Of a stretch of 64,000 bases of DNA, positions 1 to 64,000 are shown one piece after another. The translations under genes and the position numbers were made by a program. Position 1 is the stretch's first letter. Each line of letters starts with the position of its first letter. The notes beneath the pieces were generated by a model. It was not told the DNA's origin. It made no database searches and worked only from the letters and a program-made list of their open reading frames with translations. Source of the DNA: Pelagomonas calceolata (lineage: Eukaryota; Sar; Pelagophyceae; Pelagomonadales; Pelagomonadaceae); contig CAKKNE010000002.1 in assembly GCA_918797485.1 (NCBI GenBank), forward strand, positions 2,942,501 to 3,006,500. The letters are read 5' to 3'.

Positions 1-1785
1 CATCTCCAGCAACGCGTCCGCGAAGGGGTAATTCGAGCCGTCGGGCCACCAGGATGTAAAAGTGAAGCGGCCGCAGGGGCTCCTCTTGAAGTATTGAAAC
101 TCGCGCTTCTTCGGCTTGTCTCGGGCGTCTATGATATCTTTCTCAGATAATTCATCACTGCTACATTCGAAGGCTAGCCTTCGGTCGTCTATACTAAAAC
201 AGAAGGGCCCGTCGGTAACGTCTCGCAGCAGCTCGTAGCGTTCCCGCCCACCTTGCGACGCCAGCACCACGAAGCCCGTCGTGTTTACTACTTCTGTAGA
301 TATTACTGAGAGGCCGCACGTTGATACAATACGGTCTCGGAAACACGTGTTGACCAACCACTCTACACCTTCACGGAAGACTTCAGTCGTACCCGAGAAG
401 CGGCATCTCAATATGAGAACGTAGGGCTGGTAGCCCTCTACTTTAGCCATCCTCCCATCTATCTGGGACCACAACTCACATGCTTCCCGGAACGTTGGGC
501 GCCGCGCGACGTCCTCCCGCGCCGCTCGGACCAAGCCTAGTCTCCGCTTGTCGTCATAAATCCCGGGCCAGCCCGGTCCATTAAGTGGGTCCCACGCATG
601 CTTCTCTTGCAGCAGGCGGTGGCGCACGTCCTCTTCACTTAAAACTTCTACGCCGCCCCAATTCCCGACCTCCGCCGGGCAGCACCTCAGACAATCAAAG
701 CTCGCCACGTCGTCTCTCCGCAACCCCGGGAAGAAGACGAAGAAGCCCCCTTCTTCCTTAGTTTTGAACTTGCCCAGTCTAGGTGTCGCATTATCAATAT
801 CGCCCGCGCGGCCGCTCAGCAGTCGATGCTCCGTGACCGGTCTCACATGATGGATACTTCGGCATAGGCGCAGGTGTGCCGTTTTTATGTTCTTCGAGAA
901 GCACGACGGCGTCCGCCGCAACTCTTCCAAGGATGCCTCATGTGAATCCGTTGATGAGAACCAGACCCGTAGCCGGTGCTCGACGCGGCGCTGCACCCAG
1001 CCGCGCTTGCCGTTGAGCTTGCGGCCTTCTTCTGTGGTGAGACCGAAGACCTCGACCAATATAGGTTCGTTGTTCCGAAAGGACGCTATACTCATCGGTG
1101 CGCTTTCTATCAACGAGTACTGCAAAGGATGCGGCTCCGACGACTCATTTTCATAGTCGGACGGCTTTTCTCCCGGTTCCGCCGCCTCCTCGAGCATCCG
1201 TCGCGCTTTGATGAGTTTCAGACGGTACTCCTCTGGCACGCTGTCCAGTAGACCTTGGAAATCAGAATCAGTGTAGTTGCCCAGTTGCGCGCCGATCTTT
1301 TCATCCGGCGCGTAGACGTTGCCCGGCGCGCCGGAGGCGCCTCGCGCATACGGTGTCTTTTTTTCTTCTTCTTCTGGTGGGCCGTACTTGAAAACGAGGA
1401 CCGCGCCGATGGCCAGTAGTACTAAAAATCCCGCGACGAGGAAGGCACACGCTCCCGCGGCTTTCAACGCAAGGATCACCGGATAGAGGCTTCTTGTATA
1501 AACGCTCCACACCAAAATGACCGCGGCGATGGCTTTGCGGTATTTGCTGCTCGGCACCAGTAAGTGATTCGGCACCAGTAAGAAGAGCGCGGCGCCGGCG
1601 GCGCCCACGAAAGCTATTGCGGCGACAACTTTGAGTGGGAATAGAATAGGAGTGATGCTGCGCGTCTTGGCCATCCAGGCTACGACGACGGCTAGCGCGG
1701 CCTTGCGGTACATGTTGTACTGCGTCGGCGCTGCGGCCGCCGCCGGCGCTGCGGCGCGGCTTTGCTCGGCGGCATCGCTCGCCAT
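1..1785 (-). CDS. Multi-pass membrane protein of unknown function (3' part beyond window)
   Basis: The reading frame opens at an ATG at 1785 on the minus strand and runs 595 codons off the left edge, so the C-terminus is missing. Residues about 25-134 hold several hydrophobic segments rich in Ala, Val and Leu. Residues 25-70 and 81-126 resemble each other, both starting with YRKA and sharing TRS-x2-PI and LK-V/A-x-A patterns, which suggests an internal duplication of a two-helix hairpin. A short Glu/Lys linker follows, then a soluble region of more than 400 residues with no family I recognise. An in-frame stop lies just upstream of the ATG. Function is unknown; the topology is inferred from hydrophobicity alone. 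Confidence 0.75.
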   Translation of the reverse strand, partial: MASDAAEQSRAAAPAAAAAPTQYNMYRKAALAVVVAWMAKTRSITPILFPLKVVAAIAFVGAAGAALFLLVPNHLLVPSSKYRKAIAAVILVWSVYTRSLYPVILALKAAGACAFLVAGFLVLLAIGAVLVFKYGPPEEEEKKTPYARGASGAPGNVYAPDEKIGAQLGNYTDSDFQGLLDSVPEEYRLKLIKARRMLEEAAEPGEKPSDYENESSEPHPLQYSLIESAPMSIASFRNNEPILVEVFGLTTEEGRKLNGKRGWVQRRVEHRLRVWFSSTDSHEASLEELRRTPSCFSKNIKTAHLRLCRSIHHVRPVTEHRLLSGRAGDIDNATPRLGKFKTKEEGGFFVFFPGLRRDDVASFDCLRCCPAEVGNWGGVEVLSEEDVRHRLLQEKHAWDPLNGPGWPGIYDDKRRLGLVRAAREDVARRPTFREACELWSQIDGRMAKVEGYQPYVLILRCRFSGTTEVFREGVEWLVNTCFRDRIVSTCGLSVISTEVVNTTGFVVLASQGGRERYELLRDVTDGPFCFSIDDRRLAFECSSDELSEKDIIDARDKPKKREFQYFKRSPCGRFTFTSWWPDGSNYPFADALLEM

Positions 1786-1979
1786 GGCTCGCCAGACCGA
1801 TGATAGCTGTCTGAGCCTCGTGCCCTCTTCTGCCAAGCCCCTGGCGCTCTATTGGGCCTCGAAGAACCGAATCAATGGTCGCGCTGCCGCACCTGTGCCA
1901 GGAGATGCCGTGCTCCTTTGCACTATTTGAATTGTGCGGCTTACAGCGCGTGGCGCCCGGATAATGTCCCGCCGCGCCG

Positions 1980-2004
1980 GCCTAGCGTCATGTAAGACAC
2001 TAGC
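1980..2004 (+). promoter_or_regulatory. CTAG quasi-palindrome, candidate promoter element
   Basis: Reads GCCTAGCG, TCATG, TAAGACACTAGC in the plus direction. It lies in the divergent spacer between the membrane protein (start 1785) and the NIPSNAP gene (ATG 2186), about 180 bp before the latter, and points toward it. It belongs to the recurring family described in the findings. Its function is inferred. Confidence 0.55.
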
Positions 2005-2082
2005 ATACAGCCAGCCTCAGCTGCAGTCTTGCGTGTCGTGGTGCAAAAGCCGTCGTGGAGGCTCTCTCTCCTGTATTTGCAC

Positions 2083-2160
2083 GGCAGCATAGTGCAGCAC
2101 AACTTGCTGCCACTGCTCTGCACTCTTAGTCGGCAGCATTGCAGCAAAATTTGCTGCCAC
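2083..2160. repeat. Two tandem hairpin repeats
   Basis: Two successive units, about 2083-2113 and 2132-2160, each begin GGCAGCAT, contain TGCAGCA and end TTGCTGCCAC. GGCAGCA at the start pairs with TGCTGCC at the end, so each can fold into a hairpin. They lie between the CTAG element and the NIPSNAP ATG, probably in its 5' leader. Confidence 0.6.
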
Positions 2161-2185
2161 TCAGTCACTGCACCACTCACAACCG

Positions 2186-2896
2186 ATGCTCCTCCGCCGC
2201 ACGACCGCCGCCGCGGCGCGACGCATTTCACAAAGACGCCACCTCGGCTACGTCGAATTGGAACGGGACGTCGTCGCTCCACAACATTTAGCAGAGTACC
2301 GCGCCATGCTCGCGGCGCACGCTCCCCAACGTAAAAGACTCGACGAGGGCTACCTGGGCAGTTTTGGGGTGGACGTCGGCCGCGCGTCGAGCGTCTACCA
2401 CCTGTCCGTGTTTGAGGACTACGACCAGCGGGACGCGCGCGAGGCGACGGAGGGGCTGCGCTTCTTCCATCAGGGCGTCCAGAGTTTGGAGTCCTCCGTC
2501 TTCAAGGAGGCCTCCGCCACATTGAACGAGGCGGGACTCCCGGGTCTACAAGATGGCCTCGACGCCGTGCAAGGCTGCGCGTTCGAGCTGCGGACGTACG
2601 AATTGCAATTAGGCTACGACACGGTCCCGAACTTTCTGGAAATTTATTCGGGTGGTTTGAAAGATAAAATGGAGCACGACGACTCCGGCGAGTCGCGGCT
2701 CATCTCCCTGTTACACAGCGAGGCGGGCGTCGCGCCGCTGAACACGGTCATAGAACTATGGCGCCACGAGAGCGCGCAGGGCGCGCAGCGGTCGCGCCTG
2801 GCGTCGCGCAAGGCGACGTCGTGGCGCCGGGCCGTCAACCACATCGCCGAGCTCTCGACGCGCTTCGAGACGCAGCTGCTCCGGCCCATCTTTTGA
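2186..2896 (+). CDS. NIPSNAP family protein, probably mitochondrial
   Basis: A 236-residue protein with an Arg/Ala-rich, acid-poor N-terminus (MLLRRTTAAAARRISQRR) typical of a mitochondrial presequence. Two related halves follow: YVELERDVVAP near residue 22 and ELRTYELQLG near residue 131. The latter matches the NIPSNAP signature ELRTYxLxxG. Conserved patterns include the tail motif HIAELSTRFETQLLRPIF. NIPSNAP proteins are dimeric alpha-beta barrel proteins of mitochondria linked to mitophagy signalling in animals; the role in algae is not established. The stop is 42 bp from the convergent stop of the glycosyltransferase gene. Confidence 0.85.
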   Translation: MLLRRTTAAAARRISQRRHLGYVELERDVVAPQHLAEYRAMLAAHAPQRKRLDEGYLGSFGVDVGRASSVYHLSVFEDYDQRDAREATEGLRFFHQGVQSLESSVFKEASATLNEAGLPGLQDGLDAVQGCAFELRTYELQLGYDTVPNFLEIYSGGLKDKMEHDDSGESRLISLLHSEAGVAPLNTVIELWRHESAQGAQRSRLASRKATSWRRAVNHIAELSTRFETQLLRPIF

Positions 2897-2938
2897 GTGG
2901 CGGTGTCGCGAGATTGATTAACTAACAAAACTGTGTTT

Positions 2939-3907
2939 CTACCGGATAACGGACCGCGCATCGCAGACGCGGAGCCGCCGGAGCAGTGTGACAACTTCCG
3001 CCGCGGCACGGCCGTTGCGGCCAGGGAAGGGATGCGAATAGCCGCCCAGTTCCTCGCGGCCGCGCGGCCATATCGGAGCGAGCGTCGCGGCGTCGATCGA
3101 GGCGTCGCCTCTGATAATTCGGTCGAGGAGCCGGTGTTCCTTCTCGGCGACGTAGTGAAACGATATAACATCGGACGACACCGCGGACGCGTCGGCGGCG
3201 AACGGCTCCGGGGGGTCAATATTTTTCTTTTTGTTCACGAGCCAGTCGTCGATGGCGCCGGTGGCGAGGCGGACCGGGCCATAGACGTGGAAGCGTTCGG
3301 CGCCCGACGCCTCGCGCGTATCTATCGCGACCACGTCAAAGCGCTTCAGACACAACGCGATCTGCGCCTTTTTCGAACTAGGGTCGCACTTCTCGTCTGT
3401 CTCGCCGGCGTCAATCTCGCGCCACCTTTTCACAAACAACTCGACGGCCGCCCGGTTCACCGCGTAGCCCGCGGCTGCCGAGTTGAACAGCCCACAGCAA
3501 GGGCCCCAGAGGCGTAGGCCCGCGTACACGGGCTCCGTCCGCGAGAGACCGCTCAAATAGCAGGCCAGGTTCTCGGCGACAAGAAACGTGTGGTCGTTCA
3601 TCCAGAAGTACCAACTGTGCCGTCCCTCCAGCGCCTGGCGCAGCGCGTACACGTGCGCGCGAAATTGATTAAATCTAGGTGTGTGGTCTTCGATTGGTAG
3701 TTCCCACGCTTGGATCGAGCCCGTCGCGTTTCGTGCGGCCAGCGTTTTGATCGACAGGGCCGCGTCCTCGTGGTCTCGCGCAATCAATACAGCGATGCGC
3801 GCACGTCGTCCGAGCGTGTCAGCGATGGCACCCAGTCGCGTCGCGCGCGGGCCGGGGCCGCGCACCGGGGAGAGGCTCACGATGCACAGCAGACCTTCGA
3901 TGAGCAT
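2939..3907 (-). CDS. C1GALT1-like glycosyltransferase (GT31 family)
   Basis: The ATG at 3907 gives a protein of about 322 residues that starts with a hydrophobic stretch (MLIEGLLCIVSLSP), likely a signal anchor. The order of motifs follows core-1 beta-1,3-galactosyltransferase: a VLIARDH-like strand, the WFM-ADDDTYV region seen here as WYFWMNDHTFLV, then ENLACYLSGL, PVYAGLRL, GYAVNRAAVELF, a Cys-rich acidic stretch, AIDTREASGAERFHVYGP and VISFHYVAEKEH. The DxD-type metal motif is changed to NDH, so catalysis may be altered or lost. A longer frame upstream begins with GTG and is unlikely to be used. Golgi location is inferred from the family. Confidence 0.75.
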   Translation of the reverse strand: MLIEGLLCIVSLSPVRGPGPRATRLGAIADTLGRRARIAVLIARDHEDAALSIKTLAARNATGSIQAWELPIEDHTPRFNQFRAHVYALRQALEGRHSWYFWMNDHTFLVAENLACYLSGLSRTEPVYAGLRLWGPCCGLFNSAAAGYAVNRAAVELFVKRWREIDAGETDEKCDPSSKKAQIALCLKRFDVVAIDTREASGAERFHVYGPVRLATGAIDDWLVNKKKNIDPPEPFAADASAVSSDVISFHYVAEKEHRLLDRIIRGDASIDAATLAPIWPRGREELGGYSHPFPGRNGRAAAEVVTLLRRLRVCDARSVIR

Positions 3908-3920
3908 TCTTTTTGCAGCA

Positions 3921-3978
3921 CTGCGGGTCGTGTGGGCACCGATGCCGCCCTGCGGGTCGTGTGGGCACCGATGCCGCA
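3921..3978. repeat. 29-bp tandem duplication
   Basis: CTGCGGGTCGTGTGGGCACC followed by GATGCCGCC occurs at 3921-3949 and again at 3950-3978 with one difference. It lies just upstream of the glycosyltransferase ATG, probably in its 5' leader. The copies are close enough to suggest recent slippage. Confidence 0.9.
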
Positions 3979-4143
3979 CTGGAAATGAATTGCTCTCTCT
4001 GGGTGCGGGAGAGCACTGCGAAGTGGCAGCTCGCACGGATGCTGGGTTGAGTCCAACTGGTTCTTAGGCTACAGCTACGTGTCGAAAGCGCTGGTTTGCA
4101 TCATTTTAGACGCATGGCCAAGTGCGGCGCTGGCTGGCTCTTT

Positions 4144-4166
4144 CTAGTGTCTTACTGGACACTAGC
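4144..4166 (-). promoter_or_regulatory. CTAG quasi-palindrome, candidate promoter element
   Basis: On the minus strand it reads GCTAGTGTCCAG then TAAGACACTAG. It sits in the divergent spacer, about 237 bp before the glycosyltransferase ATG (minus) and 160 bp before the small ORF ATG at 4326 (plus). Confidence 0.55.
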
Positions 4167-4325
4167 CGCCACTTTACGCTTGCGTCGGCCCCGAGCCGTT
4201 TGCGTGCAGTTTGGATCGTGCCTACACTGCGCGACCATTACAGCTCGCACTCTACGGCCGGCGCGCCGCGTCAAATTTAAGAGAGGAAATTTTGACCTCG
4301 GAGTCCAGGTCAATTGACTCGTGTT

Positions 4326-4610
4326 ATGGGCCGGAACAAGTGGCACAGATCGCTTACTAAAGCGGAGAGGAAGCGAGCGAAAGAGGGAACAACGCTCTTC
4401 CATTCAAATAATAAGGGGGAGGAGACAGAGCAACGTGGTGAATCAGACGTAAGCAACAGTCACTGTGAAGTTGTCAATGACGGCCTTGTCCGGGCCGGGA
4501 CAGTCCGGCGGCGCCGCAGTCACAGCCAGACGTCTAATAATTCCTGGGTCCACGCGGTCGGTTTCGTCATACTCGCGGCGATCGTCATCTCGTGGGCGCT
4601 CGGGTACTAA
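4326..4610 (+). CDS. Small tail-anchored membrane protein candidate (94 aa)
   Basis: ATG at 4326, TAA at 4608-4610. The N-terminal half is very basic (MGRNKWHRSLTKAERKRAKE), the middle is acidic and Ser-rich, and the C-terminus is one hydrophobic helix (HAVGFVILAAIVISWALGY) ending at the stop, as in tail-anchored ER proteins such as the RAMP4 group; I cannot assign it to one. The stop is one base before the ATG of the sulfotransferase-like gene at 4612, so both may lie on one mRNA. A CTAG element 160 bp upstream supports a promoter for this ORF. It could instead be a long regulatory upstream ORF. Confidence 0.45.
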   Translation: MGRNKWHRSLTKAERKRAKEGTTLFHSNNKGEETEQRGESDVSNSHCEVVNDGLVRAGTVRRRRSHSQTSNNSWVHAVGFVILAAIVISWALGY

Positions 4611-4611
4611 A

Positions 4612-5394
4612 ATGTACGTTGCGGCGATCACAGCGTTCCTCGGCGTCGCCGCCGGCGCGCCGCTGCCGACGACCTGGCCGCCTCCACACAACACGTCGAC
4701 GCAGTGCGTCCGCATGCTCGCGAAGCACAAGCTCGATTGGCTGTTGGAGCCCTTCACCTGTACAAAAGCTCAGAAGACGTCCAATGCACACATCGTGCTC
4801 GGGACGGGCCTCGGTGGCACGGGAACGAGATCAGTAGCGACCGCCGTCGACAAGTTGGGATATCCCGCGTGCCACTCGTTCCTCTACGTCCTGCGGCTGC
4901 TCCAGATGAGCAAACCGCACGACCTCACGGCCTTCCGCGGCGGCGCGTCGTATTTCGATACGCCGATGGGCTACATCTTCCCACGGCTCCTGTGCTCGTT
5001 CCCGAAGGCGAAGATCGTCCACACGACGCGACGCGACTACCACCGGGGCTACGACGGCTCCTCGCGCAAATGCCGGTCAAAGCGCGAGTACCGCCTCGAG
5101 AGTGACCTCGCGCGGTGCATCGAGTACGGCTCGACGTGCCCGACGCGCGAGGAGGCGAGGACTGCGTTCGCCAATAACGAGCGGGCCGTGCTGTCCGTGC
5201 CCAAGTCGCGCCGCCACATCATGAACATCAGCGACCTGAGCAGCATTCATGCCGGGCCGCTAGCAGAATTCCTCGGAAAGGAGTGGCGCTGGGGCAATCC
5301 GGACAAACCGATTCCCCACAAAGCCGTCTACTACGCGTCCCGGGCGTGCCTCGGTGGGAATCATCCGAGGCATTGGGTGCCGCGAGTGCACTAA
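4612..5394 (+). CDS. Sulfotransferase-like protein, secretory pathway
   Basis: A 260-residue protein starting MYVAAITAFLGVAAGAPLP, a clear signal peptide. The segment IVLGTGLGGTGTRSVATAVDKLG matches the 5'-phosphosulfate loop of sulfotransferases, followed by CHSF, FDTPMGYIFPRLLCSFPKAK and IVHTTRRDYHRG, where the Arg pair fits the 3'-phosphate binding strand. It most resembles the single-domain sulfotransferase group found in many algae. The substrate is unknown. The C-terminus is rich in Lys, Arg and His. The stop is only 12 bp from the convergent stop of the next gene. Confidence 0.65.
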   Translation: MYVAAITAFLGVAAGAPLPTTWPPPHNTSTQCVRMLAKHKLDWLLEPFTCTKAQKTSNAHIVLGTGLGGTGTRSVATAVDKLGYPACHSFLYVLRLLQMSKPHDLTAFRGGASYFDTPMGYIFPRLLCSFPKAKIVHTTRRDYHRGYDGSSRKCRSKREYRLESDLARCIEYGSTCPTREEARTAFANNERAVLSVPKSRRHIMNISDLSSIHAGPLAEFLGKEWRWGNPDKPIPHKAVYYASRACLGGNHPRHWVPRVH

Positions 5395-5406
5395 GGAATA
5401 AGGGTT

Positions 5407-7581
5407 TTACGCGCTCCCCGGCGGCGGCGGCGCCTGGCGGGCGGCGAGCGCGTCTTGCGCCTGTTGTAAGAGGTTCTCCATGTTCACCGTGTCCGGGTGC
5501 GCGCTGCCGAGGACCTGCAGCGCGATGTCGCGGATCTCCCCGAGCGTCGCCGTGACCTCACTGAGTTCGTCGAGCGTGGCGCCTTCGAAATCGAGCGCCC
5601 GCGCGTAATCCAACTGCGCCCGGAGCATGCTTTCGTTCGTCCCGGGAGGCGGGTCGCCGTCCGCGCCAAGCGGCGCTGCGCTACTCCCGGGGTTCTGCGC
5701 CTGGGTGGCCCGCAATGACGACAACGACGTGGCAGCGCTGTACGTCGCCGTCGACGTCGCGGTCGCTTGACCCGTTGAAATGCGCCTGTTCTCCTCAAGC
5801 AAGTCCGTCGCAGTCGGGGGCGCCGGAGAGGGTTCGACACCAGTATTGAACGACGAGGGCCGCATCGCCAGGCGGGGGTCGTGCGCCGGCCCGGCGAGGG
5901 TCTCCGCCGCGAGCACCGCCGGCGGCCCGAGCGCGCGCCAGGCCTCGCGCCAGCCCGGCGGGTGCTCACTATCGTCCTCCGCGGCGGCTTGCGCGGCGAC
6001 CTCCTCCGCCCTGGGTCGCAGCCCGGGCCACTGGTTGAAGACCTGGCGCGGCTGCGGCTCGGAGTCGTCCGAGAACAGGAACTCGCGCGGGTGACCGGGT
6101 CTAGCTTCGACGTCCAAATTCGCCGGGCGCGTCGCGGGCAGGAGCTGGACGGGGTCCGGGTAGCGGTGGAGCCACTCGGAGTGCTGGTTCTTCTTTTCGG
6201 CTTTCTTGGCCGGCTTGACTGAAGTAACGATACCGCGCGCGCGCTCGTCGCTCAGCGACTGGCGCCAGTGCGTCGGCGGCGGCGGCGGCGGCGGCTGCGG
6301 GCGGTAGCCCGGCGGCGTGCGGTTCGGCGTCGGGTCGTAGCCGAAGGGCGTCACGAAGTTCGACAGCACCGGGTCGACGCGGCACGTGAGAGCCCCGGGG
6401 CCCAGCTCAAAGGTCCACAATTCAAAGGGCGGCTCGCGGTGGCAGTCCTGGGCGCCCCGCGTGTCGTAGCGCCCGCGGAACCGCGCCTCGAGCCGCAACA
6501 ATCCGGAGCCGTTGAAGATCCAGCGGTCCGGCGCTAATAAAGGATGGGCGCAGGCCTCGAGCGGCGGCACGCGCAGCACCCAGCGGTCTTTGGGGGGAGG
6601 CGGCGGCGGCGGCGGCGGCGGCCCCTTTGTTATAGCGGGCGGCCGCGGCGGCGGGCCGCCGCCCGGCCGCGGCGGCGGCGCGCGTCTTCTTCTACACGAC
6701 GACGGGAACTCGAGAGTCGCAAAGTGCCTCACGCTTCTGGGAGGGATCTCCACCACGTCTAACCTTTGATCTCCGACCAACCCGCGGCTCTCGTACCTCC
6801 TCAGCAACACGGACCTTTCTAAGGGGTTCGCGAAGGCCAATTTCAAGCTATCGTCGCGCCCCCGATCGACCTTGAAATGGACCCTCCTAAAACCAGCAGC
6901 GCACTCGCGAAACAAGTGAATCTTGCCGCCCATGACGCCCGCCGCCGCTGCCTTCAACGCTTCCCTTTGTCTCTGCAACTGCGCCTCCCGCGCGGCCCGA
7001 GTCGCGGCCACAAAAGCAGCTAACGCGCCTCCTTTGGGATGCTGCCTGACGAGCTCCTCACAGCTCTCATACACATCGGGGAAGGACCGCTCGATGGCCT
7101 GGCGCACGTTCATGCGGCCGCGCTCCTCATCATAACGAAGACACGCGGCGGCAAAAATGCGTTTCTTCGTCTCCGGCGCGGCTCTCCTAGCGATCCTGGC
7201 GAGCCACCTGGCCGAAGCGGCTCGGACCGCTTGCAGCTTGTCTCCTTTTAATGTTTTCGTTAAAAATTCTTCCGCGTCGACGCCCAAACAGCGCCCCATG
7301 GCCTCGACCGCTTCGAGCCGCCACCGCGCCCTTTTCGAGACGCTCCGCGCGGCCCAGCGCTTCTCAAAACATCGTTTGATGGCCGCGGGGAGTCGCGAGT
7401 GCGCGTTGAATTGTTTGGAGACAGCCCGTAACGCTCGCAGATCGTTGGGGTCCGCGAACCTTCCGATACCATCTAACGCGCGATGCGGGCCGGCGAGGGG
7501 GCTCTCGCCGGGCGTACTCCGGCGTCCCTCTTTCGGCTCGACGTCCATCTTTTCGCTTCCCGACGAGTTGGGGGTCTCCAT
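5407..7581 (-). CDS. Proline-rich protein with F-box-like N-terminus and TPR-like tail
   Basis: A 724-residue protein with ATG at 7581. Residues about 30-65 (LDGIGRFADPNDLRALRAVSKQF) look like an F-box-type helix set, and residues 70-200 are helical and Arg/Ala-rich. Two poly-proline blocks of 10 and 7 Pro lie near the middle, beside Gly/Pro/Arg-rich sequence. The last 60 residues, with ALQVLGSAHPDTVNMENLLQQA, resemble the end of a kinesin-light-chain type TPR. I know no named family with this architecture. A protein-interaction or ubiquitin-ligase adaptor role is inference. A CTAG element lies 210 bp upstream, pointing toward it. Confidence 0.7.
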   Translation of the reverse strand: METPNSSGSEKMDVEPKEGRRSTPGESPLAGPHRALDGIGRFADPNDLRALRAVSKQFNAHSRLPAAIKRCFEKRWAARSVSKRARWRLEAVEAMGRCLGVDAEEFLTKTLKGDKLQAVRAASARWLARIARRAAPETKKRIFAAACLRYDEERGRMNVRQAIERSFPDVYESCEELVRQHPKGGALAAFVAATRAAREAQLQRQREALKAAAAGVMGGKIHLFRECAAGFRRVHFKVDRGRDDSLKLAFANPLERSVLLRRYESRGLVGDQRLDVVEIPPRSVRHFATLEFPSSCRRRRAPPPRPGGGPPPRPPAITKGPPPPPPPPPPKDRWVLRVPPLEACAHPLLAPDRWIFNGSGLLRLEARFRGRYDTRGAQDCHREPPFELWTFELGPGALTCRVDPVLSNFVTPFGYDPTPNRTPPGYRPQPPPPPPPTHWRQSLSDERARGIVTSVKPAKKAEKKNQHSEWLHRYPDPVQLLPATRPANLDVEARPGHPREFLFSDDSEPQPRQVFNQWPGLRPRAEEVAAQAAAEDDSEHPPGWREAWRALGPPAVLAAETLAGPAHDPRLAMRPSSFNTGVEPSPAPPTATDLLEENRRISTGQATATSTATYSAATSLSSLRATQAQNPGSSAAPLGADGDPPPGTNESMLRAQLDYARALDFEGATLDELSEVTATLGEIRDIALQVLGSAHPDTVNMENLLQQAQDALAARQAPPPPGSA

Positions 7582-7790
7582 CTGTGTCCCTTCTCGGGCC
7601 GCGGGCCCGGGGCGGGGCTGTGGGTATTCGGCCCGCTCTGCTGTTCGGGGCTGCCCCGCGACGGGGCTGCCCGCGCAGGCTTGCCGCTGGCGGAACGCGG
7701 CGGGGGCTATGGATCTGTCGCTACCTCAGCGAACAGCGCGCTCGGTGGGCGCGGGCGAAGCGGCTTGCTGGCCAGCTTCATGCTTGGATT

Positions 7791-7813
7791 GCTAGTGTCT
7801 TACCGCCGCTAGC
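7791..7813 (-). promoter_or_regulatory. CTAG quasi-palindrome, candidate promoter element
   Basis: On the minus strand: GCTAGCGGCGG then TAAGACACTAGC. The neighbours are tandem on the minus strand (7886-9166 ends before it, 5407-7581 starts after it), so this copy can only serve the gene starting at 7581. Its orientation matches. Confidence 0.65.
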
Positions 7814-7885
7814 AAAATGCGGGACGCGGCGACTTGGCGCACTGGTGACGCCATCGCCGCGATAAGAAGAAACCTAAAAAACAAC

Positions 7886-9166
7886 TTACCTCTGCTCGAA
7901 GGAGCCGATGCTCGCGCGGCTCGGCCGCTTCCGGTGCGGCGCGATCATATAATCTAAATCTGCGCGCATGCGGACGCACTTGTGGAATTCTTTGGAGAGC
8001 ACCGCCGGCGCGTGGAGCTGCGAGCTCTTCCGGATCGCTTTCCACACGGCCTCGTGCCGCTCCGCCGTCCCCAATCGCTTCGCCTGCTGCGCCGTCAACC
8101 CGTAATTCACCTTCAGCGGCCTGGACGGCACTTGGGACGGCAGCTTGAGATCGGTGCCAAAGTCCTTGCGGGGCGGCTCCGTGCCCGCCGGCACGTAGCT
8201 GCCGTCCTGGGCTAGTAATTGCCAGTCCGTCACGGCCAAGCGACCGCTTTCATCTCTATATGCATTGATCGGCCGCGACTGCGTCTCGTGCGACTGGACA
8301 CTCTTGATGTCCATGTCGTACTCCCACGCGGCTTCTTGGACGGAGTCCTCCGGGAGTTTCACGGGCCGCGAAGCGATCAAATGCGCCAACGCCTCGAAGT
8401 GCCGTCGTCGCCCGTTGTCCGGAAATTTCTCATCAAAAGCGCCTTCTAAGACATAAGGAGTGGCTGCACCGGGCTGTTCGTGCTCGTAATCGGCCCACTC
8501 GTCTACTTCCGATGCCTCGGTCTGAGCCTTTTTCCTAGGAGACGGCACGAAGGTCTTTCGCGAAGGAGGCATCCTCAAGTATTCATATATATTCTTCGCG
8601 GGCCGCACCCGCATGTCATTTAACCTCTTGGCCACTTGGGCCTTGTTCGCACCGCCCGTGGCGCCGCCCGTTACGATGTCATAGCACACGTCGGCCATCT
8701 CACTCCAATCGAGAACCGCTTCTCCACCCAAGTCTGCCGGGCCGTCCATCGTAGAAGACGACCGCGTGGGCCCCTTCTTGTAGGGGCCCTTCCTCCAAAA
8801 ATCTCGAGGCGCCGCCTGGGCCCGTCCGAGCGACACCTTGCCCCAGTAGAGCGTCTGTTTCCGATCCGCGGCGTCGGCCTCCATCCGCTTCCTCCGTAGC
8901 CTCTCATAACCCAACCGTTCAGGTTCACTTCGTTTCCAGAGCTCCTGGTGCCGCGCGAACCGGTACGCCGCCATCGACGGCAGCGGTGGCGGCACGTAGG
9001 CGCGGTCGACTTTCGGCTTGGGCGCGTGTCCCGTTTTCACTTTCAGGGTCGCCCAGGCCGGCGGCCCTGGTGTTTGTGCTATTTCTCGCGCGTGCGTGAT
9101 AGCGGCGAACTCGGGGAACTCGTCTTCTGTCGTTCTCATCGTCGTCGCCATTGCGTCGAGCGCCAT
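7886..9166 (-). CDS. Conserved-looking protein of unknown function
   Basis: A 426-residue, charged, soluble protein with no signal peptide or membrane segment. The N-terminal part has a basic/aromatic stretch (AAYRFARHQELWKRSEPERL) and several RKR/KKR clusters. The middle has the acidic segment EVDEWADYEHEQPG. The C-terminal third contains GLTAQQAKRLGTAERHEAVWKAIRKSSQL, a helical segment, and ends with a basic tail. I do not recognise the family. Composition suggests a nuclear or cytoplasmic protein. ATG at 9166; a second Met at residue 6 is also possible. Confidence 0.65.
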   Translation of the reverse strand: MALDAMATTMRTTEDEFPEFAAITHAREIAQTPGPPAWATLKVKTGHAPKPKVDRAYVPPPLPSMAAYRFARHQELWKRSEPERLGYERLRRKRMEADAADRKQTLYWGKVSLGRAQAAPRDFWRKGPYKKGPTRSSSTMDGPADLGGEAVLDWSEMADVCYDIVTGGATGGANKAQVAKRLNDMRVRPAKNIYEYLRMPPSRKTFVPSPRKKAQTEASEVDEWADYEHEQPGAATPYVLEGAFDEKFPDNGRRRHFEALAHLIASRPVKLPEDSVQEAAWEYDMDIKSVQSHETQSRPINAYRDESGRLAVTDWQLLAQDGSYVPAGTEPPRKDFGTDLKLPSQVPSRPLKVNYGLTAQQAKRLGTAERHEAVWKAIRKSSQLHAPAVLSKEFHKCVRMRADLDYMIAPHRKRPSRASIGSFEQR

Positions 9167-9436
9167 CGTGCTTGGTTTGGGGCTGCCCTTGGCTGCTGGC
9201 GGCTGCCTTTACGCTGTTGCCCCGTCTGCGGAGGGTCCGTACGGGTCGAACGCCGAGGGATGCGCAGCAGGGCTGCCGCCTGTGGCTCCGCGCGGCGTCT
9301 TAATGGCGAGAGGCTGCACAGCGCCTGGATGCCAAAAGCTCTCCCGCGCCGTGGACTCCCGGGCTTCCTGTGACCCCTGCACTCCATGGACGGGCGGGGG
9401 ACGCGTAATACGAGTTCTAGAGTCGGTCCATTTCTT

Positions 9437-9460
9437 GCTAGTATGTTACAGGCCGCTAGC
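9437..9460 (-). promoter_or_regulatory. CTAG quasi-palindrome, variant copy
   Basis: On the minus strand: GCTAGCGGCCTG then TAACATACTAGC. It sits in a divergent spacer, 271 bp before the unknown minus gene and 173 bp before the RPB12 ATG on plus. Confidence 0.5.
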
Positions 9461-9633
9461 TAATTCAGCCGCGCCGCGCAGACTCTCGCTCGCCCACAGC
9501 ATCGAGCAACGCGCGTACGTTTAACAGTTCTCAAAGGTCCGCTACAGGACGCCAACGAGTACCGCCCAACGCTACAGAAGCGCCACCACAGCAGCGTCGC
9601 CCAAGCCCAGCAACCGGAGCAACAAGCAGCGCC

Positions 9634-9852
9634 ATGGACCAGCAGCAGCAGCAGCAGCAAGCTCCCCTCGAACCCATCGACCACGACGCCGCGGCGGCCG
9701 CGGCAGCCGAGATCGGCGTCAAATACGTCTGTGGCGACTGCGGCGGCGAGAACGTCATCAAAGCTCGAGACGCCGTGCGCTGCCGCTTCTGCGGCTACCG
9801 CATCCTCTACAAGATCCGCACGAAGCGCCTCATCCAGTTCGAGGCCCGCTGA
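9634..9852 (+). CDS. RPB12: RNA polymerase I/II/III subunit RPB12 (RPABC4)
   Basis: A 72-residue protein. The C-terminal 45 residues carry the zinc ribbon [10 protein letters not shown]...[13 protein letters not shown] and end [11 protein letters not shown], the near-invariant tail of RPB12/RPABC4, a shared subunit of the three nuclear RNA polymerases. All four zinc Cys are present. The N-terminus has a run of seven Gln and an Ala run absent from most orthologues, encoded by a CAG microsatellite. The TGA stop overlaps the ATG of the tRNase Z gene by one base (TGATG). Confidence 0.95.
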
Positions 9853-11000
9853 TGGAGCTGCTGTTTCTCGGCACGTCGGCGGGCGCGCCGTCGGCCTCGA
9901 GAAACGTCCAGAGCTGCGCCGTGCGCCTGGAGAGCGGCGAGTACGTCGTCGTCGACTGTGGAGAAGGCACGCAGCAGCAACTGCTCAAGGCCTCACGGGC
10001 CAAGAGCTTCCGGCCGAGCCGCACAAATTTAATTCTCGTCACGCATTTGCACGGCGACCACTCCTTCGGCCTGCCCGGGCTGGTTGTTTATTTGGACAAC
10101 GCCGCGACCGAGAAGGCGCCGCCGCTACAGATCGTCGGCCCTGTGGGCGTCGCTGCCTTCCTGCGGACGGCACTCATCCTGTCGCGGACGGAGCTGAAGC
10201 GCGGCTACCGCGTGACGGAATTGGCGACCCCGGCGCCCACAGGCGGCGGGGCGTACGAGGGGGCTGCTCTATGCACGACCGCGCCGCCGGTCCTCCATCC
10301 GGACGAGCGCGCCGTCAGCGAGGTCCTGGCCCCGAATGATGATGGCATGTTCGCCCTCGAGCTGCTGACTGGCTGTTCGCTCACCGCGGCCCCTTTGGCG
10401 CACGGCTCCATCGCCTGCGTCGGCTACCGCCTCCAGGAGGCGGACGCGCCCGGCTCCATCGACGCGCAGCGCGCCGCCGCCGAAGCCGAGAGAGCCGGCG
10501 ACGACGCGCGCCGCATCTGCCGCGCGCTGCGGGAGTGCTCTCTGAATAACACGGAGCGCTTGACGCTCGCGGACGGCTCCGAGCTCAGTGTCGCGGACGG
10601 CTTCGTCGGCGCCGTGACGAGGCGCGGCCGCGCCGTCGTCGTGCTTGGCGACTGCTGCCACGCCGGCGGCGTCTGTTCTGACGCGACGCGGCGGCTGGTC
10701 GAGGACGCCGATGTCCTGGTCCACGAGGCCACTTTAGATGATGCGTTCGCGGCGCTGGCGCTGGAGCGGGGGCACTCGACGCCCGCCGACGCCGCGCGCG
10801 TCGCGGCCCGCGCCGGCACGTCGCACCTTGTGCTCTGGCACTTCTCGCCGCGCTACCGGAACGACGACGCGTTCCGGACGACTTTCACCGACGCCGTCCG
10901 GGCGCACTTCGGCGGCGCGCTGACGCTCGCCTTGGACTTTGACCGCGTCGCGGTGCCGCGCGAAAAGAAGGTGCTGCCTCCGGCGGCGCCGCCACCATGA
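9852..11000 (+). CDS. tRNase Z, short form (ELAC1-like)
   Basis: A 382-residue metallo-beta-lactamase-fold endonuclease that removes 3' trailers from tRNA precursors. The start [14 protein letters not shown]...VVDCGEGTQQQLL is the standard N-terminus of tRNase Z, which fixes the ATG at 9852. Metal-binding motifs are THLHGDHSFGLPGL near residue 65, LGDCC near 264, HEAT near 292, GHSTPADAA near 308 and LWHFSPRY near 327. A non-conserved insert lies near residues 150-175. The gene overlaps the RPB12 stop by one base, so the two products probably share a transcript, or the second needs a promoter inside RPB12. No targeting peptide is visible. Confidence 0.95.
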   Translation: MELLFLGTSAGAPSASRNVQSCAVRLESGEYVVVDCGEGTQQQLLKASRAKSFRPSRTNLILVTHLHGDHSFGLPGLVVYLDNAATEKAPPLQIVGPVGVAAFLRTALILSRTELKRGYRVTELATPAPTGGGAYEGAALCTTAPPVLHPDERAVSEVLAPNDDGMFALELLTGCSLTAAPLAHGSIACVGYRLQEADAPGSIDAQRAAAEAERAGDDARRICRALRECSLNNTERLTLADGSELSVADGFVGAVTRRGRAVVVLGDCCHAGGVCSDATRRLVEDADVLVHEATLDDAFAALALERGHSTPADAARVAARAGTSHLVLWHFSPRYRNDDAFRTTFTDAVRAHFGGALTLALDFDRVAVPREKKVLPPAAPPP

Positions 11001-11477
11001 CGGAGTAATGTGGTGGACTTACTAGTAGCCAAGATTACGCGGACGGGTTTTTCACGCTGCCAATAACTGTACTGAAAACGCTCCAGACGCCCTACCATAT
11101 AGTCGATGTTACGGTGCTAGGACTAGTGGGCGGAGCCCCTGGGGGGGAGACACCGCGCGTCGCCGAGACGCCCTACCACCGAAGTATAAGGTACCCTACT
11201 ATACCTATACCTTATTCGTACCTTATCGACCGAGCTCGCGTTTTTGGCAAGCATCTTGCCATCTCATCCGCGCTGCATCGTGGGTTTGCTAAAAATAGCT
11301 GCCAGGCCGTCGCCAGCGCGAAACTGCTCGGCGCCCGGCACAGCACAACCTGAGGAGCCAAACCACTTAATCCATCACTTCCTCTGAGCTAAGACCGCGC
11401 CGCGCGCAACCGCACGCGAGAACAGGACCGCGGCCTCCGGCATAATTCAAGGCACGTCATAGCGTCAACGCAACTCC
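11001..11477. repeat. Intergenic region with copy 1 of a dispersed repeat
   Basis: The spacer holds a segment at about 11105-11153 (GTTACGGTGCTAGGACTAGT then GGGCGGAGCCCCTGGGGGG). A nearly identical inverted copy lies near 19507-19555. Both copies are followed by an AT-rich run of CCTATACC or GGTATAGG units (here 11182-11225). No ORF fits. This may be a non-autonomous element or a structured regulatory sequence. No standard CTAG element was seen for the downstream F-box gene, although the repeat itself contains CTAGGACTAG. Confidence 0.55.
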
Positions 11478-13199
11478 ATGCTCCCCCTCCTCGCCCAGGA
11501 CCCGCTACGGAAGGTCCTCCAGTTCTGCACCGCCCACGAAGTTCTCCAGTACGGCAATGCTTCGAAGAAGGCCCAGGACACGCTAGCCGACGACGTCGTC
11601 TGGCGCGGCCTCGCGTCGCGCGATTTTTATGGAGAGCGTCGTCGCGATGAGGGCTTGAGCCTGGGCGTCCGCGACGGCGGCGACACGATGTATTTCAAGA
11701 TCCAGCCGTTCACTCCACTACAACGCGTTTTTGATGCCGTCGCGAAGCGGAAAGACGCGGCCGTGGAGACGCTCTGCTTCGCGCTCGACGGCTCGCGCGT
11801 CCGCGGCCACCTGACGCTCGAGGACTTGGATATTACTGCGGAGGAGCACCTCGACTGCTTGCCTCTCAAAGACGCGCCATCCGACGAGTTTCTGCCGAGC
11901 GCGTCCGCGGCGTTCAGCGCTCCCGCTCAAGCCGAGGCGCCCGAGGACGCTAGCGATCCGGACGCTGCGGACGTAAGCACGCTGTGCGACCTCGTCGGCG
12001 CGTGCGACTCGTGGCGCGTGGCGTACCGCCGCTGGGCCAGCGTCGCGCGGCGCGTCAAGTATCACGAGCAAGGTTTCGACGCGCGCTCGTGGCTGGTGGT
12101 CGCGCGCGCGTGGCGCGACATCAAGGCGGCGCTCGCCGAGCAGTCCATGGACGCGATCGTGGCGTCCCTGCGACCGCCGGCGACCCCGGAGGACCTGAGG
12201 CAGGTCGGCGTGCGGAGCCTGCGCTACGCGTACGCGATCCACGACGGCCAGGCCCTGGCGTTCGACGCAGCGCGGCGCCGGCAGGACCGCGCCGCCATGC
12301 GCGACTCCCAGCAGAGCGTCTTCCACGGTCTCTTCGGCGGCGTCTCCGCCTACGATTACGTCGTGTGCACGCGTTTTGTGTCAATCACGGAGGCGATGGC
12401 GCTCTCGCCGCCCGAAGAAGAAGACGTGGCCGACGTTCATTTCGCAGCCAACTACGACGGGAGCTGGCGGTTCGTAGCGGGAGTTGACCTGTGGTACGAG
12501 GGGCACGATTCGCGAGCGGTCGAGGTCGAGACTGTGTTCGCCAACGACGGCTCGCGGCTCGCGATGGCGGCGCCCACATCTCACGACGCCTTCGCGCAGT
12601 GGTTCGCCACGTACGCCGCGCGCGTCCGCCTGCGCGCCTACCGCGTCGCGCCGCTCATGCCCGACGCGCCCGACGGGACCCGCGGCGTCGTGCTCTTCCC
12701 CGACGCGGACGCCGGCGACGACTGCCACGTGTCCGAGGCCATTACGAGAGGCGTTCGCGTGCGGGCGTCGGCGGTCTACCTGCCGAACTCGCCGTCGGGC
12801 TACGCCTATTCCATCCGCATCCGACGCGTGTCCGACGAGGCCCCAGAAAGCTGCCAGCTCCGGACGAGACACTGGCACATCAACGACGGGGAAAGGACAT
12901 CGACCGTGAGCGGCGAGGGCGTCGTGGGCAAGTTCCCCGTGCTCACATCAACAGGATGGCGCGACGACTCGCAAGTCGCGAACATGACTCACGGCTTTTC
13001 GACAGCAGTCCTACCAGGTGAAGATAGAGAAGGCGAGTTCGTCTACCAGTCCTTCTCGGGCATGACGCGCGGACCCCGCGGAGGCAGTTTCCGGGGGGAG
13101 CTGGAGTTCGTCCCTGGTGAGGTCAGTGCTCCGACGGGCGAGCCCTTCCGCGTCGTGTGCCCGGAGTTCGCGCTGCGGAAGCCGCGGTTCCTCTACTAG
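11478..13199 (+). CDS. F-box / SMI1-KNR4-like / ApaG domain protein (FBXO3/SKIP16 type)
   Basis: A 573-residue protein. Residues 1-50 (MLPLLAQDPLRKVLQFCTAH...VWRGLASRDF) form an F-box. The region of about 150-340 has a SUKH (SMI1/KNR4)-like pattern with LRYAYAIHDGQ. Residues about 422-547 are an ApaG domain: VRASAVYLPNSPSGYAYSIRIRR, LRTRHWHINDGE, VSGEGVVGKFPVL, FVYQSFSGMTRGPRGGSFRGELEFV. This three-domain order is that of human FBXO3 and plant SKIP16, substrate receptors of SCF ubiquitin ligases; ApaG is thought to bind substrate. An acidic linker near 140-165 separates the F-box part from the rest. Confidence 0.9.
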   Translation: MLPLLAQDPLRKVLQFCTAHEVLQYGNASKKAQDTLADDVVWRGLASRDFYGERRRDEGLSLGVRDGGDTMYFKIQPFTPLQRVFDAVAKRKDAAVETLCFALDGSRVRGHLTLEDLDITAEEHLDCLPLKDAPSDEFLPSASAAFSAPAQAEAPEDASDPDAADVSTLCDLVGACDSWRVAYRRWASVARRVKYHEQGFDARSWLVVARAWRDIKAALAEQSMDAIVASLRPPATPEDLRQVGVRSLRYAYAIHDGQALAFDAARRRQDRAAMRDSQQSVFHGLFGGVSAYDYVVCTRFVSITEAMALSPPEEEDVADVHFAANYDGSWRFVAGVDLWYEGHDSRAVEVETVFANDGSRLAMAAPTSHDAFAQWFATYAARVRLRAYRVAPLMPDAPDGTRGVVLFPDADAGDDCHVSEAITRGVRVRASAVYLPNSPSGYAYSIRIRRVSDEAPESCQLRTRHWHINDGERTSTVSGEGVVGKFPVLTSTGWRDDSQVANMTHGFSTAVLPGEDREGEFVYQSFSGMTRGPRGGSFRGELEFVPGEVSAPTGEPFRVVCPEFALRKPRFLY

Positions 13200-13625
13200 C
13201 CTCTTCCCCCTCCTGTAACTATCTTATACTCATTGGTCCCTGTTGTCATGACCGCTGGTGGTGGTCGGCACAGCCGCGCGGGGCACCACGACGCGCCCCA
13301 GATGCGCCGCCCGCGTTGCAGGTGCACTTGACGACTCCTCCGCTACGTAGACCTAGGCTCGCTGGAGTCATGTGTGACATCGCGTTTGACACGACGGAAC
13401 CGCGGAGCAGCGGAGCGCCGTCCGACACCGCAGCGCATTCTTCTCTTCGCGCGGCTACTCCCGAAGGGAATTAGCTTGTCGAGCGCGGTCCTACAATCGC
13501 ACTTGCGCCATCACGCGCGCTGCGCTACGTGAGGAGCCGTCAGTACAGCGTTTAACACAAGACCTCTCAGAGGTTTAAAGGGATCACCCCGCGCGACGAC
13601 GTAAAGGACCAGCTGTGGACACAAA
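13200..13625. other. Intergenic spacer, nothing recognised
   Basis: A tandem spacer of 426 bp between two plus-strand genes. I see no convincing ORF, repeat or full CTAG element. CCTAGG near 13350 is isolated. Confidence 0.4.
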
Positions 13626-14024
13626 ATGCGCCCCCTGTACCTCATCGCTCTGGCAGCGGCCGCGGCCGCCCTCCAGTTCTCGCCCGTCAAGCCGCTGCGC
13701 CGCCGCGCGCTCCAGCGCCGCATTCGCCGCGAGGCGGACTTCATTGCGAGCCCCGCGCGGGGCATGGATCCGGAGGTCCTAATCCAGGACGACGACGTGC
13801 TCGACGATCTAGTGAGAAAACACAACAACCTCGTCGAGGAGCTCCACGCCCTCGACGCGCCGGCGCGGCCGCGCTCGACGGCGGCCGTCGCCGGCCCGAA
13901 CGCGCACCGCATACCCATCAACAAAGTCGAGCCGCGCAAGGCGGTTCGCAACTTCGTGAGGGCGCCCATCGGAAAGAAGATAGCTGTCGCCGGCGCTGTC
14001 GCGGGCACGATCATCGCGCTGTAG
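13626..14024 (+). CDS. Small protein with signal peptide and C-terminal membrane segment, possibly plastid
   Basis: A 132-residue protein. The start MRPLYLIALAAAAAALQFSP is a signal peptide followed by LQF and basic residues (VKPLRRRALQRRIRR), similar to heterokont bipartite plastid presequences, although the Phe is not directly at the expected cleavage site. The centre is helical (DVLDDLVRKHNNLVEELHAL). The C-terminus is a short hydrophobic helix (KKIAVAGAVAGTIIAL) ending at the stop. No family recognised. The opposite-strand frame over the same bases looks like a shadow. Confidence 0.55.
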   Translation: MRPLYLIALAAAAAALQFSPVKPLRRRALQRRIRREADFIASPARGMDPEVLIQDDDVLDDLVRKHNNLVEELHALDAPARPRSTAAVAGPNAHRIPINKVEPRKAVRNFVRAPIGKKIAVAGAVAGTIIAL

Positions 14025-14131
14025 ATCTACGCTGTAGAATGAATCCCTGTCGTAATTCCTTTGTATGATAGCCCCCCACGCCGTCGACGAAACCCAAATA
14101 CGATGAAAGACTTACGACACATGCCTCTATA

Positions 14132-15628
14132 CTATAGCTCCTGGTCCGCGATGTCCGGCGCGCCGAGCGTGTCCAGGAAGGCGATGACCTGGTTGTGCTT
14201 GAACTTCCGCGCGATGTTCAGCGCCGACGCGCCCGTCAATACGGTGTCGCCGAGGTTCGCGCCGTGCTCCACGAGGAACTCGACCGTCTCGAGCGATCCC
14301 GACCGCGCAGCCTCGTGCAGCGGCGTCCACAAATTTTCATCGGGCGCATTTACGGAGGACGGATCCTTCGCGATGCCCTGTTTTAAGGCTTCTAGATCAC
14401 CAACAGCGGCCGCTTCATGCAAAGACATGCGCGTGCCCGTCTTCTCGCTGTCGTGGCCAAAATCCTCGCCGCCGACGTGCTGGTGGCCCGGCTCCTCCGA
14501 GCTCATGCGCCTCTTATAGAGTTTTCGCGACTCGGCGGGCGACGGCCCGCGCTTCCGCTTGGGCTCCTCCGGCAGCGGCCCCCGAGCCGGCACACCACTA
14601 CGCCTAGCATCGGAATCAGCCGCAGCTTTCCTAGCGCGAGCGGTACAGACCTCGTGGGAGTCCGGTTTCGGATACGCCGCTAATTTGCGACGCGTCTCCT
14701 CGGCCTTCTTCGGATCTCTCCTATCATTTCTCGCCCTAGAGGTCCAGCCGAAATCAATGTCTGGGTGATTTTTGGAAGGGTCATCAGGATCTACCGGTAT
14801 GAAGTGCACAAACAGATTCGCGTAGAAGTTGCCCTTCAACGGAAACGGTCTGCCATGTAATACGGTGTGACTTTCATACAACGCCATATCTCCGGGCTTG
14901 AGCGTGACGTTATAAGCAACACCATCATGGCCCACGACCTCGATGGGCCAGTCCTCTTCGACATCCTGGTCCACGTTTATTATGGCGGAAGTGACGAGTG
15001 GCAGTCGATCGACATGCGTGGCCAAGATGGCCCCGCGGAAGTACGACCGGATACCGTACAGAGACGTCGGTTTGAGTTTCTGGCCCGTCCACGCCTCCAA
15101 GATAGGCCGCGCCTGGTCCCAAATAATATCTTTCGTCTTAAAACCGAGAGGTTGGAGCCTTCGGTCCTCGAAGGAACACATCGTGCTGTCCGCGACCCAG
15201 TGGTTGACGTACGTGTTGCCCGGCGGCCAGGACTCGGACGTCTGCGTTTCTCTGTGTAAATCCCAGAACTCCCTGGCTGCTTCATAGACGGCTTTCGGAG
15301 CTCGCAATTTCGCAAACCCTAGTTCCGTGAAGTTTCTCTGCCTCGGGATTTGATCGCGATCCATCGCCATGCGCGACTCTTCATTAGATCTACAAGATCT
15401 CAAATTGTACTTGTCGCCACACCCGTTGATGAACTCGTCGTACATCTTCGCGCCCCAGGTCCCTTTCTCGATGTCATAATGCATCGGGAAGGACACGTCC
15501 ACGCCGTACCCCTCCGTATGGTAGCCGTCGCCGTCTCGGGCTTGGAGTTTGGGTTTCTCTTCCTTCGTGAAGATGGCCGATTGGGCCGTTGTTACGAGTA
15601 TCGCGGTTATTACGCGTCGTCGCGCCAT
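14132..15628 (-). CDS. Prolyl-4-hydroxylase-type 2OG-Fe(II) oxygenase with C-terminal ankyrin repeats
   Basis: A 498-residue protein with a signal peptide (MARRRVITAILVTTAQSAIF). The oxygenase core spans about residues 120-290. SYFRGAILATHVDRLP supplies the HxD pair, and LHGRPFPLKGNFYANLFVHF supplies the distal His and the Lys that binds 2-oxoglutarate. NVTLKPGDMALYESHTV is the conserved strand before it. A basic low-complexity linker follows, then at least two ankyrin repeats (TPLHEAARSGSLETVEFLVEHGANL). P4Hs hydroxylate proline in ER/Golgi proteins; the joined ankyrins are unusual for a secretory enzyme. Substrate unknown. Confidence 0.85.
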   Translation of the reverse strand: MARRRVITAILVTTAQSAIFTKEEKPKLQARDGDGYHTEGYGVDVSFPMHYDIEKGTWGAKMYDEFINGCGDKYNLRSCRSNEESRMAMDRDQIPRQRNFTELGFAKLRAPKAVYEAAREFWDLHRETQTSESWPPGNTYVNHWVADSTMCSFEDRRLQPLGFKTKDIIWDQARPILEAWTGQKLKPTSLYGIRSYFRGAILATHVDRLPLVTSAIINVDQDVEEDWPIEVVGHDGVAYNVTLKPGDMALYESHTVLHGRPFPLKGNFYANLFVHFIPVDPDDPSKNHPDIDFGWTSRARNDRRDPKKAEETRRKLAAYPKPDSHEVCTARARKAAADSDARRSGVPARGPLPEEPKRKRGPSPAESRKLYKRRMSSEEPGHQHVGGEDFGHDSEKTGTRMSLHEAAAVGDLEALKQGIAKDPSSVNAPDENLWTPLHEAARSGSLETVEFLVEHGANLGDTVLTGASALNIARKFKHNQVIAFLDTLGAPDIADQEL

Positions 15629-15810
15629 TGGTAGTTGTCGGCCACGCCTTGGCCTGGTTTTGAGCTGGAGGCGCTACGGCCCTGGACGCAGCGAGTCTGT
15701 GCTGGAGACCGCTTTCTTGAGGTCTGGCCGCCCTCACGCAGTGCGAGTCCTCAGGGTATCGCGAGCTTTGGCGTTGGATAATGTGTGTCGATTTTTCGAT
15801 AAAAGCTGCT

Positions 15811-15830
15811 CTAGAGCTCGTATACGCTAG
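15811..15830 (-). promoter_or_regulatory. Diverged CTAG-bounded element
   Basis: On the minus strand: CTAGCGTATACGAGCTCTAG. The borders, the length and the position (183 bp before the oxygenase ATG at 15628) match the recurring element, but the TAAGACA core is lost. Low-confidence member. Confidence 0.3.
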
Positions 15831-16086
15831 GAGTTTATCCGTTTCGAGGACGAGTTCCTTGCGGTTTACGCCTGGAGCACTCCTCCGATCATCATTATCA
15901 CCGTTACGCGCTTGGCGGAGAGGTCGAGCTGGGATGCCCAAGCTGAGATAAGCTGCCTGCTCCGTGAGCCGCACCGAGAGGACACGAATCCACTGCGTAA
16001 TTACCACAAGCGCTCCCTCGAAACCGCGCCAACGCCAGCCGCCGCGCCGCTGCACAACTAAGGCAGCCCCACCAATACGGAGAGCC

Positions 16087-16512
16087 ATGAGCACCGCCCG
16101 GACCCTCCGCCCGCGCGTCGACTTCGGCGACGACCACGACGCCGGCGGCGCTTTAAGCTGCCTGCCGTGCTGCCGGCCCGACGAGATCCTGCATTCGTTG
16201 GTAGGCGCGCCCGTGCCGCCGCCCGACGCACGCCAAGCGGTGTCGGCGCACGTGGAGGAGGCGTTCTCATTGTTCGCGGAGCTCAACGAGTTCGCGGGGG
16301 GGCTCCCGCGCCTCCCGTCGGAGGAAATCGAGGAGTTCCTGTTCGTTGTCGCGCGACGGAGCTACCCCGCCGGCGCCGTCGCGGACGTAGTGACGGAGCT
16401 CGAGCCGGACCGGCGCTGCGGGTTGTCGGTGGAGGACTGCCAGAAGCTACTGGACGAGTTGCGAAGGAGGGACTCGGGGATGCGGGGAAGGTCAACACGT
16501 AATTTTAACTAA
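16087..16512 (+). CDS. Small protein with degenerate EF-hand-like helices
   Basis: The ATG at 16087 gives 141 residues. The helical pattern AHVEEAFSLFAELNEF...LPSEEIEEFLFVVARRSYPAGAVADVVTEL...CGLSVEDCQKLLDEL resembles two calmodulin-like EF-hand units whose calcium loops are not conserved. The N-terminus has CLPCC, a possible lipidation or metal site. No named family. The stop codon overlaps the stop of the convergent Rab gene, so the two transcripts must be complementary at their 3' ends. Confidence 0.6.
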   Translation: MSTARTLRPRVDFGDDHDAGGALSCLPCCRPDEILHSLVGAPVPPPDARQAVSAHVEEAFSLFAELNEFAGGLPRLPSEEIEEFLFVVARRSYPAGAVADVVTELEPDRRCGLSVEDCQKLLDELRRRDSGMRGRSTRNFN

Positions 16513-17096
16513 CAACACGCAGTGGATGAGGAAGGTCCCTCGAGCTCGACGGTCTCCGGCGGCGCCTCGGGCGGCGGCAGCGCCTTGACCAGCGCCCGCG
16601 CGAGGGCCAGGACGCCGTCGCCGGTCTTGCACGACGTCTCGCGCGCGTCGGCCAGCTTTAAGTCCGCGGCGGCCGCGCGCACGGCCGCCGCCTCGACCTG
16701 GCGCGAGGGCAGGTCGCTCTTGTTCGCCGCGAGGGCGATCGGGATGTTGCAGCCGATTTCGTCGCCGCGGATCTGCTCGATGACGCGTACCGCCGCGTCG
16801 AAGGACGCCGCCCGCGTTAGGTCCGCGACGATGATGGCGCCCGCAGCACCGCGTAAATACAATTTCAACGTGTCCATCGACCGGTAGCGCTCCTGGCCGG
16901 CCGTGTCCCAGATCTCCAATTTCACCGCTGGAGCCAGCGGCCCGTCGCCCGCCGCCCTCACGGCGACGTTAAAGTGCGCGACCCCGAGCGTCGCGAGCGT
17001 CGACTCGTGGAACTCTCCTTTGGCCAGCCTTGTGCCGAATGACGTCTTGCCGACCCCAAAGTCGCCCAGGAGGACGACCTTGCGCGGGCGCGGCAT
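16509..17096 (-). CDS. Rab-family small GTPase
   Basis: A 195-residue GTPase. G1 is GDFGVGKTS (residues 11-19), G3 WDTAGQE near 63-69, G4 NKSD near 128-131 and G5 ETSCKTG near 154-160. The C-terminus ends TACC, a double-Cys geranylgeranylation signal typical of Rab proteins. The effector region (TLATLGVAHFNV) departs from standard Rab subfamilies, so I do not name one. Role: membrane traffic. The 3' end overlaps the stop of the convergent EF-hand-like gene by a few bases. Confidence 0.9.
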   Translation of the reverse strand: MPRPRKVVLLGDFGVGKTSFGTRLAKGEFHESTLATLGVAHFNVAVRAAGDGPLAPAVKLEIWDTAGQERYRSMDTLKLYLRGAAGAIIVADLTRAASFDAAVRVIEQIRGDEIGCNIPIALAANKSDLPSRQVEAAAVRAAAADLKLADARETSCKTGDGVLALARALVKALPPPEAPPETVELEGPSSSTACC

Positions 17097-17261
17097 CGAT
17101 GCGGATCGATGCGACGCGCGGAGCGTGGGGAGAGCGTGCGGCTGGTGGGTGTGGTGTATAGCTGCTTGCGGAGAGCCTGCACGCTGGTCGCTGCCGACGG
17201 CTGCGACAAAACCAAGAGGGGGAACTTTGCCCTGCGTTCCAAGACGAGCCCAAAACTGCCT

Positions 17262-17284
17262 GCTAGCGGCATAAAGACACTAGC
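17262..17284 (+). promoter_or_regulatory. CTAG quasi-palindrome, candidate promoter element
   Basis: Reads GCTAGCGGCA then TAAAGACACTAGC, identical over its full 23 bp to the copy at 30284. It lies in a divergent spacer, 148 bp before the SUMF2-like ATG (plus) and 165 bp before the Rab ATG (minus). Confidence 0.6.
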
Positions 17285-17432
17285 ACTCAGCCGTAAAGCT
17301 CCATAACTCCAGCTATACGGCCGCAGAGCTCAAGCCATTGGCGTCAGACGATCGCTACCCACCCCAACGCCATCGCGCAAGCGCAAGATCTGCTTCAAAT
17401 TGCCCAGCAAGATAGATAACGCAGCCAAAGCC

Positions 17433-18434
17433 ATGCTGCTCCTCTACTGGCTCCTCGCTACAGCCGCAGCGCAAGAAATGGTGAGAATAGAAGGCGGCTG
17501 GGCGACCTTCGGCACGTCCTTTGCCGACGAGGACGTCCCGAAGACCTTCGCGCCCAAGGATACCGAGGGCGAGCAGCTCGCGGGTCTGAAGGAGTCGCTC
17601 GGCGACGACGTCTTCGGTGCCATCGCCAAGACGACGGGTCTCGATAAGCGACCGTCGTCCTTGTCCAGAGATGGTGCAAATGTAGCGCAGCAGCGCCGCG
17701 TGAAGACCTTCGACATCGACGCGACGGTCGTCTCGAACGACGAGTTCAAAAAATTTGTACGGGCCACGAAGCACGAGACGGAGGCCGAGAAGTTCCGCTG
17801 GTCCTTTGTGCTTGAAATGTTGGCGTCGAACGCGACGATCAACCAGAGCGACAGTAAACATGGCCTCGGAAGGGTCCAGTCGTCGCCGCACTGGCTCGGG
17901 GTCTACGGTGCCACCTGGCGGAAGCCGGAGGGCCCCGACTCGAGCATACGAGGCAAGGGCAACTACCCCGTCATCCAGGTGTCGTGGAACGACGCCGTCG
18001 CGTACTGCGCGTGGGCGGGCAAGCGGCTCCCTTCGGAATTGGAATGGGAAACAGCAGCTAGAGGAGGCCTCGAGGACGAGCCCTTCCCCTGGGGCGACCG
18101 CGATGATGATGTTCACAAAAGAATGAATGGCTGGGAGGGCGCGTTCCCCGACGAGAACCTGGCGAAGGATGGATATATTGGAGTCGCGCCGGTCGATCAG
18201 TACGCGCCGAACGCCTTCGGCGTCTATAATGCGGTGGGCAACGTCTGGGAGTGGTGCGCCGGCGGCACGCCGGAGAAGCGGCCCTTGCGGGGCGGCTCCT
18301 TCGTCGACACCGTCGATGGGAGCCACAACCACGCGCTGCGCTGCGCGACGCGGATGGACCAGACGGCTGATTCCGGCGGGCACAACACGGGGTTCCGGTG
18401 CGCGCGCGACGTTTCGGGGGAGGGGGAATTGTGA
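17433..18434 (+). CDS. SUMF2-like (pFGE) sulfatase-modifying factor paralogue, ER lumen
   Basis: A 333-residue protein with signal peptide MLLLYWLLATAAAQ and an FGE-sulfatase domain: MVRIEGGWATFGT, SFVLEMLAS, HPV-like VIQVSWNDAVAYCAWAGKRLPSELEWETAARGG, PWGDRDDD, YNAVGNVWEWCAGG, GGSFVDTVDGSHNHALR, TGFRCARD. The VDTVDGS..NH segment matches SUMF2 rather than SUMF1, so the active Cys pair that oxidises sulfatase cysteine to formylglycine is absent. The C-terminus EGEL resembles the PGEL ER-retrieval tail of animal SUMF2. Likely role: a non-catalytic partner or modulator in the ER. The convergent stop is 30 bp away. Confidence 0.85.
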   Translation: MLLLYWLLATAAAQEMVRIEGGWATFGTSFADEDVPKTFAPKDTEGEQLAGLKESLGDDVFGAIAKTTGLDKRPSSLSRDGANVAQQRRVKTFDIDATVVSNDEFKKFVRATKHETEAEKFRWSFVLEMLASNATINQSDSKHGLGRVQSSPHWLGVYGATWRKPEGPDSSIRGKGNYPVIQVSWNDAVAYCAWAGKRLPSELEWETAARGGLEDEPFPWGDRDDDVHKRMNGWEGAFPDENLAKDGYIGVAPVDQYAPNAFGVYNAVGNVWEWCAGGTPEKRPLRGGSFVDTVDGSHNHALRCATRMDQTADSGGHNTGFRCARDVSGEGEL

Positions 18435-18464
18435 TGTAATTTTTGTGTTTGCTTAGAGCTAGGC

Positions 18465-19337
18465 TTAGGCGGCGGACTCTTCATCTAAGTCACTTCTCAA
18501 TCGTGCGACGAAGAACACAGCGGCAGCAACGAAGGCGCCTGATTTCTGCCGGTCTTGCCAATTCATCGACAAGGCAAGCGCTATGTCGCTCAACCTGTGA
18601 ATTTCATCGCTGTCCCACTCCCGGAGCCAAAATATGAAACTGGCCATATCGCTCGGTTCCGCCCAGGATTCCAGCCCCGAGCCCACAAGCGACTCGGGAT
18701 TCAAGAGCTCGTCGAGGGTTATCTCCCGATGGTAATCACCAAGGAGCGCGAATTCTCCCAGTCGTTCCATCCACAAACGCAACAACGTAATAGGCATCTC
18801 TGCCCGGTAGCGTCCTCTTCCTCTTGTTTCGAGGTGGTGTTCGACGCTTTCTAAGGCCATCGTGAGACGTCCGAGGCCGTCCATAGACGGCTCGACGAGT
18901 GCCAGGAAACGCGCCACACTTGGCTTGAACACCCCGACCATGCCGGCGAGAGTGTTACCACGGTCCCAATTCCAAAAAGTGTCAGTTAGTATCGTGCTAT
19001 CGCCCGCCAAGCAACTCTCCCTTTTATTATTCCACAGCAGGATGAACTCCAACAGCACCTGTCTGGGGTCTACCGCCCACGCCGCTCGGAACGTCGCGGT
19101 CTCCGCGGCGGATGACGGCCGTTCCAGCGCGTTCGTGACCATGGCGTTCTCGACGACGTACTTAAGTGGCCTCCAGCGCCCGCGCGTCAGACATCGGCGT
19201 GCCGCCGATCGCATCGCTTTTGAGACTTGCTTTGCATTGGTGTGCACTTCCTCAAATGGCAAGAACTCGAGGCACCGCTCGACTAGCTCCGGCGGCAGGA
19301 TGCCCGTAAACCCAGTTTGTGAACGGCGGCGCGGCAT
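18465..19337 (-). CDS. F-box-like protein of unknown substrate
   Basis: ATG at 19337, 290 residues. Residues about 12-48 (GILPPELVERCLEFLPFEEVHTNAKQVSKAMRSAA) form an F-box-type helix set. The rest is alpha-helical with Trp-rich segments (FILLWNNKRE, FWNWDRGN, FIFWLREWD) and no repeats I can name. An earlier in-frame start would use TTG. Possibly an SCF adaptor of a lineage-specific family. Confidence 0.6.
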   Translation of the reverse strand: MPRRRSQTGFTGILPPELVERCLEFLPFEEVHTNAKQVSKAMRSAARRCLTRGRWRPLKYVVENAMVTNALERPSSAAETATFRAAWAVDPRQVLLEFILLWNNKRESCLAGDSTILTDTFWNWDRGNTLAGMVGVFKPSVARFLALVEPSMDGLGRLTMALESVEHHLETRGRGRYRAEMPITLLRLWMERLGEFALLGDYHREITLDELLNPESLVGSGLESWAEPSDMASFIFWLREWDSDEIHRLSDIALALSMNWQDRQKSGAFVAAAVFFVARLRSDLDEESAA

Positions 19338-19399
19338 GGCGTGTGCCGTGCAAAGGGCTTTCAGAGTTTTTTTCAGCAAGCGTCTGCAGCAACCTTGGC

Positions 19400-19555
19400 G
19401 TCAAAAGTACCCATACAGTACCTATACCTACCTATACCTATCCTGAAAAAAAAAATCAGAAAGCCCCCAAAATTCCCTGAAATAACCGCCACATAGAGAT
19501 ACAATTAGGTGTATCCCCCCAGCGGCTCCGCAACTAGTCCTAGCACCGTCACGGT
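19400..19555 (-). repeat. Copy 2 of the dispersed repeat, inverted
   Basis: On the minus strand, 19507-19555 reads GACGGTGCTAGGACTAGT then TGCGGAGCCGCTGGGGGG, matching 11105-11153. Further along (19403-19443) lies a GGTATAGGTAGGTATAGGT run like the one after copy 1. It fills most of the spacer between the F-box-like gene and the VPS9/ankyrin gene stop. Confidence 0.55.
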
Positions 19556-19602
19556 AACAGAATATACTAGAGATACCATAAACAAAGCTTACACACAACT
19601 AC

Positions 19603-22600
19603 TCAACTCACAGCCATCGCCGCCAGAAACCGCATCATGGTCCCGTACGACTTCTTCGAAGCCCAGGACGAGGCCGTGCGTCCGGCCGCGTCGCGCTTCG
19701 ACGCGTCGGCGCCGCTCTTCACAAGGCGCGTACAGACGTCGATCGCGCCCGCTGCCGCGGCGTGCATCAGAGGCGTGGCACCATTTGAATCGACGACGTC
19801 GACGCGGCACTTGCGTTTTAACAACGCCTTGACCGCCTCGAGGTTTCCCGCGGCCGCCGCGACGTGGAGAGGAGTGGCGCGGTCTCGCGCCCGCCGCGCG
19901 TGCAGGAGCTTCGGTCGCTGCCTTAATAAACCGTCCAGCGCCAAGACGTGGCCACGACTCGCCACGTCAAAAATACTGACCGCGTCGGGGTCCGCTTGTA
20001 ACAATGCCCCGAGGGCGACGTGGCCGCGCGCCGCGGCGTAGTCCTTCGCCGCGCGGCCCTTGTGGCACATGGCGTCGCGCAGGGCGCCCGCAGCTAACAA
20101 AGCCAGGACGCCATCATCAAAACCCGAAGCGGCGCTCTGCATCAACGGTGAGACGCCGCGGCGGTCACCCAAGTTGACGTCGACATCGGGATGGGCCAGC
20201 AGCCGCCTGACGACAGATAATTTTCCTGCGGCGCAGGCCGCAAGTAGGATCGTGGCGCCGTGCGTGGAACCGTTGTCGACGCCGTTGAGCTCTACACCTT
20301 GTAAAAGGAGCGCGACGACGCCCTTCTCGTCTCCAATCGATGCCAACTGCCGCGCGTCATCCACAGCCGGGTCGAACTGCAACACGGGCGCCGCGAGGCC
20401 GTCCGCCAGGTCGGCCGCCCAGTTGCCCGGAACGACGTCCGCGTCGAGCGCGAGGCGCCGCCGCGCCCAATCCAGCGGCGTCCGGAACGCCCGGTCCCTC
20501 GCGTGTCTTTCGGCGCCCGCGGCCAATAACGCCAGAAGCATGGATGCGGAACCGCGGATCGCCGCATAATGCAAAGCCGTCAGGCCGTAGGGGTTGGACG
20601 CGTCGAGTTCGATACCAGGTACAGCGAGCAGCAGCTTCGCCGCATCCTTCGCGTCGTACGCACAGGCCGCGATGAGCGGCGTCCAGAGCTCGGGGTGGTA
20701 GGCCTCGCGCGTCTGGCACCGGCTCCTTTCGTTGACGTCCGCGCCGCGCGTGAGCAGGGCCCGGACGCCGTCGGCGTCGTCCCGTGCCGCTAGTAGAACG
20801 AGGGGGCGCTTCACAGGATCCGATGCGAGGAGCGCCAGCAGCCGCTTCCTGTCCGTCGAGAGAACGACCTCCGACGCGCGCCGGCCGGCCGCGTCCCTTA
20901 CTGACGTCTTGGCGCCTCTATTTAACAGCAACGCGACGACGTCGGGCTGCGCGGCGGCCGTGGCTCGCATGAGAGCCGTCGCCCCATCGCCACCCGGCGC
21001 GTCGACGGCGGCGCCCCCGTCCAGCAACGCCCGCGCCGCGGCGACGTGGCCACAGTCGGCTGCTACATGTAAAGCCAGGTCGCCCTCCTTTGTAGATGCG
21101 TCGGCGGGCCAGTTCTGCGCGAGTAAGGCGGCGATCCGGTCGCCGTCGTTGCTATCGACTGCCGCCAGGACGACGGCGCCGTCTCTCGATGCAGTCTCCG
21201 GGGTCTCGAGCGCCGCTCGGAGTTGGGAGGAACCGCAATCACCACACCAGGCCAGCGCATCACGGCGGTCCGCGCCGCGGTTCAGGAGTAATGCGGCGCA
21301 AGCGGCCTGATTCAACGCTGTTGCCCGGCCCCGCAGCCCAACACACCACATCAGCGCCGTGGCGCCCTCGTGGGTCGCGTTCGGGTCCGCGTCACTGTCG
21401 AGCAACGCGGCGACGCAGGCCGGCGCCGTCGCGGCGCACGCGGCGACGAGAGCGGGACAGCCTTTGGCGTCGGCCGCGTCGGCGTTTCCCCCCTTGGCCA
21501 GCAGGGCGCGCAGCACGTCGACGTCCGCCTTCGATGCCGCGGCCACGACGGCCTCGTCCGTCGGCGGACCGCAGCTCAATAACACGCGCGTCGCGCGGTG
21601 CCGCGCGACCATGAAAGCTGTCCGACCTTTCACGTCGCGCTTTGACGCGTCGGCGCCCTTTCTCAGCAATGCGGCGCAGACGCTCGCCGCGCCGACGGCG
21701 GCTGAAGCCATCAGCGCCGTTCGCCCGTCCCGTAGCGTGGCGTTAACGTCCGAGACTTTCGCAAGAGCTTCGTCGACGCATACCTGGCCCTCGATCGCGG
21801 CGATGAGGGGAGAAACCACGCATCGCGCGTCCGGCGCCGAGACGTCGACGCCGGCGGCCAGCAAGAGCCGGAAGGCCTTGGCGTCGCCCCTTCCTGCCGC
21901 TGCGCAGGCCTCGTCCACGAGGGCCGCCGCTCTTACACCACTCTTGAAGGCCTCGTCGGAAATCAAGCCCTCGAGCGGCGCCGCGCTCCGCAGCTGTTGC
22001 GAAGCAAAGTCGACCGCAACTCGTAAAGACGCGGCTGCGTAGCCCCGCTCGCCCCGGAGCTGATATGATGACGCATACGTTTCGACGAACCAGAGCGTCG
22101 TGACCAGGCGGCGCGGGTTGGCCCGGATGGCCACATATGTTAAAGACGGCACGACGTCGTCGGCGCCCACGTTCTCGTAGGCCTCCAGTCTTCGCCCTTT
22201 ATTCCTCACTTTCTCAGCGGCGGCGGCGGCGAAGCGGCAGCACTGCGCCACTCTATCCAAGACCTCGGAGACGCTTTGCGCGTTGTCGGTGGCGCGCAGC
22301 TCCTCGACGGCGACGGCCCACTCGCCGCCTATGTCGTTGTCGGCCTCGCCCGGAGCGCTCACGCCAAGGTGCTCGAGTCGCAGGAAGCGAAGCCTCCCTA
22401 ACGTGACCGCGAGCTCGTCGTCGCCCCCGGGGCTCAGATTTAACAGGGCGTCGACGCAGGACGGCATGAGCCGCCGCTCGACGGCGGCCTCGCAGCGCTC
22501 CCAGAACTCGTCGTCCTCGTCCTCTTCCTCCTTCTCCCGCAGGTTCTTGAGGACGCCGTCGTCGCGTTGCAGAGGCTTGAGGAGCTTGGCCTCGCGCAGC

Positions 22601-23901
22601 GACCGGACGGCGCCGCGACAGGTGCCCCAGAACCGCCGCTGCCCATCTTCCGTGAGATCCGATTTGCTAAAGGACTCGCCAAAACCGTCGAGCCGCTTGC
22701 GGAGCGCCTTGGCCTTGTCGAGCGCCGCGGCGACGGCGCGCTCCGGCGAAGCAGTGTCGTCGGACGCCAGGAGGGCGTCCGCGAGCGTATCAGGCGCGGG
22801 GCTGGAGAAGGCCAGCCGCAGTGGCCGCGCCTCGCGGTTCAAGAGCGCCGCGGCGCCAGCGAAAGCCAAGCCGCCCACGCGCACGCCGTCGACGGCGACG
22901 AGCCGCGAGCCGAGCGACGGCGGCGGGTCCGCCGACGCGTAGCCGTCGACGCCGTCGACGACGCAGCCGTTGGTCACGGACGAGAACTGGAGGCCGATAT
23001 CCTTTGTCTGGACGACGACGTCGTACGTTTCGCCGGGCGCGCGCACCGTGACGACCCGGCGGGGCGCTGCGGCTTCGGCCGTCGGTGAGGCGACGGCCCA
23101 CGGGGCCTGGAGGCGCCCAAGACCCACCGCCGCGGCGCTTTCCGTCGCGGCCCGCTCCGCCTCGGCTTTTCGTCGCGCGGCGACGGCCGGCGGCGCTGCC
23201 AATACGGCCTGCTGGACCCGGTCCGGCGGGGCGCGCGCAGACAAGGGCCCGGTGCTCGCACCAATGGGCGCCGTCGACGAGCGGAACAGCGAGTCCGACG
23301 CCATGGCCCAGACCGCCGCCGCGTACGTCCGCCGCTCGAGGACGCTCGCCCACGCGCGCCACCGTTTCCGGCCCGCCTCGGAGGTGGCCCACGCCGTCAC
23401 GGTCGTCGAGGCTCTGAGATAGCCCTTGGTCTCGGCGACGACCCAGCGCTCGCAGAGATTCCACTCGTCGTCATCAGGACCCGTGGCAGTGCCGAGCTCC
23501 GCTTGAGACGCAGCGGCACGCGCCGCGCCCGGATTCGCCGCGGCCCAGCACCGCGCCTCAAGGATGAGTCCGTCGTCCTTCACGAACGTACAGCGCTGCG
23601 CCTCGCGTATCGCCACGCCGTCGCAGGCGTACTGGACACGGCGCTCGCGGCAGGCGCCGTGCTTGCTCCACTTGCCGAAGACGACCGCGGACTGACCGCC
23701 GTCATGCCTAGCGCGCTCTCCTGGTTTTACGTCGTCGGCGAGAAACAACAAAAAGAAGGGGCTCGCCGGCATCGATATGGTCACCTCGCCGATGGGTCGG
23801 AGCGCGGTGTGCTCGTGGAAGCCGAGGAAGGGGAGAGTGGGCGTTTTAGCGCACTGCCACGAGTTGTCTTGTACCACCGGCCACGGCGGCCCTTCAGCCA
23901 T
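19603..23901 (-). CDS. Large PDZ / VPS9 / ankyrin-repeat protein, candidate Rab5-type GEF
   Basis: The ATG at 23901 gives 1432 residues. An N-terminal domain of about 200 residues is unassigned. Residues about 285-370 (YDVVVQTKDIGLQF...LGSRLVAVDGVRVGGLAFAGAAALL) fit a PDZ domain. About 465-640 is a VPS9 domain with the hallmark VGADDVVPSLTYVAIRAN and the ELRGERGYAAASL-type motif. From about 660 to the end there are many ankyrin repeats (GRTALMASAA, TPLHVAAAAGNLEAVKALL). VPS9 domains exchange nucleotide on Rab5-family GTPases, and VPS9 with ankyrins recalls animal ANKRD27. An earlier frame start uses TTG. Likely an endosomal traffic regulator. Confidence 0.8.
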   Translation of the reverse strand: MAEGPPWPVVQDNSWQCAKTPTLPFLGFHEHTALRPIGEVTISMPASPFFLLFLADDVKPGERARHDGGQSAVVFGKWSKHGACRERRVQYACDGVAIREAQRCTFVKDDGLILEARCWAAANPGAARAAASQAELGTATGPDDDEWNLCERWVVAETKGYLRASTTVTAWATSEAGRKRWRAWASVLERRTYAAAVWAMASDSLFRSSTAPIGASTGPLSARAPPDRVQQAVLAAPPAVAARRKAEAERAATESAAAVGLGRLQAPWAVASPTAEAAAPRRVVTVRAPGETYDVVVQTKDIGLQFSSVTNGCVVDGVDGYASADPPPSLGSRLVAVDGVRVGGLAFAGAAALLNREARPLRLAFSSPAPDTLADALLASDDTASPERAVAAALDKAKALRKRLDGFGESFSKSDLTEDGQRRFWGTCRGAVRSLREAKLLKPLQRDDGVLKNLREKEEEDEDDEFWERCEAAVERRLMPSCVDALLNLSPGGDDELAVTLGRLRFLRLEHLGVSAPGEADNDIGGEWAVAVEELRATDNAQSVSEVLDRVAQCCRFAAAAAEKVRNKGRRLEAYENVGADDVVPSLTYVAIRANPRRLVTTLWFVETYASSYQLRGERGYAAASLRVAVDFASQQLRSAAPLEGLISDEAFKSGVRAAALVDEACAAAGRGDAKAFRLLLAAGVDVSAPDARCVVSPLIAAIEGQVCVDEALAKVSDVNATLRDGRTALMASAAVGAASVCAALLRKGADASKRDVKGRTAFMVARHRATRVLLSCGPPTDEAVVAAASKADVDVLRALLAKGGNADAADAKGCPALVAACAATAPACVAALLDSDADPNATHEGATALMWCVGLRGRATALNQAACAALLLNRGADRRDALAWCGDCGSSQLRAALETPETASRDGAVVLAAVDSNDGDRIAALLAQNWPADASTKEGDLALHVAADCGHVAAARALLDGGAAVDAPGGDGATALMRATAAAQPDVVALLLNRGAKTSVRDAAGRRASEVVLSTDRKRLLALLASDPVKRPLVLLAARDDADGVRALLTRGADVNERSRCQTREAYHPELWTPLIAACAYDAKDAAKLLLAVPGIELDASNPYGLTALHYAAIRGSASMLLALLAAGAERHARDRAFRTPLDWARRRLALDADVVPGNWAADLADGLAAPVLQFDPAVDDARQLASIGDEKGVVALLLQGVELNGVDNGSTHGATILLAACAAGKLSVVRRLLAHPDVDVNLGDRRGVSPLMQSAASGFDDGVLALLAAGALRDAMCHKGRAAKDYAAARGHVALGALLQADPDAVSIFDVASRGHVLALDGLLRQRPKLLHARRARDRATPLHVAAAAGNLEAVKALLKRKCRVDVVDSNGATPLMHAAAAGAIDVCTRLVKSGADASKRDAAGRTASSWASKKSYGTMMRFLAAMAVS

Positions 23902-24065
23902 TCTAGGGGTGTGAGAGGCTTTATGCACAGGGTTGCTCCAGGACGGCGACAATGGTTCTACGCTGTACCAGCTCGAGAGTGAGTGTGCTATCGCTGCAAG
24001 CGACCTTCACTTAACCGGTAACCGCCCTTTTTAGCGTGCAGAGCAAAAAAAAATGCTGCTCAATC

Positions 24066-24089
24066 CCTAGCGGCATGTGAGGCACTAGC
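24066..24089 (+). promoter_or_regulatory. CTAG quasi-palindrome, variant copy
   Basis: Reads CCTAGCGGCATG then TGAGGCACTAGC. Divergent spacer, 200 bp before the ketohexokinase ATG (plus) and 165 bp before the VPS9/ankyrin ATG (minus). Confidence 0.5.
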
Positions 24090-24288
24090 AAGCTAAAAAA
24101 ATTTAATTGCGCTCTGAACCGCAATTTTGCCCATACGACTCATTTCCGAACTGCCGTTTATCGTTCATCTGTTTTTCGGTTGGCACGCTGACGCGCGGAG
24201 CAACTTTCGCAGCGCTGAAGCGAGACACAGCTCGTGCTGGCATTACAGTGCTCCTGCAGCGCTGCAGAGCCGTCGCGCGGAGTATAGC

Positions 24289-25461
24289 ATGGCGCAAGAC
24301 CGGCCGCCCGCCCCGCCCTTCCCCCGCGACGAGGTCGACCCGAAGACGGCGATCGGCTCCGCGCGAAACCAGCAGCCCTTCGTCGAGTACTTCGCGCGCG
24401 CGCCGCCGGAGAGCGGCACGAAGGGCACGTGGCCCAAGCCCGAGGCCTTCGAGGCGGCGCCGAAGCCGCCCGCGCCGCCCTCTTCAAAACGCGAGGCGTC
24501 CGTGCTGTTCGTCGGCCTGGCGTGTGTTGATGTTGTGATGAGTGTAGACAAGTACCCGACGGAGGACACGTGCTGCCGCGCGTCGAGTATGCGACGGTGC
24601 CGCGGCGGCAACGCGTCCAACTCCGCGGTCGTCGCGCGCGCCTGCGGCGTCGATGCGACGTGGCTCGGGACGTGTCCTCGGCGAGACTCGATGGATTCAA
24701 ATTTTATAGTAGGTGATCTCGAGGCCTGCGGCGTGAAAACGGCGCCCGTCTTTCGGGATGCGGTCGAGCACGCGCCCACGTCACATATAGTCCACAACAC
24801 TTGCACATCCTCTCGGACGATCGTCCACTGCCGGGGCGCGTTGGACGAGTTGCGGGAGAGCGACTTTCCTGAACCGGATTTCGATTGGGCGCACTTCGAG
24901 GGCCGCGCGGGGAACGCGGACGTTTTACGGGAAGCGATGCGGCGGTATAGAGAAGCGGGTACCACAGTCTCGCTCGAGCTCGAGAAGCTGGACGAAAGTC
25001 TCGATTCGTTAGAAGACGAAGCTGACGTTGTCTTGTACTCGAAAGAACGCGCCGAGCGGGACGGCTATCGAGATCCGGTCAAATTCTTAGCGAGAAAAGC
25101 CTCGGACTTTTGTAAAAGGGGCCAAGCCCAAAAGATCATGACCTGCGCCTGGGGCGAGCACGGCGCCGCGGCCTGCGCCGTCGAGGGTTTGACGATCCTG
25201 ATTTTGAGAGCAGGTGCTCTGAAGACGGACGTCGTCGACACGGTCGGCGCCGGCGACTCCTTCAACGGCGCCTTCGTGGCGGCGCTGGCGTCGGGCGACG
25301 ATGGGGGCAACGACGGCGCGCTGGGGCGGGCGCTGCGCGTCGCTAGTCATGTCGCGGGGCAGAAGGTCGGGCGCGTGGGCTTCGCGGGCTTGCGGTACCC
25401 GTCCGTGGCCGATTGTTCCGAGATATGGCTCGAGGTCGCGGCGCAGTGTGGGAGTAAGTAA
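24289..25461 (+). CDS. Ketohexokinase-like PfkB-family sugar kinase
   Basis: The ATG at 24289 gives 390 residues. An in-frame extension upstream to 24127 lacks a stop, but its start codon is not ATG. After a Pro-rich N-terminus of about 65 residues the kinase begins VLFVGLACVDVVMSVDKYPTED, closely like animal ketohexokinase, then CRGGNASNSAVVARACG. The ATP/catalytic motif is DTVGAGDSFNGAFVAAL near residue 315. The HIEGR-like HFEGRAGN and CAWGEHGAAA segments also match KHK. Role: phosphorylation of fructose to fructose-1-phosphate is inferred from the family. The stop is 6 bp from the convergent stop of the next gene. Confidence 0.85.
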   Translation: MAQDRPPAPPFPRDEVDPKTAIGSARNQQPFVEYFARAPPESGTKGTWPKPEAFEAAPKPPAPPSSKREASVLFVGLACVDVVMSVDKYPTEDTCCRASSMRRCRGGNASNSAVVARACGVDATWLGTCPRRDSMDSNFIVGDLEACGVKTAPVFRDAVEHAPTSHIVHNTCTSSRTIVHCRGALDELRESDFPEPDFDWAHFEGRAGNADVLREAMRRYREAGTTVSLELEKLDESLDSLEDEADVVLYSKERAERDGYRDPVKFLARKASDFCKRGQAQKIMTCAWGEHGAAACAVEGLTILILRAGALKTDVVDTVGAGDSFNGAFVAALASGDDGGNDGALGRALRVASHVAGQKVGRVGFAGLRYPSVADCSEIWLEVAAQCGSK

Positions 25462-25467
25462 CATGTC

Positions 25468-27771
25468 TTATTTAACAACTAGGAACTTCTTGCGGTCATC
25501 GCCGCCGTAGTGGCGCGGGTTCTCCGCGTGCGTATAGAGCGGTAGTTGCGCGCGCAGCGCGTCGCAGGCACGGCCGGCGCGGTTCTTCGCCGCGTAATCG
25601 CCGTCCTCGAGATCACCCCATCTCTCACCCGTGGCGAGATCACCGATGCGCCGTGCCTCCTGATCCCGGCCGCAGGCGGCGTCGAATCGGCAGCGGGCGC
25701 ACTCACACGTGAATGAGGAGCGCACCGGTCGCGCCGCCTGCTCGACGCCGACAACCGGCCAAGAAGGAGGTATGCGCAGAAAGCGAATATTCCAGGGGTT
25801 CTGGAATGTCACGGGCGTCTTCTTCTCCCACGATCTATGGTTCGTCGCTTTAATCGCGGCGGTCAATCTCTCGTCGTCCCATTCTCCGAAGCCCATGGCC
25901 CGCAGCGACGCGCGCAACGCCTGGCGCGGAGGCACTAGCTCTTGCTTGTCAGCTAGTTTCGCAGCGACCAAAAGATTCGACTCTCGGAGGACGGCGTGGA
26001 CCAGTCGAACGTCGGCCCAAGCGACCTCACCTCGGCAGCCCCAGGTAAGGCCCGGTTGCAGCGTTTTCAGAGACGCATAAATGTCCTGTAGCGGTTCGGC
26101 GAGTTCTTTCTCGTCCCGCACAAGGACGCTCTCGGCAAAAGAAACGCGCGGCAGTTCGGCCGGTGAATAGGCGGATAGCCACTTGTTCCGACGGAGTTCG
26201 TAGTCTTGGACCGTAACGCTCTCCCCGCCGTCATCCGCCGCGTGTGGGCACGCCGGGAGGGCCGCGTCGAGCTCGGCCATCTTCCACAAGACCCTCTCCT
26301 CCCGCTCGACGCGCAGCGGGCTGTCGCGATCTAAGCGCTCGACCGGGACAGCGCACGGGAGGCCGTGAACGGTGCCCGAAATCACCAGGCGCATGCAGGA
26401 GTACGCCTTCCACGGATCTCGCGGGCAGGACTCCGGTGCCGGTGGAGTCCAGGGAGCGCGCGCGCGCGTCCGCTCCGACGCGCCGCGCCCGCCAGGCTCG
26501 TCAGTCAACAATCGAAATATGAGGTGCGCGGTGGCGTTCCGGGCCCGAGGAGCGTCTTCATCGCCGTCGGGATCACAATGCTCGCACCGCGCGTACGAGA
26601 CCGCCTCGTGCTCGAACCGTACCTCATCGAGCACGACCTCCGCGTTACTGTAGCAGCGAGCAAACCCGTGCGCCAGATCGGCGGCGCGCCACGCGCGGCC
26701 GCCGCGCCGCCGCAGGTGCTCACCAAACTGATACTCATGTTCGGTGTAGCGGCTGTCCCACTTGTCCGGCGTGCAGCTATCGGCGCCGTCCGCCCGGAAC
26801 GAAAAGAGGCACGCGCCCTCGAGCACCTCGCCCGGAGGCCGCCCGCACAACGACTCACCTGCTTGCTCGTCGACGAGAAGGGCCCCGCCGCGCGGCTCTC
26901 CCTCCCTATGAACGTATTTCGTGGGCCGGCCCATGAGATCGTAGCGGCTGCGCTCGCCGGCGGGCAGCGCCTCGGTCTCCGGCAGGTGTTGGATAACGTG
27001 CAGGCCGTGGCAGAGCGGCGAGTCGGGGAGCAGGTCCCGGGCGAAGTTCAAAAGCGCGTCCATTTCCTCGCCCCAGTGTCCAGCTCCGTCGAAGTAGTAG
27101 CGCTCCGGCCACTCCTCGTCAGCAAATTCGTCCGGCGACGCCATCGTGCGGTCTATATAGATGTGGTGCGCGTCGAGGCGCCAGGGCAGGTGCGAGGCGG
27201 CCGCGAGGAAGCCCGTCCAGGCGAGCGAACCTCGGAAATACATATCATATTCAGTGTAGTCGGGGTAGTCCCGCTGCAACGCGGCCGAGCGCCACGCCAA
27301 GCACGCGTGGAGGCGCCTAGCCGCGGCCCGGTGCGCGTGCGAGTACACCAGCGTGCCGGTGCCGTCGTCGAGCTCCGCCGCGTTCCAGGGCCCCGTGACG
27401 CTATCGGGCGCGTCGGACGGAGGTTGTCCAACAAATCGAGCCTCCGCGTCGGCGGCGTCGACTGGTGTGAGCTGAGGCGTCGCCGCCACGGCGCAGGGCC
27501 GCACGCCGAACAGGCTCTGGTGCGTCGCGGCCATGTGCTTGTCGATGATCGCGCGCCATCGCTTGCACACGAGTCGGAGTGGCACGCAGCCTATCGCGCC
27601 GGCGAGGGACCGCAGCTCGCGCGCCGTCTGCTGGCGCTCATCGTGGGATGACCAGTCCTCGTCGTCGGGCCGCGCGTACTGAATGGCGCCGTCGAGGCGC
27701 TGGACAGCATATGGGCAGTAGCTGTGGATCAGGTGCTCGTAGAGGTCCTCTGGCAGGGTCATGCTGGCCAT
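25468..27771 (-). CDS. F-box-like protein with Cys-containing C-terminus, function unknown
   Basis: The ATG at 27771 gives 767 residues. The start MASMTLPEDLYEHLIHSYCPYAVQ...LRLVCKRWRAIIDKHM resembles an F-box. The central region is rich in acidic and aromatic residues without recognisable repeats. Segments CEHCDPDGDED and CECARCRFDAACGRD contain paired Cys that could bind metal. The opposite strand has long open frames, probably shadows of GC-rich codon use. No named family. Confidence 0.6.
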   Translation of the reverse strand: MASMTLPEDLYEHLIHSYCPYAVQRLDGAIQYARPDDEDWSSHDERQQTARELRSLAGAIGCVPLRLVCKRWRAIIDKHMAATHQSLFGVRPCAVAATPQLTPVDAADAEARFVGQPPSDAPDSVTGPWNAAELDDGTGTLVYSHAHRAAARRLHACLAWRSAALQRDYPDYTEYDMYFRGSLAWTGFLAAASHLPWRLDAHHIYIDRTMASPDEFADEEWPERYYFDGAGHWGEEMDALLNFARDLLPDSPLCHGLHVIQHLPETEALPAGERSRYDLMGRPTKYVHREGEPRGGALLVDEQAGESLCGRPPGEVLEGACLFSFRADGADSCTPDKWDSRYTEHEYQFGEHLRRRGGRAWRAADLAHGFARCYSNAEVVLDEVRFEHEAVSYARCEHCDPDGDEDAPRARNATAHLIFRLLTDEPGGRGASERTRARAPWTPPAPESCPRDPWKAYSCMRLVISGTVHGLPCAVPVERLDRDSPLRVEREERVLWKMAELDAALPACPHAADDGGESVTVQDYELRRNKWLSAYSPAELPRVSFAESVLVRDEKELAEPLQDIYASLKTLQPGLTWGCRGEVAWADVRLVHAVLRESNLLVAAKLADKQELVPPRQALRASLRAMGFGEWDDERLTAAIKATNHRSWEKKTPVTFQNPWNIRFLRIPPSWPVVGVEQAARPVRSSFTCECARCRFDAACGRDQEARRIGDLATGERWGDLEDGDYAAKNRAGRACDALRAQLPLYTHAENPRHYGGDDRKKFLVVK

Positions 27772-28026
27772 GCTCTCCAAGCTGCTGCTCTCTCTAGCAC
27801 TGCGAAATCGCTTGCTTCGTGCCGCAGCTGTCGCAGCGGTGATCGCGCACAACTATGGGACCATGTGCTGCGTTTTGTTTGATATATGGCGACGCTTGCT
27901 GGCACTGCAGCCGCCTGGGTCATCACACAGGCGAATACCCGCTCGCTGCGACGCGCGCGGCGTTCCGGGATATATCGCAAACACACACAACTTAATAACA
28001 GCATACGACATCGACGAGGCGACGCA

Positions 28027-29046
28027 TCACTCGTCGGGCCGGAACGGCCGCGCCCAGACCGCCTCCTGATCATCGATGCGCTTCGCGAGGATCACCTCGA
28101 GGCACGTCCTGTCTTCGGAGAGGGCCCAGGTGCACTCGCTCGCGACGACGGGGCCCTCCAGGGTCCTCGCGACGACCGCGGCACCCTCCAGCGACACCGA
28201 TAGTTTTTGTGAACCGAACTCGACTTTCATGGCTTTCGCCGACGGCGCCGCCCGCGGCAACTTCACATCAACCTCCATGCGCTCGGGCGTCTCGCGCCAT
28301 AGCCACCTTTCTGGAGTCTCCCCATCAATACTGCCGCCGGTCGGCCAGTACGTCTGTCGTTCGGGCTCCTTGTCGTCCGGCACGACGTCGTCCAACAGGT
28401 CTTCTTCCATGTCGTCGAGCAGCGCCTTCTCCTCGACCGTCTCCTCGCGCGCGTCGCCCCTTTCTCTCCTTTCGGCGGCAAGCTCGAGCTCCCTCCTTAG
28501 TACATCGTCGTCGTCGTCGTCGACCCGATCCGCGCCGAACACCTCGACGCCCGCCGCCCAGTCCCTTACATTTAACAGCTCGAGCTCGAACACGACGTGC
28601 GCTTGCGCGGGAACGTGCGGCTCCGCGCCGTCGCCGAAGGCCCAGTCCGGCCCCGCCAGGATCTCCACCCGATCCTGGGGAGCCATCGTCGCCACGCAGG
28701 CGTCCCAGGCCCGCGTCGCTTCGCCGGACCCGCCGCCGAGCGTGAATTCTAACGTGCTGTTCGGCTGCAGCGCCCCTATCCTCTCGCCGCGGCACCACCA
28801 GTTGCCCTGCTTCTCGGCGAGCCAGGCCGTCCAGCGCACGCTGCACTCGGCGCCCGGCGGCGGCTTCGGGCCTCCTCGAGGTGGCGTAAGCCGTCGAACG
28901 CAGCACGCGCCCTTGCCGTTCGAGAGGTCTTCCCAGCCTTGCGGTGCGGCCCTTGGTGCCGTGATGCGTTTTCTGGGAGTGTGGTGGAAGGCCTGGGCCG
29001 CCTGCGTTGCGCAGAGGAGCGCTGCTGCTGCTGCTCTTGCTCTCAT
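28027..29046 (-). CDS. Plastid-targeted FKBP-like and CS-domain protein
   Basis: A 339-residue protein. MRARAAAAALLCATQAAQAFHHTP is a signal peptide followed at once by Phe, then a basic Ser/Thr/Pro/Arg region, the classic heterokont plastid signal. Residues about 55-160 look like an FKBP-type fold (VRWTAWLAEKQGNWW, TLEFTLGGG, RAWDACVATMAPQDRVEILAGPDWAFGDG, HVVFELELLNV), with several FKBP catalytic residues not conserved. After an acidic linker, about 240-330 is a CS/p23-like domain (WLWRETPERMEVDVKLP, VEFGSQKLSVSLEG, WALSEDRTCLEVILAK). A chaperone or cochaperone role in the plastid is inferred. Confidence 0.7.
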   Translation of the reverse strand: MRARAAAAALLCATQAAQAFHHTPRKRITAPRAAPQGWEDLSNGKGACCVRRLTPPRGGPKPPPGAECSVRWTAWLAEKQGNWWCRGERIGALQPNSTLEFTLGGGSGEATRAWDACVATMAPQDRVEILAGPDWAFGDGAEPHVPAQAHVVFELELLNVRDWAAGVEVFGADRVDDDDDDVLRRELELAAERRERGDAREETVEEKALLDDMEEDLLDDVVPDDKEPERQTYWPTGGSIDGETPERWLWRETPERMEVDVKLPRAAPSAKAMKVEFGSQKLSVSLEGAAVVARTLEGPVVASECTWALSEDRTCLEVILAKRIDDQEAVWARPFRPDE

Positions 29047-29405
29047 AGCTCACACAGCTGCAAAATCGTGCCGGTTTTCGTTGCAGCTCTTGTAATTCGA
29101 GTAATTGTACGCGATAATTGAGCTCTGTGCAGTGAGTACAGTCCAGCGGCGGCTAATTGCGCGCGGCCAAGTGCCTCTGCAGCAGCAAGACTGCCTTTGC
29201 GGTCAAATCCGTGCCTTCGAGCGTGTCTACTTGTCCAGAGGGTCGCAACGAGTCATGTGAGAGCGCCCAAACGAGAAATCAACTCGGCGAAAAACCCGAT
29301 ACCCTCGACGATTTTGGCTCAGCGATTTTGGCCTAGCACCGCCTACGACGCTCTCCGGGGACAGCTGAGGCAACGCTGGTCGAGTAGAGGAGCTCTGTTG
29401 GCACC
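29047..29405. other. Divergent promoter region of FKBP-CS and ubiquitin-eS31 genes
   Basis: A spacer of 359 bp. I found no full CTAG element. GCCTAGCACC near 29331 could be a half-site about 75 bp before the ubiquitin ATG. No ORF or repeat recognised. Confidence 0.35.
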
Positions 29406-30169
<764 letters not shown>

Positions 30170-30283
30170 GCTTGTTACCTTAAAGTGGTGTTTCTTCATC
30201 TCGGCTGGCGCGCCTTCACCACGACGTCGCCTCTGCTCGACGGCGTGGAGGTTGCGCGATCTTTCCGCGTCGCGCGAATTTGA

Positions 30284-30306
30284 GCTAGCGGCATAAAGAC
30301 ACTAGC
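30284..30306 (+). promoter_or_regulatory. CTAG quasi-palindrome, candidate promoter element
   Basis: Identical over 23 bp to the copy at 17262. It lies between two tandem plus-strand genes (eS31 stop 30169, SPT1 ATG 30457), so it can only serve the SPT1 gene. Its orientation fits and it is 151 bp from the ATG. Confidence 0.65.
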
Positions 30307-30456
30307 GCCAACCGGCGCGAGCTTAGCCCGCTGACTAGCCCGTCAAAGCTCGCTCGTTTGCAACCAAAACGCCATCTGGACACACGTCGCTCGCCACCCT
30401 TGCAGCGTCGCCTCCGTTTTCGCGCGCGCGTGCACCCAGCACAAATAGCTGGTACC

Positions 30457-32100
30457 ATGCGGCTGTGTTTAGTTTTGCTAGCCGCCGCGGCCGCGGCCAA
30501 GCGCCAGCAACCACCACCGCCCGCGGACGACCGCCAGCTCTTCCGCGAGGCGCTACAGGAGCGAGATTTCAAAACCGCACTAAAAACAGCACCAGCGGCG
30601 TACGCCACCTGGTGGCAACAATTACTCAAAGACGACCCGTACCACGTCTTTATTGAAACATTACTGATTGCCTTCCTCCTGTACTTGTTGTACGGCACGC
30701 GCCGCGCGAAAAACTCCCAAAAAAAGGAGCAAGCATTGACCGACAGAGAAATCGACGACCTCGTCAGCGACTGGGCCCCCGCGCCGCTCGTAGGAACGGC
30801 GAGCGCGCCGCCGCCGGCCATGCGCGTCGTGACGCCCGCGGCACAACCGGGCCGCGTGCACGTGCGCAAGGACACGAACACCGCGAAGTGGTCGTCTGGC
30901 GACCCCCTCACCAAGCCGACGAAGCAGGGCGCCCTGAACTGCGGCGCCTTCGACTTCCTGGCCATGGGGTCCTCGGTCAAGGTGCGCGAGGCGGCCCAGG
31001 CAGCTTTAACGAAGTACGGCTGCGGGAGCTGCGGCCCGCGCGGCTTCTACGGCTCGATCGACGTCCACGAGCAGCTGGAAGCCAGGGTCGCGTCGTTCTC
31101 GCACACGAAGCAGGCCATCGCGTTTTCCGATGCCGCTTCTTGTTGCACGTCGACCGTCGCCGCGTTCGCGAAAAGAGGCGACCTATTAGTGGTCGATGAT
31201 GGGATCTCGGAACCTTTAAGGACGGGCTGCGTGCTATCGAGAGCAAGAGTCGTCGCGTACAAGCACAACGACGCTAATGATTTAAAAAGAGTTATGGAGG
31301 GGATTAGACAGGCGGACCGGCGGAAGGGCCGCGCCCCAACCGCTCAAAGAAGGTTCGTGGTCTGCGAGGCCGTGTCGCGAGACCACGGCGGCGACGTCGC
31401 GCCGCTGAAGGAGATTTTGGCACTGAAGGACGAGTTCGGCTACCGTTTGATTCTGGACGAGTCGCTCTCCTGGGGCGTCTTGGGCGCGACGGGCCGGGGC
31501 CTCAAGGAGGCTTGTGGCATCGAGGATCCTACTTCCGTTGAGATCACGTGCGTGGACCTCGCGCCGGCTTTAGGTTCGAACGGAGGCTTGTGTATTGGCA
31601 CGGACGAAGTGGTAGCCCACCAGCGGTTGAGTGGAGCGGGCTACTGCTTCTCGGCGGCGGCGCCGCCCTTCTATTCGGCCGCCGCTTTGGCGGCGCTGGA
31701 CATCTTAGATTCTAGTGAGGGGCAAAAACGACTCTCAAAACTGCGTAGCAACGCGTCTTTACTGAGAAAGGAGCTGGCCAAGGCCTTCGACGGCGACGCT
31801 TTGTTGAGTGTCGTCGGTACAAATATAGAGGTCGACCTGGAGGATGATCTGGACGTGCCCTTCGTGTTGCTGGAAGGTGCGTCATCAAAGACCCTCGACG
31901 CCATCATCGACGCGGCCTACGCCAGTGGCTACGCCGTGTCCCTCGCGACGCCGCCGGCCGACGACGCGGCGCCGGCCCTGCCGCCCCTCAAAAAGAAGCC
32001 GCTCGCGCTCCGCGTGACGACGACGGCCGACCACGGCGCGGCGGACGTGAGGGGGCTCGTGGCGGCGCTGGCGAAGGCGTCGGCGAAGGCGACCGCCTAG
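30457..32100 (+). CDS. Serine palmitoyltransferase subunit 1 (LCB1/SPTLC1)
   Basis: The ATG at 30457 gives 547 residues. An N-terminal membrane helix (YHVFIETLLIAFLLYLLYGT) precedes the alpha-oxoamine synthase fold: GALNCGAFDFLAMG, YGCGSCGPRGFYGSIDVHEQLE, DESLSWGVLGATGRG. Where the catalytic subunit has the PLP-binding Lys, this protein has DLAPALGSNGGLCIG, so it is the non-catalytic LCB1 type. The Cys in GCGSCGPRG matches the position mutated in human sensory neuropathy. Role: with LCB2, the first step of sphingolipid synthesis in the ER. An earlier frame start uses TTG. Confidence 0.92.
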   Translation: MRLCLVLLAAAAAAKRQQPPPPADDRQLFREALQERDFKTALKTAPAAYATWWQQLLKDDPYHVFIETLLIAFLLYLLYGTRRAKNSQKKEQALTDREIDDLVSDWAPAPLVGTASAPPPAMRVVTPAAQPGRVHVRKDTNTAKWSSGDPLTKPTKQGALNCGAFDFLAMGSSVKVREAAQAALTKYGCGSCGPRGFYGSIDVHEQLEARVASFSHTKQAIAFSDAASCCTSTVAAFAKRGDLLVVDDGISEPLRTGCVLSRARVVAYKHNDANDLKRVMEGIRQADRRKGRAPTAQRRFVVCEAVSRDHGGDVAPLKEILALKDEFGYRLILDESLSWGVLGATGRGLKEACGIEDPTSVEITCVDLAPALGSNGGLCIGTDEVVAHQRLSGAGYCFSAAAPPFYSAAALAALDILDSSEGQKRLSKLRSNASLLRKELAKAFDGDALLSVVGTNIEVDLEDDLDVPFVLLEGASSKTLDAIIDAAYASGYAVSLATPPADDAAPALPPLKKKPLALRVTTTADHGAADVRGLVAALAKASAKATA

Positions 32101-32184
32101 GTATCATCTATTTTCGTTACTCTTGGGGTCTTCTTCGTGGTGGGGGTGTCTGGGGGGTGCGTGTAGTCGTTATCAGGATCATGG

Positions 32185-33282
32185 TCAGGAATCGTCGCCG
32201 CCCGCCGGCGGTTGCGGTGTAGATTCCTTCCAGTAGCCTTTGGGGTCCTTCCAGATGACGCCGTCGCAGCCGGGGATGAGAATTGGCAGTTTGTCGTTGT
32301 CCCAGGGGAACCTGCGGCCGTCGGCAGATCCGAGCTGAAACTCGTCGACGTGGGCCTCTCGGAGGCGCGGGCAGCAGCTCCGCTTCAGAGCTTGGACGAC
32401 GTGGACCTGGAATGCGATTCCCTCGCTGCAGCGCAGGACCTCGATATTTCCCGCGTGCCGCAGGAGCTTCTTGTAACCGTCATGATCATAGTGGACCTTC
32501 CCGCTGTCATCGCAAAACTTCAAGATCCCTCCATACCTGCCCACATCAAGAAACCGCACGTTCGGCACGAGGGCGAGGGCCTCGGCCAGGTCCGACCTGG
32601 TCGGGCCGTAGGCCGTCGAGAGGTATTGGAGGCGAGGGACGTGCTTCAGAATAGGCGGCCACGCAGTATCGCTCCAGTCGTCGCCGACAATAATGGCCGC
32701 AATTCCTTGCTGCGGCGGCAGATTCACCGCCTGATTGGGCCGTAAAACGCCGTGTGACAGAAGAAATAAATTGGTCTGAAAAGAGTCGGGCTCTTCGGCC
32801 GTACGAGACGAAAAGTAGACGACGGTGATTTGTGCGCGCAATTCCTTCAGGTACGAGAGAATCACCGCGGGGCGCGCGATGCTTGGTAGCTTCAGCATGG
32901 TCAGCGGCCGGTTCAGTAGCGGGCGCAAGTGGACGCGTGCCCAGTCGCGCAGCGCTTCCGTGAGGCCCTCCTCGTCTACGGGCGCGCCCGAATCGTCGGG
33001 GTTCGGCTTGTAGGTGTCTAGCACGGGTAGCGCGCGCAGCGCCGGTCCGGGCTTTCGCATGTCCACGCAGTGACAACCCACACATTCCTCGCGCACGCAG
33101 CCGACGCCGCGGCACGGGGTCATCCCCCATCTAGGCGCGCGCAGCGCGGCACGCCAGCCCTTGTCCGCGTGTGACACGGTAACGCGATCCACACAAATCA
33201 GGAACGGGCTCACAAGACACGCTAGCGTGTCTCGCGGCAGCTGTGCCGTCAAATCGGCAGCGCTCGGTTTGTTTGTCGCCAT
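32185..33282 (-). CDS. F-box protein, LRR-like C-terminal part
   Basis: The ATG at 33282 gives 365 residues. The N-terminus (LPRDTLACLVSPFLICVDRVTVSHADKGWRAAL) is F-box-like. CRGVGCVREECVGCHCVD near residue 60 has six Cys and could bind metal or form disulfides. The C-terminal 200 residues show spaced leucine patterns (LQYLSTAYGPTRSDLAEAL, VRFLDVGRYGG, IEVLRCSEGIAFQ, LREAHVDEF) suggestive of irregular leucine-rich repeats. A role as an SCF substrate receptor is inferred. Confidence 0.6.
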   Translation of the reverse strand: MATNKPSAADLTAQLPRDTLACLVSPFLICVDRVTVSHADKGWRAALRAPRWGMTPCRGVGCVREECVGCHCVDMRKPGPALRALPVLDTYKPNPDDSGAPVDEEGLTEALRDWARVHLRPLLNRPLTMLKLPSIARPAVILSYLKELRAQITVVYFSSRTAEEPDSFQTNLFLLSHGVLRPNQAVNLPPQQGIAAIIVGDDWSDTAWPPILKHVPRLQYLSTAYGPTRSDLAEALALVPNVRFLDVGRYGGILKFCDDSGKVHYDHDGYKKLLRHAGNIEVLRCSEGIAFQVHVVQALKRSCCPRLREAHVDEFQLGSADGRRFPWDNDKLPILIPGCDGVIWKDPKGYWKESTPQPPAGGDDS

Positions 33283-33507
33283 TCCTCGGAGATTTTGGCT
33301 GCTTGGTGCGCGTCGCGTATGTGATGGTTTAATATGGCTGCCCCGTGCCGCGCAGGCGGCGAGCGGCGCGATAACAGCGCCAAAAAGGCCGTGGTTGATT
33401 TTTTGACAAAATCGTTCTGCGCGGGGTGTCCCGGCGGCCGGGCGGCTCCCCGCACGCGTCCGAAAAACTGCAGCTAGATACACAACACCTTATACGACGC
33501 CAAGAAG

Positions 33508-34542
33508 TCACAGATCCTCGCAGTCGCCCAGCACCTCCCCCTCAGCGAGATCCCAGAGCCCGAGGTACTGGTCCGCGTGCGCATCGAGATACAACCTCGA
33601 TGGGTCGCGCGCGCAGTAGGGCCGCTTCAACAGATTCGTCCGGTGCCCATTCGCCAGGACGTATGAAGTATCGAAGTCGTCTGCTTTCACGTACGTCGAG
33701 GTCAACAAGTACGAAGCGCCGGACCCATGCAAGTGTCTGAGGACGGCCCTCCCATCACCAACGGGCAGGTGGAACAGCAAATGTCTACACAAAATCAACG
33801 TGCGGCGCCCCCGGACCAGGCTCCTCAACTGATCAACTGATGATTCATCAGCGACGTCCAGCGCCATGAAAGTGAGGGAGGGATGCTTCTCAATGTTGGA
33901 AGCTATCACACTCTGGACGACGTCAATGCCCACGTACTCCACACCTCGTAAATCGACAGAAGCCATCCAGGTCATATCACCACAAGGGGCGTCGATCAAC
34001 AACTCGATGTCAAACTCCCTGATGAGCTGCTCTATGGTCGTGATGGCGTTCTTCGCCGCGTCCAGAGTGGATCCGGGACCACTCGCGGGGACCCCTGGCA
34101 TCTTGTGCTGCGCCGCCCAGTACCCCAATTCATACACTGTCGAGAAATATGAACTACGGTCCCATTCCGTTGTTGTTCCCGTGTGACTTTTGATATCCAC
34201 GTTGCCGCTTCCTACTCCTACACTGAACTGGGTCGAAGCGGACGCGACTTCTGTACCATCGGAGAACATGGTCAATACGAGCGACCGTTTACCGGGCAAG
34301 AGTGACGTGAGCACGAGCTGCTCGCGGGCCATCACATCTAGTTGATTGCAGGTCATGGGCTCGCCGTCGAGCGCCACGCAGACGCGGTAGGCCTCCGCTC
34401 GGTCGCCTTCCGGGAGCGTGCCCGTGAATCCTAATGTTACGTCTCTCTCCGATGTTTCCGAATTATTTTGAGGCGACCAGACGTCGAGGCGCTGGGCGCT
34501 TGCGATGGTCAGGAGCGCGCACCACCACCAGAGGCTGCCCAT
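33508..34542 (-). CDS. Secreted or luminal SAM-dependent methyltransferase-like protein
   Basis: A 344-residue protein with signal peptide MGSLWWWCALLTIASAQ. Residues about 20-110 form a beta-rich N-terminal domain with two Cys. From about 125, SSYFSTVYELGYW leads into a Rossmann methyltransferase: LLIDAPCGDMTWM (motif I), VEYVGIDVVQSVI (acidic residue of motif II), LTFMALDVAD, TLILCRHLLFHLP. This variant with DAPCGDMTWM is known from uncharacterised animal and algal proteins. The methyl acceptor is unknown; the signal peptide suggests a secretory substrate. Confidence 0.75.
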   Translation of the reverse strand: MGSLWWWCALLTIASAQRLDVWSPQNNSETSERDVTLGFTGTLPEGDRAEAYRVCVALDGEPMTCNQLDVMAREQLVLTSLLPGKRSLVLTMFSDGTEVASASTQFSVGVGSGNVDIKSHTGTTTEWDRSSYFSTVYELGYWAAQHKMPGVPASGPGSTLDAAKNAITTIEQLIREFDIELLIDAPCGDMTWMASVDLRGVEYVGIDVVQSVIASNIEKHPSLTFMALDVADESSVDQLRSLVRGRRTLILCRHLLFHLPVGDGRAVLRHLHGSGASYLLTSTYVKADDFDTSYVLANGHRTNLLKRPYCARDPSRLYLDAHADQYLGLWDLAEGEVLGDCEDL

Positions 34543-34992
34543 GTCTTTGTGCTCACGCTCCGGGGCGCATCGATGGCGTGCTCGTTGCGCTGGTTATAGT
34601 GGTACTAATTACAACCCATTCGGCCTGCCTGGTGATGCGTGCGGCGCACAAGGAGCTTGCCAATTGGCATGCGGCCATGGCCATGGCAGCCGGCCTCGGC
34701 GGCGCCTTTGCGGCGGCGCAGGCCGCCAGGGAGTCAAACAGACCGCTCCTAGAGCTCTTCCGGGACTGCTTGGAGATTTCATTTCAGGCCGACGACGGGC
34801 CTCGGCCGCGCGACGAAGGCGCTAATCAGGGCGATACGCGCCCAACAATTAGCCGAACGACAAGCCGCCGTTTCGGCTTCGACCACTGCCCTACGGACCA
34901 CGTCACAGCGGCTGCGCCGGCACGCATATCGCCCGTAACGCCGACGCCCTGAAACCGACAAAATCTAGCCGAGACGCAAGCCCGACGCAGCC
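34543..34992. other. Divergent intergenic region with weak features
   Basis: A 450-bp spacer between the methyltransferase and AMBRA1-like genes. A plus-strand frame (34434-34952) encodes a hydrophobic stretch (GVLVALVIVVLITT) but overlaps the methyltransferase start and has no family support, so I leave it out. GATTTCATTTCAG near 34775 looks like a 3' splice site and could mark a 5'-UTR intron. No full CTAG element. Confidence 0.3.
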
Positions 34993-36672
34993 ATGATCCC
35001 CAGCCCGCGCTCCGTCACGACGCGCCCCCCGAGCCCGGCCGACGACATGGACGTGAGCGACGACGAGTGCCCCATCCCCGAGATGCCCTCGTTTTTGCCG
35101 GCGCTGCTCATCGAGTGCCTCGGCTACCCGGCCGGGCTGGGCGCCATGGTCGCGTGCCAGAGCTGGCGCCAGCAGGCCGAAAGGATATTTAGAGCCGAGT
35201 TAGCTGAATTACGCACCGCCAATGATTGCGTGGCGGAATATCTGGATCTGCCCAAGAGCACCAAATCCACGATCAGCGTGGCCTTCTCCGCGGACCATCG
35301 ACGCTTCGCGTCGACGCACGGCGACCACACGGTCAAAGTTGTGGATTTTGACAGCAAGGAGGTCGTGTCTACGCTCGTCGGCCATCCGCGAACCCCATGG
35401 ACGGTCAAATTTCACCCGACGGATCCGGACATCGTGGCGAGCGGCTGTCTCGGCTTTGAAGCTCGAGTATGGAACTGTACCACTCAAATATGTTTGCGGA
35501 AGGCCGAGTTCAACCGCGCGATCATCTCGCTGTCCTTTCACCCGTCTGGAGACATCCTTGCGGTCGCCGCTGGTACCGCTATTTACTTGTGGGATTATAG
35601 TTCAGGAGCGCCTCCCATAAGAGAATTCGTGCACGAGCACCCCATTCGCTGTTTGCGGTTCTTGCCTTCCCGTGATGCTCTCATTGTCGGGGCGGCGAAC
35701 AGTACGAGAGGCGAAGAGGATGATAGACTGACGTTCCAGCTCATGCTCTGTGCCTTTGACGTGAATGCTGCCAGAGAGGACGCCTCTTCGCACTCTACCA
35801 GAGCAAGACTCACGTCCTCACCTACTTCTTCCCTGGAAAACGAGCCGCCGCTCGTCGCGCGGGAGCAAGGCGGCGGCCGCGCCATCGGCGCGCACCCGCG
35901 CAAGGTGCTGAAACGTGCTTTATTCTACAATGACGGCGGGTTTGACGTCTCGCCGTGCGGGCGCTTTCTAGTGAGCTGCGCGGAGCTGTATGTCCCTGGG
36001 GCCGCGGTGAGCACGGAGACACCTCCTGCGGAAGAGGCGAACGAGCCGCCGCCGCCGCCTCCATTACGTTTGCATCCTTCCACGCCGTCGATGCCGCTGC
36101 CGTCGTTTGTCTCGCGGTCTCCAGCCACACCTGGTAGTAACCAGAGCTTCTTCGGGCGGATCTTCGCGTCGCCGCAGCCGTCGACGCCGCCGCGACCCTG
36201 GTCCGTCACGTCCACGCAAACGCCGCCGCCGCCGCCCGCCCCGGTCCAAGAGGGCCGATACCGGCCTCATCTTGTGGTGGTGTCCCTGACGGAGGAGACC
36301 GAGGAGGGCGAAGGGCGGTTGTTGCAGGCCGCGCCCTTGGACTCGCAGAGCTTCTCGACCAATACCACGGAAGCGGGCGGTTCTGATATCGTCACTTCTG
36401 TGAAGCTGTCGCCGACGGCATCTTTGGTACTACTGGGCCACTCGCGGGGCGGCGACGGGACGTCTTCGGATTCCGCACCGCGAGTCGTGAGCGTCACTTA
36501 TAGAGTGGGCGACATGGCGCGAGTAGACGTCCGAGAAGAGGTCGGCGACGACGTGAACATCGCGCGCTTCCACCCGACGCCGGGCCGCGGCCTCATCTAC
36601 GGGACGAAGCAGGGCAAGCTCTGCCGCATGACGCCGCGGCCGCCGACGCCTACTCCGCCCGCGGGGCCCTAG
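34993..36672 (+). CDS. AMBRA1-like WD40 protein (DCAF type)
   Basis: A 559-residue protein. Residues about 30-70 (MPSFLPALLIECLGYPAGLGAMVACQSWRQQ) look F-box-like. Residues 90-230 hold WD40 repeats with the AMBRA1 hallmarks VAFSADHRRFASTHGDHTVKV, LVGHPRTPWTVKFHPTDPDIVASGCLGFEARVWN and LSFHPSGDILAVAAGTAIYLWD. A Pro/Ser-rich insert of about 120 residues splits the propeller. The C-terminal blades (FDVSPCGRFLVSCAEL, VTSVKLSPTASLVLLGHSR, VNIARFHPTPGRGLIYGTKQGKL) match the AMBRA1 C-terminus. AMBRA1 is a DDB1-CUL4 substrate receptor acting on cyclin D and autophagy in animals; this algal form is shorter. Confidence 0.8.
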   Translation: MIPSPRSVTTRPPSPADDMDVSDDECPIPEMPSFLPALLIECLGYPAGLGAMVACQSWRQQAERIFRAELAELRTANDCVAEYLDLPKSTKSTISVAFSADHRRFASTHGDHTVKVVDFDSKEVVSTLVGHPRTPWTVKFHPTDPDIVASGCLGFEARVWNCTTQICLRKAEFNRAIISLSFHPSGDILAVAAGTAIYLWDYSSGAPPIREFVHEHPIRCLRFLPSRDALIVGAANSTRGEEDDRLTFQLMLCAFDVNAAREDASSHSTRARLTSSPTSSLENEPPLVAREQGGGRAIGAHPRKVLKRALFYNDGGFDVSPCGRFLVSCAELYVPGAAVSTETPPAEEANEPPPPPPLRLHPSTPSMPLPSFVSRSPATPGSNQSFFGRIFASPQPSTPPRPWSVTSTQTPPPPPAPVQEGRYRPHLVVVSLTEETEEGEGRLLQAAPLDSQSFSTNTTEAGGSDIVTSVKLSPTASLVLLGHSRGGDGTSSDSAPRVVSVTYRVGDMARVDVREEVGDDVNIARFHPTPGRGLIYGTKQGKLCRMTPRPPTPTPPAGP

Positions 36673-36707
36673 CTAACTTGCTTGATTACGATAGTATTGC
36701 CGGATAC

Positions 36708-37988
36708 TTAGGTTGTCATCGCTCCCACCGCCTCGCAGATGGAGGTCACGTCGCCCGACGCTGCATCTTCCACCGGCGCGGCATCGGCGGCGAGCGTCTT
36801 TGCGAGCTCTGCGCGCTCCTGGGCGAGTTTCGCGCGCGCCGTTCGAAACGCGTCCTGGGCAAGCGTCTCAGGCGTTTCGCGGGCGCGGAGCGTGGCTCGC
36901 GCATTTTGCAGGGTCCCCTCAATGTTCTTTGTGAGGGGATGCGAGCCACCGAGCACACGCCGCGCGGTCCGTCCAGCGTCCTCGAGCGTCGACACGGCCT
37001 CACGGAGATCGTCGAGCGTGGCGGCCGGGTCGTCGTAGAGCGCCGTCGCATAAATCGACCTCATCATGAGCACGAGTTGTTCATTCTCCCCGAGAATGCG
37101 CCGCGCAACGGGCATCGTTTTACGCACGAGCGACTTGGCTTCTTCGAAGCGGCCAAGACCAAAAAGGGATGTCGCGTAATTGTTGGCTGCTATGAGAGTG
37201 TGTCTATGTTGCTCGCCATTGAGCTTCAAATGTCCGGAGTATACGTCTCGCTTCATTTCTAGGGCCTCTTCATCCCGTCCTAGCTGGTCATACGTCACCG
37301 CAAGATTGCTCTGTACGTCGAGCACATCTTCTTCTGATGCGCCAATGCGCCGCATCATAGACAAATTAGCCTCTTCCACGGACAACGCGTCCTCGTGATT
37401 TCTTGTAGCGGCTAAACCGCTCCCAAGCACACTCATCGCCATGCCCCGAATCTCGTCCTCCGGCCGCCCCAAGTACGTCTTCCAGCATGCCCACCCCAGC
37501 GCGCAATACACGACGCCATGGTAGTCTTGCTTGCACAAGCTGCACGTGTTCCACCGATGCCACCGATCATTCATCATCTTCCCGTCCAAATTGTTCTCCT
37601 CGCCCTCCGCGAACAAAATCTTGGCCTGCTCCGCCAAGCACGAAACGTGCGCGAAACCTGCCGTCCCGCGGCACGAGCACCCGCGCACGAGGCCCTCCTT
37701 CGTTTTCCAGTGCAAAGCTTGTGTACAGATGTAGCACGTCTGGCCCTTGGTGTCCTCCGCGCACGCCTCCGCCGCGTCCGTCACGGCCTCCGCGTACTTC
37801 TTATTTGCGTTGTATTGCTCAGCGCCGCCTGCTTTTTTTATTGGTTTGCAGAGCTTGTCGTGCCCGCCTTCTTTCCAGTGCTGCACCTGGCATTCGGGTC
37901 CGCAGTAGCGCGTGCTGCAGCGGCCGCATTTCTTGCCCAAGGTTAGCCCAAGGTCGGTGGCGCAGACGGCGCACTGCGTGAGGATCAT
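36708..37988 (-). CDS. MYND / RING-CH / TPR protein
   Basis: The ATG at 37988 gives 426 residues. Residues 6-47 (CAVCATDLGL...CGRCSTRYCGPECQVQHWKEGGHDKLC) are a MYND zinc finger. About 85-155 (CYICTQALHWKTKEGLVRGCSCRGTAGFAHVSCL...CSLCKQDY) is a RING-CH-type finger. About 190-360 is a kinesin-light-chain type TPR array (SNLAVTYDQLGRDEEALEMKRDVY, NNYATSLFGLGRFEEAKSLVRK, ARRVLGGSHPLTKNIEGTL). The RING-CH suggests E3 ubiquitin ligase activity with TPRs as substrate arm; this is inference. The gene is convergent with AMBRA1-like, stops 35 bp apart. Confidence 0.8.
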   Translation of the reverse strand: MILTQCAVCATDLGLTLGKKCGRCSTRYCGPECQVQHWKEGGHDKLCKPIKKAGGAEQYNANKKYAEAVTDAAEACAEDTKGQTCYICTQALHWKTKEGLVRGCSCRGTAGFAHVSCLAEQAKILFAEGEENNLDGKMMNDRWHRWNTCSLCKQDYHGVVYCALGWACWKTYLGRPEDEIRGMAMSVLGSGLAATRNHEDALSVEEANLSMMRRIGASEEDVLDVQSNLAVTYDQLGRDEEALEMKRDVYSGHLKLNGEQHRHTLIAANNYATSLFGLGRFEEAKSLVRKTMPVARRILGENEQLVLMMRSIYATALYDDPAATLDDLREAVSTLEDAGRTARRVLGGSHPLTKNIEGTLQNARATLRARETPETLAQDAFRTARAKLAQERAELAKTLAADAAPVEDAASGDVTSICEAVGAMTT

Positions 37989-38044
37989 CTCGTATATGGT
38001 CAAATCGCTCGGGGCAGCCGCGACGCCGTCGACGCGAAAGGCGA

Positions 38045-38067
38045 GCTAGCGGTCGTAAGACACTAGC
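38045..38067 (+). promoter_or_regulatory. CTAG quasi-palindrome, candidate promoter element
   Basis: Reads GCTAGCGGTCG then TAAGACACTAGC, a consensus copy. Divergent spacer, 160 bp before the exostosin ATG (plus) and 57 bp before the MYND gene ATG (minus). Confidence 0.6.
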
Positions 38068-38215
38068 ATTTAGGCCGGCCGGGCGCGCAGCAGCCTCATA
38101 CATGCGCGTCGCGGCCATAGACGTGGACAGCGAACGCTTAACAAGCACCGCAAACCGCCGCGCCAGCTCTGCACCGCGAGAAGGCGCCGCGGGCAGCCAT
38201 CATCGCACCACACCC

Positions 38216-38230
38216 ATGGCCCGCACATGA
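38216..38230 (+). promoter_or_regulatory. Minimal upstream ORF overlapping the exostosin start
   Basis: ATGGCCCGCACATGA encodes Met-Ala-Arg-Thr-stop. Its TGA overlaps the main ATG at 38227 (ATGA). Ribosomes starting here would terminate exactly on the main start, so it could tune translation. Confidence 0.5.
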
Positions 38231-39825
38231 GAAGTGCATTGCTCCTAGCCGCCGCAGCCGTCGCCGACGACGCGCCGGACTGGCTGCCGGCGTCGCTGCG
38301 GCGCCTCGGGCCCGTGACGCGGTCCGAACGCCACTGGCAAGAACTGAAAAACTTCTTCCGACCCGGCGGCCCCTCGGAAAACTTCCGCATAGCCGTCGAC
38401 GCGAGCTGCGTCGAGGACGACCTGAGTTATGACACGCGCTTCCGACCGCCGCGACCCTTTTCGGACAGGTCGATGCCCTGGTGGCGCCTCGGGTCTTATC
38501 AGTTAACACATCCGAAATGGTCGCTGGAAGTGTGGCTGCCTCTGGTGATTGCGAGGAGTCGGTGGTACACCGATCACAAGCCGAACATTACCTTAGTACC
38601 TCATGCAAATACTCCGAGAACAAAAAACGGCAAGACGCGGCCGCGCCATGCTTTAGGTTGGTGCCGCGACCGCGTCGCGGCCACGAATCCGCACTGGGGT
38701 GCCAATGGTGATTCATTTTTCTTCGTGGCAGCGTCGTCGCGAGGGCCTTGCTGTGATGGGGGCCAACCGCGCGACCCCGGGTTGTTGCGGCACCACTTCA
38801 TCGGCCACGTTGGGGAGAGGTCAGATGGGCCCTGGCTGTTCCGAGAAGCGCGGTTCGCGGATCGGCTATTGCGGGACTCGCAGTACAAGGCCCCCGTGAC
38901 GAGAGATACGGCGCCGCGCATTCGCTGCTTCGACGAGAGGAAGGACATTTCCGTACCTCCACCAGTATTCCTACTTCGCGACCGCGGGGCCGGCGACATT
39001 CGCGGGAGAAGTGAAGGTGAGGTACCTTCGTCAGACCGAGATGTTTTGGTGCTCGGTGCGGAAGGGGCTTCCGGAGGCCTCGAATATGATTTGAGGAGGG
39101 CCCTGACGGATTTTTACGACCCCGGGGGCCCGGACCGACGGAAATACAATCAGGAGGACCCGCCGATTGCTGGAGACGTCGTCATCCGTTTCCGCGTGCC
39201 CTCGAAAAATTACACGTCCCTGTTAAAGAGGGCGAAGTACTGTCTGGTGACGGAAGGCTTCTCACCCTGGTCACCTCGCTTAACGGAGGCCGTCGCGCAC
39301 GGCTGCGTGCCCGTATTTTTATCTCCTTTGTTAAGGCCGCCCTACGCGTCTGTGCTGGACTACGCGAAGTTTAGTATTTGGTTGACTGAAAAGGACATAC
39401 CGCACATACCTTCTCTCCTAAGAAGGTACGACCATGCGTCATTATTTGAGAATCTGATGCGCGTCAGACCATTATTTGCGTTCTGCGTCGATGGTGGAGG
39501 CGAGGACGGCTGCGGGCGCGGTGGTAGTCTGGGCGTGCCCGGCGACGGGCTGCCCTTTTTGGTGTATGAGATGTTCTCTCGTCAAGTGAACGCTTATACT
39601 GATACGTCCTCCACTCTATTGACGGAGGGCGGCTATACATCCGTGGACTACGCCTGCAACGCGGAGGACGGATCGTGTTCCCTCTCCCTGAAGGACGAAA
39701 GGTGGCGCTGCGCCATGGCGAACCGCCACGCGTGCATGTGCCAGCGCGAAGTGGATGGGGTCTACCGCTACGTGGGCAACACCACAAACCTCAAGGGCCA
39801 CAAGAAAAATTTATATCACAACTAA
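38227..39825 (+). CDS. Exostosin family glycosyltransferase (GT47)
   Basis: A 532-residue protein with an N-terminal hydrophobic signal (MRSALLLAAAAVADDA). The exostosin core is seen at HFIGHVGERSDGPWLFREARF, IRFRVPSKNYTSLLKRAKYCLVTEGFSPWSPRLTEAVAHGCVPVFLSPLLRPPYASVLDYAKFSIWLTEKDIP, the classic GT47 donor-binding region. A Cys-rich C-terminus (CNAEDGSCSLS...CAMANRHACMCQR) is likely disulfide-bonded. Role: polysaccharide or glycan synthesis in the Golgi; the sugar is unknown. A four-codon upstream ORF ends on the ATG. The stop is one base from the convergent ESF2 stop. Confidence 0.88.
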   Translation: MRSALLLAAAAVADDAPDWLPASLRRLGPVTRSERHWQELKNFFRPGGPSENFRIAVDASCVEDDLSYDTRFRPPRPFSDRSMPWWRLGSYQLTHPKWSLEVWLPLVIARSRWYTDHKPNITLVPHANTPRTKNGKTRPRHALGWCRDRVAATNPHWGANGDSFFFVAASSRGPCCDGGQPRDPGLLRHHFIGHVGERSDGPWLFREARFADRLLRDSQYKAPVTRDTAPRIRCFDERKDISVPPPVFLLRDRGAGDIRGRSEGEVPSSDRDVLVLGAEGASGGLEYDLRRALTDFYDPGGPDRRKYNQEDPPIAGDVVIRFRVPSKNYTSLLKRAKYCLVTEGFSPWSPRLTEAVAHGCVPVFLSPLLRPPYASVLDYAKFSIWLTEKDIPHIPSLLRRYDHASLFENLMRVRPLFAFCVDGGGEDGCGRGGSLGVPGDGLPFLVYEMFSRQVNAYTDTSSTLLTEGGYTSVDYACNAEDGSCSLSLKDERWRCAMANRHACMCQREVDGVYRYVGNTTNLKGHKKNLYHN

Positions 39826-39826
39826 G

Positions 39827-40300
39827 TTATTGTTCTAGCTTCCGCCGTTTCCGCTTCTCCATCGCATTATTGCGATCCCTCTCGTCCACAAGCGCCTGGA
39901 ACTCGCCGACCTCCCGCTTCGCCGCCGCGTCGGCCAGCCGTTGGCGAGACTCTTCCACTTTCCTATCGTAGGCCTGCTTCTCCGTCAAATGGCGCCACTC
40001 GAAGCCTCGCAAGTATTTCATAGACCAAAGGTCGTCGGCGTGCCGATCGCGCGACCCGCGGCCCATCCTTTCCCCATTGAGAGACGCCGCGACGCGTTTC
40101 GCGATCTTCTTCTCGGCAAATTCCACCCAGCCCTCGACGAAGCGCTTGCCCCGCCCATATTTCTTCTTGTCCTCGCGCGTTTTATTTGCCGCCGCCAGAT
40201 AAAGGTTCGTGATCTCGCCGTGCTGCTCGAGCAGGCGTCTTACCTTGCCCGGCCTTAAGTGGGGCGGGATTCGCGACAAGTAGACGACGCCGCGCGTCAT
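39827..40300 (-). CDS. ESF2/ABT1-like RNA-binding ribosome biogenesis factor
   Basis: A 157-residue protein with one RRM: GVVYLSRIPPHLRPGKVRRLLEQHGEITNLYLA (RNP2 side) and KRFVEGWVEFAEKKIAKRVAASLNGE (RNP1 side), then DLWSMKYLRGFEWRHLTEKQAYDRKVEESRQRL, the conserved signature after the RRM in yeast ESF2 and human ABT1. The C-terminus is a charged helix ending KRKRRKLEQ, a likely nuclear signal. Role: 18S rRNA processing in the small-subunit processome. Close to family length without the usual N-terminal acidic extension. Confidence 0.9.
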   Translation of the reverse strand: MTRGVVYLSRIPPHLRPGKVRRLLEQHGEITNLYLAAANKTREDKKKYGRGKRFVEGWVEFAEKKIAKRVAASLNGERMGRGSRDRHADDLWSMKYLRGFEWRHLTEKQAYDRKVEESRQRLADAAAKREVGEFQALVDERDRNNAMEKRKRRKLEQ

Positions 40301-40471
40301 GGTTGCTGTTCAGGTGCTCAGCCGGCAGGCGGCTGATCGGCTGAAAGCGGTGCGTTTAGAGACTTCCGCACTCGAAGACGTTGCTTACGTGCTGTCCGCA
40401 GCTGTTTGTCAAGAGCTGTGAGGCTATATGGCAGAGCATCGCCCGCGCAAAGGACTCAGCCAAAAAGTTGA

Positions 40472-40493
40472 CCTAGTGCATCAACTTACTAGC
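40472..40493 (-). promoter_or_regulatory. CTAG quasi-palindrome, variant copy
   Basis: On the minus strand: GCTAGTAAGTTG then ATGCACTAGG. It lies between tandem minus-strand genes (rhodanese ends at 40538, ESF2 starts at 40300), so it can only serve ESF2, 172 bp away, although its core is diverged. Confidence 0.45.
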
Positions 40494-40537
40494 ACCGAAA
40501 ATCGCAGGCCAAGTCGCTCATTAATTTTGACACACCA

Positions 40538-41113
40538 TTACTCGTCCTCATCATCCTCGTCCTCGTCGTCCTCGTCCTCCTCGAACAAGTCCACCAGCTC
40601 GAGCCCGCCCGCGTCCCAGCCCTTCAGCCCGCCGGCCACGGCGACGGCGTCGACGCCGAACTGGAGCAGGTACTCCACGGCCAGCGCGCTCTTCGGTCCG
40701 GCCGTGCACGTGCACACAACGATCCGGCCCCCACCGCCGAGCATCGGAGGCGGCCCGCCCGCGATGACCCAGTTGTCCAGCGCGATGCGTCTCGCATTTT
40801 TCGCCGTGAGGGCCGGCACGCCCTCTCGTACTTCGTGCTCCAGCACTTGTTGTTCTGTGCGGACGTCGATGAGCGCTGCGCCTTTCCTCACCATCTCCGC
40901 GGCGTCCGCGGGCGTGACAAAGCGCTCAGGGTGTTCTTCCTTCACACGTGTGGCTCGTGCGACCATCTCTGGGCTCTTTGGGATGAGCTCCTCGGGCGTG
41001 AGCGGCACGTAGTCGGTGCCGGGCCGCACGTCGGCGTATAGGCGCGTCAGTCGTCTCGTATGCAGCGGCCGCGCGAGACGCAGGAGGAGGGCCATCGTCA
41101 CGGTGCGAAGCAT
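40538..41113 (-). CDS. Rhodanese-like domain protein with acidic tail
   Basis: The ATG at 41113 gives 191 residues. The basic hydrophobic N-terminus (MLRTVTMALLLRLARPLHTRRLTRLY) is probably an organelle presequence. The rhodanese domain has FVTPADAAEMVRKGAALIDVRTEQQ and the active loop CTCTAGPKSALAVEYLLQFG, with a Cys in the catalytic position but Lys where Arg is usual, then VAVAGGLKGWDAGGL. The last 18 residues are almost all Asp/Glu, encoded by a TCG/TCC microsatellite that may vary between strains. Likely sulfur transfer or redox signalling; location mitochondrion or plastid. Confidence 0.8.
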   Translation of the reverse strand: MLRTVTMALLLRLARPLHTRRLTRLYADVRPGTDYVPLTPEELIPKSPEMVARATRVKEEHPERFVTPADAAEMVRKGAALIDVRTEQQVLEHEVREGVPALTAKNARRIALDNWVIAGGPPPMLGGGGRIVVCTCTAGPKSALAVEYLLQFGVDAVAVAGGLKGWDAGGLELVDLFEEDEDDEDEDDEDE

Positions 41114-41308
41114 CTGTGGTGGCGTCGCGTCAAGCCGTCGCGTCAAGTGCTGCACCAAGCGCTCTCACTGGCAAGTTTCACACACAACGCACGCAATCGC
41201 ACAAAAATGCACGTGGGCGCCGAGCGATCAATGCGGACAACTACTGGGCCCACAGCGTGTGCGTAGGCACGGCCAATGTCTACTTTTTGTGCCGAGCTCT
41301 TACCTGGT

Positions 41309-41333
41309 GCTAGCGGTCGGTAAGACTCTAGGC
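41309..41333 (+). promoter_or_regulatory. CTAG quasi-palindrome, candidate promoter element
   Basis: Reads GCTAGCGGTCGG then TAAGACTCTAGGC. Divergent spacer upstream of the vasohibin gene (plus), and 196 bp before the rhodanese ATG (minus). Confidence 0.55.
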
Positions 41334-41509
41334 TTCGGCCGGTACTTTTGCCAAAAGGCTGCCCCGCAGCCCAACGCATGGCCGCCTGGGCGACGGACGC
41401 GTGACCTGGACGCCAACCGAGGCTACCGACGGACTGCGGGCAGCCTCGACGCCACCGAGGCGAGCCCAAACCAACAGCCACCACGGCGCTCGCGAAGGAA
41501 GCCGAGGCC

Positions 41510-42559
41510 GTGGCGCGCTGCCAGGAATTGATTGGAGAAGAACCGATCCACGACCCTCTCAAAACTTTCCGCAACCAGCAATCGACTCTTGGATTGAGCA
41601 AGAAGGCGATGACGGCCAAGACCCATCGCACCCATAAGGAGGTCGACCCCGGCACGCAGTCGCTCATAGACCGCATCGCTGACGACTCTTCGTTGAAAGC
41701 GCCGCCTATGCCGAAAAGGCCCAATCTCAAGTCGGGCACCACCAAAAGCAAGCTCCAGGCGCTGTCGAGATATATTCATGCGTTCGAGTATAACCATACG
41801 GGCAAGTCGTATTTCAAGATGAGCCGCGACCGGGGGCTGAAACATGTGCACTTCACGGCCCGGGAAATTATTCGCGAGGCGTTACCTATCCAGTGCGTGG
41901 AGGCCGTGTTCCTGGCGGTGCATTTGACTGCAGAGTTGGAGTGTCTGGATCTGCGAGTGCCGCTATCGTTCAAGTCGAAATGCGGCGAAGCGCATTATAG
42001 ACATATTGTATTGGCTGTACGGGACGCTTCGACGGGCAAGTGGGGCTCGTTAGGTATCTCTCGAAGAAAAGTATTAGCTTTCAAGGAGCCCACCTTCGAG
42101 AGTTTGTCAACTCTAGTATTAGATTTCCAGCTCTCCTACAAGCAGTGCGACCACGACCTCGTCAAGGTTTATCTCGGGCTGCCCTTCCCGTCAGGGTTAC
42201 ATTCCGTCGACCCCATAAAATGGAGAGTACTGAAACAGGAGTTAACTGATGAGTGGGCGAAAAAAGTCGACAAGTACTCGAAGGACTGCAACTGGGTCCG
42301 CGAGTACCATTTGTCGACCGGTGGGCTCCCGGAGCCCTACAACGGTACCACTAAGGAGCCGAAGGCGGCCGTGCCAAAGAACAAGAAGCGTCGGAGGAAG
42401 AAAAAGAAGAAGAAGGCTGTTGACGAGCCGGCGGACGAGGAGTACGACCCGGAGAAGTACACGGAAGATGACGAGGTCCTCGGCAGCGACAGCGAGGACG
42501 AGAGCGGCTGCGAGAGCGACGGGGCCGTCGTGGCGAGCGACGGCGGCGAGGAGTCTTGA
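41510..42559 (+). CDS. Vasohibin-like tubulin carboxypeptidase (5' end unresolved)
   Basis: The frame contains the vasohibin core: LQALSRYIHAFEYNHTGKSYF, AREIIREALPIQCVEAVFLAVHLT, YRHIVLAVRD, WGSLGISRRKVLAFKEPTFESLSTLVLDFQLSYKQ, VKVYLGLPFP. The catalytic Cys-His-Ser set is present (Cys129, His165, Ser180 counted from 41510). Vasohibins remove the C-terminal Tyr of alpha-tubulin. The codon at 41510 is GTG; the frame stays open to about 41405 without ATG. The start is therefore ATG 41609, which keeps the whole core, or an upstream exon, perhaps with ATG 41379. The C-terminus is lysine-rich then very acidic. I see no partner SVBP gene here. Confidence 0.88.
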   Translation: MARCQELIGEEPIHDPLKTFRNQQSTLGLSKKAMTAKTHRTHKEVDPGTQSLIDRIADDSSLKAPPMPKRPNLKSGTTKSKLQALSRYIHAFEYNHTGKSYFKMSRDRGLKHVHFTAREIIREALPIQCVEAVFLAVHLTAELECLDLRVPLSFKSKCGEAHYRHIVLAVRDASTGKWGSLGISRRKVLAFKEPTFESLSTLVLDFQLSYKQCDHDLVKVYLGLPFPSGLHSVDPIKWRVLKQELTDEWAKKVDKYSKDCNWVREYHLSTGGLPEPYNGTTKEPKAAVPKNKKRRRKKKKKKAVDEPADEEYDPEKYTEDDEVLGSDSEDESGCESDGAVVASDGGEES

Positions 42560-42656
42560 ATCTCCGACGCGGCGGCCGCGGCGACGGCGTGGGGGGCGGC
42601 GCGCTAAGTTTTAGTTTGTGTTATCGATATCATGATTCTTATGCGCAATTTGACCC

Positions 42657-44564
42657 CTAGAAGTTGTTCGGCGTGAAGTCGCTGAAGCCGCAGAGCGACA
42701 GCACCTTCGCCGTTAATAGAAAGGCCGCCGTGATGGAGCACTCCAGGAAGTCGCCGACGGGCTGCTTCGAGTAGACCAGCGCCGCCCTCCTAGGATTCGC
42801 GAAGGGCCCCTGGAGCAAGTACTGGTGCATCGTGAACGGCCCGAACATAATCTTCCACCAGATGCGCGGCTTCGTCAGGAAGAGCTTCATTAAAGGTGGT
42901 AAACACCCCATCCGTTCCGCTAGATCGTCCGTATATAACTGGAAATCAACTAAACCTTTGACTCTTTTAGCATCGTACCCAAAGCGCCACTCCCAGTTGG
43001 CCTGGTCCTTTTTGGCTTGGTCCTCCATGCACTTCGTGTCTGGTAAGCAAATGCGGCCATCTACCACCAAAGCGAAATACTTCGCCTGCATCTCGGCGGT
43101 CGGCGGCACAGACCCAAAGGCCGGTCGCGCGAAGCCAAAGAACGCGACTTGTCCGTCGGGAAAGACAGGAACAAAAATCTGCTTGTACAATCTTCTCGGA
43201 TTCTGACCAAAAGCATTTAAATCTTTGGTGCGACACCCGCACTTCGAGCAGATGACGTCTTCCCGGCAGTCGGGGTGGTCGAACATCGGAAATGAGTTCC
43301 TGTAGCCCGTACAAGCGACCACCGCGTCGCAGTCGAAGGTAGAACCATCCGCAAAACAAGCACCGGTATCAGTGAGCTTGAACGCATCTCTGTGGAGTTC
43401 CGCGCCCTTGCACACCATGGCCGTGACGAAGCCCTCGTTCTTACAACCGAACTTACTGAACGCACTGGTCCCTTGCTCGATGTTTAATTCCCCGATCTTC
43501 TGCAGGATCTTCCGCTCCTCCATGGGCTTATCTTGCGAGCCATGTTTCGCGACGAACTTCTTCGCGAGCTGATTGACGTAGCCGACCCAGTCCCCGAGCA
43601 CGTACGGGTTGCTGTAGCGGCACCTGTTGGTGTTGAGATCCGTGACCCTACCGTCAGCTTGCTTCCTCGGTATCAAGTGGCCATGTTTACCTCTCACGAC
43701 AATAGCTACTTTTGATGCTTCACTGGCAATTTCATTGGTGATGTCCGAGCCGGATTCTCCAGCACCTACTACCAGTACTCTTTTACCCTTGAAGACCTCC
43801 GGCTTCTTGTAGTTCTCGGAGTGTACCAAAGTACCTCCATTCTTAATGAAGCAGTCCTGGCCCTCGAAGCGAGGTAAGGAGGCCCAATGATTTGTTCCGG
43901 TACAAATCGCGACGTGGTCGACCGCGTACGTCACGAGCTCGAAGACCGCCTCGGGCTGCATTTTTTTTCTGTCACCGGTCACGTGGTCGAAGTAGTCGTA
44001 CGCATAAGCAGATTTGACTTTTTTGAAGCCTTCTACCTCACATTTCGCATAAAATGCTTTGAGGGTCTTCGCGCCTTCGGTTCTCGCGGCACAACGCTGC
44101 TTTTCGGAAATGTGCCGCCCGAGCAAGAACGTACTACGATGGGGCGCGACGTGGGCGCCGCCGACCTTCACCGTGACGAGCCATTTGCCCGACTTCGGGC
44201 ATTTCGTGACCTTCAGTACTGAGGACCGGAAGCTGATGTGCTGGTACAGCGAGAACTCGTTCGCGAAGCCATCCAAGTAGTTCAGGTACTCCTCGTCGGA
44301 CCAGAAGACGGGCTTGTCTTCTCTCCCATCACTGTAGTCGCTGTACGCGGTGAGCAGCGACGACGTCGTGAGCATCGTCCTGTCGTACGAAGAAGTATAC
44401 ACGCCGCCGATGCGCACGTTCTCGTCGAAGCACTTCACCGTGTGGTTCAGTGCCGTTAATTCTTTCATGACAGCCAGGCCCGAGGCGCCGGCTCCAACAA
44501 CTAAGCAGGACTTCTTCCCCTCCGCTGCTTTTACGACCTCCATGCGTGGCTGCTTCTTGAACAT
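42657..44564 (-). CDS. Flavin-containing monooxygenase (FMO)
   Basis: A 635-residue enzyme. FAD site SCLVVGAGASGLAVMKEL (residues 19-36), the FMO signature in HSENYKKPEVFKGKRVLVVGAGESGSDITNEIA combining the FxGxxxHxxxY-like motif with the NADPH-binding GxGxxG, and CTGTN / ACTGYRNSFP motifs. The C-terminal 60 residues contain hydrophobic segments (ECSITAAFLLTAKVLSLCGF) that may anchor it to the ER. It oxygenates N or S in small molecules using NADPH and O2; substrate unknown. A CTAG element lies 190 bp upstream. Confidence 0.92.
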   Translation of the reverse strand: MFKKQPRMEVVKAAEGKKSCLVVGAGASGLAVMKELTALNHTVKCFDENVRIGGVYTSSYDRTMLTTSSLLTAYSDYSDGREDKPVFWSDEEYLNYLDGFANEFSLYQHISFRSSVLKVTKCPKSGKWLVTVKVGGAHVAPHRSTFLLGRHISEKQRCAARTEGAKTLKAFYAKCEVEGFKKVKSAYAYDYFDHVTGDRKKMQPEAVFELVTYAVDHVAICTGTNHWASLPRFEGQDCFIKNGGTLVHSENYKKPEVFKGKRVLVVGAGESGSDITNEIASEASKVAIVVRGKHGHLIPRKQADGRVTDLNTNRCRYSNPYVLGDWVGYVNQLAKKFVAKHGSQDKPMEERKILQKIGELNIEQGTSAFSKFGCKNEGFVTAMVCKGAELHRDAFKLTDTGACFADGSTFDCDAVVACTGYRNSFPMFDHPDCREDVICSKCGCRTKDLNAFGQNPRRLYKQIFVPVFPDGQVAFFGFARPAFGSVPPTAEMQAKYFALVVDGRICLPDTKCMEDQAKKDQANWEWRFGYDAKRVKGLVDFQLYTDDLAERMGCLPPLMKLFLTKPRIWWKIMFGPFTMHQYLLQGPFANPRRAALVYSKQPVGDFLECSITAAFLLTAKVLSLCGFSDFTPNNF

Positions 44565-44753
44565 GGTCGTCTAGGAGCTGCTGCGTTAATTGGGCTGCCT
44601 CTTGGTGCCGCGCGGCTTGGCTTCCAGCCTCCGATATGAGGTGGACGCCTCTCCGAAATTCGTGGGTGAAGCGGAGATTTTGGTGGTGAAGCAGCGCTCC
44701 GGGCGACGCCTCGGCTTCGTAGAGGCGCTCCCTAATACGGATGACGGCTGTGT

Positions 44754-44775
44754 GCTAGTGTCTTACACCGCTAGC
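44754..44775 (-). promoter_or_regulatory. CTAG quasi-palindrome, candidate promoter element
   Basis: On the minus strand: GCTAGCGGTG then TAAGACACTAGC. Divergent spacer, 190 bp before the FMO ATG (minus) and 121 bp before the DUF1295 ATG (plus). Confidence 0.6.
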
Positions 44776-44895
44776 TAGCTACAGTGCTCGGGAGCAAAAA
44801 ACGCTCTGTTTGCCGGTGACGGTGCTATTACGTGCCTGCACATACATCAGGAGACGACTTGCAGTAGCTCTCTGCAGCGACATCGATTTCGTGCC

Positions 44896-45846
44896 ATGCG
44901 AGCCCTCACTGCAGCCACTGCCCTCAGTGTGCTCGCGCTGCAGGCGCCCCGCGGCCCGTTACGCGGCCCGCAGCGCCGACAAAACACGAGACCGGCGATG
45001 CCACCCGCAGTGGTGGCAGAAGCACTAGCCAAGGGGCCGCTCGGGGTGCCGGCGCTCGCGGCCGTCGCGGGGGCGGTCCTGGCGCCGCTGACGCTGTATC
45101 GGCAGGGCTACTCGTTCAGCGTCGGCTACGGGTCCGCCGTCGGCGTCATGGCCCTCGCGGCGATGCGAGCGGTGCCGCCCACGACGCAGCTCGCGACGCT
45201 CACGGCGGGCGCGACGCTCTTCTACGGCTTTCGACTGGCCCTGCATTTGCTGGCGCGGCAGCTCACGGTACCGGACATCGCCGAGCGCATCAAGGCCTTT
45301 GACAAGACGCCGCGGCTCAAGAGATTGCCGCTGATCCCGCCGCTGGCACTGTTCTACGCCTGCATGACGTCGCCCTTACTTTTTGCATTACGAACGCCGC
45401 CCACGAAGTACCTGAAGGTGGCGCAAATCGGCTGCGGCCTCGCCTGGGCCGGCGCGGCCATCGAGGCGATCGCCGACGCCCAGAAGTTTCTCCAAAAAAG
45501 GCGCGACTACGCCCAGAAGGCGGGCGGCACGTTTACCGGCCCGATGGGCGGCCTCTACGCGTCGTGCCGCCACCCGAACTACTTCGGGGAAGTGCTCTTC
45601 TGGTTCGGGCTCTTCGTGGCCGGGCTGCCGTCCTTCGGCTCGCAGATTATACCGTATGCGGCGGGCGGGCTCGGGCTCTGGGGCATCTACGGCATCATGA
45701 GCGGGGCCACAAAACGCCTCGACGGCAAGCAGAAAGAGAAGTACGGCGGCCAGCCGGTCTACGACGCGTGGCGCGCGCGGACGGGCGGCCTGTTTCCCAA
45801 GTTCTTCGCCGGCGGCGACGCGGGGCGCGTCTTCTACGACGTATGA
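44896..45846 (+). CDS. DUF1295 / steroid 5-alpha-reductase-like membrane protein, possibly plastid
   Basis: A 316-residue protein. The N-terminus (MRALTAATALSVLALQAPRGPLRG) is a signal-peptide-like segment before a basic region, then about six hydrophobic helices. The C-terminal signature GLYASCRHPNYFGEVLFWFGLFVAGLP and KYGGQPVYDAWRARTGGLFPKFF is diagnostic of DUF1295, a branch of the isoprenylcysteine methyltransferase and 5-alpha-reductase superfamily. NADPH-dependent lipid reduction is possible; the substrate is unknown. Confidence 0.8.
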   Translation: MRALTAATALSVLALQAPRGPLRGPQRRQNTRPAMPPAVVAEALAKGPLGVPALAAVAGAVLAPLTLYRQGYSFSVGYGSAVGVMALAAMRAVPPTTQLATLTAGATLFYGFRLALHLLARQLTVPDIAERIKAFDKTPRLKRLPLIPPLALFYACMTSPLLFALRTPPTKYLKVAQIGCGLAWAGAAIEAIADAQKFLQKRRDYAQKAGGTFTGPMGGLYASCRHPNYFGEVLFWFGLFVAGLPSFGSQIIPYAAGGLGLWGIYGIMSGATKRLDGKQKEKYGGQPVYDAWRARTGGLFPKFFAGGDAGRVFYDV

Positions 45847-45957
45847 GATCTAACCACTGATTATTGAAGTGTATCTAGACGGCGGCCATGGGCTTTTAGA
45901 GGACAAAAAAACTGCCAAGCAGAGCAATCAACGCGATTTTTGCGCCTAGTGTGTTAG

Positions 45958-46128
45958 ACGGCCCGGCTGACGCAGGCCAACGACCCGGCGCGCGGCATCG
46001 TCTTCTGCAACCGCTGTTGCACGGAGCGGGAGCCGAATAAGCACGGCGCCAGGGGCTACGTGTGCGGCGTGTGCATGTCGAAAGATGTTAGAATCGTCGA
46101 GGAGCCGACTGGCCGCTGGGCCATCTAA
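45958..46128 (+). other. Orphan exon-like ORF with a zinc-ribbon pattern, no ATG
   Basis: An open frame of 56 codons follows a TTAG (possible 3' splice site at 45957) and ends with TAA. It encodes IVFCNRCCTEREPNKHGARGYVCGVCMSKDVRIVEEP, with CxxCC and CxxC pairs spaced as in a small zinc ribbon. No upstream ATG is in frame; TAG at 45955 closes it. A half CTAG element (GCCTAGTGTG at 45944) directly precedes it. It may be the last exon of an unresolved small gene or a decayed gene. Confidence 0.35.
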
Positions 46129-46961
46129 TTCACTACACGCATCCGCCGGACTCATGGCTGCACAAGCGCCGGCGAGAACCCCTCCTGACTGACTTATCCC
46201 TTCCCCTGACTAATATTCGTTCTTGATATACTTACTCGCTCTTCGTCGAGACCTCGAGGTCTCCTTTATCCGGGGTTGAGCGAGCGACGCTCGGCCCGGC
46301 GAGAGCGCGCAACCTGTCGGTCGACCTCCACGCCGTCGCGGCGGCGTAGCTCGGCTTGGCTCGAGTTCATTGACTTTGGCTCCGCCAGCCGGAGCGCGCG
46401 GTGAATGCCCCCCCCGGGCGGGCCCTGGCCCAGCCCTCCGCAGCGGTCCTGCCCGCCCCCGAGAACCCTCCCGCGACGCCGAACTAGCGGTACATTAGTG
46501 AACCCAGATTGCAGTCCAGATTGCGTGGCCGCCGCACAGACGTGGATCTGCTATCGTCGACTAAAACCTCTGCATTTGCCGGCGTCCGCTGTTTGCAACC
46601 GCGCAACCTGGTGCCTTCTCCCCACCCCCGGACCCCGCGCCGACTCGCTGCGCGGCGCCGCGCGCTGCCCCGCGCGCGCATGGTGCATCATCAATCGCCG
46701 TCGCTCTCCGGGGCCTCGCCGGCGCCGCGGCCGCGCCGCGGCCCGCACCCGCGCGCGCGCACGATGGTCCCGTGCGCCCGGCCCGGGCGCGCGCGCGTGC
46801 CGGTGCGCCGCGCCGCCGGCGAGCCTCGCGCGGGCGCCGCGCGCGGCGCCGGACGTGGGGCATCGCCGACGCCGCGACCGCGCCGCGCCCCGCACCACAC
46901 ACTTGCATAAGGGATCCCGCGCGCCCCACTCACGGTGTCGTTGCACGCAGCTCTCACAAAA
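46129..46961. other. Long very GC-rich spacer upstream of fasciclin gene
   Basis: 833 bp, the longest stretch without a gene. AACTAGCGGTACATTAGTG at 46482-46500 resembles a diverged CTAG element but is 460 bp from the next ATG. The part after 46600 is extremely GC-rich (runs of CGCGCG and GCGCGCGC), so all frames stay open by chance. I see no RNA gene. Confidence 0.35.
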
Positions 46962-47546
46962 ATGGCCAAGCTCGCCCTCGCCCTCGCCCTCGCCCCGGCC
47001 GTCACGGCCTTCGCGCCCGTCGCGGCCCCCAAGGCCGCCACGAAGCTCGACGCGTCCATCGCCGACACCCTCGCCTCGATGGAGGGCCCGGAGATCTTCT
47101 GGGGCTCGGACGGCGTGCTCCTCGGCCACGACGAGGCCGACATCAAGGGCTACGACAACTTCGACCAGCTCGCGGCCGCGCTCTCCAAGGAGGGCGTCGA
47201 CCTCTCGGGCGGTGAGTACACGCTCCTCGCGCCGTCCAACTCGGCCTTCGACAAGCACAACAACGAGGTCGGCACGCCGGTCACGGCTGACGTGCTCAAG
47301 TACCACGTGATCGAGGGCAAGAAGACGATGGACGCCCTCAACTCGGACCAGAAGACGCTCAACGGCGGCACGCTGACCTACTACCGCAAGTTCCGCAAGA
47401 ACTGGCTCGACTACGCCATCATCGGCCTCAAGTCGGAGGGCCCGTCCAAGTCGTCCAACTGGCCGGCGGACGTCCAGTGCGACAACGGCGTCATCCACGC
47501 CATCGACACGGTGCTCGTGCCCGGCGCCTACGACGGCTCGCGGTAA
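46962..47546 (+). CDS. Plastid-targeted fasciclin (FAS1) domain protein
   Basis: A 194-residue protein. MAKLALALALAPAVTAFAPVAAPKAATKLDAS is a textbook heterokont plastid signal with cleavage before Phe (AVTA-FAP). The FAS1 domain covers about residues 65-190: DNFDQLAAALSKEGVDLSGGEYTLLAPSNSAFDKHN, VTADVLKYHVIEGKKTM, LNGGTLTYYRKF, DVQCDNGVIHAIDTVLVPGAYDG. Codon third positions are almost all G or C, suggesting strong expression. FAS1 domains mediate adhesion or lumenal interactions; the plastid role is unknown. Confidence 0.88.
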   Translation: MAKLALALALAPAVTAFAPVAAPKAATKLDASIADTLASMEGPEIFWGSDGVLLGHDEADIKGYDNFDQLAAALSKEGVDLSGGEYTLLAPSNSAFDKHNNEVGTPVTADVLKYHVIEGKKTMDALNSDQKTLNGGTLTYYRKFRKNWLDYAIIGLKSEGPSKSSNWPADVQCDNGVIHAIDTVLVPGAYDGSR

Positions 47547-48212
47547 ACGCGACGCCCGTTGTCGGCGAGGAGGCCTCCCGCCGGGCAGACGGTTCGGCGG
47601 TGCCTCACGCGCCCCCATGTTTAAAGGAAGTTTATCTTCAATCTTTTGTGCTGCGGCTTGTGAAAGGAGACGGGCTGTGGACTCAGGGGCGTTTTTGGCC
47701 CTATTTGGTTTGTATCGTCGGCCAGCCGTTCGGGGAGAGGTCCTTGCACCGAAAGACGTGCTAAACAGATCCGTGCGTGTTTGTGTTTACTAGTATGCTA
47801 GCAGCTAGGTGCTCAGGATTTAGTGTGCAAGACGGACTAAATCGCTCTGTCCGCCACCGTGTCCACGTAAATCGCAGCGAAATTGCTATAGAACGACTTC
47901 AATTAGACGTGTGCACGGCCTCTGGCGAAAGACACGGCTGCGGGACGTCCCTTGGGGGCTAAAAGCCAAGGCCGGCTGGCACCGAAGAGCTGCGGCTCCA
48001 CTCGGCCCGGACGGACCAATGGACTCGCACGCAACACCCGTGGGTCGTGGACAGCCCGCGGCACCAGCGACCGGTGGCCTTCCCGGCGAGACGGGGCGTT
48101 ACACCTGCCTCGCCGGGCTCTGGACATCCGACTCGCATCACTGGTTCCGCCGCGCCGCCGCCGGCGCATGCGACCGCGCGCTCACCCATACGACACGCAG
48201 GTGTGTGCCAGG
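47547..48212. other. Spacer between fasciclin and light-harvesting genes
   Basis: 666 bp. The variant ACTAGTATGCTAGCAGCTAGG (47789 on) has CTAG three times but lacks the TAAGACA core. The second half is GC-rich with chance open frames. No RNA gene recognised. Confidence 0.35.
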
Positions 48213-48821
48213 ATGTACCGGCTCGTCGCGCTCGCGAGCGTCGCCGGCGCGCTCGTCGCGCCGCCCGCCGCGCGGCCGACGACGCGGCTCAGCGCCACGG
48301 AGGGCGCGTCGGCGCCGCTCGGCTTCTGGGACCCCGCGGGCCTGAGCGAGCTCGGCTCGGACCGGACGCAGGCCTGGTTCAAGGCGGCCGAGACGAAGCA
48401 CGGCCGCGTGGCCATGGCGGCCTGCACGGGCTGGATCGTGACCGAGATGGGCTTCCGCTGGCCCGGCGCCTACGACATGGCGGGCCACAAGTTCAGCGAC
48501 GTGCCCGGCGGCCTGGCCGCCGAGGCCGTCTTCCGCGACAACGGCGGCATGGTCCAGATCCTCTTCTCGGCCGGCCTCGTCGAGTTCTGGTCCGAGCTCC
48601 AGAAGCCGCACTACATGTCCGGCGGCGGCTCCCAGAAGCTGCCCATCTGGGACCCCGTCGGCTTCACGGCGGGCCTGTCGGCCGACGAGCTCAAGACGAA
48701 GCGCCAGGCCGAGACGAACAACGGGCGCCTGGCGATGATCGGTGCGGCGGGCTTCTGGTCGGCGACGTACCTCGACGGCTCCGTGCCGGCGCTGACGGGC
48801 ACGGCCTTCTTCCAGTCCTAG
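48213..48821 (+). CDS. Fucoxanthin-chlorophyll a/c-binding light-harvesting protein
   Basis: A 202-residue thylakoid antenna protein with a plastid presequence (MYRLVALASVAGALVAPPAARPTTRLSA). Helix 1 has AAETKHGRVAMAACTGWIVTE, where Glu and the HGR motif ligate chlorophyll. Helix 2 is MVQILFSAGLVEFWSELQ. Helix 3 is QAETNNGRLAMIGAAGFWSATYL, the paired chlorophyll-binding motif. GFWDPAGLSEL before helix 1 is typical of FCP proteins. GC-ending codons dominate, as expected for high expression. The exact Lhc subfamily (Lhcf, Lhcr or Lhcx) cannot be fixed by eye. Confidence 0.95.
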   Translation: MYRLVALASVAGALVAPPAARPTTRLSATEGASAPLGFWDPAGLSELGSDRTQAWFKAAETKHGRVAMAACTGWIVTEMGFRWPGAYDMAGHKFSDVPGGLAAEAVFRDNGGMVQILFSAGLVEFWSELQKPHYMSGGGSQKLPIWDPVGFTAGLSADELKTKRQAETNNGRLAMIGAAGFWSATYLDGSVPALTGTAFFQS

Positions 48822-48878
48822 ATTGTGGTCTCGGGCGCTCCGCGCGTTGTTGGGTAAGCGGGGCATAGTATACTATTC

Positions 48879-49461
48879 TTAGGGCAGCGACCGGAAGTGC
48901 CGCATGTAAACCCGCCCCGCCGGCGCGTTCGGGACGTGGTCGGCGACGCCGCGCTGCTTGTTCTTGCCGACGGTAAACGTGCAGTTGTCTGGCCGCGCCA
49001 GGCGCGCGTCGTACTGGTTTTGTGTGGCGCGGATGTCTACCAAAGTGCGGTCGAACGTCGACAGCCCCGCGTAGCCGACGTAATACCTGTGCGGATGGAG
49101 TCGCGGCGATGGCTTAACCCGACAATAAGTCAACGCCGACGCGCACGCCGCGTCCGCGACCGAGCTTCCACTCGCGCCGCCGCTGGGCGACGCGCTCGGC
49201 GTGCGTGCGATAGGCGACGGGATTGCCCGGCGCGGCCGCCGGCCGGACGTGCGCGGCCCGCGGCGCGTCGAAGGGGTTATCGGCCTTCGCACAGGTCTTG
49301 TCCGCCCAGCACCGCTTGTCCTCCTGGCCGCGGCCGCCGCGGCACCGGCGGCCGGCGTGGCAGTACGTCGTCACGGCTGGCCTGTGCACGACGTCGACCG
49401 CCGCGGCGACGACGAGCGCGACTATGAAACGGTTACAGGTCATACGCGTCGCGGCCTTCAT
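48879..49461 (-). CDS. Secreted Cys-rich small protein, two frames, gene model unresolved
   Basis: The ATG at 49461 opens a frame with a signal peptide (MTCNRFIVALVVAAAVDVV) and a Cys-rich segment (YCHAGRRC, KRCWADKTC), continuing to HAERVAQRRREWKL near 49150. A second frame carries HRYYVGYAGLSTFDRTLVDI...NCTFTVGKNKQRGVADHVPNAPAGRVYMRHFRSLP to the stop at 48879. Both look real, so they should be joined by an intron ending at a CAG near 49086, but no GT donor with the right phase was found. A sequencing or assembly indel is an alternative. Family unknown. Confidence 0.45.
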
Positions 49462-49621
49462 CACTGTGGGACCAGGTCTGACTGATAGTCTGGTGAGTCT
49501 GGTGACTCTGGTCCTCTAAAATTCAGAGAGTTTCGCGTTTCAATTGTTTTGATTCGTTCGCCGACGTAAATTTAACAATAAACAGATCCCAAGCGCGTGA
49601 GTATGGTGACTGGTCTTTCGA

Positions 49622-49646
49622 GCCTAGTGTGTCGACCACGCTAGCC
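49622..49646 (-). promoter_or_regulatory. CTAG quasi-palindrome, variant copy
   Basis: On the minus strand: GGCTAGCGTGG then TCGACACACTAGGC. Divergent spacer, 161 bp before the Cys-rich secreted gene (minus) and 259 bp before the THUMP gene (plus). Confidence 0.45.
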
Positions 49647-49904
49647 TCACATAATGTTGGTAACAGCACCACTAGCAGCGTGAGCGCAGCGATACCGACG
49701 TGCGTGTGTCATTGCGTTCGCGACGCGCAGAAGTGCTTTCATTTATTCGCTGGAGGCGTGCCGCGCGCAGCCAAGCCCAGTAGCCAAAATAGAGTGTCCG
49801 GAGAGCACCAGCCTGCAGTCGTCAAATAACTCTCGCAGCAGTGCCGCGCAGCTGTCCCAGTAGCCTCAAATAGTGTCCCGGAGAGCGCACATCAGCCCTC
49901 AAAC

Positions 49905-50849
49905 ATGGCCTCATTATTCGGCAAACTAAAACGCGCCGTCGCGGCCGACGACGAAGAGAAAGCCACCGAAGCACCGCCCAAAAAGCAGAAGACCGAAACA
50001 AAACCGAAACAAACAGGTGGCCAGGGCCGGCGCCTCGGCGACCTGCGGAAGCTGCGGGGCAAGGCGGCGATCCTCTTCACGTGCCCGACGCGCATGGAGC
50101 GCAAGGCGTGCCACGAGGCCTGGGAGTTGCTATCTGAAAAAGTCGATGAGGAACAGGAATCATCACAAAAGAAATCGCTGGCGGCCTCATTAAAAGCCGA
50201 GGCCCGGGCGTCCAAGGCGTCGAAGGTCGCGACCTACGATCTAGGGAGCCAGGGCGTCGGCTGGGCGACCGTCGACGGCGTGGATGTGGTCGAGCTCGCG
50301 ACGCGGCTCGTGCGCGACGCGTCCGAGGACCCGGCGTCGCTCGCGGCGGGGTCGCGGATGGTCATCCGCATCATGCCGATGCAGTCTGTTACGTTTGCTT
50401 CACTGAGTGATCTCGTCGAGGGCGCCGCGCCACTCATCTCCCAGTCATTCGGCGGGCTGCGGACGAGTCCCCACAGAGCGATCGTCGAGGCGTTGGAATC
50501 TATGAAGACGCGGGACGAGGAGCTACTGAAGACCGCGCGGGAAAAGGCCGCGGCGGAGTCTGGGACAGAGCCGGGCTCGGCGTCTTCAGTCAAGTACGCG
50601 GTGCGGCTCCAGCGCCGGTCCGCCGCGGGCTTTCCCAAGGACGCGGCCGTGCGCGCGCTGGCGGCCCTCGTGCCGCCCCAGCACACCGTTAGTTTAGGTG
50701 CGCCGGAGGTGACGATCCTCGTGGAGGTGTTCAAGTCGCTCTGCGGCGTCGCCGTCGTGCCGGGCTACCACGCGATGCACGACTTTAACCTGCACGCGGC
50801 GGCGGGGAAGCAGGTCGTGCCTCCGCCGCCGAAGAGTAAGAAGAAGTAG
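49905..50849 (+). CDS. TAN1/THUMPD1-like THUMP-domain tRNA acetylation factor
   Basis: A 314-residue protein. The basic N-terminus with KKQKTETKPK is a likely nuclear signal. AAILFTCPTRMERKACHEAWELLSE matches the start of THUMPD1 (ITCNMNERKCVEEAYSLL). A THUMP domain of about residues 150-285 ends PEVTILVEVFKSLCGVAVVPGYHAMHDFNLHA, the diagnostic C-terminus of yeast Tan1 and THUMPD1. Role: tRNA-binding adaptor for Kre33/NAT10, which makes N4-acetylcytidine at position 12 of tRNA-Ser and tRNA-Leu. Confidence 0.88.
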   Translation: MASLFGKLKRAVAADDEEKATEAPPKKQKTETKPKQTGGQGRRLGDLRKLRGKAAILFTCPTRMERKACHEAWELLSEKVDEEQESSQKKSLAASLKAEARASKASKVATYDLGSQGVGWATVDGVDVVELATRLVRDASEDPASLAAGSRMVIRIMPMQSVTFASLSDLVEGAAPLISQSFGGLRTSPHRAIVEALESMKTRDEELLKTAREKAAAESGTEPGSASSVKYAVRLQRRSAAGFPKDAAVRALAALVPPQHTVSLGAPEVTILVEVFKSLCGVAVVPGYHAMHDFNLHAAAGKQVVPPPPKSKKK

Positions 50850-50926
50850 TGCGTTTTCGCGTCGATGGCGTCGATGCGCACGCCCGAAACTCACGAAACT
50901 CGCGATTCGAGCGCGCCAAAAATTCA

Positions 50927-50949
50927 GCTAGCGTCTGTAAGACACTAGC
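50927..50949 (+). promoter_or_regulatory. CTAG quasi-palindrome, candidate promoter element
   Basis: Reads GCTAGCGTCTG then TAAGACACTAGC. It sits between tandem plus-strand genes (THUMP stop 50849, IFT25 ATG 51090), so it can only serve IFT25. Orientation agrees, 141 bp from the ATG. Confidence 0.65.
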
Positions 50950-51069
50950 AAGCAGCAAAATTGGCACTGCCACTGAACAGGGCCTTGCGCCGCGGCCTCC
51001 GGCGCGATCTGTCGCCTGCGAGCCACCAGTGGTGACCTCGAACCACACCGGCAGCGGTGTGCCACAACA

Positions 51070-51093
51070 ATGGGCAGCCTCCCTAGACGATGA
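51070..51093 (+). promoter_or_regulatory. Upstream ORF whose stop overlaps the IFT25 start
   Basis: ATG at 51070 encodes Met-Gly-Ser-Leu-Pro-Arg-Arg and ends with TGA at 51091-51093, overlapping the main ATG at 51090 (ATGA). Same geometry as the exostosin upstream ORF. Confidence 0.5.
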
Positions 51094-52079
51094 ACCGCGA
51101 GGAGAAGGGCCAGACGCGCGTCGAGCTGACGCTCGACTCGAACCACCAATTGCCGGTCCCGCACGGCCTCAGCTTCCCCCTCGACCAGCGCGACATCGAG
51201 CTCAAAGAGCTGAGACGATTGTGCGCGACGGCGTCCGGCGAACAGAAGGCCCACCTCGAAGCCGAGATCCGAAAGCTAGAAAAGGGCTCGGAGTCGCCGA
51301 CACACCGTAACGGGCCCAAAAAGAACGCCGCGCGGCCCTGGTCCGCGCGGCCCGTGTCCAGACAACAGGGTTCGCATGTGATGAAAACAATTCCGGAGTC
51401 GCGGCAGCATGTCAGGCCGTTGTCGTCGAAGATGCGCGGGGTGTCTGGCATATCATCGTTGCTAAACGGTGAAGCCGATCTACAGGCGCTGCATCGCTCT
51501 AGGCCGCGGCACAGCCGCGGCGATTTGTCGAGTGCCGCATCGGAAGCGTCGGAAGAATCCGTGGACCTCTTCGCGGACCATCCTTCAGCGGACGAGGTCA
51601 CGGAGCTCGATATCAATCGATTAACCGCGACGTGCTTCGATTCCAGACACCCGCCGCGGCATTGTGTTGATAGATCTCCAGAAACGTTCTTTTCAGCTTC
51701 TGGGATGTGTCCCCAAATTTTGTGCGTCAAATTCAGGCGATCCGTACATTTACGTAGAGTCTCGGTCGTCTGCAGCGGCGTCCGGTCCATGCGCCTGAGG
51801 TGGAAGGCGGGCGACGCGTGGCGGTCGCAGATGCAGACGCTGTCGCGGGGCGCGCCCCACCAGGCCACGACGGAGTTCGCCTTCGATCCTAGCAGAGAGG
51901 GCCGCAGCGAAACAAATGAGGTGCTCGTCGAGATTGTGGCCGCGTTCGCCGCGTTTTGTCGGGTGCGCCATTTGGGCTTCGTCGAGGCGTCGGGGCGAAA
52001 GTCGCGGCCCTCTTTGGACTATGACGAACCATCCCCGGTCCACGGGCCGAAGTCGCCTCCTAGATTATGTCCCCCTTGA
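51090..52079 (+). CDS. IFT25/HSPB11-like intraflagellar transport protein with N-terminal extension
   Basis: A 329-residue protein. The N-terminal 170 residues are charged and low in structure, with one helix (QRDIELKELRRLCATASGEQKAHLEAEIRKLEK). The C-terminal 140 residues match IFT25: LTATCFDSRHPPRHCVDRSPETFFSASGMCPQILCVKFRRSVHLRRVSVV, then EVLVEIVAAFAAFCRVRHLGFVEASG, a galactose-binding-like jelly roll. IFT25 pairs with IFT27 in the IFT-B complex. Presence implies a flagellate stage. The long N-terminal extension is unlike animal IFT25, which is about 145 residues. Convergent stop 33 bp away. Confidence 0.82.
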   Translation: MNREEKGQTRVELTLDSNHQLPVPHGLSFPLDQRDIELKELRRLCATASGEQKAHLEAEIRKLEKGSESPTHRNGPKKNAARPWSARPVSRQQGSHVMKTIPESRQHVRPLSSKMRGVSGISSLLNGEADLQALHRSRPRHSRGDLSSAASEASEESVDLFADHPSADEVTELDINRLTATCFDSRHPPRHCVDRSPETFFSASGMCPQILCVKFRRSVHLRRVSVVCSGVRSMRLRWKAGDAWRSQMQTLSRGAPHQATTEFAFDPSREGRSETNEVLVEIVAAFAAFCRVRHLGFVEASGRKSRPSLDYDEPSPVHGPKSPPRLCPP

Positions 52080-52112
52080 TTGTAACATGTTAACACGAAT
52101 CGATTGTTAGAC

Positions 52113-53582
52113 TTATGATACTTCAAGACAGACGACGGTGACGTCGTCGGGCATGCCGCCGCCCCACATGACGTCGTTCTCCTTGGCGAGTAGGGCGAAG
52201 GGCGAGTCGACCGCGTCGTCCAACGAACGTTTTCGCGCTTCCTCGCAGAGACGCTCCGCCAAACTCGTACTTTTATCGTGCTCCCACTGATCACACACTT
52301 CGGCCACCGTCTCCAGAGCCACATTATCAAATAATCCATCGGTAGCCATCACGATGATGTCGTCGGCAAAAACCGGAACAGTGCCCACGTTCGCGTTACT
52401 AGGCGCCTCGAAGGGCTTCGTGCCGCCCTCGTTCGTCCAGCCGAGCTGGTAGGGGAGGTTGAAGTCCCTTAGTTGCTGCGCGGCGACTAGTAATGGCGCT
52501 CGCGTCGCCGATATTCCCGTGTGGGCCGCGGTGCCGGCCACGTCCGGTTTTCTCAGAACAACCACTCCGCAGTCTCCTAACGAACAGTAGGCTAATTGAG
52601 AGCGAGAAACGGACAATAGGAGTGCCGTAGAAGACCCGGGGATTTCTTCCTTCGTTACGTGCCGCCAGGCCCGTTCTAGTATTTCATCAGGCCTTAAGGA
52701 AGGGTGGTCGTCGATCGACGCTTCACAGGCCTCGGACAGCGCCCGAGGATACAGTCTCGGATCGACGCCTAATTTCCGCCAGCTTCCAACACCATCAAAA
52801 ACGCCCACGTGCGTGATGTTGTTGATCCTCTTGACAAAGTGGGCGTCCTCGGACAGGTTCACATCTGTCGTAGGCTCGGCGCCATTTAAATCCGAGATAC
52901 TTCGCGCCGAGTGGCCTGTTTCCAATTTGAGGGGATTTGGCAAACAACAATGCGTCAGGTTCACTTCATGGTCATCGATTGCATGTGAAGCACCAGCCAA
53001 GGCAGAAACCATGGTCTGCAACCGTTCTGATGAGACCGTTTTCGAACCACTAGGCAGCCCGCGCCGAGCTGCTGTCGTCTCCAGGAACGCCTCCTTCGTC
53101 TTTGTTGAGGTTCGCAGCTCCATGAGGTAGTCCCCAATGTCCTTCGCCGTCAGCATCCCCAAAACTTCGCCGTTCTGGGCCACCGGTAAATTCCTAACAC
53201 CTAAAGTGCGCATCAACGCTTGCGTCCGCTCGATCGGATCTTCCGGCGCGCACCAGGCGATTTTCTGGCGTGGCGTCGCGAAGTCCGCGCATCTATCTTC
53301 TAATCCGTCGCAGCCGTTCTCGTGGAGCCTTACTAATAAATCTCTTGCTGTCACTACTCCGGCGACGGTGCCCTCTTCGTCATGGGTCAGCGCCGACGTG
53401 AAGCGCTGCTCTATTAGTTCCCTAATAGCTTCTCGTACTGGTAGAGTTTCATCAATCTCCGGCGCCGTCCTCAAACCTCGTTCTATGATCAAATCGCGGA
53501 CGCGGAGGTCGGCGAGGCTTGCTCTGCTTCGCGAGGGCGGGGCGCGCCTTATGACGCGGGCACGCAGCGCGGCGCGGCGCAT
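52113..53582 (-). CDS. CBS-pair / PP2C (PPTC7-type) phosphatase fusion
   Basis: A 489-residue protein. The N-terminus MRRAALRARVIRRAPPSRSR has no acidic residues and looks mitochondrial. Residues about 28-88 and 101-158 are two CBS motifs (VREAIRELIEQRFTSALTHDEEGTVAGVVTARDLL; ERTQALMRTLGVRNLPVAQNGEVLGMLTAKDI). Residues 243-489 are a PP2C domain of the PPTC7/Ptc7 type: SEDAHFVKRINNITHVGVFDGVGSWRKLGVDP, AYCSLGDCGVVVLR, IIVMATDGLFDNV, MPDDVTVVCLEV, with the metal Asp residues present. PPTC7 is a mitochondrial phosphatase; adenine-nucleotide sensing by the CBS pair would be a new way to regulate it. Confidence 0.85.
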   Translation of the reverse strand: MRRAALRARVIRRAPPSRSRASLADLRVRDLIIERGLRTAPEIDETLPVREAIRELIEQRFTSALTHDEEGTVAGVVTARDLLVRLHENGCDGLEDRCADFATPRQKIAWCAPEDPIERTQALMRTLGVRNLPVAQNGEVLGMLTAKDIGDYLMELRTSTKTKEAFLETTAARRGLPSGSKTVSSERLQTMVSALAGASHAIDDHEVNLTHCCLPNPLKLETGHSARSISDLNGAEPTTDVNLSEDAHFVKRINNITHVGVFDGVGSWRKLGVDPRLYPRALSEACEASIDDHPSLRPDEILERAWRHVTKEEIPGSSTALLLSVSRSQLAYCSLGDCGVVVLRKPDVAGTAAHTGISATRAPLLVAAQQLRDFNLPYQLGWTNEGGTKPFEAPSNANVGTVPVFADDIIVMATDGLFDNVALETVAEVCDQWEHDKSTSLAERLCEEARKRSLDDAVDSPFALLAKENDVMWGGGMPDDVTVVCLEVS

Positions 53583-53791
53583 TGTGCACCCGTTCCCGTG
53601 TTTTTAGGATGATTCCGCGCGGCACGCGCTTTGCGGAAAGGAGTGGATCAGGAGGAGCTCGCCCTAGGGGTTGCGCGTCGGCTGCAGCGCTTGGCCACGA
53701 AACAAGGACAGCGCAGGGCGTTGCGCTCCCAGCGCTGTGATTGAAATGATAACTGAACGCCTGCAAAACACGGATGCAAAGCCGGCATGGA

Positions 53792-53815
53792 GCTAGCGGT
53801 CAGTAAGACACTAGG
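53792..53815 (+). promoter_or_regulatory. CTAG quasi-palindrome, candidate promoter element
   Basis: Reads GCTAGCGGTCAG then TAAGACACTAGG. Divergent spacer, 240 bp before the BRK1 ATG (plus) and 210 bp before the CBS-PP2C ATG (minus). Confidence 0.6.
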
Positions 53816-54054
53816 AAGCATGGGATGCGGGCGCGTCGACTTGCGCTATCGTGCCGTCGTGTAGGCGTGTAGTGACCGCTCGCAGCCGTTCACAGCGCGC
53901 AGCCTCGCGCCAAAGCGCCGCCGCACACCGGCAGCTCTCTGCACCACCGGAGCCAGGGAGGCGTTTCCAGCCGCGCGTTGACAGCGCGCAGCCGTCGCGC
54001 CAATAGCTCAGCCGCCGCCACGCAAGCTCCGCGCGCGGCGCCAAACAAGGAACC

Positions 54055-54435
54055 ATGGGAAAGAAGGACGAAGAGCCGCCGCCAATGGACGCCGCCACGC
54101 GCCGGACCGTGGCAAACATCCAGGCGGACTGGGACAACCGCGAACTTGTGGAAATTGTACAATTGAACCTCCTGACGATCACGAAGTTCCTGAACGACTT
54201 TGATAGCGCGACGCGCTACAAGCTAGCTAGAGTCAACGAGAAGCTCACGCGGCTGGAACGGACGCTGGACTCGTGCGAGGCCGCGGTGAGGGCGACGCTC
54301 GAGGGCGAGAGCTCCTCATCATCGCCGCCGCCGCGGAAGCCGCCGCCGCCGTCGTCATCGCCTACGAAAAAGAAGCCGCCGCCACCGCCCTCGCCGCCCA
54401 AGAAGAAGCCTCCGCCGCCGCCTCCGAAGAAGTGA
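54055..54435 (+). CDS. BRK1: BRICK1/HSPC300 (WAVE complex subunit) with polyproline tail
   Basis: A 126-residue protein. Residues 16-85 (RRTVANIQADWDNRELVEIVQLNLLTITKFLNDFDSATRYKLARVNEKLTRLERTLDSCEAAV) align throughout with BRK1/HSPC300, the smallest subunit of the WAVE/SCAR complex that activates Arp2/3. The family is normally about 75 residues. Here a tail of about 40 residues made of Pro5-6 blocks separated by KKK and SPP follows, resembling profilin- or SH3-binding proline tracts of WAVE and WASP. Role: actin nucleation control. Confidence 0.9.
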   Translation: MGKKDEEPPPMDAATRRTVANIQADWDNRELVEIVQLNLLTITKFLNDFDSATRYKLARVNEKLTRLERTLDSCEAAVRATLEGESSSSSPPPRKPPPPSSSPTKKKPPPPPSPPKKKPPPPPPKK

Positions 54436-54505
54436 GTGTGGTTGGCCCCAGGCGTGTGTAATGTGAATGTCTACTGATTTTCAGTTGACCGGAACCGTTC
54501 GTGGC

Positions 54506-54529
54506 GCTAGTGTGTCTGCGAACACTAGG
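54506..54529. promoter_or_regulatory. CTAG-bounded palindrome, variant
   Basis: Reads GCTAGTGTGTCT then GCGAACACTAGG, a nearly symmetric form with GTGT and ACAC arms but no TAAG core. It lies between tandem plus genes, 198 bp before the IQ/WW gene ATG at 54727. Confidence 0.4.
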
Positions 54530-54726
54530 TGTCGAAACTTCGACGAAAGCGGGCCGGACAAAAAAGACGCTGTGTGGGAATCGAACGCCTCATTGCTGCC
54601 GTTCGAAGCTGAGTTACTCCTCGTACCTAGACCCCTCGCGCGCGCCAGCGTTCGGGTCCCTTGGGCGCCGTAGGGCACCAAACAGAGACGCCGGCCGCCC
54701 CGCGGCGGCGCCGAGCAAAGGGTAGC

Positions 54727-57700
54727 ATGTACGCCCGCCGCCGCACCCGCCAAGCCGTAGTCCCGCCGAGCCCCAGCTCCCTGAGCACGGCCACGCAGCG
54801 ATCCCGGAGGCGCTATCCTAGGCGAGACGACACGGAACGTGTAGATGCATTACTCCAAAGACATAGAGCGCCGCTGCGAGCTCTCTATTGCCACCTCGAG
54901 GCCCAATCTAGAAGAGAAACGGAACACACCGATTCATCCTACTTTGGCGGGTACTTTGGGGACGGCGCATCCCCATTAGCTTGGGATGTGGTACAGAGGG
55001 AACGTCTAAGACCCCGCTCCTCAGTGGTCGCACGAGCGGCAGCTAGATGGAGGAACGCGGGTAGCGACGTGCAGCGATATCTTCGCGGTAGATTCCGGAG
55101 CGACACGGTCGAGTTCGAGGGCTTCGAGGCTTTTTTCGCCGGCTGGGCGCGGCGGTCGGAGGGCGGGCTCGAGGCCTGTTTACGCGCTTTAGCGGAGGAG
55201 AGTTGTGGTGTGATCGAGGCTTCGTTAGCTTCCTCGCTGAAACTCAAGGCCCCGGTTTGGTTACTGTCGCGGGACGAACGACCTTCATCAAGTGTAGATG
55301 AGGTCTGGCGCCTGGCCTTCAAGACGCTCGCCACGAATGGCGAGTGGAGATGTGGAGACGCTTATAGATTTTGTAGGAGTGCGGGGTTGCTCGGCGACGC
55401 GTTGTCGCCCTCGTTTTTGCTCGCGGCCTTCGAGAACGCATTTACCTGTGTGGAAATCAAATTTCGGGCGCCCCACGTTGTCTCCGTAGTTGTATCTGCT
55501 CGATGGCGTGGAGGTTCACGAAGTATAACCTAACTCACTGGTCGATTTCCACACAGGCGTGTTCGGCAGGTAGCGGCACGAACGTCGCCCACTCGTCCTC
55601 CGTGTTGGGCTATGTAGCTAGACAAGAACCATCACTAACGACAGAAAGGGCCTGCGAGCAGTTCCTGAGGAAGGTCGCGAGTTGCTGGTGGCGCGGCGAG
55701 AACGGTTCAGATGATGTTAAGAGGGATGTGTTCCAGTGTTTTGTGGGCGAAAGGGTGCTACCTTTACTAGCTTGTACCAGAAAAGATGTACCCACAACCA
55801 GAGATGATCTCGAGGTGGACGCTTCTACATTGAGAGTGGTCCGAGACCACGATATGGCTTTACGGTGCCTCTTCGCGGCCTACTGCCAAGAGTCCACTGA
55901 GTGTGTACCATTGCTGGGCGTGCTGCACTTCGCGCGGGACTTTCGGTTGCTGACCGCGGGTCGATTCCCCCCTGCGATCGTCGTGGACTGCGCGCGGTCG
56001 GCACGACACGCGCGCCACCCGAAGGCCATGAACACGTCCCTGAGATGGCCGGAGTTCGTCGAGGCGCTGTTGCGACTGGCCCAATCTTCTGACGGGGATG
56101 AGTCACTCGCGGAGAAGACTCGCAAGTTGCTCCAAGTGATGGATCCGACGGGACGAGTGTTCAAGCGCGGGACCGACGTGGAGGTCGAGGCGACGGCGAC
56201 GGAGACTGATGAGAGTACAGTGGAGGAGCCTTTATCACGTACGAATGATCTCTTGGACGCGTCGGACGCTGTTACGCGGCGAGCGCAAGCGACGCGGGCC
56301 GCGGCGGCGCAGTGCCTTGCCGCGGCCGCTGATGCTACGCTACAGTTAGCAGCTGCCTCCGGAGAAGAAGCCCAGGAATTGCGAGCCATCGCGGACGGCA
56401 TGGCCGTGGCCGCGCGAGCTGCGGCTCGTCGAGGCGTGGCGCGGCCGCCGCCTCTGCCGCGCATCGAGGCGCCTCCGCTCTCACCGGAATCGTCGGAACG
56501 GGAGTGGCCGCCGCCGTCGCGGAAATCCGCTGATGAGCTCTGGAGGTCACCTAGGGGCGCGTCGAGCCCGCCGCCGCCACCGAAACGGAAAGTGCCGGCC
56601 ATCGACCTCTCAGAGGCTACAGTAGAAGAGAAGGCGGAGGAGCCGGACCACTGGTGGTGGGTCGACCGGGTGGACAAGCCCGTGGAGGCGGCTAGGCATG
56701 TGGGTGCGACGGCGGTGCAGTCCCACTGTCGCGGCTTTTTGCTGCGGAAGCGGCTGGCTCGTTTAGTGGAGGAGGTGGCTACGTCTCAAAAGTCGGAGAG
56801 CGTCGAAGAGCCAGAAGAAGTACAGGAGGAGGAGGAAGAACCGATCAAGAGCGAGGAGGAAGTAGTACAATCCCAACAAGAAGCGTGCACCGAGGACGAG
56901 CGGGCCGTGATTCATGCCTTTGCGCTGGCGGCGTTGCTAGGTGATGGAAGTCCCAGGCGTATTGCTAGAGCTCGTGTCTTAGTAGAAACGCTCAAGAAGC
57001 TGCCGGACGTGGAGGATGGCGGCGAAGCTGTGGTTGCGGCCCTCGATAAAGCGGGCGACCTGCATGTCGACGAGGACAAGCCGACCTTGGAGAAGCTCGA
57101 AGTTGCTCTCAGGGATGCTCTATCGAGAGTCGCGGTCGCGGAGAAGTTCAACCCGGCCGCGGCTCGGGACGCGCGCGTCACGGCTGAAAGATTAGGTGCT
57201 GCGGTTCGGCGCCATCCTGGGTTTTGGGCTCGTAGAGCGGCGGCGGATGCGGCCTGGGAGGCGCGGGAGCGACCAGCCAATAGAGACGCCTTAGCTGCCA
57301 TGCGGAAACTGGTTCCAAGAGATGTGAGGAACATGAGGGTCGAGGAGGTAGCTGCATTTCTTGGCGGTCGCGTGGGCTTGCACTCCGACGACGCGCGGCT
57401 GAAACCCCTGGCTAAAAGGATCGTGGACCAGAAGATTCTGTGGCTGGTGCACCACGATCCCGCTCGAACGGCGAAAATACACATCGCGGATTTACGTTCT
57501 AGATATATGTACCACGACCTCGATGCCGTTGAGTTACGCGCTGTGTACGCCGCCCTGCCGTCGGAATTCGAACACGACGAGGACAATGCCAAGCAGACTT
57601 GGAGAAGGGACGTCCGGAGGAAGCTCGAGGACAGCGTGAAGAAGTGCGACGCTGGGGATTCTAGGGCGGGCCACCCGGCTTATGATGTCCTGTCCACCGC

Positions 57701-58139
57701 TACGAGACCGCCGACGCCGCCGCCCCAAGAATCGACGGATGTGAGCGCCGAGGCGTCCGACGCGTCGGGACCCGTCAGTGTGCCGAAACGCGTGGCTTCG
57801 GCAGGGACGCTGGAAAGCGCGTTGAGCTTTGAAGATTTGATGGAGAAGCAAGGGCCGTTTCGGGCGGCTTCACCAGTGCCGCCTCCACAACAGGAGGAGA
57901 AGCCGCCGGACTGGCGCGAGTGCTACGACGCAAATTATAAACGGACGTACTTTTTTAACGTGGCTTCTGGTGAAAGCCGGTGGCGGGCGCCCGACGATAG
58001 GTACGTGCCCTACGAGAAACCTATCGAAGGGCCGGTCCGGGCGCAGTCTGTGGATCCTGCAGCTTTGAAGATGGCGGCGGAACGGGTCAAACGGTCGCTG
58101 TCCGAGAGCGCGATGCCCTTCGTCGCCGAACACGGGTAA
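54727..58139 (+). CDS. Large IQ-motif / WW-domain protein, two exons
   Basis: Exon 1 54727-55449, intron 55450-55556, exon 2 55557-58139, phase 0, giving 1101 residues (join FTC-ACSAGS). The N-terminal half is helical without a named family. A Pro/Ser region near 560-600 precedes an IQ motif near residue 627 (VQSHCRGFLLRKRLARLVEE), which should bind calmodulin. A strongly acidic segment follows, then a conserved-looking helical block (VEEVAAFLGGRVGLHSDDARLKPLAKRIVDQKILWLV). A WW domain lies near residues 1022-1055 (DWRECYDANYKRTYFFNVASGESRWRAP). IQ plus WW is seen in ciliary and cytoskeletal proteins; the role is inferred. Confidence 0.72.
55446..55556 (+). mobile_element. Introner element forming the intron of the IQ/WW gene
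   Basis: 111 bp bounded by perfect 13-bp terminal inverted repeats, CTGTGTGGAAATC and GATTTCCACACAG. The left repeat supplies GT at 55450 and the right one supplies the terminal CAG, so removal restores the reading frame in phase 0. The flanking 8 bp (GCATTTAC, GCGTGTTC) match at five positions, a possible worn target duplication. It shares the internal CGATGGCGTGGAGG with the element at 59328. Confidence 0.8.
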
Positions 58140-58172
58140 TGGTTTTGCGATCAATTAGTCGATGGGGAGGCC

Positions 58173-61100
58173 CTAACCGGGTAAGTGAAAGCTGCGGGGC
58201 TTTTTCGCCACCACCTTGGGTGCCGCCCGGGGATCGATGCCCACGCGCGATATCTCTCTTTTCCGGGCCTTGGCTGCCGCGGTCGCCTTGGTTGCGGCGG
58301 CTTGCTGCCGCGGCGTCTGCGCGCCCCCGGCCGGCGGACGAGGAGGTGGCGGCGTCGGTGCGCGGCGGTGATACACGCGCCCGAGAGAGCGCTTCTCTCC
58401 CGCGACCTTAGGAATCACGCGCCCGTCGGGTCCGACCGGGTTGAGGCGGCAGCAGTGCTCCAGGCCGCGCCTCTTGATCTCGGCGTTGACCGCCTTCGCG
58501 GCCTCCTCGTCGTCGTGGAACGTCCCCAAATAGCCCGCGCCGCCCTGGAGCCGCGCCTGCCAGTAGCCTCGAGCCGCCACCCAAGAGACCCCATGGAAGC
58601 GTGACGGTCGATGAGGATGTCGCGGCTTTCCTTCTGGCTTTCTCGTTGATTTCGTCACGCCCTCCTTGCGCCAGGGCGGCGAGCGGCCGCCCTTCCTAGG
58701 ATGAATGGGCGGCCGCGCGTCCCACTCCTCCTCCTCCTCGTCCTCCGAGCTCTCGGCTTTGACCCGCGCGGGTCGGACGGGCTTCTCGGCCTTGTGCGCC
58801 CGCAGCTTCCTTCTAAAATCGGCCGGCGTGTCGTACGCGCCGCGGCCGACGCCTCGGGCTTTCATCGCCTCCTTCAGCTGCTTGGTATTCATTCCAGAAA
58901 ACTCGTCGCCCTTCTCCTCGTCGCCGTCGTCCTTGGCGTCGCGCTCAAGCGCCAGCACCCGCGGAACCGCGCCCTTGCCACCCCCGAGGCCCGCTTCCTC
59001 GACGAGCGTTTCGAGCCCATTGGCCGTGCGCGGGTCGATGCCGACGCGCGCGATCTCGTCGGCGCGCTGCTTCGCGTAGGCCGCAGCTTTGGCCGCCGCG
59101 GCCTGCTGGCGGGGCGTCGCCGCGGGCGGCGGGCGGGGCGGCGCGGGTTCCGTTTTGACCCGCGTCCTGGGATCGCGCGGCGCCGGTTCCTCAGAAAGAG
59201 GCGCCTTCGTCAAATCAATAATCAGCTCGAACTTCTCCTCCCGCCCGGGCCCGGTCAGGTTCAGGAGCTCGGCGTCGCCGTCGTCATACCTAACGACGTG
59301 CTTGAACCCGTCGAAGGCCGTCACGACCTGTGTGGAAATCAAAATTTTACGGCGCGCTCGTGCTGAATCGCCGCATCGTCCTCCACGCCATCGACGCGAC
59401 GCCTGCTCGATGGCGTGGCGATGCCGGTGCCTCGCCGCTCGAGCGAGCCAGCACCGCCGCGTCATCGCCGAGAAATGACTTGTACACAGGTCGCGACGCC
59501 CTCGTACCACTTCTCGTCGTCCCGCCACCAGACCTTGATGCGCTGATTTAACAACTCGTTGCCGATGGGCCGCACGGCGTGCCCGTTCCCGTCGAGGTTG
59601 CACCCGACTCGAAAGTCGAGCGGCCCCCGCTCCGCGATCGCTTTCTTCGTGCGCTTTTTTGTGAGAGGGAACCGCCCGAACTTGCCCAAATCTTCAATTT
59701 TTCTAGGACCCTTCTCGCCCCGTTGATGTCTACCGTAGCAGATATCACAAAGGGTATAAGGGCCGTCGGGCCCCGGCTTGGCTCTTCCGGTAGTCCCCAC
59801 CCCGCTCCCGCACCAGTTGCAGCGCCAGGTCTTGGGGTCGATCTTGGGCGGCGGCTGGTACGGCACGTACGTCGGATCGTTCCGCCTCCGCTCCTTCTCG
59901 CGCTCCCAAGGTGTTAATTTCGCCGCGTTCGCTTCTGCGGACCCTAGACACTTCTTCTCATGATTACTTCGAGCGGGTGGATGTCTTGTACTAAAAGCGC
60001 CGCACTTCCGACACGTTAACAACGGCCTCGTATCTGGACCCATTTCTTCTTCAGAGGACTCCTCCTCGCGGAGCTGCTCCCTCCGTTGATGGCGCTTCCG
60101 CCGCAGATGGTCCACATCGACACCATTCCCTTCGCGCTCCATGGACACGAAGGCCATGACCGCCTTTTGAATCGACTCGTATTCCCGACCCCGCGGGTCC
60201 GCGTAGTAATACGAATGGCCGTTCGGCTTGGACTTCAGCCAGTTCTGCTTGCGCCAGGCGCGCCAGCCTTCTAAGTTTGGAGGGCCGAGGCCGTACCTTT
60301 CATGGGCGAGCTTGGCCTTGAACGCCACAAAAGCTAGCCTTTGATCCTTCGCCTCGTCGTCGTCGTCGTCGTCGTCCTCAGCTTCCTCGGCGGCCCGCAC
60401 GGCGCGCTCGGCGACGACGTCGCGCTTGTGGTGCTCGCGCTTCGACGGCGGCGCGCGCGGCCGTACGGGCGCCGCGTCGTCGTCGGACGGGGCCTCGGCC
60501 GCGCGGCGCTTCGGCGCGGGCGCGGGCTTGCGCGCCTTCGGCGGCGGCGCGCGCTTCGCTGCCGTCACGACGAGCTCCCAGCGCCTCTGTTCAAGGTCCT
60601 CGTCCCAGTCTTCGCCGTCCTCATACCGAATTTCGTGCAGCCTCCCGCCGTCGAAGGCGTTGACATGACCAACGAACCAGGCGCGGTCGTGGGGCCACCA
60701 CACTCTGATTTTGTGACCAATGAGTCCAGCGCCGTGCGGCGCATTGGCGGGCCAGGCGTGCTTCTCTTCTTGTGAAGGATGCTTCATCTGGGAGCGCTTC
60801 GGCGGGTCGCGCCTCCTTTTGGGAGGCGGCTTCTCCCTCGATACCGGCGGGCCGCGGCGCTTTGGTGTGGGCATGACCTCGTCGTCACTAAGCTCGTCGT
60901 CGTCGGGGCGCGGCGGCGGCTCATCTATACAAATCTCGGAGATGATGCTCACGTCGTCTCCATCTTCGTTGTCGACGAGGACGAGGCGGACGCGCTCCTG
61001 CGTTGGGTGGGGCGCGCGTTTGCTCTCCGCTCTACCTCTCGATCCCCCTAGGGAGTGTGCGCGCCGCCGAGGAGGCGCGGCCGCGTTCGCGCAACATCTT

Positions 61101-61185
61101 CTCCCAGGTGGGCTGCCCAGGTGCGGTCGCTGTGAAGGGACAGGGCTGCCCGCATTGTGTGGACGCGGGCGCAGACCTCGGCCAT
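58173..61185 (-). CDS. Tudor / GATA zinc-finger / AP2-like nuclear protein, three exons
   Basis: Exons 61185-61096, 60997-59486 and 59327-58173 give 918 residues. The first intron (60998-61095) is a GT-AG join inferred from frame (HLGED-ERVRLVLVDNEDG); the second is an introner. Tudor-like segments lie near 126-175 (IRVWWPHDRAWFVGHVNAFDG) and 514-565 (IKVWWRDDEKWYEGVATC-VVTAFDG, split by the intron). Near 360 is a CRKC...HEKKC finger, near 275-325 an MBD/TAM-like stretch, near 420-455 a GATA finger (CNWCGSG...LCDICYGRH), and near 776-830 an AP2/ERF-like domain (RFHGVSWVAARGYWQARL, LGTFHDDEEAAKAVN). A chromatin-binding transcription factor is likely. Confidence 0.75.
59328..59489 (-). mobile_element. 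Introner element forming intron 2 of the Tudor/GATA/AP2 gene
   Basis: 162 bp on the minus strand, with ends CTGTGTACAAGTCA and TGATTTCCACACAG (11 of 14 inverted match). It is flanked by GTCGCGAC and GTCGTGAC, an 8-bp target duplication with one change. Splicing GT at 59485 to AG at 59328 joins codons in phase 0 inside a Tudor-like domain. Inside is an inverted repeat of CGATGGCGTGG, also found in the element at 55446. Confidence 0.8.
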
Positions 61186-61258
61186 CGTGCTGGGGTCGAC
61201 CTGTGTCCCCGCGCTCCCCGGGAACTGCGAGAAACAAGCGAAATTGCGGAGAGCACTT

Positions 61259-61282
61259 CCTAGTGCGTTACATGCCGCTAGC
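61259..61282 (-). promoter_or_regulatory. CTAG quasi-palindrome, candidate promoter element
   Basis: On the minus strand: GCTAGCGGCATG then TAACGCACTAGG. It lies between divergent starts at 61185 (minus) and 61368 (plus), 74 and 86 bp away, which suggests very short 5' leaders here. Confidence 0.5.
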
Positions 61283-61367
61283 TGCGAAGCATTGACCAAC
61301 CAGCCTATAGCTTGCCTATAGCTTGCCCAAAAGCGTTACGAACGTTCTAACTATTCATTGATCGACC

Positions 61368-62141
61368 ATGATGCGCTACAGCCCAGTTGTATTGCTTATC
61401 ACCACGAATGCCCTGCAGCACTCACCACGCCGCCGCTGCCCACGCACCATCCGCCGCAGCAATGATGAGGAGCTCTCGATCGACGAGTTGGAAAGGAGGG
61501 AACGGGCCCTATCCAATGACGACGACGGGATCTGGATGGATGCCTTCCACCCTCCAGATATTCACGAGTGCGCGCGCTATCGCTGGAGTCAGGACGCCAC
61601 CCATGTCAAGGTAGAGGTGCCGTTACCAAACCGGCCGTCGCAGACGGACGTGGCCCTTGTTGTTGGTGAAACGAGTTTCGACCTAAGTGTCGTAAACGCG
61701 GACGTGACGATTCGCGGCCAACTCGCCGGTGAGGCGAATCCGGGGAGGTGCGGCTGGGATTTGTTTGAGGAGGGCGATGGACTGGTGGTGCGCGTCGCGA
61801 AGCGGGGCAATGGGGACTGGGACGCGTTCCTCGTTGATGAAGTCCCGGCGCCGACGGCGTCCTATAAGGGCGTCTGTGAGGCGACGGGCGCCTCTTACGA
61901 ACAGACCTCCACGGAAATGCGAATCGAGGTGGCCCTGCCGGATCATGTCGAGGCGCGCGATGTGAACGTGGCGGTGGCGGGCGACGCGTGGTCGGTCGAG
62001 GCGGGCGCCTGGTCCCTTGGAGGGGCATTAATGGGCGCCGTCCGCGCGGACGACACGGCGTGGGTTGTCGACGATGGAGTGGTTTTCATGACGCTCACGA
62101 AGCGGGCCGCCAGGACGTGGTGGGCGGGGTTGACACGGTGA
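61368..62141 (+). CDS. Tandem CS-domain (p23/NudC-like) protein
   Basis: A 257-residue protein. A short hydrophobic N-terminus (MMRYSPVVLLITTNALQ) before a basic stretch could be a targeting signal. Two CS-like units follow: about 70-155 (YRWSQDATHVKVEVPLP...VALVVGETSFDLSV...CGWDLFEEGDGLVVRVAKR) and about 165-255 (YEQTSTEMRIEVALPDHVEARDVNVAVAGDAWSVEA...DTAWVVDDGVVFMTLTKR). CS domains act as Hsp90 or other chaperone clients and partners. Tandem copies in one chain are uncommon. Confidence 0.72.
   Translation: MMRYSPVVLLITTNALQHSPRRRCPRTIRRSNDEELSIDELERRERALSNDDDGIWMDAFHPPDIHECARYRWSQDATHVKVEVPLPNRPSQTDVALVVGETSFDLSVVNADVTIRGQLAGEANPGRCGWDLFEEGDGLVVRVAKRGNGDWDAFLVDEVPAPTASYKGVCEATGASYEQTSTEMRIEVALPDHVEARDVNVAVAGDAWSVEAGAWSLGGALMGAVRADDTAWVVDDGVVFMTLTKRAARTWWAGLTR

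Positions 62142-64000
<1,859 letters not shown>

Follow-up and report, generated by a model that had tools for sequence, protein, structure and literature searches.

In the pelagophyte Pelagomonas calceolata, a ~24-bp word lies ~180 bp ahead of roughly half of the gene starts that were sampled, and probably marks a putative protein-binding site. With a probability of roughly 0.8 we read this gapped CTAG dyad, from its sequence and setting, as an orientation-independent promoter site for a sequence-specific factor, common to the two genes of divergent pairs. A far-reaching extension, in which one lineage-specific DNA-binding protein would act through a single 24-bp gapped dyad as a near-universal master organiser of most promoters in one pelagophyte genome, with most divergent pairs relying on one shared site, is tentative and may well not hold.

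Sequence and copy number of the CTAG dyad

The element has the consensus [GC]CTAGCG[GT]-N(mostly 2-4)-[TA]AAGACACTAG[CG], a length of ~24 bp and an information content of ~26 bits (columns summed). It is a gapped, two-arm quasi-palindrome with an internal polarity, as the arms and also the flanks are unlike each other. Throughout the genome, the strict dyad CTAGYG-N8-10-CRCTAG occurs 3,707 times versus 41 times for a reversed control, while far fewer dyads are found with a gap of N11-20 (535 versus 112) or N0-7 (161 versus 98), a pattern which counts in favour of a protein site. The word TAAGACACTAGC is present 1,845 times (918+927), compared to a single occurrence of its reversed control. In a 314-kb sample, a weight matrix identified 87 copies versus 2.5 expected. 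The AT content rises locally to ~44% within 25 bp of the motif, as compared to 33-37% beyond 100 bp.

The window, i.e., the whole stretch of 64,000 nucleotides that was analysed, contains the following copies (scores are weight matrix (PWM) scores; gene models are based on open reading frames (ORFs) and ignore introns):

1981..2004, + strand: CTAG dyad copy CCTAGCGTCATGTAAGACACTAGC, score 35.0, upstream of + gene 2186-2896
4143..4166, - strand: CTAG dyad copy, score 32.4, divergent spacer 3907/4612
7791..7813, - strand: CTAG dyad copy, exact preliminary consensus, score 35.9, tandem spacer 7581/7886
9437..9460, - strand: CTAG dyad copy, score 33.8, divergent spacer 9166/9852
17262..17284, + strand: CTAG dyad copy, identical to 30284, score 34.3, divergent spacer 17096/17433
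24066..24089, + strand: CTAG dyad copy, score 28.7, divergent spacer 23901/24289
30284..30306, + strand: CTAG dyad copy, identical to 17262, score 34.3, upstream of + gene 30457-32100
38045..38067, + strand: CTAG dyad copy, exact preliminary consensus, score 35.9, divergent spacer 37988/38227
40472..40493, + strand: weak CTAG dyad copy, score 16.1, between two low-scoring - ORFs
41309..41332, + strand: CTAG dyad copy, score 32.0, divergent spacer 41113/41609
44754..44775, - strand: CTAG dyad copy, spacer 2, exact preliminary consensus, score 35.2, divergent spacer 44564/44998
49623..49645, - strand: CTAG dyad copy, GACACACTAG arm variant, score 25.9, upstream of + gene 49905-50849, opposite orientation
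50927..50949, + strand: CTAG dyad copy, score 35.8, upstream of + ORF 51090-52079, which the gene caller dropped
53792..53815, + strand: CTAG dyad copy, score 35.7, divergent spacer 53582/54055
54506..54529, - strand: CTAG dyad copy, newly found, score 27.3, tandem spacer 54435/55503
61259..61282, - strand: CTAG dyad copy, score 30.6, past the last called gene
62406..62425, - strand: short-spacer CTAG dyad copy, newly found, score 22.9, past the last called gene
63412..63434, + strand: weak CTAG dyad copy, newly found, score 16.6, past the last called gene

A preliminary description of this DNA had reported a recurring motif, and its exact pattern indeed yields 3 matches in the window versus 0 expected. 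The weight matrix, which was seeded from the window copies and thus is not independent of them, recovered 15/15 of the main positions described there (40472 weakly, score 16.1), while a weaker copy proposed at 15811 fell below score 8. The copies 17262 and 30284 lie 13 kb from each other and have the same sequence over 23 bp, as described. Since the left neighbour of copy 30284 is the - gene 28027-29046, this copy resides in a divergent spacer in these gene models. Searches of the window against Rfam at gathering score and for tRNAs gave no match, and GCTAGCGK-N2-4-TAAGACACTAGC had 0 matches in IMG/VR viral contigs, from which records near the genome of the window were possibly left out.

Copies in the thousands might suggest that a dispersed mobile element or introner end has left remnants which survive between genes, and P. 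calceolata intron lengths peak near introner size according to the genome paper, as far as consulted (PMC9481584). Yet out to 20 bp the flanking columns hold no more than 0.21 bits each, apart from one base adjoining the motif on the left and two on the right. Copies therefore share no longer unit, and their promoter position and near absence from coding sequences (CDS) also speak against such an origin, which we consider highly improbable. The arms could partially pair in an RNA hairpin of the 5' untranslated region (UTR), but they do not covary: seven pairs in 87 copies comprise 460 pairable cells versus 460.5 upon permutation, and the outermost pair is pairable in 47/87 copies versus 50.9, which argues against a hairpin.

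Position relative to genes

Although ~67% of the bases in the 314-kb sample are coding, ORF-based genes contain only 2/87 copies, in agreement with the intergenic location noted previously, and a separate 12-mer search found 0/8 loci in CDS. A copy is present in 41/53 divergent, 29/66 tandem and 6/54 convergent spacers, and among spacers shorter than 600 bp in 25/34 divergent versus 1/44 convergent ones (Fisher p 7e-12). Furthermore, 96/172 starts have a copy within 500 bp, and the proposed role as a mark of gene starts or promoters is thus supported. The motif was said to be absent from convergent spacers, which is correct for all 35 of those shorter than 150 bp, but not for 1/9 of 150-600 bp and 5/10 of at least 600 bp; the latter may harbour an uncalled gene. 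A terminator or 3' element is disfavoured by this distribution over convergent spacers (0/35, 1/9 and 5/10, respectively).

The occurrence of copies in 6/54 convergent spacers, together with the 76/172 starts that have no copy within 500 bp, counts against a promoter site. The copy-less starts are not merely false genes, because even among the top-scoring genes only 14/29 have a copy (middle-scoring, 37/58; low-scoring, 47/89). A word count in dyad-free promoters yielded no second site of comparable kind. The words that came up in this count were GGCAGCC, start-codon words and weaker words.

Positive spacers harbour exactly one copy in 71/76 cases (39 divergent, 12+15 tandem and 5 convergent). 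This would fit a boundary or insulator between neighbouring genes without a direct role in initiation; however, only 1/44 convergent spacers <600 bp contain a copy, and 25/31 copies in tandem spacers lie 62-275 bp from the start, which renders an insulator improbable. Divergent pairs share their copy: 39/41 positive divergent spacers have exactly one, and two copies are found in only 1/34 short divergent spacers, for which P is 0.006 if every start had its own copy. In divergent spacers <700 bp the copies are central, with a mean offset of 0.111 versus a null of 0.235 (sd 0.025; 28 copies).

Orientation and the presumed transcription start

The preliminary description had the element point toward its target gene, and as possible functions it named a promoter or transcription start site (TSS) element as well as a 5'-UTR splice or U1-binding site. 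The 31 copies in tandem spacers do not follow this rule: 13 have the orientation of the gene and 18 the opposite (p 0.47; 95% interval for the same-orientation share, 25-61%), although a modest bias may exist with 31 cases. The distance between motif and ATG, for ATGs up to 400 bp away, agrees with the range reported earlier, and its median is 181 bp in one orientation and 183 bp in the other. The 13:18 split and the equal medians argue against a directional core promoter or TSS element and likewise against a donor or U1 site, since each of these requires one strand. What remains of the “oriented” element is its internal polarity, as arms and flanks differ, yet genes on either side have it.

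A splice donor or U1 site in the 5' UTR has in its favour the donor-like GTAAGA, but lies in sense in just 13/31 tandem copies. The 13:18 split speaks against the donor and the U1 site, but a hairpin of near-palindromic arms could fold whichever way the element lies. For donor, U1 site and hairpin alike, the counts of upstream ATGs suggest that the motif is outside the transcript, at least on the right-arm side, and we give these readings very little credence.

Outward of the motif, in 90 pairs, 17 ATGs are found at 0-30 bp (14.2 expected) and 15 at 30-60 bp (15.6 expected), as compared to 4 at 60-90 bp (16.0 expected), 3 at 90-120 bp (8.6 expected) and 8 beyond (32.0 expected). This depletion suggests a TSS ~60-90 bp outward of the motif, more clearly on one side. 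On the right-arm side, 25 ATGs occur at 0-60 bp versus 12.8 expected and depletion is found only farther out, while on the left-arm side it begins at the motif itself (3 versus 8.4 at 0-30 bp; 4 versus 8.6 at 30-60 bp). These left-arm counts weigh against the promoter-site reading: the two sides may have unequal TSS distances, or the ATG depletion may be confounded by the composition of the flanks.

The left-arm counts and the central position in divergent spacers would also suit a bidirectional core promoter, where initiation takes place within or at the arms and a long 5' UTR begins with the element. Against this stand the right-arm side, which is not depleted of ATGs at 0-60 bp, and the core elements of the stramenopile Phytophthora, which are sense-biased 1.8 to 5.9 fold in the part of the study consulted (PMC3599244). 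We regard such a bidirectional core promoter as unlikely. Directional promoter, splice donor/U1 site, RNA hairpin, terminator and mobile element were each tested and disfavoured.

Proposed function and significance

As an orientation-independent promoter site, the dyad would be a double-stranded DNA element bound by a sequence-specific protein. Two protein units, presumably a dimer, probably occupy the two CTAGYG arms, and TAAGA would provide further contacts on one of the sides. The site would be located mid-promoter, ~60-90 bp upstream of the predicted TSS, and function in either orientation, such that a single copy could serve both genes of a divergent pair. If so, divergent neighbours may be co-regulated via one site, with a possible effect on the expression of both.

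A long, easily recognised site at 96/172 sampled starts of an apparently very abundant ocean alga offers a direct handle on the factor, and may be useful for a better annotation of gene starts and for testing promoter sharing in compact genomes. Among the literature matches listed, no title or abstract start contained a description of pelagophyte promoters, and none of those on promoters or pelagophytes described the CTAG dyad. The matches to motif words were unrelated by title or abstract start and did not include TAAGACACTAGC; its reverse complement appeared once each in PMC3709272 and PMC11765003 among the matches listed. In the main text of the P. calceolata genome paper (PMC9481584), “motif”, “intergenic” and “palindrom” have 0 occurrences. 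The published annotation of this genome lists 16,667 genes.

Comparison with known systems

The CTAG dyad combines features of two kinds of element: a long specific motif at many promoters without orientation preference, as for general regulatory factors (GRFs), and one shared, central copy per divergent pair, as for bidirectional promoter elements. Reb1, Abf1 and Rap1 are sequence-specific factors of budding yeast with promoter-proximal sites, the sequences of which are unlike the CTAG dyad. The dyad is likewise promoter-proximal, but differs as a gapped two-arm element of ~26 bits found at 96/172 sampled starts. Budding-yeast GRFs contribute to nucleosome-depleted regions, as stated in the portion of the source seen (PMC11069190). 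By analogy, the putative CTAG-binding protein might be a general regulatory or architectural promoter factor, which would open chromatin and support initiation on one or both sides.

ZNF143, NRF1, GABPA, M1BP and DREF represent animal bidirectional or housekeeping promoter motifs. To our knowledge, these bear no sequence likeness to the CTAG dyad, which resembles them as a motif of often divergent, presumably TSS-proximal promoters and differs as a gapped quasi-palindrome with a spacer of mostly 2-4 bp. The dyad compares in the same way with the CGCG element, which is described, in the part of the report consulted, as a TSS-proximal, often divergent promoter motif (PMC6192621).

Within the stramenopiles, the oomycete core promoter elements INR, FPR and DPEP show a sense bias and reach their highest frequency no farther than 50-100 nt from the start codon, and their motif strings YCAYTYY, MWTTTNC and SAASMMS, as given in the sections consulted, are unlike the CTAG dyad (PMC3599244). 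The dyad is similar to these as a recurrent stramenopile promoter element, but is distinguished by its position ~180 bp from the ATG and by its occurrence without strand bias.

Sequence Form, Spacing and Copy Number

The pattern given for the CTAG dyad, a quasi-palindrome of two arms, is present in the window (3 exact matches against 0 expected), and genome-wide TAAGACACTAGC occurs 1,845 times, its reversed control once. These genome-wide counts cover 32,445,274 bases in 8 contigs. The genome paper (PMC9481584) gives the nuclear genome of Pelagomonas calceolata as 32.4 Mb in six contigs, with one contig each for plastid and mitochondrion, a GC content of 63%, a total of 16,667 genes and an average of 0.45 introns in each. 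The window likewise has a GC content of 63%; one protein encoded there has 17 relatives, among them two, at 46-47% identity, from the pelagophytes Chrysophaeum taylorii and Aureococcus anophagefferens.

A weight matrix of two arms and a free spacer was seeded with copies from the window and then refined over 314 kb, i.e., the window plus 1.0-1.2 Mb of contig C1 and 1.00-1.05 Mb of contig C4. At a score of 14 it returns 87 copies, compared with a mean of 2.5 in two order-3 Markov simulations. Since a score of 8 yields 122 copies against 33 simulated, 14 was chosen as cut-off and the 35 weaker copies were discarded; the weak copy proposed at 15811 scores below 8. By extrapolation of the 87 copies, the genome would hold roughly 9,000.

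The consensus reads [GC]CTAGCG[GT], a spacer of mostly 2-4 bases, then [TA]AAGACACTAG[CG], and carries about 26 bits (column sum of the matrix). An A is preferred directly before the motif and AA directly after it, while the remaining flanking columns out to 20 bp hold at most 0.21 bits. A right-arm variant with GACACACTAG replacing AAGACACTAG is found in the window at 49623-49645, 54506-54529 and 62406-62425, and also among the genome-wide matches listed.

Copies with a score above 25 number 61; the spacer has a length of 4 in 40 of them, of 3 in 12, of 2 in 6 and another length in 3. Genome-wide, CTAGYG-N8-10-CRCTAG occurs 3,707 times (reversed pattern 41), compared with 535 (112 reversed) for gaps of N11-20 and 161 (98 reversed) for N0-7, and thus the spacing belongs to the signal, though not absolutely. 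Among the matches listed with gaps below 8, gap 6 (CTAGCGGTAAGACACTAG) is frequent and gap 7 seemingly rarer.

Position Relative to Genes

The gene models rest on ORFs, scored by a coding model for which 89 long ORFs served as training set; because these calls ignore introns and the ATG is guessed, single gene assignments may be wrong. By site, the 87 copies divide into 43 in divergent, 31 in tandem and 7 in convergent spacers, 2 in coding sequence (CDS) and 4 at edges. The preliminary description had placed the element between genes only and never in convergent spacers. The first part largely holds, with 2 of 87 copies in CDS (scores 16.7 and 17.7), and in loci from a 12-mer search outside the training set the motif lies in CDS in 0 of 8. 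The second part holds for short convergent spacers, but 6 of 54 convergent spacers overall carry a copy, compared with 41 of 53 divergent and 29 of 66 tandem ones. By length, copies occur in 0 of 35 convergent spacers below 150 bp, 1 of 9 between 150 and 600 bp and 5 of 10 longer ones. These long gaps may contain hidden genes; a 329-aa ORF (51090-52079) beside the copy at 50927, for example, was dropped by the gene caller.

A copy lies within 500 bp of 96 of 172 gene starts. The rates for genes of high, middle and low score are 14/29, 37/58 and 47/89, and therefore the starts without a copy are not merely false genes.

Orientation and Sharing

The element had also been described as oriented toward its gene, which the larger sample does not bear out. 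In tandem spacers 13 copies point toward the gene and 18 against it (p 0.47; 95% interval for “with gene” 25-61%), divided as 1 and 3 in the window and 12 and 15 in the rest of the sample, and in divergent spacers 22 copies face the nearer and 21 the farther gene. Median distances to the ATG (up to 400 bp) are 181 bp for 50 cases in the same and 183 bp for 48 in the opposite orientation (p 0.42). The four window cases cited form a small sample, in which 30284 falls in a divergent spacer according to the ORF-based gene models, and 40472 is a weak copy facing away from the nearest start.

In divergent spacers below 700 bp, 28 copies lie more centrally than expected (offset 0.111 versus 0.235 by chance, sd 0.025), a centrality matched by 0 of 10,000 random draws. 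Of 34 short divergent spacers, 25 contain a copy and one contains two; so few double copies have a P of 0.006 if each start had its own copy at the tandem rate.

An RNA hairpin was rejected: across the 87 copies the arms vary independently, with 460 pairable cells against 460.5 permuted, and the outer pair is pairable in 47 against 50.9.

Inferred Transcription Start and Polarity

As a proxy for the 5' UTR we used the depletion of out-of-frame ATG relative to the mean of five permuted triplets. At 169 starts, ATG is sparse up to about 150 bp upstream of the start codon and restored by 200-250 bp. Outward from the motif, in 90 start-motif pairs that include any crossing another ORF, observed and expected counts are 17 and 14.2 at 0-30 bp, 15 and 15.6 at 30-60 bp, 4 and 16.0 at 60-90 bp, 3 and 8.6 at 90-120 bp, and 8 and 32.0 beyond. 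Transcription would thus start some 60-90 bp outward of the motif. Against this simple picture, however, speaks a difference between the two sides: ATG is depleted from the motif onward on the left-arm side (3 versus 8.4 expected), yet not next to the motif on the right-arm side (14 versus 5.8; difference over 0-60 bp p 0.0004, post hoc). In the 72 of 87 copies used for the flanks, GCAAGC occurs within 80 bp 20 times on the right and never on the left, and the left-arm flank is T-rich going outward. The asymmetry of ATG depletion and flanks indicates that the element has polarity.

A second word, GGCAGCC, is enriched in promoters relative to CDS. In the promoters of the window and the further loci L009-L028 and L029-L033, it occurs 0-125 bp upstream of the start codon 39 times in sense and 11 times in antisense (p 9e-5). 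Unlike the CTAG dyad it is thus strand-biased, and for this reason may be a 5'-UTR element or a downstream core element.

Putative Mechanism and Comparison with Known Systems

The CTAG dyad fits a putative protein site on promoter DNA, usable from either side. Two CTAGYG arms whose spacing is free by a few bp point to a binder that may be dimeric or may consist of two flexibly linked domains. If it resembles general regulatory factors in its action, chromatin is predicted to open at the motif, whereupon initiation could proceed both ways. In the open-licence literature searched, no description of the motif was found. A widely used promoter-proximal site is a known kind of thing; what appears to be new is the sequence, its gapped form and its reach of 96/172 starts.
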